Assembly (NCBI GenBank): GCA_903813345.2 | Contig: CAIIXF020000008.1 | Location: forward strand, 1,809,341 to 1,873,340 | Reading direction: 5' to 3' | From: Owenia fusiformis | Taxonomy: Eukaryota > Annelida > Polychaeta > Sabellida > Oweniidae | DNA length: 64,000 nt | The notes under the pieces: model-generated | Databases searched by the model: none | Seen by the model: only the letters and a program-made list of their open reading frames with translations | What the model was told of the DNA's origin: nothing | In this document: in pieces, positions 1-64,000 of the stretch | How positions within the stretch are numbered: the stretch's first letter is position 1 | How the letters are laid out: every line of letters begins with the position of its first letter | Program-made: the position numbers and the translations under genes

Positions 1-187
1 ATTCCTCTCAAAGTCATTATTTTAAGAAATTCAGGAACAATATAGAAGACAGGAGGTGACATAAAACTTAAAATCAGGAAGATGGAGTGTATTTTCACTC
101 TTGGTACATATACAGTAATTCGATTTTTCCCTCAACTGAGTATGTACTTTCTTGACACATAAGTAACTCTGTACTGAAGCTTCTTAC

Positions 188-389
188 CTCCCAACCATAC
201 TGTGAAATTAGCCTTAGAGGGTGGCTTGTGTAGCTTGAATGATCTAATGGCCAGTTTATCTCTGTAGCGTTGCTGTTCTACCAACTCATGGACCTCTGCT
301 AGCAGTCTATGTTGGAAGCCTGGTAACATTGCAGTCCCACCAACCACTACTATGTTCTCAGCCAGAACCCTCCTGATATCAATGGGGCA
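188..389 (-). CDS. ACTR10: ACTR10 exon (GGTAMLPGF nucleotide-fold block)
   Basis: This 202-nt exon begins [20 protein letters not shown] and continues [20 protein letters not shown]. It ends with [14 protein letters not shown], where the last Gly codon is split by a gtaaga donor. The GGTAMLPGF segment is the actin-family phosphate/nucleotide-fold motif (GGTSMLPGF in vertebrates). The remaining C-terminal coding sequence should lie left of position 1, and nothing in 1-187 resembles it. Confidence 0.95.
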
Positions 390-3300
390 CTAAAACAGCA
401 CTTTATTGTTTATATAAGAGTTATCTCTTCATTGGGAGTCACAAAATTGTGCATCACATATTAAGATGCAATAATAAGTACCAGAATGAGAACTATAATA
501 ATTATCCAACTTGATGATTAGGGATTTGTGATTGAAAATGAACATAAAATAATTTGATAAAGATTGGGATTATATAAACTCAACCTATCACTGGTGGTGA
601 CTTGTCAAATGTGGGCAAAGCCAAGATGATCACTGATCATAATATCAGTTTAAAAAAGGAAATCTTAATTAGAATAAACTTGATTATGACCAGCAGTTTC
701 AAATGAAGAGGTTTATTTCACCTAATAGTGAAGTTACAGATCTGCAAATTAAATGTCACTTCTCGGATTTACAGAGTAATTGGATTCTGATATTCATCCT
801 TTAATTTCCATGGTATTTATTCCATGATGACTGTAAACAAAGCAAACAATCAGTATAACTTAGCAATATTTGGAGAATTCAAAGAAGGCAAGTATCAGTC
901 ATAAGACTGCACAAGTCTACACCTACTCTCATCATTTACATGGATAGGTTTGCAGACTGATATCTACTAAAACGCTATCAATTAAAAAGGCAGTCTTTTC
1001 ATCAGTAGCGGCCTTATAAACCATGATAACTGTAGAGTGTTTATTACACTTGGTGGGTGTCTGACTTGAATTTTGGCAATTAAATGACCATAAAAACACA
1101 CAATATGTTTGAAACATAACTAGGATGAACATATCACTATTTTCATTGCTACCACGTATTTTTAGAGGTCACAAGGTCACGAGTCATGTCATGACTGACT
1201 AGATGTCAAAGGTTATATCACTAACTGTAAAATGTAAAATTATGGTAAAATGCAATCAGTGTAAGTTTAGCCAGCCAAACAAATAATTACCAGGCACTGC
1301 ATCTAATAGGAAGACAGATTAGAACTCGTATGATGAGATCGCTATGACAGGATACTAAATTATATTGCAGACAGCTACTAATTTCATTAATTTTTAAATG
1401 CGATTATATTCCTTGTTACATAATAGCTGTATCGATCATTCAACGTAAATTGGTAATTTAGCAAGCATAAGTTTTGATTGAACGTGCTTCTAACCGTAAA
1501 AAAATGATAACATCATTATTTGATAAATAATTCAAGGAGAGCCCCTGAGACAGATATTCAGTTCTGATGGTAACGAAAGAATTGTGATAACAAGTTCAAA
1601 ACGCAAGACTCTTTACAGAACATAAATCACTGAAAAGAGGTGCTGAAGACAAAGAGGTCATGCTAAACAGCATCATTCAAGTCATTTTACGAATACTTTT
1701 CTGAAACCTTCAATCTATTATACTAACACTTAAACATCTGGGTAAAAGACTTAACTTAGAAAATGTGTTAATCTATAAAAACAAGGTAAAAAAGTCAAGC
1801 TTTGACCCAGTTCTACGGTGAATGTTACTTCCAGGGCTGTCAGATGGGGGGGTGCGATGGGTGTGACCACACCCCCCTTTGAAACCACCCCCCGAAAAAA
1901 ATGCGAAAAAAATTATATTTTTTAAATTATTTTTTTTTTTTAAATTTTTTTTTTTTGTAGTTAAACCTTTCTGATATATTACATTACTGACACAGGGAAA
2001 ACTTAACAATTCCATTGAATTAATAACTTTACATGTCATATGATCAAATCTTACCTCCAATATTGCATCTAGAATAAGTGTTGCGATTGACTTCTCATCA
2101 TTGTCTCGCTCAAATAGCACTTCACATGAATTCTCCCTGAAATTATGAACATATATGTATATCGGGTGGGCATAAAAAATGGGCCGTACTTTAATGCTAC
2201 ATTGACCCATTATTCTTTATTCAAACCATTTCAAACTTTAAACATTCAAAGGGCATGATGCTGTTAACATACTGACCAATTTTCAAGGTCATAGCTTGAG
2301 TAATCTGTACACAGTATTAAAATGAAAACAAAGCCTCAAAAATCCACGTTCTGGTGACTCACATTGTATCTATCACCTGTCAACTTTCATGACTACAGCG
2401 CGCGCTACACCCGAGTGACAAATGTTAATCAAGTGTTGAAAATTATCTGAGTCTAGTGTCAAAGAAACCCTTCTGCCAGATAAGGTTCTGCCACAGGTTC
2501 TGCTGAATCAAAATGCTTTTCTCTGGGCTGAACAAGCAATTGATCGCAACATGTTTCAATGAAAAGTGTTGGAGGGGCAAAAATTGTGAATGAATTCCTG
2601 GGGAAAGACTGGATAAAAGGTCTGTTAATAATGTGATCAAAAAATTGAATGGAAAGGCTCTCTAGAGAAGAAGTTGGCTAATGGACAACCCAAAACTGTT
2701 TCCCTCTCAAAGAACTGCAATTAAAATTGTACAAGCTTTTATAAAAAGATTTTGACAGAGAATGTGAAGAAAATTGGGTTCAGACATGGATGAAAGACTT
2801 TCCATTTGACATTGCACGCAACAGATAGTTGATCACTTTTATGGCAAACAAAAGCGGGACATTCTTGTTGAGAGTCTGCTGGTCTCAGGACTCCACCAGG
2901 TTATGGAAAAAAATATTTGTGCACCATCTACCACGAAGATGGAGGACCAATTGATCGTCTTTTCAAGTGAAACAAGGAAGGGCGTCATTTTGAAATGTCC
3001 GGAACATGAGTTTTTGACTCACATTTTTATTTTGGTCACATTTTAAAGGATGATACTGAAGTTTGGTCTGTATATTAAGAACATGATGGATTTTGACTAC
3101 GCAAATTTAATGTAATAAGTTTTGGACATTTAATGCCCAGCCAATATATGTAACGTTGCAAAGTAAAAGTGCGAGTGAGAGTTGAGCAACAGAGCCTTAC
3201 AAATATGAAAAGCATATTTCTACCAAGATTTTGATGAATCTTTGTTTAAAAATAAAAATAAATCCCATTTTGGTGTGAAAAAAGCTGAACTGTTTTTAAT

Positions 3301-6300
3301 TATTGTAGTTGCCATGTTTGAATAGAGAAATAAAAAATAAATAAATAAAAAAGAAGAGGCCTTATCTGCTGGTTCTCTTTAACTTATGCATATCACAAAC
3401 ATCTTCTATCAATTATGCTATTCTTGATTTCATAATAGGACAGTAATAAAAATGTGCATTTTGTTTCTAATTGTTGTTATCTAAATGAAGAAAAGTATAA
3501 ATCAATAACCTTGAAAACTAGACAATTTGCTTTACATAATATATAAGAATATTCTTGACTATTGCTTATTCGTAAGAAAGTATCATATTTATTTCCTGGT
3601 TGAAAATATCCTCATATCCTCTGGATGATTTTCAAAAATCAGGATGTCCTCAAACCAGAAAAGGCATGGTATTTCACAGAACCCTTTGTAATCTATAGAA
3701 CTAGACTCTACTCTCAGTGTTAAAATTGTTAAAAATAACTTTGGTATTTGGCAAGTTGTCAAAAGATAATATCTCCGCTATCCTGCCTGGCAATCTGATA
3801 ACAATATTGCACCAAGGGTGTGACAAAACCATTAAGGACATACAACATTATATTAAAAACTAAAATCAATTGACTTCCTCTGTTGTGCATGTGAAATTAA
3901 CCAAACTTCTCTTCGCTAACAAATTAGGGTTAAGAAGAGTCAATTATTGAGTTGAAAGGCACAAATCTAAATTGTGAAGTCATTAGCAAATCATTATTCT
4001 AATGGTGGCACTAGAAGGGCAGCATGACACAATGTCATATCTAAATCATCATAAATCCTATCATTCTATTTCTTTATTTGAGGTGCACAATGCTTAGGAA
4101 TTTCAGATAAAAATCAGTGATTAAATCATATTCATCAAACTGATTGGCTTTTGATTGAAAAATTAGAGACAATAGAAACTGGAAATATATTATATCCTTA
4201 TTTTGTTGAATTTTTTATCAACTGAATATTTGGATAGCTGAAATCAAATAACTGGTATAAATTCTTCACATATTTTCATTAATGAAATATTATAACTTTC
4301 TATTGTATTTTAAGTAATTTCACCTGTCCACATTCAGAGCCTTATAAGCCTGTTGAATGGTGTCAATCAATTAATGAGGTTACTCCATGCATCCTGCCTA
4401 CCTTAAGTAAACCATGAGGGAAGAACATATTGTCAATTACACAAACAATCACTCATCTGCCAGTTGATTCTAACACGTGTTTACAGACAATATTCTACAG
4501 TTTTTGGAAAACATGCATTTTAAGGTTTTCTTTGACAAATTGCTGTCTGTGTTTGCAGTGATGAGTTCAAGAGAAAGTACCCTGATGTCAAATTGTTAGT
4601 GGTAGAAATAACTAGCCTCTTACATCAAGAATTTTCAGTTTTGATGTTGATCTTAATGTACCCAAAAGTAGCTACTATGGCCTTTCAATAGAGTTTGAAT
4701 ATGAGAAACACATCAGCTACTTATGAAGGTATAAAATCCAGTAACTGGATAATCGGTCAATATCGCTTGCACTAACGTTAATTGTACAAAAATATCCGAC
4801 TTGAAATTAAAGAGAGAATCAGATATAGCGAGCAGGCTAAACAAAAAATTATTCCATTTATAGAATATTTCTGCCCCATGTCATTCCTTGTCATGTCTAT
4901 TTTCTAAAAATCCCCAAAATGCATACTTTATTCTAGGAAAACTAAAGATTTTTACAATAATACATTATTTTTCTATAAGAATGGTTACCATTCTTATTAT
5001 TTGGGAGAATTTAAACATTTTTCACCAATTTCTGAACTTTGAATCATTAATAACTTCACCAATTTATAACATATTGTGAATCTTTTTGGAGATATTGTAT
5101 TTGATATTGTAGGGAATAGATTGGTAGGTCAATCATATAAGTTGCTTGTAATTTTGTCATCCCCTATATATCTGATTCTGCCTTTAATATTGATATGATA
5201 TAATATAATTCCAATTTACTTAATTTAACTATGTAAGGCTAAGGATTATCTCTTTCTAAAATAGTTTTTTCATATACAAATAAATAGTACTGTATAGAAG
5301 TAAAGGTGAAGTTCTCTTAAAAAGAAGTCAAATCCATAAATGTTTTTCCCTCAATTTTATATTCAAATCTATTAGTTAGGAGCACTGGCTACCTACTTGG
5401 CCTGAGAAGTCATATTCAAATTGCCGTGGTAATCAACTTAATGTTTCTATTTACCAAATTGTATCTACCATAACAACCTAATTTCTCACATTCTTGAACA
5501 AATTGAACTTCTCTGAAGTACTCTAAAGCACTCAATATGCAAGAAATTAGCATGGGCAATAACACTTATATGGCTTGAAAGGAATAATTCTGATAGAGAA
5601 ATTAACGAAAAAAGTCTATTGGGTTGATTGATTGTCCATAATAGATTTCTGTCCTGTCAAGTTTCAGTTGAAAAAGCAGAGTTTTTATGTATGTAATGTA
5701 ATATAATATTAACAAGACATTTACATCACAAAATGTCACCATCTGGTTATACTCATAATTGCAACAAAATGTCACCACAAAGTATTTAGTCCCTTAATTT
5801 GTTGCAGTGGTACTGTCTAAAATCTGAAGATGTTTTGTTTCTAATCTAACAAAAAAGGCAATTACAAATTATTTAGTCTCTTAATTTGATGCAGTGGTAC
5901 CCAATATTGTTAAAAAAAGAAATTCATTGTGAGAGATCAATCAAGAAGAACAATATTGTAAAAAACAATCAAATACTACTATGATTCATAATATTTTTGA
6001 GAAAACAGACCCAAAAAGTTTCCCAAGTAATTTCAGTTCATTTTTAAGAATACTTTACTTGTTACATTCCCCTTTTAGTAAATATTTGTGCAAAATTTGA
6101 GATTTCCCCATTTATTTAATTAGGCATAGACATTTGTATATTTCTATTGAGCATTGCGCTGTATTATCTTGCTAAAAAACTGACGTAAAGCACTAACTAT
6201 CTCTGTAATATGATCAATGTGGGAGATTTCTTATCATTGAAGCACACTAGAATGACATTTGTGGGGGCAGAATTCAGCCCTGTGAGAAAAACTAACAACA

Positions 6301-9300
6301 TCATCCCTATTCTATTATCAGCAAGGTTTATTATAGTCAAGTATTATTTTTCAAAGACCATGATATAACTTCATTGTAATCTCTCTGAACAATTACAACA
6401 ACCAGGAGGTGGGTTATTATTTCATTTCGACGTCTGTAGTTTAAAAATGGCCACCATTATAGCCAAATTGTCATCAGAAAGTGTAAAAACAGTAAGCGTA
6501 TATGTTAAATTTCAACAAAATAGCACACACATACATGTCAATAGCCGCCATTTTTCAAAATGGCCGTCTACATGCCAAAATGTCATAAGACATGCCATGC
6601 TTATGAGTATTCACATATCAAATATGAACAAAATCACTCTATAGTAAAAAACATAAAATAACACACATAAAAATGTTGGCCATTTCTCAAAATGGCTGCC
6701 TTCTACCAAAAGTGTAATTAGAAAGTGTGCCATGTTTATAGTATTCACATACCAAATATGAACAAAATCGTTCCACTACTTTTCGAGTTATAGTAAAAAA
6801 CGTTAAAATGGCAGCCATTTTTCAAAATGTCCGGCTTCTACCAAAAGTGTCATTAGACAGTGTGCCATGCTTGTAGTATTCACATACCAAATATGAACAA
6901 AATGGCTCCACTACTTTTCGAGTTACAGCAAAAATCGTAAAATAGCTTGTAAAGGCAGCCATTTTTCAAAATGGCTGCCATGTGCTTCTTCGATATCTAC
7001 ATTTCTAGCTTTTTTAATGTCCTATATTTTAGATATTGTACCTAAATCACTGTAAAATCGGCACTAAAATGGCCACCATTTAATGAGCGGCCATTTTGAA
7101 AATTGGCTTTCGAGCAGAACTGCTACTCCCATCGGATATATATGTACAAAATCGAATTATTGCCCGGACAGATGGATGGAGGCATTCCCTATATCCCCCC
7201 GAACTTCGTCCGATCACGATGGTGGACTGATTTTACCATACAATTCAAAAAGTGAGGAAATGTTCTTGCAATCAATTTAATTCATGTCTCTCTATTCTAC
7301 TTTAGGATCAGTGTGTCTATGACATGTACTGTACAGTTATCTTTGAAGGGAGCCCCAGTTTCCTAGTGAGTAGGGTGGGGGTGGAGTAGAGAGAATCTAC
7401 TCTACAAATGAATATCAGATTATGGCATATTGGATAAGTTAGAGGACATCTTTTTAGTTATGTAGGCCTTCTAGTTTTTAAAATGGAATCCAATTTAAAA
7501 GATTCTAAAATAGGGTGTATTCCGAACCCCAAAGAATATCCTTAAATGACCTCTAGAAAGTTCAAAATTATATCCATTTTACCTTATTTTTCCATCAATG
7601 TGTAGAATCTTGCCTCCATCTAAGGGGTAGTCAACACCTGGGGGAGGAGTGGGAATCTGGAAAAACAGTAAAGATCACATTTTAGTGTAACATCTCTAAA
7701 ATGTGCTCAAAATTAGTAAATGTATCTTAATTTCTAAATGACTTCAAGGGGATTATATAGTAAAGTGGAGGCGGGAGGTTAGTCAAACTGTAGATCGTAA
7801 AAACCTACCCCTATATTTGTCTCCACAACATTTGTGAGCTTTAGTAACACTATGTACTTGGCCGATATTTAATCAAAATATTAACCCAGTAAACAGAATC
7901 AACAGACATGATGAAAGCAAGATATTAGACACGATTTGTGTCATGTGTTTTACTCTTGTTGAGTGCCCACTGTAGAAAACCCCTAGAAGTGGAGAATAAT
8001 TTGATTAGCCTAATCAAGAAAGATAAAAAAAACTCAGAAAATCTAATAATGGTGGCATAATTAATTGGCTCCTTTGATAACCTTGGAACCAAAAAGTGCA
8101 AAGTATTAAAAAGTAGATGTACAAGTATATTACATTCTATTAGAACAACGCATTTTTTGCAACATCTCACAACAAAAACTTCATATATTTTGTATGTGTT
8201 TCTAATGAATGGTCTTTGTCGAAGATGAATATCTGTATACATGTGTAACTTTATTATTTTTCACCATTTATGAAAATAAGATAGCTAGAATCTTTTGCCC
8301 AGGATATGATTTTGAAGATTTACATCAGATAGCACTACACTCTGAAAAAAATATTGGGTAAATTGTCCAAAAATTACATGATGGGATCTCCTTTACATTT
8401 TGAATTTTCCTAATGACTGATGTACTCTTAGATGATTTCTTTTTCTTCCTGTGTTTCCCATGAAAATTGTGTTTATTTAAATATAATTGTTCAGTTCAAA
8501 AATTTCTAGATTTTATATTCATCAAAACATTGATAGATGGCACTGACCTTTGTGGGGTCCACTTCCTGTAGACCACTTTCTTGTAACTGGGCATCTTGCA
8601 GCTGTTTGGCACGATCCATACGAGTCACAAAGCAACATCTCACTAGAAATACAGTGGTATATAATGCAGGGTGGATACAATGGATTAAAATCTCAAACAG
8701 GAGAGTTGAAGACTTCAAAGCCAGAAATATTAACTGGTATACAAATGATCATACTAAGTCAACAGAAATTGAAACAGAAAAAATGATTTTTGGAAAATGA
8801 GGATACATAATCGTGATTCAAAGTAATAAAAACTGAGAGCAATGAAAACTGATATTATAAATTCATATACGGTACAAATTTTCCAAACCAACTCTATTCT
8901 ATCCCTTTTAGGTGCTTTAAATCATGAATGAACAAAAGATGACCTTCTATTAATGGGAAATAACAAAATCATGTTTGCCGGAACATCATCTGGCCGGAAC
9001 TTCTAATGGGTTACCTTATATGACATACACTAATTCAAACACAAAACTATGGAAAAAAAGTAAAGGGTAAAGAGATAAAATGGCACAATGAACAAATAAA
9101 ATGTCACCGGTGGTACTTTATCTTGAAATCCAAATCAGATTAACAAAGAGTTTAATTAGCGAGGAAAGAAGATACATATGCGAACTTTTCAACAATTTGT
9201 AATTGAACATAGAATAATTTTGAGCATGGGAAGTAGTATTGTTTATGAATGACAAAATGATTACCTTTAATGTCTTCTAAGGTGCTCTGGCTTAGTGAAC

Positions 9301-12300
9301 CTGAAAATACACAGATTGCTATTTAATATTATGCATCACTACACACGCAAATTGTATGTAAATGTTCCTGCAAAAAGCTCTTATTTCAAGGATAAATATT
9401 TTTCACTTTTGTTGTATCCTATAGGGACAAATTATGCATAGGGAAGCTTAAATCATCCAACGCTCGTATACATTTAAATATACAGGATACAAATCTAATA
9501 GTGCTATAATATGTAGGAAAGATATGGTAATCTTTACAAAGCCCGTGAGATAATTATACCAAGACAATACTGTTCTCATGTTCGCTATACATTATGGTAA
9601 CATACACATATTGTGAACATGGCATTATAAACTCATTAAAGGACATCATATCTCTTGCTCTACTCACAAAATCAATGTAACATATATACAGGTTATAGTG
9701 GCTATGACCCCCAAAAGGGAGTATTAGGTGCCACATAATGGTATTTACAATGATTTGAAATATTATAAGAAGTGTACATGTAATTGTGTAAAAAAACAAG
9801 TTTTTCAAAACCATAGAATATACTCTGATGAATCCCATAATGTGAGAATGTGAGAGCTGGGAGGTTGGAGATGGGACTATCAAGTCTTTGGGTCATCATA
9901 CTCTCACATTTAGTAAAATGTATCATAGCAATCTACTCAACCATTCCATCATTTTCATTCTGGAGAGGGCTGGAAAATACTTAATGAATAAAAACAATGA
10001 GCACACGCATCTTGAACCTGCAGGCTTGTGATTACAACAGCCACTTGCATCGTTCAAATGCCAGCGCTCAAGCCCTTATGGCCAACTCGACAACCCACAA
10101 AGGGTGTTTTGTTAGTCATTCTTACTAGAGGCAGCAAATGTTAATGCTCAAACACATCCATTAGGCTATTTGAAATTCAAACTTAAACATTCAAGTTAGA
10201 TTCATAGAATCAGAGCTATGCAGGCTAGTGATAATGAATAACTTGTAATATGGATAGAGGAATCGTTTATATTCCTATTAAATAACATTTACTTCGATAA
10301 CAATGGCTGTATTCCATTAATTAAAAAGTATAAACCAATCCGCAGGTGAACTAGTCGTTATATTTATTGTTTATTCCTCATAATTCAGCACTAAATCAGA
10401 TGCTAAATTCATTTATTAGGGATAAAGAGAAAAATACATCTACATATGTAGAACTAAGAAGATGTCTATCAGCAACAGATAATTCTGATGGAACATACTG
10501 ATATACATGTTTGTATATGTGAAACTTGCAAATATCCTCATCAACGAATATACACGTAGCTTTAATATAATTGGTATTATTGCAAAAGATAGGGTCCAGT
10601 AAAGCTACCATATCATTAAAACTGGTCCATCATACTAAACCATCAAAACAAAACAACAACCAAATAAATTTGCATTGGCTATTTATTATTCAAACATGAC
10701 CGTGCTCTATTCGAATTTCTCAACCAATCAGAATGCAGCATAGCCAATATAGAACGTTCTCTAATTCTCTATAGATGCACGACCATGCTCTATTCAATCT
10801 GCAATTTGCATTGTTTTGAGTGATGTCACATCTCATCTGCACATCTGGGGCTCTGTCCGGGGATAGCTGTTCTTTTTTACTCCCTCCGTAACTACTGTAA
10901 CTATTTAACTATGGCTGACTTTAAGTTTATACACCGTATAAAATCTAAAACGGGGAGTAAAAATGAACAGCCCAAACAAATTCTAAAAATTTTCCGGCCG
11001 ATTTCAGAATCTTGACAGCATGCGTATTCTTCCTTCATGCCCGTTTCACAGACACAGCTTTTACTAATTTTTATGTTTGAATCGGAATAAATAATGATAG
11101 GCTTCGGTTCGTGCTCTGTACAACATTCTGTCCAACTCGTGCTGAATTTCACCATATTGAATGGCCTATCATTATTTATTCCTTAACCATATAAGTTCAT
11201 ATATACAAACTCCAAATACACAAAGACCCTTTGGGCAGCACCTCTGAGGCGCCCCTGATCATAATCCTGGCATATAAAGCCATATATCAATGTTCCATTA
11301 TCAACTCTTAAGTAGATATCCCCCAGAGGTAAAACGTTAATATCAAATATTCCTACAAAACTTAACAATAGTTCAATTTTGATCCTCAAAGCTTCAATCT
11401 TGATTCCTCAGAGGTAAAATGTTAATACTAAATATTCTTTATCTACAATTTAGGATACACATACATGTATATATGAGAAATAATATAATGAAAAGATGTC
11501 TAGACTTTTTGGATGCTATATGAATTCATGCACCTTAATGGTAATGAGATAAATTTACATATTATGTTCAAAGACCATATAACATTTTTGCCCCATTCTG
11601 TTTGAAGACCTGCAAACATGGTGTATATTTAAATTGTCCCATGACTAAGAATGGTCTTAACAATGTTTCTCTATTGTTTGTTGATTCTGTTCAGGATGTA
11701 ACTTCATTTGTGATTTATAGGATTTGCTTATTAAATAATAAAAATATTTATTCAATTATGCATGGTATTGGAGGTCCAATGCATTTTAATAAGATCTGTC
11801 TGCATCAAGCAGCTTCCTGTGTGGTATCATTATGCATAATGTGGCATAAAAAATAAAGAGGCAGATGCTGACAGCAAGACAGTATTTTTCATCATTTTTG
11901 AGTTCACTAAATAATTACCTTACATCAACACAAAAGTCAATGTGACTTATCTATACAAAAATCAAATACCTAGAAAAACCGCAACTCCACGGAGTAGGAA
12001 ATCCCTTCGAACAAAACATGTTTTGATAAATAGCGGCCATATAAAATTAGAGCCAAATCCATCCACTGGAATTTGAATTATCAAAGATTATGTTTTTGAT
12101 TATGCCATTTTGAAATTCAGCTGTCATCTTTAGATTTCTACTTTAGCAGAGCTCCTATGTCCCAAGGCATCAGGATATACAATTTATATTAATCCTACTT
12201 GAGTTAAATTTCGATAAATAGCAACCACCTTGAAAATTTCTTCTCAAGCAGAGCTCCTTTATCTCTAGGCATCAGTATATAAAATTTGAAGTAAATTCGT

Positions 12301-15300
12301 CCAATGGTATTTGAGTTATCAATAATTACCTTTTTTATGAAATATGGCAGCCATTTTGAAATTCAGCTGAGGCCTTTGAAATTTCTTCTGAAGCAGATCT
12401 TGTTTTCCCTAAACATCAGCATATAAAACTGGAACCAAATCTATCAACTGGTATTTGAGTTATCAATGATTACATTTTTTTACAAAAATGGTGGCCATTT
12501 TGAAATTCAATGGCCATTTTGAAAATGTCTTCTTGAGCAGAACTTCTTTGTCTCTAGGCATCAGCATATACAATTTGAACCAAATCCATCGACTGGTATT
12601 TGAGTTATCGAAGGTTACGTTCTTTTATGTAAAATGGTAGACATTTTGAAATTTAGCTGCCATCTTGAAAATCCCTTCTCGAGCTCCTATGTCCCTAGGC
12701 ATCAGCATGTAAAATTTGAACCAAATCCATTCAATGGTATTTGAGTTATCAAAGATGTTACGAAAAATGGCTGCCATTTTGAAATATGGTGGCCGTCTTG
12801 AAAATGTCTTTGAGTTATGGCCAAACTGCCCTAATTCACGTCACCATACTAGTCAATGGGCAAAAGGGCAAACGCCTGACTTTTTATCTCGAGTTATGGA
12901 TTTATGTGGCCTCACTGGCCTATCTGAGGTTCCAAAGCTATGTCTAAGCTACATTTTGACACTAAACTCAATAGGGGCCAAACATATACTTTTTGAAATA
13001 ATTGGTCAATTGTGACACTACCCCCTCTCTCTGCCGACAGAAATTGAAATTCACAAAAATGAAGGCAAAATTAATTTTCAGAAGAAATGGCATGTTGACA
13101 TTGCAAAAAGATGACAACTGTGCAAGGCTCCTTTGTACCCAGGCAACAGAATATAAAATTTGAACTAAATCCATCCACTAGTATTTGAGTTATCAAAGAT
13201 TATATTTTTTCTTTCTCGAGCAGAGGTCCTACACCCATAAGGCATAAGCCTATAAAATTTGAATGAAATGTGTCAACCAGTATTTGAGTTATTGCAACAC
13301 GAATTGGACACACGAATGGACGGATGGACGAACGGCTGGGCGGCTTTTCTATATCTCCCTCGAATTTCGTTCGGTTGGATAAAAATAAGATGTCACATGT
13401 ATACCGTCAAAAGGAAATATGCAGTTACTCATGTGTTTTCATCATTAATATTGGCTCTTTTATTGACTAGGAGCGACATTTAAAGTACTCTAAAATAGAT
13501 GTTGGGTTTTTGTTATTCAAGGAATATAACGCATTACATCAAATAATAAAAAACAACACGGTGAACACAAATTAGATGGCATACCATTAAATAAATAAAA
13601 CATAACCTATGTTCATCTTTATTTTTCTTATTTATTGAAGAATCAGGTATCTACATAGTTTTGCATTTTCATGTACCAATTACCTTCAATAAAACATTTT
13701 GGTATGTAATGGATCCCAGCATATTTCTGTATATGTTGTCAATGCCACATTTGCTGACTTATGTATGTTTTAAAAAATCTAATATGGGTATGTATTTTCT
13801 ACAGGCTATAACCATGGGATTTCAATTGAAAGCCCATGCTATAACCAAGTATCTGCCAGTATGTCAGTATGATGCCTAACATGTTTTATATCCCTTCCAA
13901 TATATTATAGATAGAGGCAGCTTTAAACAAAAATATAGGGGTATATGATGAATAATGTTTTTCAACTAATACCATCATAATATTCATCTAAGTTTCTTAA
14001 TACAAAAGTATATTTATCCTCCATTGACTGTTCAAAGAAATTAAATAAACATTAACTTGTAAAGACAATCAGAGGTATTTGAAGATTTGGCCTTTGTACC
14101 AATTTGCTAATCTGATGTGAATATTCGTTTAGGAACAATCAATGAAGGGTTAACTAACAAATATTATACAAGGTGACATTGACTGACAAGTGTTTCCTGA
14201 ACAGAATATACATCCATCTACCCTGCGTGCAGAGTCTAGTTAAACTACACTCTGCCTAGTAGAGACCATATTACAATTTAGTAGCCCCGCCCCCACGATC
14301 ACTTTTGACCTACGCGCTGACCTTTCTTCCACCAATTAGCGAAGCATACGCCAAATGCGTTCTAATTAAATATGCGCATGTCATTGGTCAATTCCGGGCT
14401 CAACGATGACGTCAGAAGGAATGACCATATATAGAACGTCGGTCAAATTTGGCCGACGAACACTGATTGGCGCGGTGAGTTCACAGGTTTATTTTAGTTT
14501 GAAAGAGTGAAGACGAAGCTCTCTTTTAAGAAGTGAAGTCAAACGAATGCAAAGGGTAACATCCATCAGAATTCTTCTACAACAGCGAACAAAGAAATTC
14601 AATTTGAACTCATTCAGATTTTTTTGCATCACAGATTATGAAAAATTAATATAAAATGCACCTGACACATTGATTGCTGGTTACTGGCTGCATGCAACTA
14701 GTAGTACTTATTCTCAGTTTGTTCTTCATTATGATCAGAGTATTTGTATATATAAATGATAGACAAGAAAATAGTCATATTGGTTCAATTCAAATCATAA
14801 TGTCAAAAATTACAATGAAAATAATTTTTTATTAAGATATATTTATTGCTTCATAAAAAGATCATAATATAAATCCCTTCAGTCGCCCGAAGGCATTATA
14901 CAATCTCTTTTTACAGGATTTCTGATGTAATATATATATATATATATAGAAAAATCATGATAATAAATCAATCAACTGGTCAATGGATGAATAAATGCAA
15001 GAGGCTCATATGTCTTAAACTCACGACCTCATGGTTACAGCGACAGCGCCTATCCAAGCATGCTCTAGACCACTCGATCAACTGAACAACCCCAAAAAAG
15101 GTTGTTTCGTCAGCGAATCTGACTAGAGGGAACAGGTGTAATGCTCAAACACACCAGAGGTAACATTCACACACAATTAGTTCGACTGTCCTTCAGAACC
15201 AAGAGCCTGTTACTAACTCTAGAACTGAAAGCTCTGACAGTGATCACGAATGAATAAACCCAAACGCACACATCTCAAACTCACAACCTCATGCATGGTT

Positions 15301-18300
15301 ATGGCTGGTTGGAAAAAATAAACCAATCAAAAAATCCTGTAAAAGAGTGACTATTTTTCTTTGTAATTTGTGATGTTACAATTTGCTATGCAGTACTGGT
15401 ACAGTGCAAGCAAAATATCAACATATCTTAGCTGTATTTTTAGGATGGAAAGTGGATACACATTTGCATGTTTTAGCTATAAGGTTTTAGAGCAAAATTG
15501 GCTTTATTCATTGAACAAACCTGTAACGGATCATACATTTGCCATTTATCATAACTTTAATGAATTATGACGAAGGTAAACTAATTTGATTCAATATTTT
15601 CATCTTACTTTCTGTACCTGCTCAGTGTCAGTGGAGTATTTTGTTTTATCCAATATTTTGACATGTTTCAGATACATAAAACAGGTTTGTAAAAACCTAT
15701 ATTTTCAACAGTGGGCAGATATGGCTTTACATCCCGGCTGAGTGAGAAGATATATTATATATGCCCACTACGTCTTAACTGCTGTTCACATGTTGAAGCA
15801 TTTTTGTACCTTTTGCATAATGACATTAATTGGTGGCATGCTATGTAATATCTGAGCATAGGTGACAGTCTTACCAATGTGAAACCAATTAAAGCAAGAA
15901 AACAAGAGCAACCTCTGTAAAAATGGATGAACTTATAAAAAGGAAAAGACTGCAAAGTACATACATTAGAGATTCAAAAGTCACATCAACTGAACTATTC
16001 TTGTCAACCATATAATCTATTAAGGCTGGATAACAAATTGCTATACGGTTGTATCTGTCACAGACAGATTATGTCAAGAGATCGACTTGACATTGGAAAG
16101 TGATTTAGGCCATCGGAATTGTTTTATTTTGAAAATTAAGCATGTTTAGAAAACAATTCTCAAACAACTTTAAATGAGTCATGACAAATTATATTCATAT
16201 GGTTAAAAAATATTTTATCAAGGGGGGGGGCTTTAATGATGTGTTAGACCTTTTAAAAAGTGTTCAAAAAATGAGGCATTTATTTCATAAAGGTACATTT
16301 ATGATTTAATTTATGGTGAGGAACATATGATGAGCTATATACATCTCAAACTATGTCAGTTAGTCAAGAGTATCTCTAATAATGTACCTCCATTCTCAAC
16401 AATAAGTTATACTAAAAGCTCAGTCCTTTGTCCTTATACTTTGTGGAGACATAACTGGTGTTTAACATTTGCACTTTATCTTTCTCTCCTCCACTCTTTT
16501 TAAATAATTCACATTAATCGTACAAGTGAGTTGTTAGGCAGCAATCAAACTAGCGAGAAGCCATATTAACTGATAAAAAGCATTACTGACGAAGTGAAAA
16601 GCATTTCCCATATCTTCAAAATTATGATTAATATTACATGTTCTGCTAAACAAAGACAAATGTTAACACTATTAGCAAATTAAACAATCAATAATAATGG
16701 CACTTTATGTCAAGATACTGTGTCATTTTAGGAAACTTTATTATTTATTTAGGATCAATGTGACACAACTTGGGTCATAATATTGATTTCATCAGACGAG
16801 ATGATAGTGATAAGCATGAATGTTTGACAAAATAAACATTTACATGCATATAAACTATCAATCAAACTGAATTATGGCAATATTGAAGAGAGTCCTTAAT
16901 AAGATAATGGGAAATTAATGTCAGACTACAGCACATGAATACAATTATTTAAAGAAACACAATCAGGATTGATGAATGGATGTTTTGTTTTAAATTGATC
17001 AAATGGCATTTCATTGAAGATGATAGATTTTTCAGTGATATGGATGTGTTTTCATTATGTTTTAAGTACATGCAGTTGATTCAAAAGTCAAAAAGCATTT
17101 CATATATATTAAATACTAACACATTGGATTTAAGGCAGATATAATGACATATCCTATTTGATGTCTCGCTTCACTGATTACATGTAGATGTTACAAAATA
17201 AAAGGGTGATTTTGATTAAACAATTATTTCTTTGAAGGTTGGTGCTTGTCAATAATACTTGTTTTTACAACCAAGGCACACAGGACCCATGACACCAGGA
17301 AAGCAAACATCAAGACAGCAGGACAAAAGTGAAATTTACCCATAACTGATATACACATTTTATAAAGTAGGTTACTTTTTGGTATGGCAAAATACCAAAG
17401 TCAAAAAATAAACTGTCAAGTTTTCTTTGTATTTTTATGAAAAATAGCTGTGTGTTTTATGGATTGTGCGTCAGTTTTGCAGATGGATGTTGACTCTTGA
17501 TACATATATGAACTTCGAGATTACATTTTGTCTATCCCACATTATTTGAGACCTTGTATGAATACTAGCATCTGCAACTATTTTTGATGTTATTAGTGTT
17601 GGTTATCAATTTATATTTATTCTTTAACATGTGCCGTAATATTAAATTGTCGTTTGGCATAATTGGGGTTTGTTCTTCTTATGACTGGTGTGCATTTAGA
17701 AGTTTCTCTTGTTGGATTCCTAACAATTATTGTTGTTCCCCTTTGACACTTGTGTGTACACATATTTTGGTTCCATAACAGACAAATCTTCTGAAGCAAC
17801 CCTGCTATTTACAAATATGAATAAAAATAATTCAATATAAGCTGACAATTATATTGTTGTTTTTAAAGAACATGTGAATCTAATCAAGATTCTGCTAGCA
17901 GGATTCAATAAGGCTTTAGAAGACAGATTAAGAATGTCATATGTATTGACATATGACATCGTTTTTGTCAACAAAAATTAATACTCCATCAAAACCTAAT
18001 GCATATCTGTCAATATTTACAGAATGAAATATATGATCCACAAATCTGATATTTTCAAGAAGATGTTTATATTTATCAAAGAAAGACACCATACTTTTTA
18101 CTCATTGACGTAGCAGTCTTTCTCATTGGGGTCGTTTTCTCTAGTGCTATGTATGCAATGAGATTCGATCTCTGGGCTGATTTTTTATGTTAATAATAAG
18201 TCAGTAATTACTTGAAGTTAATTGTTTTATTCCCAAAACTAGGCAATCAGAAAAATCATATAAAAAAGTGAACAATGGAAATCATAATTATACAGAGGAT

Positions 18301-21300
18301 ATCCTATGTTTTATGAGTGATATGATTTTTATCCATGAATTGATATGAAATCTGCACAATATAGCATGGTGTAGCTCATATCATGAGTTAAAGCGTGCTT
18401 GTTATGTTCCTGTCATGATCCAACTAATTGGCTATTTTTACTATCAGCTTCATTTGAGCCAAGTAGCAAAATCCATTAACCATTGATACATATATTTTAG
18501 TTTAAAAGCCTATTTGATGGGCTGATGAAATATTGCCAAAAATACAATTTTTCCCCAAGTTACAAAAGTTCCTTTTTACAGATTTTAAATGTCTGTTAAT
18601 TGTTTTGTTGCAGTTGTCAGCATTTTGCAAAGATTGATAAACCCTGAATGACATTGGAATAATTATCAGAAATCTACTTGGGCATAATCTTTCTAACTTA
18701 ATGAATGCCATGCAAAAGCTGAATAAACCATAAGATGATCAGAAATGGCAAATAATGTGTTTATACAAAGATATGAAACTAATAACAAGACAGGATGACA
18801 TGAGAACATAAATCTGGTAAATTCTAAATGGTAAAAGAACAGACTGCTGTAGGTAGTAAATCTGATGATCTATATCTCAAACACTGGTTGATATTTCATG
18901 CTGGCCTGAAGTTTCAGTTGTTCAGCTCTTAAACCTCTCCATAATCTTCTCCATTTTAATGAATACTCTCACATAATCCTTAAATAGACCACATCTGAGT
19001 ATTTGTCTTTAGGACCTTTATCTGGTCTCTCAATGTAAGCAAATGCAATATTTGGTTCTTTTGTGGCGTCGCATTAAGGCTAGTGTAAGAAATATTCCTG
19101 TTCATCGATGTCATGTTTTTCTGATGTGTTGTTTGTCAAATCTATTGAATCTTTAATGCAATCTTGCCTGGCAGGTTCTGAAAACAAAATGATGACCATT
19201 ATTATTTTATTGTTAAAGTACACGCAATGGGGAAATAAAGCTATTATAAAACTATTGTAAAAGTGAAAGTTACTCTGCATATTCCCAGGGGATCTCAGAT
19301 TACAAATAAATAGGTTTATTTATGGTTGCAAAGTGATGATAACAATATAATAAATTGAATAATGACTTACTGTTTGGTAATAATCTAGGTTGTTTGTTCA
19401 AATGTCTCCCAAAGGATCTGTCACTGATGGCATGTCTGTACCAATACCATTATAATTATTTCACAAGATTGTCCACGTGTCTGATTTTGTTTGTTTGCTC
19501 ACTTAGTCTCCTAAATGTATTTTCCCAATGACAGTTTTTGCATATTGAGTTATTTGGAATTGTCGTTGTCGGGTTTCATAACTACTTAGGTGGGTCAAAA
19601 AGTTTTGCAGTTGATGCCATAACTTCAAGGAAAATAGGAATTTTGCAATGAAACTTAGTACACATATATGTTATATATTTATATATTATATGGTAAAATT
19701 TGGGACCTTAATTTTGATTGGTTCTTGAGATATGGTTGCTATGGTAACCAGAGTGGTGGGTACCATGTTCAACCCGAAATTATGTTTTTCCAAATAGTTT
19801 TCTTGATTGAGAGATGAAATAAGGAACACTTGTGTGTTTTGAAAGCATTTATTATGTGTTCACTTTTATTTACATAAATAAAACACATTCCATATTGACA
19901 TATATGGCAAAATCTAATATAGGTACTTATTTCATAAAATGCATTGGGAAACTTTTCAAGAGACTCAATTGAGAAGCACTACTCCCCGAATTTCTTAACA
20001 TTATAGTATAATACAGGTCATTAACGAAGAGAATCCAAAAATAAATTAGGTCCACCAGTTTAATTTGGGAATTGGCAGGTTTATATTTTGTCCATGAAAT
20101 CACTGCCTTATGATCAATTGTATTGTTTTGAAAAGGAGATCTAGTTTGCAGAATCTGGATCCGTTCTTATGAACAATCTTTGTTTTTGTCTAATTTCATC
20201 AACATATCTGCCAACATGCCAAAGGCATCTTCACAAAGTCAGACAGGTGTATCTTCATGTTATAGAACATGTACACCACCCAATTTGGACGACTGTATCT
20301 CTTGTAAACCCATTTTAAGTAAACAAAATGAGAATCAAAATTGATCTTTATTACATTTATCACTTATTTAATTACTTTTTTACAGGAGTTTATTAACTGA
20401 TTAAACAACAGATATATTGGAAAGTAAGAGATGCAAGGGATCCACATCCAGTGCATCATGACATCCAGCAGTATAGCCTTTAAAGAAACAATAAAGATTG
20501 ACGATTCATAATAGAAAGATATTGCATGTAAACATGTTATACTGATTAAATGAATAGAACAGTCATTCTAACCAAGTAAGCCTAAAGACAGTGAAAATCC
20601 CAAAAAGTGGCAATGGAGGAAATGAATCTATTATTTTTCAGTTAGAACTACAATGTGAATGCAAAATAGGTATTTTCTCCTATATCAATCAATTAGAGAA
20701 CCACTTGTTGGTACATTTTAGTTTTCTAAGATCAACATAAATCATCTTCACCTCATATATGGTGAAATGAAGCATGATGACACAACAAATGATGACCTGT
20801 TTCATCAAGATAATGAAGGAATTCTAGAGGAATGACATCAAAGCACTAATACTTAACCTAAATGGTGAAATCAAGTGAAATGACAAAGTGTGATTATCAC
20901 ACCAGTAGCCTTTATTAGTGTCACATCGGTGATTTCTCAACTATGTGAAGTTCCTTATTCAGTTCAGAACTGCACGGACCAATAGGTTCATAAATGTCAC
21001 TACAATACCCTTTTACTTAGGAAATCATTAATTTCTAATTTTTCATTAGAAATATACTTGTACAATATACTAGAGGTCAAAGGGATTCAACATTTTCAAT
21101 TTGGTTTGGTTTTTGATTCCCTTTTTGGATAATTAAATCTTGGTTCTTTCACACTATTATATTCTGTTATGATGAAGAATATAAAACAAAATTAGCCAGT
21201 ATGATCACTCTATTTTGCACTTTTTTCATCTATATCCTAGACACTGTAATATTGTCATCTGATCACTTGCTGCAGGTTATCACTAGATACTCTCATTAAT

Positions 21301-24300
21301 ACATCTCTTGTTACAAATTAAAAGTCAACATTATTATCAAAATTGAACATTATTAAAAATGAATAGTTACTTCCATGCAAAAGAATCAAATTTAATTTAG
21401 AATTATTTGATGTTGACGGTATGATTTAAAATTCATCATCAGAGATTTTTACGAATGGTAATTTTTCCTCAAAAAAATATGTTCTGTTAAAGTGATTTTT
21501 CCTAACCAAATGAACTATTGCTCCAAAGTTACGGTAAACCTAGAATATACCCAAATTACATTGTACCTCTATCAATTTCATGTGATTCGTCATGTATTTT
21601 ACTTTTTGGTACATCAGTAATAAGAAATGCGAAATGTGATGTGAAATGAAATTAAAAAACCCACATCATCCATCAGCTCTGAGAGAAAAAAGAGGTAACA
21701 GTGATGGTAAACAACATAGACTATCAACAAGAATTTATGGTAAAGATATTGATGAAAATAGCCACAACAGAAAAATCACATTAGTGCAGTGTGGATGATG
21801 ACCATTTCCAAACAAAAATCCATACCATTTCCAAAGAACAGTATTAAGTTGAACATCATGGTAGATCACATACCATTTCCAAAGAACAGTATTAAGTTGA
21901 ACATCGTAGTAGATCACATACCATTTCCAAACAACAGTATTAAGTTGAACATCATGGTAGATCACATACCATTTCCAAAGAACAGTATTAAGTTGAACAT
22001 CGTAGTAGATCACATACCATTTCCAAAGAACAGTATTAAGTTGAACATCGTAGTAGATCACATATCATTTCCAAACAACAGTATTAAGTTAAACATCGTG
22101 GTAGATCACATACCATTTCCAAACAACAGTATTAAGTTGAACATCATGGTAAATAACATACCATTTCCAAAGAACAGTATTAAGTTGAACATCGCGGTAG
22201 ATCACATACCATTTCCAAAGAACAGTATTAAGTTGAACATTGTGGTAGATCACATACCATTTCCAAAGAACAGTATTAAGTTGAACATCGTGGTAGATCA
22301 CATACCATTTTCATAGAACAGTATTAAGTTGAACATTGTGGTAGATAACATACCATTTCCAAAGAACAGTAATAAGTTGAACATCGTGGTAGATCACATA
22401 CCATTTCCAAAGAACAGTATTAAGTTGAACATCGTGGTAGATCACATACCATTTCCAAAGAACAGTATTAAGTTGAACATCATGGTAGATCACATACCAC
22501 TTCCAAACAACAGTATTAAGTTGAACATCGTGGCAGATCACATACCATTTCCATAGAACAGTATTAAGTTGAACATCGTGGTAGATAACATACCATTTCC
22601 AAAGAACAGTATTAAGTTGAACATCGTGGTAGATCACATACCATTTCCATAGAACAGTATTAAGTTGAACATTGTGGTAGATCACATACCATTTCCAAAA
22701 GAACAGTATTAAGTTAAACATCGTGGTAGATCACATACGATTTCTAAACATCAGTATTAAGTTGAACATCGTGGCAGTATTAAAATGAACACTGTACATA
22801 ATGACAGACCATTTCCAAACAACAGTATTTATTTAAACATTTTGGATAATGACACATGTCTCCCATATTTTGCAAAATTGCTCCACTACTTTTCGAGTAA
22901 AAGTAAAATATAAATATTGATCATTGCACCAATGGTATTTTAGTTATTTCCCAGACAGGTAGTAAGGATGGATGGACAGAGACATTCTCTATATCCCCAA
23001 ACTTCGTTTGATGGGATAAATATTATGGCAACACCAAAAAAAGGTACAAACAATAACAAAGTGTAAGAATAGACTTGCACTTAAACATGTTAAATAGTTT
23101 TCAATGAAAGATTTTATCCTTGTGGTGTTTTATGGGGATATAAAATAAAGTTGGTGTGATAGATTAACAGTTCTAGGTTGATTCGAGATAAAAATTGTCA
23201 GATTAAAGTTAAGAACTTACTGAAGAAAGTATTTATTGTTTGTACACGTAATTTAGGTACATACAACATGTTGTCTCTGAATCTACATGTATACATTAAA
23301 ATTCCATATTTCATTAAACTTTTACAGGACTCGATTTTAGGACAAATGCTGTGTGTTCTATAGAAAAATTCAATTCAATTTTTATTTCTGGAGAGAGGAT
23401 GTAAAAAAGTATTCTCTTGAATTCTCCAATCTTATTCTATTTTTGGGGTTGAATTTCTCCATCTTATTCAATTTTTAGATGTTGACTTTCACCATCTTAT
23501 TCTATTTTTAGGGGTTGAATTTCTCCATTTTATTCTATTTTCAGATGTTGACTTTCCCCATCTTACTTGTAAAAAACTAGAAAAACACAGAGTTCCAAAT
23601 CTCACTGATGAAACAATATTTTGAAGTTTCAGTAGTATAGCATTATTGCCTCCTTTTATTGGCCATTTTGAATTCAAGAGCCATCTTCCTTCTTGAGTAT
23701 TCCTACGTCCCTAAGGCATCACCAAATCTGTCACAAGCAGAACAATATCGTTTCCATATTCTTTCTTTGTGCAGTCAATGAAAATAATGCATTTAGATGG
23801 TCAAATATGGCACATTACTACAGTATATTTACTTTTTTGTTTTGAGAAACTTTACCAATATCAGCTTCATCAATCTGTTATTTTATAAAACAACACAATA
23901 ATATCTTATTTTTTCAAAACATCAGAGACTAGGTAATTAATAATTTTGTATTTTGTACTTTTATGTAAAAACAAGATTTTATTATTGCCATTCTAATAAT
24001 ATTAATACATTGCCCTATACCTATAAAAGAACTCACTTAGATTTAAGAGGATTCATGTGTGTTTAAGGGTTACCAGAACCTCATTGATGAGGAAAAAAGG
24101 TGAGAACATGGATGTAGAGGCTTTTCAGGTGGTTCATTACTGGAGGCAGGTAGTTATGTGGCTAATAGTGAGAAAGTAATCAAAAGGAATGCCTAAAGTT
24201 GCAAAATGCTCAGAATAGGGGCAATTAACTGTCATCAAATTGACTTCATCTCCAGGAACGAGAAGTCACATAATCCCAATCCTGGGCGTAATTTTGATTG

Positions 24301-27300
24301 ATCTTAATACTTATGATTGGTGGGAACCTTGACATAATGAATTAAAAGTGATTCAATCTCAAGCCTCATCTTGATCTAAATAGATGAATATATTTTTGGA
24401 TGAATCCAATCGGATTTGTCAAATACTTTGGGGTCTTCAAGCAATCCTTTGGTCATAAGACCCAATGAATTCACCGAAAAATTTACGGATGGGTAATTTT
24501 AAAAAAACTACACTTTAAAATTATAGGCCCATTTAACAGATCATCCATGATCAATGAAACATCAAATTTGAAATTTATTGACTTCTGTTCGATGGTGGGT
24601 TTGAAGATATATTAGCTTTGAACACAGTTGAAAAACATTTTTCTGATTTTTCGACAATCCACTCTCAAATATGGCCAATTCTCAAATTTTCTTTTGGAAA
24701 CTTATAAATGCTTTGGAAATTCTGTGGCCTTCTTGAATATTTCTTCTTGAGCAGAGGTCCTATGTCTCGATGGTATCAACATTTTTTTTATTACATTTAT
24801 GTATGGATGTTTCAAATATCATTGATAAATTTTGTTTGCAAATGTCCTGTCATGTGGACAATTCAGCAAGATTAAAAGTGTGCTGCTTTGAAATCTTCAC
24901 TAGAAATCTTAGAGTGGGACAAGTGGAATGATTTTGTAGTAGTGGCCTATCTGTTGGGAGATGACTGGATTCAGTGGATCTTCATTGTGGTGTGTTATTA
25001 CAAATAATACTCTCTTGCATAATATAAAGTAGTATAATAAAGTAAGTAATATAAAGCAGATATTGCATGTCCAGCGTGACACAAAAATGCGCTCCTTAGA
25101 AGCATGGACACTGCCATTGTGTCATTTCAATACTTTAAGGTATTTTATTGCAAATGTCACATTTTTGTGTCTTATTAGAATGTGTATCCCCATCCTATAA
25201 ATATACAAGGACAAATGAAGGTAGTGAATGTCCAAAAATTTGTGATTATTTATAAAATGCATAAGTGTGCCATATATCATCTGATGAATACTGAACTTGA
25301 TAAGCGAATCTGTAGTACAAAAGCATGTCTTCAAACGAGGAGATCATTTGTTTGGAGATATTATGAACACCACTGACATGCTTAATGTGTAAATGACTAT
25401 ACATACTTGTACATAGGTGGGTAGGGTATTTACATTTCAATATTCAACTGACCTTTTTATCAACTCCAATGAGGTATATACTTCTACACTGCATTCAAAG
25501 TGAGTACAATTAAAGTCAATGATAGATCATCTGAAGAAATAATGATCCCTCTGGAATGATAAAAGTAATGATTGAAATGGTAATGACTTCAAATGATATT
25601 TTGTCTAATGAGGAAACACAAGGTAGCAATTTCAAAGATCAAGGATTAGATGAGGCTATAAAATGAAATTACTTTTTGATACAGACTAAACAATTAATTA
25701 AGGTTATGTCTGACCATTGTAAAAATGGGCAATGGGACCTGTGGTGGAGTCCTCAGAGAAGAATGGTCCTTTCTCTCTTGGACCATAAATATGCCTCAAA
25801 AGGATATGAGTTGAAAGATGTGGATGTTCTCTGATCACTCTGCCAAAGTTTCACACCGACACAGACTTAGTTATAGTAAATGGTTCTATCTATTGCCATA
25901 ATAGACTTAGCCTGGATGGTTCATTATATACATCAATGAACATGTTATTTACAGCAGGAATGGAACTTTATCCAGTTTTTACTTAGAACGGAGCTGTAGG
26001 ATTGAATCATCATGTCAACAACCTAAATTGAACAAAATATTAACATACTTAGGTGGTTCAAAAAGTTTTGCAGTTGATGCCATAACTTCAAGGAAAATAG
26101 GACTTTTACAATGAAACTTGGTACACATATGTGTTATACATTTATACATTATATGTTAAAATTTTGGACCTCAATTTTGATTGGTTCTTGAGATATGGTT
26201 GCTATGGTAACCAGAATGGTGGGTACCATGTTCAACCCGAAATTACGTTTTTCCAAATAGTTTTCTTGCTTGAAATCTTTTTGTAAAGTGGCAGTTAGCA
26301 GGTGTAAGTGTCTTTTGGAAAAGATAAAAGTTCTTATAGAGCAGGACAGACATATTTCATTAGAGGAAATAAGTCATTTACTGGATATATCTAAGGGGCC
26401 ATACAATTGTCACAAAGATCTTGAAAAAGCGGTATGTTGCAGCAAAGTGGGTTCCAAAGTTCCTCACAGCGGAGCAAAAGGAAGCGCGTCTTGCAGCATC
26501 TAGGCAATTTCTGGATACGTTTTGGCATCATTTCCAAATGCTCCCTGAACCAGTTCATAAGTCTCTTGCAAAGTCTTGCCATTTTGAACCATGCACTGTA
26601 CATCAGATTTCTATGTTTCCATTTCATCAATTTGGTTGGTGTGGAAACATCTACCATTTTCAAAATTTCCTCACTTTTCCATCTCAATTTTACAACTGGG
26701 TTTTGGACAGTATACATCACAAAGGAACTTATCGTATCACTTGTCTATTGTGATGTCATAGAGACAATTAGAAAAATTGAAGAATTTGAAGAAAAATAGC
26801 CACCCGAAGACACTTACACCTGCTAATTGCCATTTTACAAAGAGTTTATTCAAGCAAGAAAACTATTTGGAAAAATGTAATTTCGGGTTGAACATGGTAC
26901 CCACCACTCTGGTTGAAATTTCTTAATCATCAAATATTTCTAAATGCATTTCAAAAAAGATTATCTTTTTAACACCAATGCAAAGATTGAACAAAAGACA
27001 CACTATTTCAATAATAAAATGCCATATTTAATGGGCCACTTCAATGTTTTAGCATATCAAAAATATTTTGAAACATTAGTGATGTCACTAAGGTACCAAA
27101 AACTTTTTGAAAAAAATTGAATTTTTTTTTTCGATGTCAATCTTTTCTAAATATGTTAGACTTCATAAAAAACCAATGTCGATTGTCTAACCAGGTTAAA
27201 AGAAAGAATAAATTATGTTTTAGATATCATTGTACCATTGGTTTCTATGAGAACTAAAATTTTGAAATGCATTTTTCTCAGAACCATTTTCATGCACTGA

Positions 27301-30300
27301 TAAGTTCATTTCTCGCTTATTTATGAACCGATTTTCTTAATATTTTCGGCAAAAAACATGGAAGGATGATAGCTATACATTGGTATGAATTGTGGCTAAT
27401 TAGAAGATATGAGTGACCTCTAAAATTTGGTTTTAAATAAATTCACAAATTTTGGAACAAAAAGTCTATCAAAAAACACTTTTTGAAATTTAAAAAAAAA
27501 GTTTCACATATCAGACTTTGATAACATTGGGTAAGACTACAATATAAGCCAAAGTGGTTTAAACTTTATATGGGGCCTTTAAGTAAATACACTTGTAGTT
27601 GTTTTTACATGATATTTTCCCAAAAGCATAAACAAATTAAGACTATGCAAAGATAAAATCATCATAATATTATCGGGCAGTGAACATTTAGGAGTAAAAT
27701 GAAAAATGTAATTACTTAAAGAGATAATCTGTCACCTTGGGGTTAAAATTTAAACCAAGGAAATTTTCTCTGCATAAAAAATAGATTTATTGATTTCTTC
27801 CAAAATAAGTAAGATTTGTCGCAAATTCCACAGTAAGTTTGATTGTATAGAACCCAATTGGCACAATTAAGTCAGTCTTTTATGAGCTACCAAAATGTTC
27901 AGACAAATTGAAAATTCGATCAGCTGATGCTACCATACAATTAACAAAAGAAACAGGCACATTGTATCTGGCAGTAGTTGACAAAAATACAAAAGAAATC
28001 TTGATTGTGTTCCTAATAAAACAATGTCTCTCTCAAACCATTTATACAATGATAGATATACACATGTCATGACTTGTCTCTATTGCCAACAAAAAAGTAA
28101 TATATTGCAACTTTTAAATACCAGCTTACATCACTTTCTACAAATCTGATCAATACATTGGTGTTTGGCCTTGGATGTAATCATTTCAAACTGGACGGGC
28201 GTCCTGTAAGATACAATAATGAATGATTTAATCTAGGGATAAGTTTATAGGACAATACAAGGGGTTTTATTGGCACATTTTCTGGAGCATTAAGATTTGC
28301 TATTACAGAATAAATGCCAATCGGGACATCAATGTTGTACTTGGATTGAATTTAGTATCATCTGACAAAAACCATGATGACTTGACATTAATTTTTATCA
28401 TGACAAAGTAAAGTGCACCTAAAAAGCCTCCATTATCTTAAACTATTGACCACAAAGATAATAGCATATAAATCATGGATATGGTGTGGAGAATTTGCTA
28501 ATTTTTTAACAGATTTAAGGGCATTCAAGAAGTATGCAGCTTGTATTACAATAATCTTGGATTTACAATGTGAAAACTAGCACATATTTCAGAGATAAAG
28601 CTAAAAGCAAATCCCTATAAAATTTGAAATAAAATACCTGAGGTATATATGATTCTATCAAATCATTTGTAAGTGATGTTATGAGATTTGTTTTTTTAAA
28701 TAATTTAGATGATAAAATAATCTGATTTAACACTCCTGAAGGCATACGTCTGTAACTATAATTCTGAATTTTGATTGGCTGACTCTGAGTAAGGCTGAGT
28801 AAGGATTATATCAATTCAAATTTTCCTATTTAAAGAGTTCATGAAGCAAAACCAACCAATTGAGAAGAGTAGTAAAATGTCTAAGATAATAGCTTTTAAT
28901 CCTGACAGCGTTAAAACCCCAGAGACACACTCATGTCAATGCTGTTATTTAAAGCAGATATTTAGTGTACTACTTTCTGCACTTTCCCTTACATTCAACC
29001 TGATGTGTCAGTAAATTCTATTACACATACAAAATGATTTAGCTGATTCAAAACATGCTTCAGAACAATATAAAGAGATTCCTGGAAGTTAAAATCAGAC
29101 ATCCACTTCAAAAATGTCTGGATAAATATTTTTTAGTGCAGATTTATTATTGTTAAGTTGTTCTGAATTGCAGAGGTCTGGTTTATTTCAACTGTTTAAT
29201 TTTTGTTGATTGATAAAGTGTTGCCCTTGAAACTCAATTATCTTATTTACAACAATTGTTACATCATTATACAATATGTCTCCGATTACTAATTTATTGA
29301 TATGGTTCACCCTGAGTACTATAAACAGTTGGATAGGTTTTTATAAGTCAGATAACTTTGTTAATTCATGGATACTGATTCTTTTATTTTCCAATTTCTA
29401 CTTTTCTGTTTTTCTTTTTTTAGAATTTCTAAATACGATCATATTTTTATATCGTTATTCAATTGACGTTTCACTTTACAATACATATATAACTTATAAT
29501 TAAGGATTTAAGCCCTGGACTTGGTGCAATGTGCAATGGTCATTCCTTGAAAGTGTTGCTTACCAAAATTTGCATGAGATTGGCTGAAATTCGACACACC
29601 TGGCCTAGCTTTTTGTGAATTTTCATTCATGTAGTTAATATATACATGTAAATGGTATACATGGTTCATACTGTAGTAACTTCTAACAGTACAATCCAAA
29701 TCCTATACCTTTTGAGACTTGCTCTTTTTCACCAGTGGTTCTCCGGATTGATAAACTTCAACATATTTCCTCTATTCGGGGTGTTTTGTACTTTTGAAAT
29801 TTGATATTACATGTAAAACATGTTTTATTTGTTTCCTGATGTTGCCTGTCACATATACTTCATCATTAGGGTAAATAATTTATGGAATTTCTATTATTAT
29901 GGTGAAACATGATCTATTAAAAGTGTTTCATTGTTTTTGCTTATATTATATTGTTTATATTTATGGAATATAATGTTAATCCTAATTTCTAACTTTTCCA
30001 TGTTTTACTGGATAGACAGGCAGATAAGTGGGGACTACTTTAGCTCCCTTCTGAATACTGACAATACTGACATTTAATATATATATATATAGGAGACATT
30101 TCCATTAGAGACACTTCCGTCACAATATAGACTAGTCTCGTCACTTACATGAACATCGTCAAAGAAACAGATCCTCAAATTATCTACTTTTAAAGAATGA
30201 TGAAAAACATTATCGTAACAAACAACAAATGTTGAACAAAAACAATAAAAATCACGATATCTAACTGTGCAACACAACATGAAATTATTTTATCAATCAA

Positions 30301-33300
30301 CATTCATCAACAAGCCTAGGTGTTATTTATAAATCAATAGGTTAAATAGTTCATCAAAATGTGAATCTCTGCCCTATCAACATCCTGTACAGGTAGATTG
30401 TGGTATTCCAGATAATCTTTTATCAGGGCAAATGTCTGTCCTGTCAATGTTCTATAGTGCCATGTATTTTGTGGTATTCTGAAATACCCTTTTCATCTAA
30501 CTCTCTCATTTGTGGTATTCCAAATGGTTTTTTCATTTCCAATTTTGATTTATTTCAGTCTCAAATGATGTGGGATAGATTCGTCCATCCCACATCATTT
30601 GAGACTGAATGATCTTCAACTCGTATTGTAATGACTTCAGTATAAATGAAATGGTATTCTAGTCCTGTGATTGTGATATTGGCTCTTGATAGGAGGGAGA
30701 AAGGGGGTGTTTGACATTATTTCTTTTCTCTAGTTAAATTATACCATGATCGGAGCAATACCAGGTATGATAACCATGTATTTGGGATCAGGACTGATAT
30801 CAGAATGATATTGAAATGAATGGGATGTTATCCGGTTAATATCTATATCATACTGCTAATTCTGATACCATTCCAAGTTCATTTTCTTGGGAAAATCCAT
30901 CCATTTTTGAGTATAGTGCTCTCCAAGGGAAAAACACTGACAGTGACTCACAAAAGGAGTACCTAATCCTGTGTTTTAATGACACTTCTAGTCATTATTT
31001 TTCATATTATAACAGTAAAATACATGTAATGTTAATCATGTTAATAATGTTTCTCTTCCAACAAATGATTTTTGATTCCCTTGGATGATAGCGATATATC
31101 CCTCGGTCACTGCATTCCCTCAGGAAATATTGATATCATCTTTGTGATATTCTCAATATCAATTCCCTGTCAGTAAAAAAACTTTTTATTCAATGGTCGC
31201 ATGTATATACTGCCATTGTACAAATTTACCCTAAGAAACGTGCAAAATATGGTGAGGAGGTTTTAAAATGGCCATCCTTGTTACAAACAAAAAGATCTGC
31301 ACTTTATACTTTTGAACATCATTTTTACCAAATTCTTGTTGGATTGATTCCTAAGCAATTCATAACCATCGTGGTTCGTTTTGTTCAACCTGCATTAAAC
31401 TCCATTGCACGTTAAATGAGCTAAATAGCTTCAGAATGTGTGACGTTATGTCGGTCCCGGGGTACCTATACCTCCTTCACAGAAATAAAGATATATCAAA
31501 ATATATTACATGTTTTGTTTTCAAATCTTCAGAGTTGATAGATAATTGAATGATGTATCACTGGTAAAAAAATCAAATGTATTGGTCTATAAAAATCATG
31601 CCACGTAAAAAGCGTCCATTACTTATTGATCACCCCTCGTATGTAAAAAAGCATCCATTACTTATTGATCACCCGTCCTATAATGTTAAATCCTCAATGA
31701 CAAGTTTGCATCATTTTATGAATGGTTTTATTCATGCCGTTAAATTAGGAGTGATTTTGTTCTGTACTTGGATCTAGAGTCACTCACTGTACTGTAAACA
31801 TACATGGTATATACACGTGGTAGACAAGTGACTTAATGAAAGATGTAATTTACACTGTACAGTAAACATATATGGTATATACACGTGGTAGACATGTGAT
31901 TTAATGAAAGATCTAATTTACACTGTACTGTAAACATACATGGTATATACACGTGGTAGACATGTGACTTAATGAAAGATCTAATTTACACTGTACTGTA
32001 AACATATATGGTATATACACGTGGTAGACATGTGATTTAATGAAAGATCTAATTTACACTGTACTGTAAACATATATGGTATATACATGTGGTAGACATG
32101 TGGCTTTAAGCTAGTTCTTTGGTGACTGTAGTATGTTTAGATAGTAGAATTTCATTCATTAATTCATTTACTAAATGAAAGATCTAATTTACAAATAAAG
32201 TACAAAGGTCTATTACATTACAGAGGCAGGTAATGATAATCAGTACATCAGGAAGAAATCATTCTATTTTGCTTTGGGGTGATCAACATTTTCTGTCAAA
32301 CAAGTCTAATGCGTGGCATTTTTCATTTTAATGCGTAGCACGAAATAAATCTGTGTGGCGCAGTCAAAATTCACGTGGCGTGATTGTCACACACTTTCCA
32401 GTCAGGGAGAACACAGAAAACTATGAAGTTTTGAGCCCTGGTATATAAATATCATCATCTCTCATAAGCAACCTGATGAGGGTAATAATTACAAAAAAAT
32501 AACATCATTAATAAGAATGATATGGTCGACATTATTAGTTTGAATTTGTCTCGTTTCATTATTGTTCCTTGATCTTATAGCTCTGAACATTCTAAATTAA
32601 TAGAATAAATAATTGAAAGCAATCCCAAGTGATATTTACAGGAGGGAGTGTAATGGATCTTTAATTTCAATATATTAATTGAAAAGGGTTTCAATATGTC
32701 CAAGGAAATAGCTTTCACTTCAGCAATCAAAGATTTAAGTGAAGCCAGGAATTCACAAAAACAAATCCTTTTTAAGTGACCATGTGATGCCATGTTAAAT
32801 TAACACTAAGCTAATCTTACATGTTAAGGGAGAGGACATCAGATGAGACTAGTGCAGAGCATGCAAATGTTTCATTAGCTTTGAGAAATAACAGCAGATT
32901 ATCCATCAAGCATGGGTTAGATCTAATACAAGAACATATCAATCTTGTTTCAAAAATCTCAAATATAGATATATAAGCGCAAATGCCAAAGGGAAGGGTG
33001 ACTAAAAACTCCAACAGTAAAAGCAAACTGTAAGTGTAAATCTGTCATAAGAAAAGTAGACCCTATATATCCCAAAACCATGATCTAACGTAAAAAGAAA
33101 CAATGTCTAACATCCCCCTCCCCCTCTAATCGAAAACCAATATCACAATCCAGGACCAGAACACCAAGGGACATTTCATTCATACTGAAGTCATTACAAT
33201 ACATGTTGAAGAAAATTGAAAAAATTGATAGCCAATACTCATAACATCAAAAATAGTTGTAGATACTAGTACTCATAAAAGATTAGTATAAAAGAGTATT

Positions 33301-36300
33301 CAGTCTCAAATGATGTGGGATAGATAAAATCCAGTTTCGAAGTCCACAGGCAATTCAAAGGGTCAACATCCGTTGACAATCTAGATTACAATGATAATGC
33401 CAAAAACCTTTCATCATACCTGTGATGGAGAGGGAGTGAGGGAGGGGTCGGATGTTTGCTCAGGAACTCAACGTAAGACTATTTCTGACAATGACCTTAA
33501 AATCGTCTTAAAATGTCAGAAAAGTTCCAAAATGGAACACAGGTAAGCATAACCACCACATTAGGAAAAAACGATCAAGTGTCCAAAAATAATTCACCAG
33601 TAGTCACACATATATATAAAAACGGTATGGCCCTGAATGACTTTTTTTGAAAGGATCCATTGATGAAGTTTGTCTGCTCAGTTGCTCAATTTTTACTGTG
33701 TTCAGATGGAGGATGAGTGAAGGAAGATTTAATCATAACGGGGTTCAGTAAAATCATACATATAAATCATAAGTATTTTGTTCTGTTTTTTTATGCAGGA
33801 TTGGAATCATCTGGTCAAGATTTGAAGCTACAATGAATAGACTTAGAAACTGTGTCAAATGACCCCCTTACTTTGCAAATATGGCATATGATAAGAATAT
33901 ACCAGAGGGTCTAAATTTTTCTGAGGACATGATCCCTAGCTTGCAGTGCTCTGCAACATTGATGCTTTGCGTTAAACTTATTCTTTGAACTATTTTTTTT
34001 ATATTATAGACACAGAGCCTGGGCTGAATTTACATTTGTTGCCAACTGTAAATACAATAATAAGAATGAACCAATACAAATAATTTAATTAATACATTTT
34101 AAGAGAATATTATTCCAGAAGGATTAAGAGGCGAGACAAGTGTTGAAATACTTAAAAATAGACATTCAGTAAATCAATGAATATTGTTTAATTTTAGATT
34201 TTCTCAGGTTAATGCTCTGTGTGTACTATATGATTTATTATTAGAGCAGTCTGAAGAAATGTCCATGATTTCATAAGGGATTTGAAATAATCAAGATGTA
34301 TGCCATTTTGATCCCAGCCCCCTATTAACCCAAACACAAGTTCTGTTGAATAAAAGGGAAAGTGATATAAAAATCATATTAGTTACAGCAATATCATTGC
34401 ATCACTAGGCCAGAAGGAATCAAAGCCAGTCTCAACAGCGACTGGTAGTCATTCACAGCATAAGGAGATCATTAAAACATAGAGCAAAAGAAACATTTTC
34501 TTAACCAGGAAATGATCTGTAGCGGCAAGTACAAACAACACATGGACTAGATAATTTGTTTCATCAATACAATAAAAACAAATAACAATAGGTGATTTGG
34601 TACATGTAAAATTGGATTTTTTAGATGAATAGTATTGGCAGAACCAAATCATACATACTAAATAATAATGATTACACTTACTAAATTTAGCATCTAAAAA
34701 GACTGACTGGAATACAAAACACAAGGATTGGGGTTAATTTAGAAACATATAACTTTTATTTTGTGAGAATCTGCAGGAGACAAAGGTAAGAAATACTGAA
34801 TCATTACCAAAAAAATCAATTAAAATTTACTGATAAAATATCACATTACAGTTATGTCATGTTATTATGTTGTTTTTTTAATGAAATAATATTTTCAATT
34901 ACGCTTTAATGAAAATGGTATTATCATTTTAATTTATTAATTAAATTAATGTGACAGATTGATCCTAGTGAAATTTCCGAAATTAGAATTAATATTTGAT
35001 CAAATGAATGGTAATCCAAGATAAGCTATAAAGATGCAGATGATATTCCTCAACTTAAGCAATGTATCACATATTCCAAGGCTGGGGGCATTGAACCGTG
35101 GCATAAATCAAGTGTCAGTCGGCATTTAGGCTATCTACAAAAATAAGAACATTTTGATCTGTTTTATCAAAGAGTGGAATCTGTAAGGAACAAGAAAAAT
35201 CTCCTGAGTTGACGTTATCAATATTCTTGATTCTGCATCCAAATATTTTAGAAAGAAATTAAGAGGAATTAACATCATAACATAAATCAACCTAAAGAGT
35301 AAGTGTGTAATTTATTGTTACATATTTTTACACTCCTTATAATGTATCATTAGTTATTAGTTATTATACACAATACATAAATTAATATGGAAAGTTGCTA
35401 GCAAGTAATAATAAAGAATTCAAATTCAAAACTTTATTTTGTAAGAACAAAAGGAACTATTTGGAATCTATTGCACTTCAAAGAGGATATTACCTGTTTT
35501 AGGTGTTCAATTAAGAAAACCATTACTTGTAGAGTATATAATTTTGTAAAGTCATCTGGTACTTTTTTAAGTGCTATTTGTGAATTGTTAACAATAAACT
35601 GTAAGTAACAAAAGAGTGTAAGATGTAACATTCATTCATTTATTGTTAGTTTATATACAGAAACATGAATCATTGATTTATGAGAAAGCACAAAGGGCAA
35701 CATTTGAAAGCTAAATATCATAAATCCTATAGAATATATGAAGAATATTAAGCAAACTTGAATCATAAACTGTCTCTAGCCTGGGTGTTTAAAAAAACAT
35801 TTAATCGCATTAGATAAGAACCTGGAATAGTAAATATGTTAATTGAAAATTCAAAATGTTCAACTGAAATACTGGTCTGAACATTTCATCTCGTTTCTCA
35901 ATATTAATTTATAATAAACTGTGATGCTTCAAAACCTATAAACATGACCTATAAACAATATTTGTGGATCAATAATGGTTAAGTTGACATTTTGACAATA
36001 TATGTTAGATAAATTGACACGACTATTGGATACATTAGCACATCAGCATTTGGCTATGAAACTAATTGGGGATTTAACTATAGATTGTATTCAATATTAT
36101 CACTGCTCACTTTTCAATACTCAAAGGATTAACAGATGATTATATCTCATGCTTCTCCTATATTGCTTCATATAATTGATAAAATTGCTGAGACAGCATA
36201 TAATATATATGTAGAATAGTATATGTACATGTAATGCATATCAATGTGCTGAAATGAAACAGCTGGGTGATCATACTAGGAAGCAAGAGTCCATGTTACA

Positions 36301-39300
36301 TTGTTATCTCAAAGTCATAGAAATATCACATTCAGTATAAAAGGTCAAACAAGGGTTATTTAAATGGGTCAATGCTCAGGCCAAGGCCACACTTATGGCT
36401 TAAGGTCAACCTAAAGGTCAAACGATGATTTCTTTTAGGTAATGTCATGAGTTACTAGTTTGAAAAAAGGTTATATGGCTCAGTAGTTACTACCTTTAGT
36501 CCATGAATACTGTTAAGGACACTGTATAATGCTTGAAAAAGGTAATGTCTCCTGTATTAAAGGTACAGGGTGACACCAGAATTTTTTTTCCCAAATAAAT
36601 ATCTATATTTAGGAATATGATGATGTCACCGTGTTAAGTAAATACATCCTTGCTCAAATTCTCATTTTCTAAGTGAAAGCCACTGTAGTCAGATAATGGA
36701 AACAGAGTCCAGAATAGAACATATATGTAAGGAGAACACTATGCAGTAGTAAATTGGTTTTTGTGTTGGACACCCGGAAAACCAACTCCTTATCTAGAAT
36801 TCTTAGAAAATCAGCTCAGTGACTACTTTTTAATGTAAACCAGTCAATAAGCTGCTATTAATCAAAGTAAGTTGTTACCGAGTCTAGATATAAATCAACA
36901 CTTCTCTTAGATAATAAGTTAAATAAATCTCTCCTGGTTTAACCTCATCATTTCAGACAGTAATTGCAGATTGGATTGATGGATTCACTTACACTTTCTA
37001 TTTTAATAAAGCATTTCCCTTTGTACTCACTTCTAATTTCCTACAGAGCAATAATTTGAGAAATGAGCAAGCATCAACTAAAGAATTAGGTCAACATTGG
37101 AAAAACATCATCAAGGCAAATCCTTACATATAATCAACCATAACTGTATGTCTATTAAGCAAGTTATCATCAAATTGTCAGAAATTTTAAGAAAAATATA
37201 GTCTTTAAATCTAATTTAATCAGTCAAAATGATGATAATTATTTCATCTCTAAAGCCTACTATGTTTCTTTTGAAATGCCAAATTTTGATACATGTGCAA
37301 AAGATGGCACTGTTTTAAACAATCACGGATATGAAAGGGTCAAATCCAGAGGTAAAAGTATCCAAAACTCATAATTAGACAAAAATAAGTGAGGTTACAA
37401 ATGTATCCATATTTATGTTTACCATTACTGAAATGACATATTGAATGGTGTACATATTCAAACATGATTTAATCAATTATGGTCCCACTAGAGATGTTCT
37501 GAAAACAATTTGCAATGAAGAGAATTGTTCATTATCGTGACATAACATACAAGAAATTTTTAGATTGACATTTAATTGTATTGCATATTACAACTGTAAA
37601 TTTTATTGATTATTTTAGGAATAAGGACCGAGATTTTACGATTTATCATAAAATAGAGCTCTTCCTTACGATTCCATATGATTAACAGACAAGAAACACA
37701 ACTACACTGTATTTGCATTTATGAATTTTAGCAGTCATACATACTCCAATATAGACCAGTAAATCAATTGTTCTTGCTATTGTGATGTCACATGTCATAT
37801 TAGAATCAATAATAATATATTCTATTTTCAGAAAACGCTGACATTATATAATTTGAAAATCAATGTCAACGGCATAAGCCACTACCAGTCAAACCTAAAG
37901 TGAAACATACGTATGGGAATGGGTTGTTCAGTCTCGGCACAACTCACTGTGCAGGATGGTAAAGCTGACTGCGACAATAACCAGAATGAAGAATCACCAA
38001 AAAGGCTCACAAAACCTGACCCAAGGTGTCCCCTATCTGAGAGGCAAATATTTGCACTGTCAAAGTCGTGGAAAGGAATCTCAAGGAACATGAAAGACGC
38101 TGGAATGCTTATGTTCCTTAGGTACAGCCGTATTTTTAAATATGTTGCTTGCACTATCCTTCACAATCACCCTGTTAGTTAATGTTGCTTAAAAACATGA
38201 TTTATTTTGCATGCTTATAGAGACAATTGTCCTCAAATGATCTCTATCTTTGCTGCTATTTTAAAGAAAGATGTTCCCTAATGAAGTGATAAATTGTGCT
38301 ACATGCTGCATAACACATTGGGGAATGGCAATAACCTTTTGAGACCTTTGAATAAACAGGTGGGGATTATAAGCTTTACTACCTGATTGAATAACATATC
38401 ATTGATTAAAACACTATGATATTTTCTTGATAATGTTTCTACAGTTCCCTTCAACAGTTCTACTTTTTGTTTTTTTAAATGCTGCCCTGTGGGCTTCATG
38501 GAGAAAACATACCAAATTCTTTACTTACAATTACAAAATTCAACATTCAGCATGTTCAAAAGTAAAAGATGACATTAACTCATTTCACATATTTAATTGT
38601 TATTGCAAGAGAGATATAGAGAACACATATGATGGAATCAATGTTTTAGTCAATACTCAGTATTCTAATTTCCACCACTGGATAATAATCTGATAATCTA
38701 AATAGAATCTGGACTAAAACATGGCTCTATGGAATTCAATAACCATCATCAAGGACAAAGCAGAAACAATTGTAAAAACACACACAAGAACCCAAGATCA
38801 TACTGGTGCTAGAGAGAATGGGGAAATGGTAGAACAAAGTCTTGAGGGTATACATATCTTACAAATATATCAAAAGATCAACATCACATTCATCATATTC
38901 TTTGATCATATCATGTTTATATTGAGGTATAGAATTCAAACAGAATAAAATCACATTTACTCTTATTATCTCTGTTATAATTGTGGCTAGTTGAAAGACT
39001 AGACGAATGTCAGTCAGATTACGAAAAAGGATTTTTCTTGATTAACTTTGAATACACTTTTGTTTCAAAAGACAACATGGTTGACTTGTTGATTAATTTC
39101 ATGAAAACATGTATTACTTTATTACTTTTCAAAAAATTATGAATAGATGATTGCAGACAATGTCAGTCTTACTCTATTTCTAGACAATGAGTGTTATTAT
39201 TAAATCAGTTCTTTTATCAGATTAATATTGCATTGAGAAAGAGTAAATCTTTTGATTACAACTTCCTCATTTGTGTCATTTCTCGACACTCTTCCCTGTT

Positions 39301-42300
39301 TGGGATACAAAGGACTTCCACTACATGAGTGGGAGTTGACCCATAATCCAAATGACAAGGAAAAAATAACAAATATCTGGTTCACTGGAGCAGCTCCATG
39401 AATTCTCAGATATGAATTGATTTATATCTGGATTTCTTTCATACATGGGGAAAAATCAATTAATGCAGGATGTAATATGATACTATAAGGTAAAACCAGG
39501 ATGTGCTATATTATATCATAAAAAGTACAATTGCTAATATTGATACTTTTCTCCAGTACAGGGTGATCTAGCAGTATCAGGAATAGGAATGGATTCTGAC
39601 AATAGTACAATAATGTCATTTCGAGGGCAATATTGTGAAATATTGGACCGATATTGAACAAATATTTCACTCTATTGAGGTGAATACCTGTACATCTTTC
39701 ACAAGTGATATTCCACGAAGCCCGAAGGGCGAGTGGAATATCACCTTGTGAAAGTGCTACAGGTATTCACCGAAAATAGAGTGAAATATTTGTTTTATTA
39801 TATCACTGTCTAGCTAAACATCCCTAATATTATTAAGTCATTAAGTCTTCAGATATTTTTACGAATCTACTCGGTTCGTCTGCCATTTTGACTTAAACTG
39901 AACTAAATTATTTACACTGAACGAAAACAAATTCTTTGAAAATTCCCGGGAGCGTGGGATATCGCTAGATATCTCACGGTTGTCTTATCTGATTAGCATT
40001 GCCATTGAATATCGCCAGATATCCCACGACATGTGACCCAGTTTTGACCAATCATACTGTCGCTAGCTAGATAGTGATATAATAATTCACTATATTGCCC
40101 GCAGAAATGACGTTATTAGTATTATTACCACCGTTAATGACCAGGACTGAAACAGCAAGAAAATATTGCGCACTGAACGATATCTAATTTCCCGGCGAAA
40201 ATTGCCAGTCGTTAAATGCATTCTCTACCGGTCGTTAAATGCATTCTTGACCACGACTATGACGTCACATATTGCTCAGGTCGATATAGTAAAATGAATG
40301 CCTTCTAAACTAGCACTAAAACCCCTAGAACTGGCCCGGCAAGGTGGTAATAATGTGATTTGATATGCTTGACATTTAGTCAAAATGTCTCAAACAATCA
40401 ATCTTGAACCAACTGATCAAAGTATTTTTTCTTTCATCAATATTGTTGTTGCAGTGGTTGCTAGGGTAATATGACAAATGATATTGGACAGACAAAATTC
40501 AGTCTTAAAGTCAATAAATGTATCAAAAGGTCAACATCCATTTGCAAAGCTGTCTATAAATCAACGATTTACGATATAGAATCAAGAGAAAACCATCTAG
40601 TTTTATGTTTGAATAAATGTTTTGTACATAGAGATGCTATAGTAACAATGCTGGACAGTAATATCTTGGACATATCAAATATAGTATCAATGTATCAATC
40701 ATATTAGATCAAAATGCCAGATCCATTCCTAAAAATGTTTGCATAAACAAAACAAAACCCACAATTGAAGCCCACAATACCATGAATATGATATGGACCA
40801 ATCAGAATCAAAACATAAGTCTGCATTATTATGTCAAGGATGAACTAAAAATTCTAAAGTCTACATCTTTTAAATATTAGTGTACATGTAAAACTTATTA
40901 TCAGATATATAGTGAAGACCCAAACAGAACATATTAATATTAAAAATAATTTTCAGAAAGTATATTATGGACTATAACAGTTATCTATATTTACATTGTC
41001 TCATAAAAACTAATCTAGATATATATTATTCTAAATATTTGCTATTAACACTTGACAAAAAGTCAGATATTTATTTAACAAATGAGAGCGGAATTATTGT
41101 TTGTATCAAACAGAATGTATTCAATTGCAGTAATAGTTGCTTGTATTTCTACATGTGCAACAATCAAGCCTTTATTTCCCATTAATCTTTCCAGACAATA
41201 CACATAGGACAAATCAATAAAATATTTAATCAATTTTTATTCAGGTTAACCAGTTTAAATATATAAACCGGATATAGGAACCTGGACTTGTCTCACTTGA
41301 TATGATACCTATAGTATGTGCATGGAAGTTTGTTGAAATGCATATCATTATCGTCTTGTTTATCAAGGATATAACACAATCAATTGTTTCCTTTACTTTT
41401 GTATAATGAACACCCTGCAAGCTTTTGGTATATTAACATGCTTATGTTTTTATTCTTTTTAAGACTCATTTTAGTTTGATAAAATGTGCTGTTTTTAACC
41501 AACATGGCATTATGAATATTTTTCGATTAAATGCACCTTAAAGTAAAAGTGTCACTTTTAAAAAAGAGTATATCTAAATAAATAAATATCATAATAACTA
41601 TGATATATTGGCAATATTGATGATGTCATTGGTTGTACTTCTAAATTTGCAAGTAAACCCTATTTTTCCTTGGACAGATTGCTACCGACCTATCATCAAT
41701 CTATCCAATATATCATGGCTTCTTTGATATACCAAAAGGTTGCATGGTTTATTGGAAAGGTATACTTTCTCCTGGCCAAAGTAGGCAATTACTAATGAAT
41801 GATAAAGATGATACTATAAATGATAGAGAACACAAAGAATCCAAACAAACATACAAAAGAACAATACCCAGCAAACAATACATTTCCATATGAAATAGTA
41901 ATGAATTGGGTGTGTAAGTGAGCTGAACAAGGAAGTAAAAGTAAGTTGATTTTATGAAGATCCAATCATCTTAGACTCCTAACAACACAGGAAGAATCCA
42001 TACGTTAGTCTTCTATTCTGGCCGTTTAGACACATAAATCCAGTAATAATCCTTTGATTTACAAAGGCACAAGCCATTATCACCCATAATAAGCTCACAT
42101 AATGGAAATCATATAGGAAATCCAACTAAATCTCTTCCTATTGTAATAAGAAAGACATTCACCAACTTAAAGGTCAGTGTTAATGGTAAATGTTGAGTAA
42201 AAAAAACCAATGGTGTCAATGAAATTCTTAAAATGTCCATTATCCCAAATCTAAAAATGACGAAGAGAATGACTTCATTGACCAATACATCAATCAGTGG

Positions 42301-45300
42301 AATGACTTAATAATCACGATTGCTGAGATACATGGGAATATGAATTTATTCTTCAAATAATTTAACACACAAATTAGATATATTTTATCATATATAACTT
42401 GATATGTAACGATAGTTTTTAAAAACAGCACGCTCTTGTGATATTTTGCACCATTCTGATGGCGCGACATTTATGTCTTCTTATAGGGCACCTTCTTATC
42501 TGACCAAATGTTTTGACATCAATAGAAAAATGCTATTTCAAGTTTGTATTGATTTTATGATATCATCAAATGTAATAAGCTCTACACTTAATGAAAATGA
42601 ATGACCCTTAGTTAATAATATGATTCTTTAATTATTTCCCCCTTAAGTAGGATAAAGAAAATATCACATCTCCCTGGAAAAGCAAAGCTGCAATTCATCC
42701 AACACCTAAAACCTCATTCAATCAAGAATAAATGATGTTTAAGCATAAAAAATGAGAAAAGAGCATCATCATTTCATTACCAGTATTATGCATGAGAAAC
42801 CTTCATAGGATCTACGGTGTTGGTGTGTTTATTTTTTATCCCAAAATAAATACTATTGAATGAGTAAAGCAGCTAGCTGCTTTAGTACCAAAGAAATAGG
42901 AAAAGGTGCTAAAAATAGGATATCATTGTAATAGGAACACACGTGTCTGATATGAATAAAATACCAATAGTGCTTATAATTAATATCAAGATCATTTGGT
43001 TGACATCATTCCTAGGTATATTTGATTTAGAAAGAAACACATCTTGAGATAAAATACACTCATTTTATCAATGTCTAGTTATATGAAACACTGCAAATAT
43101 AATTACATATTTCTGACAGTTGATTAAATCAACATCTAACTGATTGACTTTCTCTCTGATTGTCATGTTGAACTCATTTTATAGGTGACTAATAATTCAT
43201 TTATCTCTTAGGAAGATTTGAGGAATGACAGCAATCATAACATCAGTCCTTAATTTGGTCGAAAACAAATTCAAGGATTCAACACAACAAAAGACATCCT
43301 TAAAACATATTTTTGAATTCAACACTCAAAACAACATCAATTGGAGGGGGAAGGGATGTATTTCTTTTCACGTTCAGATCATGGTTTTGGGATATAAAGG
43401 GTCTATTTTCTGATATGACAGGTTTACACCTAGAGTTTGCTTTTCTTGCTACGTTTCTTTACAGTTTTGCTCTTCTCCTTTTTGCCTTTTTTCCAAATTC
43501 TTGCACATACCCAAGTGACTCCAACAGTCAATCAAGACATCGATTTGTTTGGCCTGAGTAAATTTGTTCACCTGATGAAGTGCTTTGCCATGCTTCAGCA
43601 AACAGCCGACTCTATCACTAATCATCTCAAACAACATATAAATAACCCAGTCACTGTGGTCACAATGGCATTGATGGTAGGTAACAAAGGTTAGTCTGAA
43701 GACAAGACTAAACTTATATATTGCCAATTGTTTCCCAATGGTAGGTAACTGATGTTTCAAAGATGAAGCAATAAATTACTAAATGTTTTCCAGAACAAAG
43801 GATCTTCTTCAACCAGTTGATATTCCTTAAAATCTCATTATTCATCTTGAAATGACATCAAGGACTCGTTACTCTTCAATGAAAATATCCTTGGGATTGA
43901 AACAGATAAAATCTGATTAATTTCAAACAATAGATTGACAAAACAGGATACCCTGGAAAAAATAACAAAACGTAAAATGACCATAAAGAAAAATATGAAT
44001 TTCAATGATAGCCTGATCTCAGTTGGTTAAACAGGTAACTCTGGTCTCCAACATGCTCCACATGTATGTACAGAGTACTAAAGGGTAATTAGCTAAATGG
44101 TCCACAAATAAATGCTGTGGAGTGAGCTGGAAGGATTAGATATCACTGCACAATAAAACACAAGGTCCCTCTATTTGTGTTTTATCTTTCCATGGATTTT
44201 ATGTATTCATTGCATCTATAAATAATAGAATTACCTTGATGACAAAGATTTGATTTAGTAAGAGTTTCTTTCTAAGTCCCATGAGATGAGCAGTCCTGAA
44301 CAAATATGGGTAATATGTGTTCAACATCATTATATCCATGAATAATAAAATGTCCTTGATGTATCCCAATAGATCAAACAAAGTGCATTAATGAAAGTCT
44401 TAATACACTGAATAATGCAAAGATGTGAGCTAAGACCTACTAAGATTCAAACCAAGAAAAATTCCAAATAGTCAACATTATTATAACAAAAATCTAAACT
44501 GAAAATGATGAGTACCATATTGTCATTGAGGTATAAATTGTTGAACTCACCACAAAGCTAGCTGAATGAATGGGAGGAAATCATCAAATGATGGATCACC
44601 ATAATCTTAAAGAAGTGTGTTGCTGATTTAGAATTTCTAAATTCACCTTGGTTTAAAATAGTTTATTTTATTTTCAGATTATTTGAGACCAACAAAGAGC
44701 TGAAAAAACTATTTGGTGATCAATTCAACAAACTTGATACAGCCAGTGAGATGATCGAGAGTAAGACACTTGAAAACCATGCTTTTATGGTTATGTGTAC
44801 CATCGATGATGCGATATGCAATATTGACGATATTGATTACGTTTTAACACAACTTGCATCTGTTGGACGTTTTCATACTAAAATCAAAAGTTACGACGGT
44901 CGCAACTTTGAGGCAGGTGACTTTCAGGTGTGTTGTACAGTGTTTCCTTCTTTCTTGGGACAAACACGATCAATAAATTCATAAAGAAGATATTTACATT
45001 TGCTATGAATTTTGAATTCTTAAAATTAATAAGAATTCAAATGAAACAGAGATGTAGAACTTCTTGCTGTACTATTGATTATAAGTTAATTGCATCAAAC
45101 AGTCATCAATCTAACTATCACCCAATGTAAGAATGCTATTAGCCTTTGGAATGAAGCATTTATTTTATTCTTAATATCTAATGATACAGTAAAATAAGCA
45201 TATGATACAAATATCAAATACAAGAAAAAAAATATCATGAAATTATCTTTTAAATGTGTGGAAATTCTTTTTTTCCATCCATTTGAAAATAAACCACTAT

Positions 45301-48300
45301 TTGTATTTGATTTTAATATTCAACCAATGATTCATATGACTGTTTTAGTGTACTTACCGACTTACATGTAGTCCTTTGCACTGATAGTTTATTTATATCT
45401 TTGAGATTGGAGGATAGTTCGATTGATGCATAACTAGATCAAGGTTTTGTCCCAATTCTTAAAGCTATACCCTTTTGAAACATCTTTATCAAACAAATCT
45501 CTAAGCTCCAATTTAGAGAAATGTCTTACATCAGAAGTTCTATAAATGGCAATTTACTATTATGATGTATAAGGGTATACAACAGCCCCGCATGAAACTC
45601 ATCAGTTCACACTGTTACAATACAAAAAGCATGGTATGGTATCATTAAGTGTTTTATTAGAAGTGCCTTAAATTTCAATTCACTTCCATTTGATGAACAT
45701 GATTTACAAATCGGAAAACTGATCCTGAGCTGTTTAGTCATTTGTTTGGTGGTGGTTTGTATTTGGTGATTTGGGAATCTAGAGTTGATGCAGATAAGGA
45801 TATTATTTGTAGTTTTGGATTGTGATAAATACTCCTTAATGGTTTTTTGCCTCATAAAGATTTATAATACTCTTGACATGGAAAATTCATATGATTTAAC
45901 TATTGACCAGTATATATAAGATATCCTCAATGATTTAAGATGTCACACAATATTTTTTTGTTTTTGGAAATATTTTTTAGTTTTCATTTTTACAAATACA
46001 TGTTTCTTGGATAAATGTTTAAATCCTGTGGATCTCAGTTGTCTCTAGATATCAATTGTTGGAATTGTCTTTGTTTTCTAAATGCTGATCCCACTAACTA
46101 AATGAGCTTAAACATACATGGGGGTTGAATTGACTTTATTTTCTACAAATCAAATCATTGTTAAGGGGATGCCTTATTTGTGTACGCACTGTTGCACAAA
46201 CACAAATTCAATATGTTTGATAGGATTCTAATTATCTGATGTATTACACCATTAGAGGAGATTCTTTCTCTGATTTGAGTTCAAAAGCTTTGTTATGGCT
46301 AAGGCATATGACCTTCTTGAGGAGGTCAATGAGTTCCAAAGTCACTGAGGAGATTTCTCAAAACTTTTTTATTTTCTTTATTCTATAGTTTTTGTGTGTT
46401 TATGTTGTTTTTATGTTTCATCATACTTCTGATTTAAATGGTTTTGTGTGGTACTTTTACTAATCTTTAGATACAGTTTATGACAGAAAGGTGATCTACA
46501 TGAAGCAGAGGGTAGTATCTTTGAAAAATAGCCTAAAGCTGTGGCACCAGTGACCTTTAAGTCATTCTTGGATACATTATTTCCAATGCCATAATATTCA
46601 TTTAATTCCAGATTGAAAATACATTGCATGTTTGTGTCACTTACAATTAACCTATTTGTATTGCCCAGGTGAAATGCAACAAATCATAAAAGAGAGATCA
46701 AATAAGATTACTTTTTTTCAAAAAAAGAAAACATGCAGTGTAAGTTTTAGTTAACATAAACAATTGCTTCAAATACCTTGAAAAAGAAATACAGATCATA
46801 AGGTAGTAACAATACAAAACCGAAGGACATAATTTAGTAATTAAATCATCATTAATTATAATTGATATGAGTTTCCTCCAAAATCATCATTGCCATTAAA
46901 TTAATAAAAAACGAGCTCACTTCCGTATTCAAGGAAAAAATAGACAACAGCAACGTCAAATCAAATTCTTAACTCCAGGGATGAAATTTTCCACCAATTT
47001 CCTACCCCTGGGGCAACATTGTGTGTCAAATTCCTTACCCCTCCCACATGATAGAAGGGGGTCTCATGCAAACTTTTAAATGGAATAATGTCCTTCATGA
47101 CTTTGACATAACTATCGTTGACATCTGTTCAACTTACTTAAAATGAAGCTTCCGATTAAGACTACTGACCTAAAAGCATTGTCGTTTTATATCTTATGTT
47201 CATTCTTTACCAGTGCAAAATTTCCTGTGTAAGATAACAGACTCATAAATTAAAAAACATGACTCCCATTGATTCTTCAAACAACCTAAACTATAACATT
47301 AATATATCTAAACCTCTGATAAGTTATTGTGAAAAAAATTGAATTTGTGGATTAATCTTCTAAGCTAATGCTCTATTAATCACAAGAACAGATGACTGTG
47401 GCAGGTGTAACCTTCAAGGCCTTCTTCCTTTGTTCATTTCTCAATATGGTCATCGTATTGTCATTTGCAGGAACTAGTTTTCTTTATGTGTTCCCTTCTA
47501 ATAAAATAACCAACTGAGTTTTAAATGAAATCTATTGGCCTTCGCTTGATTTTGATAGGTCATTGCCTTGTATGATTGATCATGCCATATTTAAAGGGAT
47601 ATTCATTGCAATCCCATTTCACTCTTGATATTATTACAATATCAATATTTAACAAAATGTGGCGAAATTTTTTGACACTGTGAAAATTGATCATTTAAAT
47701 ACATACAGTGCTCATTATATGTGGGCTGCCATCTTTTGAAATTTCACAAAGGAAGTGATGTCATCTAGGGAGCCTACTTGAAATGAGCGCTGCATTTATA
47801 AATGATCAAATTTGATATTTCCAACACATTTTCCCATGCTTTGCTAAATATAAATAATATAATAATAAAGTTATAATTATCATATCAAGAGAGAAATGGT
47901 CTTCCCTTCAAGTGAAGTAATCAAAGGTTAATCTACCTTGACATTGATCAATTGTTAAATCCTTTTAGTACTGACCAAAAGCCCAAAAACGAAGATATAC
48001 CTCCCCTTGTAGAACCTTACCATTCTACACCATTTATACCATTTTATCACTTGGATATTTTAATATTGATAATTGTCTACCATTTCCTAATTTTCTTGAC
48101 AAATTCTTGGGAGTTTTAGATTACATGAAAGGATCCTAATCTACATTACACACTGTCCCTTATGTTTAATTTTGTATGAGTATAATCATCATTTATTGGA
48201 TTTTACCTGTGAAATGAAGACTGTCTAAATCATTTTGAGATCAAACGTTTATTTCAACAAGCTATGTATCACAAAAAACAATTTTTTGCTCCAGTAACCT

Positions 48301-49474
48301 CATAGAGCTATAAGGAAAATGACTGAATGAAGTGGCAGATTAATTCCCAGAAATTAACAATCACCCTGTATGATCAGAAAACAATACTGAATCCTCAAAT
48401 ATATACTGAATTCTAAATTATTTGAATATGAACTGGTAAACCCATAAATCTGTCAATGCAAAACTGCACATCTATCATATTATATGTGAGCTTAGATGGA
48501 CTTCCTGAAAATTTTATGTACAAGGCAAAATAATTATCCTGTTGAAATATAATGATGGCTATACATTAGAAAAACTTTGTCCTGAGTCTTGTTAGGATGT
48601 TGTTAATGGTCAGAACACGTTATTTATTTCAGTCATATTTCTAGACAAAAGCCTAGAATATTACCAATGTTACTTTGACTTGGACTTATGTCAATGCTAC
48701 AAAAGGGAGGGACTAAATGTAGGATTTCCTAACATGTACATTCTTAAACTGAACTATAGTCTCTAAACTTGAGCCACATTATAACCTGCAGCTTGTGTTA
48801 TAAGTAGGTTTAAATTAAGAAAACCAAAAAATCTTATCAAACTCAAATCAAGGCACTTCCTCCAATTTGTTACTTTGACATTACGTCAAAGTGTGAATTA
48901 CAATGAGAAAAATAAAATAACCACAATACATTTTATTAAGCTCTTTAAAATTCTTGCCAGAACTGATTAATCTTGGGCCATTCTCTTGAGATATTTACTG
49001 ACAAAATTTAAAGCATATCCTTTTGAAGTATAAACTTAAGTTACTAAATGAAAGGTTTTGGAATGAAATCAATGACATAGAACAGCTTAAATTATGAGCC
49101 CTTATACCCATAAAGCTTCATCTTATTTTTCCTTTGTATTACAATTCTATCACATGAATGGCAATATGAGGCCCACTTTAGGTAATACCTTCTTCATCTA
49201 TATTCTTCCGGTATATGTTCAGTTCAATATCCTGTAGAACCATTCTATTTGACAACTAACATGGCATGTCTGGTATAAAGCACCAAAAGGCAAACAATTC
49301 CATTAACCAAAGGAAATGAACAAAATATATTTTGCAAATCAAGTTCAACAGACAATGTTGTCCATATGGAATTCGTAAAAATGTTAGATATACAGATTTA
49401 TGAAATCAGGCTGAAGCCAAAATGAGTAATAGTTATATACTTTGTTTGAACTCTTAAACAAACCACAAATCAGC

Positions 49475-49536
<62 letters not shown>

Positions 49537-52500
49537 CTCTCTCAACAAAGTAGCATAATCATACCACATGAAGGTATGATATATCTAAGTTTCAAATAAA
49601 GGTCAATGAACTAGGTATTCTCAATGATTAGGATGAGCAACAACTGTGTTTGTTTTGGTATCCTGTACATTGTTTACCACAATGAATCCACAAACCTACA
49701 TGAAGGTATGCTATAAATTTGGTGAGTGTGTGGAGTTAAATGAAACAAATGTGAACTGTAGACAAACCATTTAACATTTAGATGATGGAGCATTGAAAGT
49801 GAATTGAATGAGGAGGCTTTTGCACATACATGAATTAATTAAGAGATGTTATCATCGTGGTTGTTTGGTTATGATTCAAGAATCTTTTGTTGGTTCTGGT
49901 TTTATTAATTGATATGGTACACTAGAGGTTTTGTTCTTTAAATACAGTATTGACTTTTGCGCAATCTCATCGTATTTCTAGTAAAAACAAGTGAAGAGAA
50001 AAACATCATTCATTCCATTCTTTGAAGTAAACACGACTCAACAGAGACAAATGTGTGGTCACAATACTCTTTTCAGAGAGAAAATACAATGTACAAGCCA
50101 ATACCTGACAATTTCCATGAATATTCCCAGAAGTAGCCTAGGATCATGAGTCTTGATGTATAATTTCTTGATAAATGGCCAAAAGGATGATTTGCTTTGA
50201 CATTCATGGCCCCCTATTGAAAAAATTGCAGATGTGCTCCTGTTTAGCATGATCTTAAAATAATAGCTATGCTAAATATATCTCATCTTTGGATGTACAT
50301 TAGGTTTGATGTTGGCTTGATATTCCTAAACATGTCTCTTCGATCACCAGTACATCGGTGAAAATCTTTTTGGACATTTCCAATAAGTCATGCTGCAAAA
50401 AGGATTATTTGGTTTAAATGAAACCAACACCTCTTTGCTCACAAGTCACTGCAAAACAGGAGGTAATTTCCAATGCCAACTATCAAAGGTTCTGTTCAGA
50501 AGTCACAAAAAAGAAAACTTCTCATGATTATGATAATACATTTGGAAATATAGATTTAAATGTAAGTGAAAAACAAAACAAAAATATAGTGATTTTGAGA
50601 AATGCAACAACTGGGACTGCATTCACATGCAGCTTAACCTCTTGACTACCTGGAGTGACGAGATTTATCGTCACCTCAGAAATGACCTTGACATCCAGAG
50701 TGACAAGAACATTTTTCACTAAAATTGCTCTTATTTGAACAATTTTCATTCAGATTACACAAAAATTGTTTTAAAATGTGTAGAAATGTTCTCTGCCGTC
50801 TAAAGTTACTAAGTTGAGCTTCCATAGTTGTATAGGTATAGTAAAATGTCAAATGGTGGCAAAAATGAAAAATTCTCTGGTTTCAACCGATTTTAGAGCC
50901 TGGGATTCAAGAGGTTAATTAAAATACAATGAATATCACGATCACCTTAAAAATGATTTATGTCTGTGAACATGATATTTATCTTGTCAAAATCAACAAT
51001 GTACGGGTAATTCATTACGCAACATGGCAGCTAAACCAACATAATCAAAAAGTAAGACTATACTGAAAAATACATAATTGGTAGTCTACATGTATTAATA
51101 TACCAAGGGGTTGACTGTTACAATTACACCCTGACACTGTCAAGGAAAACAGTAACATTGCAGTTGAGGGATATCATTTTCATTGTAAATCAAATTGGAG
51201 GGATCTGTAAGTGTTTTCTTAGCCAGAAGAAAAACTGTGAGATACAAAATGTTAATTTATTATTTGACAATGACATTGGGTCAAATTTAATATTCATATT
51301 CAATGAATAAACACAAGGAGCTCTCAGCTCAATTATCTCAATATATTCTAGACCTGTGCGCCCTGATTTTCTTTTATTATCTAACATTCTGGTTTTCCAA
51401 GAAAAACATCAACATTCTTTTTGTACCAAACATTAAATCCTGTAAACAACTCGAAAGCTAAAATGAGGTTGTGTCAGTAGTAAAATTGAGACACTTCCTG
51501 ATGTTGCGTGTAGATCTCTTTGTTACGAATTTCCAGGAAATATCCTTTTAGATCCATCTGAATCTATAGTTGTAAGAGTTGTACTAATGAGGGGTCTTCG
51601 GGGAAATCTAATGAATGTCCTTGTTAAGCCTTGTGTTGCTTGGACATAAAAAATGCACAAACTAAATAGAAATAGCTTAAATCAATATCACCTAAGCTTT
51701 CTTTAAAATATTATACTGGTCTCTAATATACACTAGACTGATTTATAAATATGTATATTATTTTAATAATATTCAATTGAAGTTTGTTGCTTAGTGAATT
51801 AGACAATATCGATAATGAAGAAAATCTAATTCAAAACTTTCATATTGTTGCATGTTTCTATTTCATGATGTTGTATCATTTTCAGTTAATTTTCACCCAA
51901 TTTTCCTAATTTCTTACTTTGATGTTTCCAGAAAATAGAAGACCCATTTCTAATGGCAGTAAAGGAAGTCCTAGGTGACAGATACAGTATCAACATTGAT
52001 TTGGTCTACAAAAAGACAATTCACTTTATCACTGAAACTCTGTCAACTTCATTTGATAGGGAAGCAGCCCGTATCAAAGCAGAAGCTTTGGAAAATGACA
52101 ACATAAATGAAAATGATATTGACAAAGATGTTGATACAGTTGCACTGATAGAAACATCAGACAGCCAAATTATAGATTCCAACAAGGCGAATAATATAGA
52201 TGATATAACCACAAAGATTGAAGATGTGGCATGAATACTTTTCAAGTTTTATCAAAAACTTGGCAGATTGTTCAATTTAATTGTTAGACACTGCTGCGAC
52301 TTCCAAAGTGTTAAGTGCAGAGGGCATTTTTGGTATAGCTCACCTCCCATAAAAGAACACTGGAACAGTATTCTGGAAACATTAATTACACATGTGTTTT
52401 ACATATGAACCTGATTTGGATAGGAAACTGCATGAAGGATTACACACATTAAGGTAAAAATGTAAGAATGAGAAAAAAACATGCCACAGGTAATATGTCA

Positions 52501-55500
52501 GTATTATCTGGGAGATAAGTCAGTCAATGTGAAATGATATATTCATTGAAGCAGAAAAATGGAAGATAAAGATAAAACTACAATGAGATTCTTGCAGCTT
52601 TCCAATAATCTCTGCATAATATACATACAGGTCAGCTAATATAAGAATGCAACTTGTGCCACTTATGGCGATGTGGATGTAACAGCACTAGAATGATTCC
52701 AAAAGGTGTCAATAAAGCAAAGAATAAAATATACTATAAACATACTGTAGAGCCAATGTAGTTATTTTACACAGAAGTATTAACAAAGAACTGCTCAGAG
52801 TGAGAGTGAAGAGAAAAAATTGATGAACCAGACCATGATGGTTGTGGAAGAATGAATTAAATACATGTAGTGAGACTTATAAACCATAAAGAACTGGAGA
52901 GACAAATTCATAATGACCATAAAGGAATTCATATAACAGGAGGATAAACTGTGTATATAATGGTGACAAAAAAAACTGTAAGGAATATGGTTCATTGAAC
53001 CATGAAAGAATCAAACAGATCAGAACATAATGGCACCAAAGATGTGCAATAAAAAAGGATAGAAAACAGATTGCACAGACTTCGAATCTCTAGAGCTAGA
53101 GGATTCATATTGAACAATGTATATATAGTGAGCATATATAGAACAGATAGGGAGCCAATGAGGTAACCCAGTATTAAAGACAATTACAGAACAATGTAGA
53201 AGCAGTAAGCATAATACAAAACAGATAAAATGTAGACAATGTAATTCTCCAATTTTGGTATTAAATAAAATACTACTGGTATATATAATTGTAAAAGTTG
53301 TTCCACGATTAGATGGTTACATATTTTGTTTCAATCTACAATTAAGCTTAGACAAAAATATTAGATGGAAAACCATTACTGTATAAATCAAAATTAATTT
53401 TTTTAAGAATTTCGACTTTCTCAGCAATTAGCTTTATCATGGTGTATTGATAATTCTTAAACTCTGCCTAGTGATATTAACAATAATGATGTAGTCATTT
53501 AGAATATGTACATTTAACTTTATCATGTAAATAAATATGTTTTACAATTCTCGGACTGATCACACAGCATCTAGAATTTCCTCTGTGTAAGCTCATGCCC
53601 TTTCATAAATTCTTTTTAAGTTGGACTCTATTTCAAAACTAGAGAACAGCTGGTCAGAATGGCATTATGTGAACCAGTTGCAATGTTATTTTGCTACCAA
53701 TCAACTGCTTCTATGAAAAGTAACCAGTCAATGACCAGCAGACTGGCCCTGTTTACATGAGTAAATTGCCTAAGATGGAACTTTGTATATAATACTGTAC
53801 TGAAACGGTAAAAGCATAAGAAGTAAATAGAGAGAAAGCAGAACTGAATTTGATATTCTACTGTAAACAAGAAACATATAAATAGCAATTCTATATATAA
53901 CTTCTATAAAAACATCAACACCTGAATGGGATCATGGTGTTTGGTTATGTTGCTGCATTGGATTACTTAATCTTATTCAAATTATTCAAAGTATTAAGCA
54001 ATACATTTTATGAATATAAAACATGGATAAATCTCTGACATATTGCTATAGAAACAAATGATGTGGTTTTGGCATCACTCACAGGGCTTTTACCAGGAAA
54101 TATTTAGGGTGTGGTGCTAACATCTTTAGAATAACTGTTCAGTCATGATAAATCATATTTATGTTATGTTTTATCCTTTTTACATGCTATTATTGTATAT
54201 TCAGTCATGGAAACAGTCATGATTTGCCAATAGGGTGTGGAGGGAGCTAAATAGAGTGTGGTGCTGCGCCACAGTCTAAAAGCCTGGCAAGAGCCCTGAC
54301 TCATGATATGTAATGAAGGCAATTATCTTCAGGCCACCAATGAGTTGATGAGGAGAACGCAATTAATACTGACATAAAATCAAAAAATTCCTCCTCAACT
54401 CATCTTTGGGCCTGACATTGTTCATAGAAAGACAAATATAGTGACAGTATTGTATCGAACCATAGCCACATACTTTGCATTCAATTTATACACATATGTA
54501 AACATATATCCATCATATGTATTAATCTTTGTACTTTGTGTTTAACATGTATCCGGTTTCCATTTATAATTAATCACAATGTAATTATTAATGCCAACCA
54601 AATGTGCAGAATAATAAAAAATAGTTGTTAGTTGTTTTATTTAGTACAACTCGATCATTTATGATAATATTTCACTTTGACCTGCTTTTCTTATTATGTA
54701 AATTATAAGTTATGCATAAATCATCTCAAAAGTATAATAAAACTACAAAGACTCATAAAAATGTTTATACAATGTTAATAATACAACCATAAAAAGACAA
54801 AGGCAATTTATTGAACAATTTCTTCTAATTTATCTCATTCAACTTAACTACTGTACTCTAACCATGATGACTTGACAATTGCAACTGCAGGAGCTCTTGT
54901 CCAAAATGGCTGATGACGTAACATTCATATACATGTATTGACTGGTTCTCACAAAATGCCTTCTATGAGAAATTAAAGTTTATGAGAAATTAAAACATAG
55001 CAAACAATTTATCTTTTATTTATAAAACTTTGAACACCTATATTTAATTCCAATTAAAATTGTGATTTATAGTGAAATACTCAAAATGTAATGCTACAAA
55101 CTACAAGCTGGGATTGATGTTGTCCCTTAAATAACATCACAACAGCCACCATACACACTGTTGCCAAATGTACAGAACCTGTGGCAATTTTAATGATATT
55201 GTGGACTTTTTTCTGACTATACTAAAACACCCCTTATTAAATATCTTGAAAGACCCCTTACTACCAATGCCCAAAGATCCCTTTGATATTTTAAATAATT
55301 TTGCTTCACATGATGTCGTGAATATATTGTGAAAACACTTGATAACACTTTCTGCAGCAGTCTTTGTATATCATGGTGTGCGTTTCAATAAAGAATAGAA
55401 TGGATGATATTATATTATCATACAATACATTGATCCGATTAATTTGACATATATATATTTATATAACCCACCGTAAATTTTTTTTAATTTCCCAGAAATA

Positions 55501-58500
55501 CTTAATCTTTAAGAATGTCACAGGAAAAATATTACAGGACAGGATTGGAATTATCCATTTCTGGATGGGCCTTCTCAGACTGGACAGGACACTACCAATT
55601 AAATAGTTAATAACATTTAGCAGAGAACAAGAGGACTTGGAAGAAGGTACCAGTTATCATACCCATTTAAAGTACATATTTATTTCCTGTATTTAATGTG
55701 ATATCTATGATTTTCATGCACACCAGTGAATTTATTAAGCCCCGACTCTATTTTAATTATCTGGAAGTGAAGCACATACTGCAATTGCTAAACATTTTTT
55801 TGTTTATGGAAATTAATCATGTATGAACCAATCAACGTTGAGGTTGTATTTCACTTTCAGAAATATAATGAAAAGAGATACCACACGTTTCTAATTGATC
55901 CCATGAGTTCTTTAACGCTCAATGAAATTGGTTTGAAATCCACCGAACTCATTTTCTATTTGAGGTAGCAAACTTTTGCTCGTGACCACTAATTATTGGA
56001 GCAAGAATCGTGGATTGAAATCTTCAGTACATGGCGGTTATCCCATCCTGTTCTGTCCAGAGACCAAAGTTCTGAGGGACATGACAATATCGTGTAACCA
56101 TGACATCCCTAATAACCTTCTTCGAAAAAAGCTGAACTTTTCACATTGAGGAGAAAATTTATTTTCTAATTACAGCTTCAAATTCATATCATGACAGAAG
56201 CATAACTGACAATATGTCTCTCAAACCGAACAGAGTTACCTGGTGAAACTTTCAGACATTACTAAAAATTCAATTGTCTATCAGATTACTTTTCACGAAT
56301 ATTCTTTTACCACTTACAGAGTTATTCCATATTTGGGCAACCAAATATAAAAAATAGGTACTCAACGAGGTTTTCTCTAAAAATAACCAGAGTCATGAAA
56401 TAGAACTTTCAGATGTTTATGATAATTAAGCTGTCTGTTTAGATGATCACAATAGTATAATATTCCATCACCACCCAGAGAGTTATTCCATAGTTGGGTC
56501 ACCATGTTTGTGTCAGTACAATTTTTGGGGACAACCTGTATTTTACTTGCAGGTACAGTAAAATATGAGCATGCTGTACTCTATAGCAAGAATACAGAGT
56601 ATGTCATTCAGAATTCAGATTTATTATACTAGAATATGTAATTGGGTCACTTTACATGCAGATTTATTCTCCAGTAAAATACAATTAGGCTGCAAGGAAA
56701 TGTAATGAATCATGAATACAAAAATAGAATAGAAAATAGCAATTCCTTGGAGAAGCAAATCTCAAAGAACAAAATGTATATTCTATATTATATCTTCATA
56801 GTGAATAGTTCATACTAAAAGTTACAGTTGTATGAATCCAATTTCATTTCAGACAGCCATTTTGAATTCATGGAGAGTTATCCCATTTAACAAATTCTAT
56901 TTTTATTTTTAATACCTCTGGTTCTGTCTTTAACATTACTAATATATAGTTTTACTTTCTATTCTAACACATATTACCACTTGACTTTGAATTTAGTTTT
57001 CCAAAAAATGTTAGATAAGTATGGTCTGGTAACTATGGAATGGATACTTTCTTATTAAAGTGGTAAAAAATCTGAATTAATCCAAAATCAGGACAGAGGA
57101 TTCTCTTTATTTTAATCAGTTTTCAAGATTAGTCTATCAGATTAGTAGATTTCTAATCTTTTAACATTCCAAAACATTGATTTTTACAGAGATAATTAAA
57201 TTGATACATGAGATCCACTTGAAAGCCACAAGACAACCTACTCAAATCTTTATAAGTAAAAATGAATACATTTAAAAATGTAAAAATGAACTGATCCAAG
57301 CTTTAACAAGACACTGAGTGAACAGAATTGCACCTTTCAATAGCCTGGACAGACAATCCAAAATGGACAGAAAATCCAAAATGGCCACCTAAACATTTAC
57401 CCAGAATGACAAAAAACTAATCAGTTCAGTAGAAACATCCATGAAAATTACAAATGAATCCCTGAAACAGTTTGACTCGAAACCTGTAGACAAGACTCAA
57501 CAAACAAAATTTTAGGACGGGAAATCCAAAATGGCTGCCTTAACATTTACCCAGAATGCCCAGACTAACATTTCTAAACTTTCATACATAAAAATTTCAA
57601 ATGAATCCATCAAAAGGTTTGGTTGGAAACCTAAAGACAATAAAAATCAGGACACCAGCCCACCCATCGGACAAATCCCAAACAGATCACAATATAGCAC
57701 CCAAGGGTGTGATAAAAATTAAAATCTTTGATTCCTTGGAAATTTTAAGTAAGATGTTAAAATGTTAAAACAAACCAGAATCAGATCAGATTAACTATGT
57801 TATTGTAAAAAATCACAGAAGCCATGAAAATCTTAATCTAACTGATATGATCTTTATTACAAAGATAACTTTTTTCCAATATCACGTAATAAACGAAAGC
57901 TTGAGTTATGAGGAACTAACTTCACATACTTTCATCTGCAATTCCAATCTAGAGATTTCATTCATTCATTTAGTATTTGCACTTGAATTCTTTTCAGTTC
58001 CAGCACACTGTTATACAGTACATTGCTTTTGATTCCAATACTCTTCATTAATCGTGATACAAATGGATATTTTGGGCTCTCAGGAGATCGAGAAGAAGAA
58101 GATATAAGGTTTAATAATATGTGTGACTGAGTTGGTTTTTCAGATATTACAACTTTTGATATTTTCTAAGTCGATTTCCTGACCAATCCTTTATCTTGAC
58201 TTATCCCCCTGATTTATCCTTTAAATGTAAAAGCTTTCAAACTGATTTCTCTCTCATTCACAAAAGTAATAGAAAATCAAAAAATTCATTGTTATTGCTT
58301 TATTGTAACAAAATCACATTTATCTGCAAAATTAATTTATAAGTAACTTTTTTCAATTACTTCTGTTCACATAAATATACTTTTAATAATTTTTTTGTTC
58401 AAATAAATAAACTATGATAGATAGTAAAATGAAAGATCCATTGATGTCAAAAGCACACATTCAATCAATGAATGATTGCTTCGATATAAATTGAGTTTAT

Positions 58501-61500
58501 TGAAAACTGTTGAGGTAAAACTGAAGCTACAGGAACAAATGGCAATGACATTTCTAGTTTAACCATTTAATCAGTTTAACATAAATATAAAGTTACACTG
58601 TTGAAAAGCATCAATCATAAGTTGATTTAAAATCTGCGAAATGTCAAATTAGTTTGTGTTTGTAAGGCAATCACGCAAGTTGTAATCTTAACCAAGAATT
58701 TTATGTCGATTTTGTCACGTAATAATTATGCACTAGGAAACAACTTAGCAACAGTTTATCTTTTAAGTTCCTGGAAAATGTCAGAGTGGTAGGATCTTGC
58801 ATGATAATTCAACACAAATCAAACTTTTTTTAATAATGTATGCCCTCTCTAACATGAAACAGTTTTATGCCCTCAACAACACAAAAGCCAAAATCTGTTG
58901 GAAATTTTTCAAACTTGTAGTTGAGCTGCCTTTTAAATAAGCTTACATCTGAGCACTCTTTTAGGGTTAATGCACAACATCTGATTCTTCCAGCTCTTAA
59001 TATCAACAAAGTCAATGCTTTTTCAGACATTACAAAACCAATATTTATGCCCTCTATGTTTATGCCCTCTGACACGGCAAAGTCAATATAAACCCACATT
59101 TTAGGTTCCAAAATGAACAAGGCACAGGACGTGAACGAGATCACACCATCAAATAGGCAGACACTATGAACCAGGAAAACTGTTCTCCTATTATGTTTAC
59201 AAATTTCAAGAACAATAAAACAAGATGGCCGCCCAAAAGTTAATCAGCTCTAGTACTTGATATCCTCTATCATTTGTGTAAATTTGAAGGAAATCCGATG
59301 AGCTGTTTTCCTGAAATGGCGATGACAAGATTTTTCGAAAAACCTTCAAAATGGCTACCAGAAAACAAGATGGCCGCCCAAAAGTTAATCAGCTCTAGTA
59401 CTTGATATCCTCTATCATGTGTGTAAATTTGAAGGAAATCCGATGAGCGGATTTTCTGAAATGGCGATGACAAGATTTTTTTCGAAAAATCTTCAAAATG
59501 GCTGCCAGAAAACAAGATGGCCGCCCAAAAGTTAATCAGCTCTAGTACTTGATATCCTCTATCATTTGTGTAAATTTGAAGGAAATCCGATGAGCTGTTT
59601 TCCTGAAATGGCGATGACAAGATTTTTCGAAAAACCTTCAAAATGGCTACCAGAAAACAAGATGGCCGCCCAAAAGTTAATCAGCTCTAGTACTTGATAT
59701 CCTCTATCATGTGTGTAAATTTGAAGGAAATCCGATGAGCGGATTTTCTGAAATGGCGATGACAAGATTTTTTTCGAAAAATCTTCAAAATGGCTGCCAG
59801 AAAACAAGATGGCCGCCCAAAAGTTAATCAGCTCTAGTACTTGATATCCTCTATCATTTGTGAAAATTTGAAGGAAATCCAATGAGCGGTTTTCCTGAAA
59901 TGGCGATGACAAGATTTTTCGAAAAACCTTCAAAATGGCCGCCAGAAAACAAGATGGCCACCCAAAAGTTAATCAGCTCTAGTACTCCATATGCTCTATC
60001 ATCTCTGCGAATTGGAGAAAATCTGATGTGCAGTTTTCCTTAAACGGCGATGACAAAAAGCGGGACGATTACGACCACGATCACGACCACGACCACGACC
60101 AGTATGACGACTATATCCCACCGATGGTGTGATAAAAAGCCTTACAAGCAAACATTTATGCTTCTGTATAATAGTCATGCTTCCAAGCGGAACTCCTTGA
60201 TAAGAAAGAGGATGTTATCATTGTTGTATTCAGTTGTTCAACAGTATGTTCAGTTAATGAGCCAAAAACAAAAGAGGTCACATTGGAAAAGAAATTTTTC
60301 ATTCTGCATTAAAAGAGAGTAGATTTTGCAGGCATCTCAGAGGGAATTTGGAAACAAATTGTTTTTAAAGGCAAATGAGACACTGATGTGATAGAAGTTG
60401 ATAGTAAATGATGCTAGTCAAGAATTAACATTGAGTATAATGTCAGTCAGTCGTCACTAGAATATATGGTTCAATGTTGATCTAATGATGAACTATTTCC
60501 TAGATATCTAGGCCGTTTCCCCATTAAATCACAAGATCGATATTGTCTTACTTAACCAGCTGTGAAATGTATTTATTTCCTTGACAGGCAATGTAATTAA
60601 CCAAGTAACTTTTGGCAGTTTTCAATTCAATTGCAGGTTATCTTCGTAGGATTTTGATTCATGTCATTTTAGGCTTCATGGTGAGCCTATAGGATCGCTT
60701 ACTCATCTTTCAATTTCTACTGGGAATATGAATAGCACGAAGGACAGAGGTTGATATCTGCGAATGGAGAAAAATTAAATTTGGCAAAAATAATTATTCA
60801 CATGGGATGCTCTAAACAGATATAGATGATGTCATGCAAGTACTATGTAACGAGGGGGAATTCTCCAAGAATAGCTTATTATCTGGGTTTTCTAGTTTAA
60901 AAGAAGTTTGAACTGTGATTTTTGTAAAAATCAAATATAAAGGCCATATATGGGTAGTCAACTTTAGAGGAAAGGGAAAAATATATGTTTACCATTCATA
61001 TGAGTTCACTGAAAAGGGAAATATATTTCCAAACAATGTACAATCAGGTTTACATCAATTGCAAAAATCTGGTGTAACCAATTCCAAATTATTCTAGTTA
61101 TATTTGAAATGCACAAATACTGTAGATTTTTTTTTTAAATTCTAAAAAAATATGAGGAATGATTTTGAAGAGATGAGACATACATTCTGGTACAATTTTG
61201 TACTGAGAATGCTCAAGAGGTATATTTTAGTGAACTTGTATGATAAAATACTTGATTCTAAATTATTTTATATTTCAGAGATGGTATGGCCATTATAAAT
61301 CATTATTAATCAGTGACCATTATAAATCAACCCTATTCATTGAATAAAAAAATAATGGTGAAAAACTAATGAACATCAAGAACATAGTGAACACAATGGG
61401 CACAATTGACACAATAGTGGATGCAATAAATGACACATTAATCAGTTGTCCTGTGTCATAGTGACTTTCATTGACATAAAAAAGACTTATGACCAATTTC

Positions 61501-63719
61501 CATATACAACAGTGATAAAAGCTAGCTTCAGAAATAGTTATTGGCAAAATAAGTAACGTCATCCTCTAGTTGGATGTGTTAATTCGAGGCTCTGATGCAA
61601 ATTTATTGTTATTTGATTCTGGATAATCATAGAGGATAATCTCTATTTATTCCAAAGTACTAAAATATAAGGTTATTTTGACCTGTTAAAAGTCCTGAGA
61701 ATTATATCAATCACGACTTCACCATCCTACAGCACAATAGCAAATCTATTTATTTAAGTAATATCATGAGCTTTCAAGAGAAAGCCCTGGGTCATATTTG
61801 TCTTCAACTGTATACAATTTGAAGACATCTCAAATTAACTTCTGATTCCTGCCTGATTTATCTTCACAGCTAGCTACACAAGGACTGCCATCTTTAAAAT
61901 TCAACAATATTTATTTTGAAGAAAATATAGGATCACAAGTCAGGACTTGATTTAACAGCAAAACTAGGCATCTGGAAGAACTAAACTCTCTCTGGAGATA
62001 CATGTGTACTCCATCGCTCTAAATGTATAAAAATGAGACTTTTATTCCATTTGTTTTTTAAGGTTTATAAGTCACTGAGAAACAATCAGTCAATTATATC
62101 TTAAATTCAAAATATATTCATGCAACAACTGGTCAAAAACATTAAATCTAAAACAAAAATATGTATTATGACCAAAATGATAATAAACTGGTGATAAGAA
62201 ATGAATGTGAGACCATAGACTTGACTGTAAGTCTGAGGTGAGACACAATCTACTCCCTGGCATCTAGCCTCTCCCCTCCACCTGATATCTGTTTGAGATT
62301 ATGGAGAGAGGGGGAAGGTGTGACACAAGACTACTTCCAATAACATGGTCTTATATAATGTCATTTTCAGACAAAATAACATACATAAAGCCATGCTATA
62401 TATACATCAAACTTAGGATTCTTTGTTGCAAAATTCCAAAAAATCTTTAGAATGAATATCAAAAGATTCTTTTAGATATCAAAATGTACATTTAGAGTAA
62501 TAATAAAAATACATTAAGATAAAAAGTAACCAAAATATAACAATTCATCAAATAAAATAAAATACTCTCATCTTCACTCCAGTGTACAATGTACAATATA
62601 AAAGGTTTTGTCAGACAACTCCTATGTTATACTACATAAATTATGTATTGTATCATCTAACTTACCCAGTGCGGAAGATAGAGGGCGCTTCTCTGATTCA
62701 TCAGTGGTAATGATTCCAGTCTCTAGCAACTGTGACTCTAAGCGACTGAAAGAATGAATGGGATCACTGTACGTATATTCATTTCATAGGAATGTGCTTC
62801 ATAGGTGTGGTTGCGTGCATTTGGGAACATTCATTTTGCTGTCCTAACTGATAAGATTTAATTTTTGGACATCCAATTAGATTCATTTTTCATTAGTTGA
62901 GTTAAAATCAAATTTTCAATACTTATTTATTTATTGAATTACAGTAAGAAGTGTTGTATAAGTGGAACATCTTTGTTGAATTTTATGACAAATCAGGTTG
63001 TAAGTGACCACTCCATGCAATCTATTAGTTTGTAAATCTGAAAAGCTCCAGTTTTATATTACAAAAAGAATTTTCAGAATCGGAGGATTACAGAACTTTT
63101 CTATAGGGGAGTAACAAACAATTATGGAGTATTCAATGACGATTCCTTACCTGTGAATGGCATTGCCTGCTAAAGGAACGGCCTGCCATGCCTTTAGTAT
63201 TGGGATACTTTCATAGATCTGAATAGTGTTAAAGACAACTGTTGATTCTGTATATCCCTCACATAAGAAAGAGAATTGGAAAGTGAGTGATACAATATGT
63301 ACCTTTCAATGTACCAGTATTTAAAATAGTTATATGACCTAAATTGCAACAAATTTTATCTCTGAGTGTGGCAAGTGAATGGACAAATGAATTCGTCCAT
63401 TCACTTTGAACCTCTCTGGATACTTTTTCTATCGTAAAATATGTCTAAAAATAAAGGTACAATAGTGATGTTTTAAATACATGTATGTCTAAAAATAAAG
63501 GTTTAATATTGATGTTTTAAATGGAAAGTGATTTCGTGAGATTACACAAGTGCATCAAGTATTAATGGGATCCCTAACTAACACCCCAAGATGCATAACA
63601 GTAAAGGATACAGGTAACACAAGTGTTTCAGTGAGTCCAGCATCAAGGACAAGACCAGATGAGATTCCTAAGGTGAACAGGGCCATGAGATGTGATGGGG
63701 CAAACAAAACTGATGGCAC
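188..63719 (-). CDS. ACTR10: Actin-related protein 10 (Arp11, dynactin subunit), partial gene, 8 internal exons
   Basis: ACTR10/Arp11 is the divergent actin-related protein that caps the pointed end of the dynactin Arp1 filament and so acts in dynein-based transport in the cytoplasm. Eight minus-strand exons (63612-63719, 63151-63218, 62666-62745, 9265-9300, 8548-8642, 7583-7656, 2055-2136, 188-389) give 745 nt, about 248 codons. They line up in order with roughly residues 117-350 of the 417-residue vertebrate protein. Recognisable blocks include [56 protein letters not shown] and GGTAMLPGF...WLGG. Every junction is GT-AG and all phases join in frame with no stop. The first ~115 residues lie beyond 64000 and the C-terminal ~65 residues lie left of position 188. 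Introns are 393, 405, 53365, 622, 891, 5446 and 1665 bp. The giant one holds a complete globin gene on the opposite strand. Identity was judged from remembered family sequence, not from a search. Confidence 0.95.
390..2054 (-). other. ACTR10 intron with one G/C-rich repeat
   Basis: Intron of 1665 bp. Apart from the G/C-run and poly-T insertion at 1846-1956 I see no gene or structured element. Confidence 0.8.
1846..1956. repeat. G/C homopolymer inverted repeat with poly-T tract
   Basis: A run of seven G (1846-1852) is followed by gtgtgaccacacc and runs of six C (from 1872), so the segment can fold on itself. After it come A- and T-rich tracts to 1956. Read on the minus strand it looks like a poly-A-linked G-rich element, possibly a retroposed repeat end. 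Low-complexity sequence only. Confidence 0.5.
2055..2136 (-). CDS. ACTR10: ACTR10 exon ([10 protein letters not shown] block)
   Basis: This 82-nt exon completes an Arg codon and encodes [20 protein letters not shown] then ILDAILE, ending on a codon boundary. The vertebrate counterpart is [27 protein letters not shown]. The acceptor is tttcag and the donor gtaaga. The longer open frame on either side is chance read-through into intron. Confidence 0.95.
2560..3120 (+). pseudogene. Decayed transposase fragment (helix-turn-helix region)
   Basis: Read across frames on the plus strand, 2570-2720 gives pieces such as [18 protein letters not shown] and ANGQPKTV. They resemble the N-terminal DNA-binding part of IS630/Tc1-mariner-type transposases (pattern FPxKxWSRxxxxxLIKK...GSGRPRT). 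Stops and frameshifts break it at many points. Sequence to about 3120 may be further remnant, but I recognise no catalytic motif. It lies in the 5.4-kb ACTR10 intron. Confidence 0.4.
5777..5902. repeat. Short direct duplication (~37 bp, offset 87)
   Basis: acaaagtatttagtccctta... at 5777 recurs with a few substitutions at 5864, both followed by gcagtggtac. This is a simple local duplication within an ACTR10 intron. Confidence 0.6.
6440..7240. repeat. Modular tandem array 1 (~130-145 bp monomers with AAAATGGCCGCC core)
   Basis: About four to five diverged monomers carry a short palindrome of the form gccgccatttttcaaaatggc (near 6545, 6681, 6812 and 6957). Each is followed by accaaatatgaacaaaatc and then ccactacttttcgagttat. 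The array closes at 7164-7235 with a GGACAGATGGATGG-like stretch, atatcccccc and gaacttcgtcc. It has the same plan as the arrays at 12.0-13.4, 22.9, 57.4 and 59.2 kb. Open frames inside it are not genes. Confidence 0.75.
7583..7656 (-). CDS. ACTR10: ACTR10 exon ([11 protein letters not shown] block)
   Basis: This 74-nt exon encodes [20 protein letters not shown] then DGKI and two bases of Arg. It aligns with vertebrate [24 protein letters not shown], one of the most conserved ACTR10 stretches. The acceptor is tccag and the donor gtaaaa. The following intron is 5446 bp. Confidence 0.95.
8548..8642 (-). CDS. ACTR10: ACTR10 exon ([14 protein letters not shown] block)
   Basis: This 95-nt exon has acceptor ttctag and donor gtcagt. 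It encodes (V)[15 protein letters not shown] followed by a Gln/Glu-rich stretch ending EVDPTK, and ends on a codon boundary. Vertebrates have ARTCFVSDLKRGLKIQ at this place. The segment between CFV and the PPP motif is about five residues longer here than in human, consistent with a surface loop. Confidence 0.92.
9265..9300 (-). CDS. ACTR10: ACTR10 36-nt microexon (LEDIK block)
   Basis: A 36-nt exon lies between ttttcag and gtaatc. With one base from the upstream exon and giving one base to the next, it reads [13 protein letters not shown]. This fits the vertebrate GSVPEGVLEDIKAR. Both flanking phases (1 and 1) agree with the neighbouring exons at 62666-62745 and 8548-8642. This microexon closes the 53,365-bp intron. 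Confidence 0.9.
9980..10242 (-). mobile_element. SINE-like dispersed repeat, copy A (tRNA-related segment on minus strand)
   Basis: This ~260-bp unit is bounded on both sides by atgaataa. It shares with 14988-15247 a tRNA-like segment (on the minus strand, an A-box-like part near 10070-10090 and a B-box-like ggttcaaga near 10012-10020). It also shares a body containing gttttgtta, actagagg and taatgctcaaacaca. Two diverged copies of equal length indicate a mobile family. The tRNA-like part sits at the minus-strand 3' end, which is unusual for a SINE head, so the class is uncertain. Confidence 0.5.
10861..11182. repeat. Cluster of inverted repeats, possible MITE
   Basis: Two imperfect arms (about 10861-10888 and 10951-10974, sharing gctgttc...ttttactccc) flank a short open frame. 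A second, perfect 19-bp inverted repeat (ggaataaataatgataggc at 11084-11102 and its complement at 11164-11182) follows. Just upstream, cgaccatgctctattc-like motifs occur twice (near 10695 and 10787). The layout suggests nested non-autonomous elements of unknown family. Confidence 0.45.
11998..13390. repeat. Modular tandem array 2 (~140-150 bp monomers)
   Basis: About eight diverged monomers each contain a TGGC(A/G)GCCATTTTGAAATTCAGCT core, then cttctcgagcagagctcct, ctctaggcatcagtatataa, and aaatttgaaccaaatcca followed by ggtatttgagttatcaa. It ends at 13310-13381 with a GGACGGATGGACGAACGG stretch and a hairpin-forming TATCTCCCTCGAA...TTCGGTTGGATA, then AAAAA. The longest open frame (12716-13015) is made of repeat monomers and is not a gene. 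Confidence 0.8.
13391..14284. other. Intron stretch without recognised features
   Basis: AT-rich sequence with short chance open frames. I see no repeat unit, RNA gene or coding similarity. It lies just upstream of the CpG-bearing candidate promoter. Confidence 0.6.
14285..14474 (+). promoter_or_regulatory. Candidate plus-strand promoter with non-coding first exon, probably for the nested globin
   Basis: This CpG-containing island stands out in AT-rich intron. It has a GC box ccccgcccc (14285-14293), two TGACCT half-sites six bases apart (14306-14311, 14318-14323), a CCAAT-type attggt (14383-14388), a full palindromic CRE tgacgtca (14407-14414) and a TATATA at 14428-14433. About 41 bases past the TATA box, GCG|gtgagt (donor at 14475) could end a short first exon with no ATG. 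The next plus-strand coding unit is the globin, whose upstream acceptor is at 37831, implying a first intron of 23,357 bp. The link to the globin is inference. Confidence 0.6.
14931..14949. repeat. (TA)n microsatellite
   Basis: Uninterrupted TA dinucleotides of about nine units. A second short TA run occurs at 30077-30092. Confidence 0.9.
14988..15310 (-). mobile_element. SINE-like dispersed repeat, copy B plus start of a tandem second copy
   Basis: This copy has the same organisation as the copy at 9980-10242. On the minus strand it shows tggtctagagcatg (A-box-like) and ggtcgtgagtttaagac (B-box-like), a classical tRNA-derived spacing. The body again has gttgtttcgtcag, actagaggg and taatgctcaaacaca. 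At 15247 the atgaataa boundary recurs and the opening (ctcaaactcacaacctcatg) starts again before the similarity is lost near 15310. Confidence 0.55.
15311..19584. other. Intron stretch without recognised genes
   Basis: About 4.3 kb of AT-rich sequence with a G9 run near 16221. A solitary copy of ctatcccacattatttgagac at 17532-17552 matches the arm of the hairpin at 30554. No coding exon, RNA gene or tandem array was found. Confidence 0.6.
19585..19816. mobile_element. Solo end of a mariner-type element
   Basis: Starts after a TA with CTTAGGTGGGTCAAAAAGTT, close to the mariner terminal pattern TTAGGTnGGTnnAAAAGT. It is nearly identical for ~230 bp to the left end of the element at 26048. Similarity stops after ttttcttga near 19816, and no opposite end was found, so this is a truncated copy. 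Confidence 0.6.
19817..21806. other. Intron stretch without recognised features
   Basis: About 2 kb of AT-rich sequence between the mariner end and the 48-bp minisatellite. No gene, RNA or repeat family is recognised here. Confidence 0.6.
21807..22800. repeat. 48-bp minisatellite, about 20 copies
   Basis: Monomer of the form accatttccaaagaacagta followed by ttaagttgaacatcgtggta and gatcacat, repeated head to tail about 20 times at strict 48-bp spacing. One copy near 22695 has a single-base insertion, and the edge near 22780 is degenerate. Because 48 is a multiple of three, long open frames appear on both strands, a 16-residue repeat in each. The bases vary mostly at the C/T of catcgtgg and the G/C of aaagaac/aaacaac. 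No start, splice or upstream signal suggests a real protein. Confidence 0.92.
22830..23025. repeat. Modular array 3 terminal fragment with hairpin
   Basis: This is a single partial monomer (gctccactacttttcgagta, then caccaatggtattttagtta) matching monomer parts of arrays 1 and 2. After it come aaggatggatggacagagac and a clean stem-loop at 22992-23018 (TATCCC... CAAAC-ttc-GTTTG ...GGGATA) followed by AA. It looks like the 3' end of the same element type, cut short. Confidence 0.65.
23417..23566. repeat. 33-bp tandem repeat, ~4.5 copies (66-bp dimer structure)
   Basis: Units ttgaatttctccatcttatt-type start at 23417, 23449, 23482, 23515 and 23548. Alternate units share gggg or agatg endings, so the true repeat is a 66-bp dimer. 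The reverse-strand frame across it is repeat-derived. Confidence 0.8.
26048..26914 (+). mobile_element. Degenerate mariner-type transposon with long internal inverted repeats
   Basis: Begins after a TA with CTTAGGTGGTTCAAAAAGTT, a mariner-like terminus. The segment 26209-26314 is repeated in inverted orientation at 26806-26914 (shared ggtgggtaccatgttcaacc, ccaaatagttttcttg and ttagcaggtgtaagtgtctt). Between them is a broken transposase. The outer part of the right end is missing after ctctggtt, so the element is truncated and internally deleted. Confidence 0.7.
26270..26560 (+). pseudogene. Frameshifted mariner transposase N-terminus
   Basis: One frame gives [20 protein letters not shown], the first helix-turn-helix of mariner transposases (family pattern: VESDRRLTxxEIAxxLGIS). 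After a frame break near 26400, the next frame gives [20 protein letters not shown] then [13 protein letters not shown], matching the family's RKVxARWVPrlLTxEQK stretch. No DDD catalytic part follows. The fragment lies within the mariner-type element and is non-functional. Confidence 0.7.
26915..30553. other. Intron stretch without recognised features
   Basis: About 3.6 kb of AT-rich sequence with only short chance open frames and a small TA run at 30077-30092. Confidence 0.55.
30554..30609. repeat. Perfect 23-bp hairpin with 10-base loop
   Basis: Arm ttcagtctcaaatgatgtgg plus gat (30554-30576) is followed by loop agattcgtcc and an exact complement (30587-30609). The left arm and the start of the loop recur as a 27-base identity at 33299-33325. 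The right arm recurs with small changes at 17532-17552, so the hairpin arm belongs to a dispersed repeat. Confidence 0.85.
31605..31680. repeat. 38-bp direct duplication
   Basis: gtaaaaagcgtccattactt followed by attgatcaccc occurs at 31605 and again at 31643 with minor changes. Confidence 0.7.
31785..32110. repeat. 68-bp tandem repeat, 5 copies
   Basis: Units begin cactgtactgtaaacata at 31785, 31853, 31921, 31989 and 32057 and contain tggtatatacacgtggtaga and taatgaaagatctaattta. Copies are nearly identical, suggesting recent expansion. The last copy is cut after gacatgtgg. Confidence 0.92.
32111..37831. other. Intron stretch without recognised genes
   Basis: About 5.7 kb of AT-rich sequence. 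It holds only a dispersed repeat arm at 33299-33325 and AT palindromes (for example near 34935). It would form the end of the globin's 5'UTR intron if the 14.3-kb promoter is correct. Confidence 0.55.
37832..37912 (+). other. Probable globin 5'UTR with a four-codon upstream ORF
   Basis: A strong polypyrimidine acceptor ending at 37831 (tctattttcag) precedes the globin start by 81 bases. This suggests the coding exon begins with spliced 5'UTR. The stretch contains one ATG, at 37863, which opens MSTA and stops at 37877, 35 bases before the main start. Confidence 0.55.
37913..38121 (+). CDS. Globin coding exon 1 (N-terminal lipidation signal, helices A-B)
   Basis: 209 nt encode residues 1-69 plus two bases of Arg70. 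Two in-frame starts lie six bases apart, at 37913 (MGMGCS) and 37919 (MGCSVS). Both put Gly at position 2 and Ser at position 6. The second has the better start context (G at -3 and G at +4) and the more usual globin X form with Cys3. Residues 10-40 are a low-complexity polar extension. Helix A begins at [15 protein letters not shown]. The exon ends CTT AG|gtaca, the B12.2 intron. A good acceptor (tattttcag) lies at 37831, so the exon probably includes 5'UTR from 37832. Confidence 0.93.
37913..52234 (+). CDS. Globin X / neuroglobin-like hexacoordinate-type globin, complete, 3 coding exons
   Basis: This is a complete 253-residue heme globin from exons 37913-38121, 44678-44927 and 51932-52234. 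The fold spans about residues 41-195: A12 Trp53, B10 Phe68, CD1 Phe82, distal E7 His104 and proximal F8 His136. These spacings match neuroglobin without gaps (E7-F8 32, A12-E7 51). Introns fall at B12.2 and G7.0, the ancestral globin positions. The N-terminus MGMGC/MGCSVS fits the myristoylation-palmitoylation signal typical of membrane-bound globin X, so attachment to the inner face of the plasma membrane is likely. Residues ~196-253 form an acidic Asp/Asn/Ile-rich tail with no domain I recognise. Globin X proteins are linked to redox or nitrite chemistry rather than bulk oxygen transport; that role is inferred here. The gene lies wholly inside an ACTR10 intron, on the opposite strand. Globin identity is nearly certain; the globin X assignment is probable. 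Confidence 0.95.
39659..39792. repeat. Foldback element (arms ~60 bp) with GC-rich tip
   Basis: The left arm 39659-39718 (caaatatttcactctatt, ggtgaatacctgtac, tttcacaagtgatattccac) is repeated inverted at 39731-39792. The tip gaagcccgaagggcga is itself a small palindrome. The structure is typical of a MITE or foldback transposon. It lies in the first intron within the globin coding region. Confidence 0.75.
39795..40085. mobile_element. MITE with 21-bp terminal inverted repeats
   Basis: ttattatatcactgtctagct at 39795-39815 is matched by its complement at 40065-40085 with one mismatch. The 291-bp unit contains cgtgggatatcgctagatat and tatcgccagatatcccacg, an inner inverted pair. It directly abuts the foldback at 39659-39792. 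No coding capacity; the superfamily is unknown. Confidence 0.65.
40087..40298. mobile_element. Possible second MITE or part of a composite element
   Basis: tcactatattgcccgcagaa... gacgt at the left and gacgtcacatattgctcagg ... atatagtaaaatga at the right are roughly inverted copies. Inside is a tandem pair of cggtcgttaaatgcattct-like motifs (near 40207 and 40230). Similarity of the ends is imperfect. Confidence 0.35.
40299..44677. other. Globin intron stretch without recognised features
   Basis: The rest of the 6,556-bp B12.2 intron. AT-rich; open frames at 43.2-43.8 kb on both strands have no recognisable similarity and overlap each other. Confidence 0.55.
44678..44927 (+). CDS. Globin coding exon 2 (helices C-G, both heme histidines)
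   Basis: This 250-nt exon follows a ttttcag acceptor, completes Arg70 and runs to Gln153, ending CAG|gtgtgt. It holds [16 protein letters not shown] (CD1 Phe82), LENHAFMVM (distal His104) and [11 protein letters not shown] (proximal His136). The central position and phases (2 in, 0 out) are those of the canonical middle globin exon. Confidence 0.95.
47625..47870. mobile_element. Imperfect long inverted repeat (candidate MITE)
   Basis: Left side aattgatcatttaaatacat followed by acagtgctcatt (47687-47718) pairs with aatgagcgctgcatttataa and atgatcaaatt (47792-47822). Weaker pairing continues outward through aaaatgtggcgaaa/ttttcccatgct-type sequence to about 47625 and 47870. It is located in the globin G7.0 intron. 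Confidence 0.45.
49477..49543. repeat. (CT)n/(GA)n microsatellite
   Basis: 67 bp of CT dinucleotides with one CG interruption near 49533. The reverse-strand Glu-Arg open frame across it is an artefact of the repeat. Confidence 0.97.
50634..50918. mobile_element. piggyBac-like MITE (TTAA ends)
   Basis: The 285-bp unit starts TTAACCTCTTGACTACCTGG and ends with the near-complement CCTGGGATTCAAGAGGTTAA. The first 12 bases pair perfectly, and TTAA occupies both ends as in piggyBac target duplications. It contains gagtgacgag-type sequence and no open frame. It lies in the globin G7.0 intron. Confidence 0.65.
51932..52234 (+). CDS. Globin coding exon 3 (helices G-H and acidic C-terminal tail)
   Basis: This 303-nt exon follows a tttccag acceptor and starts [19 protein letters not shown], continuing with [17 protein letters not shown] for helices G-H. 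From about residue 196 it becomes a non-globin tail of roughly 58 residues rich in Asp, Asn, Glu and Ile. The tail ends IEDVA and a TGA at 52232-52234. Neuroglobin ends shortly after helix H, so the tail is an extension. Confidence 0.95.
   Translation, partial: KIEDPFLMAVKEVLGDRYSINIDLVYKKTIHFITETLSTSFDREAARIKAEALENDNINENDIDKDVDTVALIETSDSQIIDSNKANNIDDITTKIEDVA
52711..52728 (+). terminator. Candidate polyadenylation signals of the globin gene
   Basis: Two AATAAA hexamers (52711-52716 and 52723-52728) lie about 480 bases after the globin stop codon. They would give a 3'UTR of about 0.5 kb. In DNA this AT-rich such hexamers occur by chance, so the assignment rests on position. Confidence 0.4.
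52735..56080. other. Intron stretch without recognised features
   Basis: About 3.3 kb downstream of the globin 3' end. AT-rich, with scattered AATAAA-like hexamers. No gene or array seen. Confidence 0.5.
56240..56510. repeat. Degenerate ~160-bp tandem repeat, about two copies
   Basis: gaactttcagac (near 56244 and 56402) and agagttattccatatttggg (near 56318 and 56478) recur at about 158-160 bp. A further related gagttatcccatttaac lies near 56875. Strongly diverged. Confidence 0.5.
57364..57720. repeat. Modular tandem array 4 (two 150-bp monomers, terminal hairpin)
   Basis: Monomers carry aaatccaaaatggcc(a/g)cc, acatttacccagaatg (57393 and 57543, period 150) and aatttcaaatgaatccatc-like segments. 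The array ends at 57692-57714 with TATAGCACCC-AA-GGGTGTGATA, a stem-loop, followed by AAAA. An open frame from 57531 is built from the repeat and is not taken as a gene. Confidence 0.65.
59215..60140. repeat. Modular tandem array 5 (145/147-bp monomers in 292-bp dimers)
   Basis: caagatggccgcccaaaagt begins monomers at 59221, 59366, 59513, 59658, 59805 and (variant) 59950. Spacing alternates 145 and 147, so the real unit is a 292-bp dimer. The two dimers are nearly identical. Monomers contain gtaaatttgaaggaaatccg and a gcgatgacaagatttttc motif. The array passes into a (CACGAC)n stretch (60070-60100) and a hairpin TATCCCACC-gat-GGTGTGATA at 60114-60134, then AAAA. Confidence 0.9.
60141..62665. 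other. Intron stretch without recognised features
   Basis: About 2.5 kb of AT-rich sequence up to the ACTR10 exon at 62666. No gene, RNA or repeat family is recognised. Confidence 0.5.
62666..62745 (-). CDS. ACTR10: ACTR10 exon (RLESQLLE block)
   Basis: This 80-nt exon completes the Ser codon and encodes [20 protein letters not shown] followed by PLSSALG. It ends after one base of a Gly codon. Vertebrate ACTR10 has KELETQLLEQCTVDTSVAKE here, so the first half is conserved and the second half is variable. The acceptor is ttcag and the donor gtaagt. The next exon in frame is 53 kb away at 9265-9300. Confidence 0.93.
63151..63218 (-). CDS. ACTR10: ACTR10 exon (IYESIP block)
   Basis: This 68-nt exon starts in phase 0 with [11 protein letters not shown] and continues [11 protein letters not shown], ending with two bases of a Ser codon. 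It matches the vertebrate [22 protein letters not shown] stretch. The acceptor attcag and donor gtaagg are canonical. The intron to the previous exon is 393 bp. Confidence 0.93.
63373..63525. repeat. Short palindrome and 44-bp direct duplication in an ACTR10 intron
   Basis: aagtgaatggac (63373-63384) pairs with gtccattcactt (63394-63405). Just after, atgtctaaaaataaaggt followed by gatgttttaaat occurs at 63441 and again at 63485. These crowd the 393-bp intron between two ACTR10 exons. Confidence 0.7.
63612..63719 (-). CDS. ACTR10: ACTR10 exon ([14 protein letters not shown] block)
   Basis: This is the most upstream ACTR10 exon in the window: 108 nt, exactly 36 codons, phase 0 at both ends. 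It encodes [18 protein letters not shown] followed by a segment ending [14 protein letters not shown]. That corresponds to the actin-fold strand and turn that read [18 protein letters not shown] in vertebrate ACTR10. The acceptor is ttctag just above 63719. The donor is gtatcc just below 63612, a weaker GT donor. The preceding exon is not visible in 63720-64000. Confidence 0.93.
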
Positions 63720-64000
63720 CTAGAATTCAAAAACAAAACATCATGTTAATCGTAAACATTCATTCAAGAATAGATGAACAGGTAAAATGAGTCTTGAACC
63801 TTTTGAATAACAATCACATTTACACATTTATATTATGAATCATTTAAACATGTTGAAAATCCATCACCTTGACCAACTTTGAAGGATTAAAGGTCTAAAA
63901 ATATTATTGGAGAAATATAAATTTTAGTTTTTTAACAAAAAGCTGTGTGGCGTATAAAATGTAGCTGGAGCTTTTAATATTTTCACATCAGCTGCCTCTT

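Follow-up and report, generated by a model that had tools for sequence, protein, structure and literature searches.

Nesting of one gene within an intron of another, on the opposite strand, is common in animals. In C. elegans, 567 opposite-strand intron-nested pairs have been described, corresponding to 5% of protein-coding genes (PMC12274878), and about 63% of nested human genes lie on the opposite strand (PMC3192792). The consequences described for such nesting are varied: the nested gene ceh-10 induces its opposite-strand host polq-1 (PMC12274878), and for some nested human genes, mostly same-strand or noncoding ones, a link has been described with exonization within the host and with its early polyadenylation (PMC3192792). 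Antisense transcription of LUC7L silences HBA2 in a form of alpha-thalassaemia (PMC13309782). The globin X-like genes of arthropods and deuterostomes share a layout with two introns, at B12.2 and G7.0; arthropod globin X typically carries an additional E10.2 intron, which has been lost in some (PMC7457136).

Here, we describe an annelid locus in which a globin gene, predicted to be of the acylated X-like type, is located within the 53-kb intron 7 of the single-copy gene ACTR10. The reading that best explains the locus is an ordinary opposite-strand intron-nested pair, to which we assign a probability of about 0.82. Like the C. elegans pairs, of which ceh-10 in polq-1 is an example, it consists of a complete protein-coding gene in one host intron, but the host and nested genes are others and the intron measures 53 kb (PMC12274878). 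With LUC7L/HBA2 it shares a globin gene crossed by opposite-strand transcription, which is predicted in the present case; the human arrangement was made by a deletion, involves methylation of a CpG island promoter, and contains no nested gene (PMC13309782). The alpha-globin enhancer in an intron of NPRL3 also places globin locus DNA within a widely expressed gene, although in that case the enhancer alone is inside and the globin gene is outside (PMC5504709). In the annelid Platynereis, a globin exon likewise lies in an intron of another gene, but Egb-B1 and Egb-B2 are both globins and overlap only partially, by one small exon (PMC7771090).

All coordinates given here are positions in the window, the whole 64,000-nt stretch that was analyzed, and the ACTR10 model was built from the window together with flanks of 9.8 and 10.0 kb (19.8 kb). 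ACTR10 corresponds to dynactin Arp11 and, as is generally known for dynactin, is a housekeeping gene. The model is on the minus strand and comprises 13 exons and 410 codons, with all introns GT-AG, over a span of ~75.6 kb from the start of exon 1 at 70894 to the end of exon 13 at -4729 in window numbering. Exons 5 (63612..63719), 6 (63151..63218), 7 (62666..62745, 80 nt), 8 (9265..9300, 36 nt, in phase 1 at either end), 9 (8548..8642), 10 (7583..7656), 11 (2055..2136), and 12 (188..389), all on the minus strand, lie in the window, and exons 1–4 and 13 are found in the flanks; the placement of exons 7 and 8 draws on protein alignment in addition to the gene model. The best PDB matches of the protein are Arp11 or actin-related protein 10 chains (30dr_J, E 7.4e-155, 518.7 bits, residues 1–394), and the best ordinary actin among the PDB sequences scores far below, at 110.8 bits. 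A whole-genome search with the ACTR10 protein returned 15 matches, 12 of which are exons of the locus at C8:1.804-1.880 Mb and three of which are actin relatives with 29–30% identity; no second copy of ACTR10 was found by this search. With a length of 36 nt, exon 8 could not surface by itself in such a search, in which the other 12 exons did; it is defined by splice sites and frame and by identity to Arp11 at 7 of 12 residues. Judged by these matches, ACTR10 is a conserved single-copy gene.

Two other features of the host locus are worth recording. Intron 5 (63611 to 63219, minus strand), which follows exon 5 with the U12-like donor GTATCCTTT and carries TCTTTAAC near its 3' end, looks U12-type by the consensus for that class; the genome contains two matches to U6atac and two to U12 snRNA. 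A TEX55-like gene at 71220-73833 (Pfam PF17819, 35.4 bits, for a translation without one residue) is arranged head to head with ACTR10, the start codons being 326 bp apart, which suggests a shared promoter region for the two genes.

Intron 7 of ACTR10 (9301..62665, minus strand) is 53,365 bp long with GT-AG ends; the donor is GTAAGT at exon 7 and GTAATC at exon 8, and the acceptors are AG. The earlier note had proposed that the exons at 62666-62745 and 9265-9300 join in frame and in protein order and that everything between them is one intron. Both proposals hold: the join is in phase 1 within the 410-aa translation, all 13 exons are in order in a GT-AG gene model, and there is no N in the window or in the surrounding 122.5 kb. 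The alignment of ACTR10 with Arp11 has gaps elsewhere but none at the exon 7/8 join, so that no ACTR10 exon is missing from the 53 kb, and none was found there with the gene model and this alignment. Skipping of exon 8 would not shift the frame, the phases at its two ends being equal, and the long intron would remain. The other eleven introns measure 386–5446 bp; the extreme length noticed earlier is thus borne out, and the ratio, put at 10–130 in that note, is corrected to 9.8–138.

The globin coding region spans 37919-52234 on the plus strand, wholly inside intron 7 (9301-62665) and opposite in direction to ACTR10. Exon 1 (37919..38121) encodes an MGC N-terminus and ends at B12.2 in phase 2 with the donor GTACAG. 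Exon 2 (44678..44912) extends to the conserved G7.0 border with a GC donor (GCAGGT), and an alternative GT donor would move its end to 44927. Exon 3 (51932..52234) contains the stop codon, downstream of which two AATAAA poly(A) signals (52711 and 52723) occupy 52711..52728, all on the plus strand. The predicted protein has 246 or 251 amino acids, depending on whether exon 2 ends at 44912 or 44927, and passes the Pfam globin cut-off of 22 bits in both forms (39 bits for the GC form and 35.8 bits for the GT form). Its best PDB match is 5ziq, recorded under the name 'Globin protein', which we take to be a tardigrade globin. An alignment to neuroglobin shows that the helix A Trp, the Phe at CD1, and both His residues, distal and proximal, are retained, and the N-terminus MGCSVSA reads as the doubly acylated type, with a site for myristoylation and palmitoylation. 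In globin helix numbering, the introns are at B12.2 (phase 2) and G7.0 (phase 0), and there is no central E10.2 intron. A complete opposite-strand globin gene had been recognized here beforehand, and the start, three exons, stop, poly(A) signals, and Pfam match agree with this; the label globin X-like given to it is consistent with an MGC start and with introns at B12.2 and G7.0 in the absence of an E10.2 intron. The nested globin is a complete and probably working gene of the membrane type. It has in common with the GbXL/globin X genes described in PMC7457136 and PMC7771090 an acylation-type N-terminus and both intron positions, B12.2 and G7.0, and it differs from them in having an exon 2 donor that is GC or moved by 15 nt and in sitting within another gene. 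Because both ancestral introns are kept, a retroposed origin is rejected, and the gene arose by DNA duplication or rearrangement.

CpG content was compared along and around the host. The observed/expected (o/e) ratio is 0.35 in intron 7, 0.31 in the ACTR10 coding sequence, and, for the rest of the gene with its exons, 0.36 in one stretch and 0.50 in another; three 3-kb pieces inside ACTR10 reach 0.60–0.62. For exons 1, 2, and 3 of the nested globin it is 0.38, 1.21, and 0.22. The ratio rises near the ACTR10 start (0.81, 0.55, and 0.85 in the 1-kb pieces between 68 and 71 kb) and stands at 0.71–0.74 some way 3' of the gene in a 122.5-kb scan, which also contains low pieces outside ACTR10 (0.13, 0.20, and 0.27). 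All four C8 stretches with related globins have values of 0.80–0.85; two further globin loci give 0.86 (L029 on C1) and 0.38 (L030 on C5), and four pieces of 0.7–0.8 kb with other globin exons give 1.12, 0.63, 0.25, and 0.81. Four chaperonin genes lie at 0.32–0.59, and ten arbitrary 6-kb stretches at 0.35–0.78, two of the ten at 0.40 or below. The CpG depletion is a weak sign of host germline transcription and methylation covering the globin, as the arbitrary stretches overlap these values.

As an ordinary nested pair, the locus would work as follows. The globin would have its own promoter and would probably be expressed in fewer cells than ACTR10, while the ACTR10 polymerase would read through the globin as part of an antisense intron that is spliced out. 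Transcription of ACTR10 in the germline, together with gene-body methylation, may have left the CpG depletion.

An alternative that we regard as unlikely gives the nesting a function, such that ACTR10 transcription would restrain the globin, or the globin promoter would cut or boost ACTR10 in globin-expressing cells. The extension of the CpG depletion over the globin is compatible with this, and precedents exist in the induction of polq-1 by ceh-10 (PMC12274878), the antisense silencing of HBA2 by LUC7L (PMC13309782), and the host exonization and early polyadenylation at human nested genes, which are mostly same-strand or noncoding (PMC3192792). Slightly more doubtful is a broader version in which host transcription is part of globin control: germline and housekeeping transcription of ACTR10 would keep the globin in a methylated gene body, the globin could be active solely where its own promoter prevails over the host, there shortening or raising ACTR10, and the nesting would be old and kept in annelids.

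Further evidence on an ordinary nested pair with a working globin comes from its relatives. Related globin exons are found on C8, the chromosome that carries ACTR10, at 3.32, 33.33, 33.34, and 33.37 Mb. First exons only were found at 33.33 and 33.34 Mb and exons 2 and 3 only at 33.37 Mb; the four stretches may therefore be fewer than four genes. An MGC start occurs in three of the four, which are all those in which a first exon was found, and the exon 2/3 border is identical to that of the nested globin in both relatives where it is visible. The 3.32-Mb globin (L003), which has one extra intron in its N-terminal part, shares 71 identical amino acids with the nested globin over 146 shared codons. 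Codon differences between the two number 58/43/88 by position over these codons; LWL85 gives dN 0.44 and dS 1.28, and NG86 gave no dS. This is the pattern of coding sequence under constraint since the split from the 3.32-Mb relative and is no proof of constraint on the nested branch by itself. One globin exon on C1 and one on C6 have their best match among giant extracellular hemoglobins, which are known from annelids and make it very likely that the genome is an annelid one.

The exon 2 donor at G7.0 is GT in both relatives checked (L003 at C8:3.32 Mb and L006 at 33.37 Mb) and GC in the nested globin, where an alternative GT donor lies 15 nt, or 5 codons, beyond the GC site (44900-44936), both being in frame. 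With the GC donor the intron falls exactly at G7.0, whereas use of the GT donor would put it 5 codons further on. The GC form removes a five-residue alignment gap at the G7.0 border and outscores the GT form in Pfam, as given above, and against PDB 5ziq (87.6 vs 80.5). This donor change is evidence against the preferred reading, as it could mean decay. That the globin is decaying, with no useful protein made any more and the host gene alone mattering, is nevertheless quite improbable: set against the loss of the conserved GT and the depleted CpG of exons 1 and 3 are an intact three-exon structure from start to stop, the poly(A) signals, the alternative donor that keeps the frame, the retention of the key His residues, and codon differences skewed to third positions, counted since the split from the relative and not on the nested branch alone.

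ACTR10 intron 7 is long for this genome. Among 57 adjacent exon pairs of conserved genes, the median gap is 306 bp, the 90th percentile 1761 bp, and the maximum 7080 bp, in a sample that favours conserved genes, uses gaps between matches in place of introns, and leaves out gaps >150 kb. It is drawn from all 60 chaperonin rows and from 80 of the 92 myosin rows (65 of 210 myosin candidates scored), the 12 dropped rows being tandem look-alike exons at C9:37.986-37.994 Mb. Where profile positions are missing between exons, gaps reach 33,545 bp, and long introns may therefore exist elsewhere in the genome. The C9 array itself (C9:37986009-37994334) consists of twelve tandem exon-like matches to one stretch of the myosin head (profile about 18–84), an arrangement like that of a myosin heavy chain gene with mutually exclusive exons.

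Intron 7 contains 67 open frames of at least 72 codons. Apart from the spliced globin, four intron frames were compared with Pfam, without a match; as just four were covered, additional genes may exist there. Rfam at gathering scores gave no match in the 64-kb window, and no recursive-splice sites were found in the intron by two patterns on both strands. A high-copy repeat of ~670 bp (26912..27583) has at least 38 matches at 96–99% identity, from a search with 9301-29000 as the query in which 39 of 14,522 first-look candidates were scored. Overlapping open frames at 26261-26800 resemble, by eye, a decayed mariner-type transposase; the two frames compared with Pfam had no match there, and 26045-26914 has at least one other copy, with 93% identity, on C10. 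Tandem arrays occupy 21821-22774 (48-bp unit, about 20 copies) and 59217-60056 (145-bp unit, about 6 copies).

An assembly error, by which 53 kb with the globin were wrongly put between ACTR10 exons 7 and 8, is hardly credible: no other intron of ACTR10 is as long as intron 7, and none of the 57 adjacent gaps sampled comes near it (maximum 7080 bp), but the N check over 122.5 kb and the exon order gave no sign of misassembly, the locus lies in one 39-Mb contig with all 13 ACTR10 exons in order, and the CpG level of the intron resembles that of the rest of ACTR10.

No globin nested in ACTR10 came up among the papers listed by searches of an open-licence library, and the literature yielded nothing of use on a cytoglobin/PRCD overlap. 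The earlier suggestion that the arrangement is exceptional is weakly supported, given how common opposite-strand intron nesting is, so that the ACTR10/globin pair represents a new, well-supported case of a known kind. It adds no new mechanism; to the study of annelid globin evolution it contributes a globin X-like gene with a known location. The pair lends itself, as a clean natural example, to the question of how a gene manages within the transcribed body of a housekeeping gene, and the related globins found elsewhere on the chromosome, outside ACTR10, are available as internal controls.
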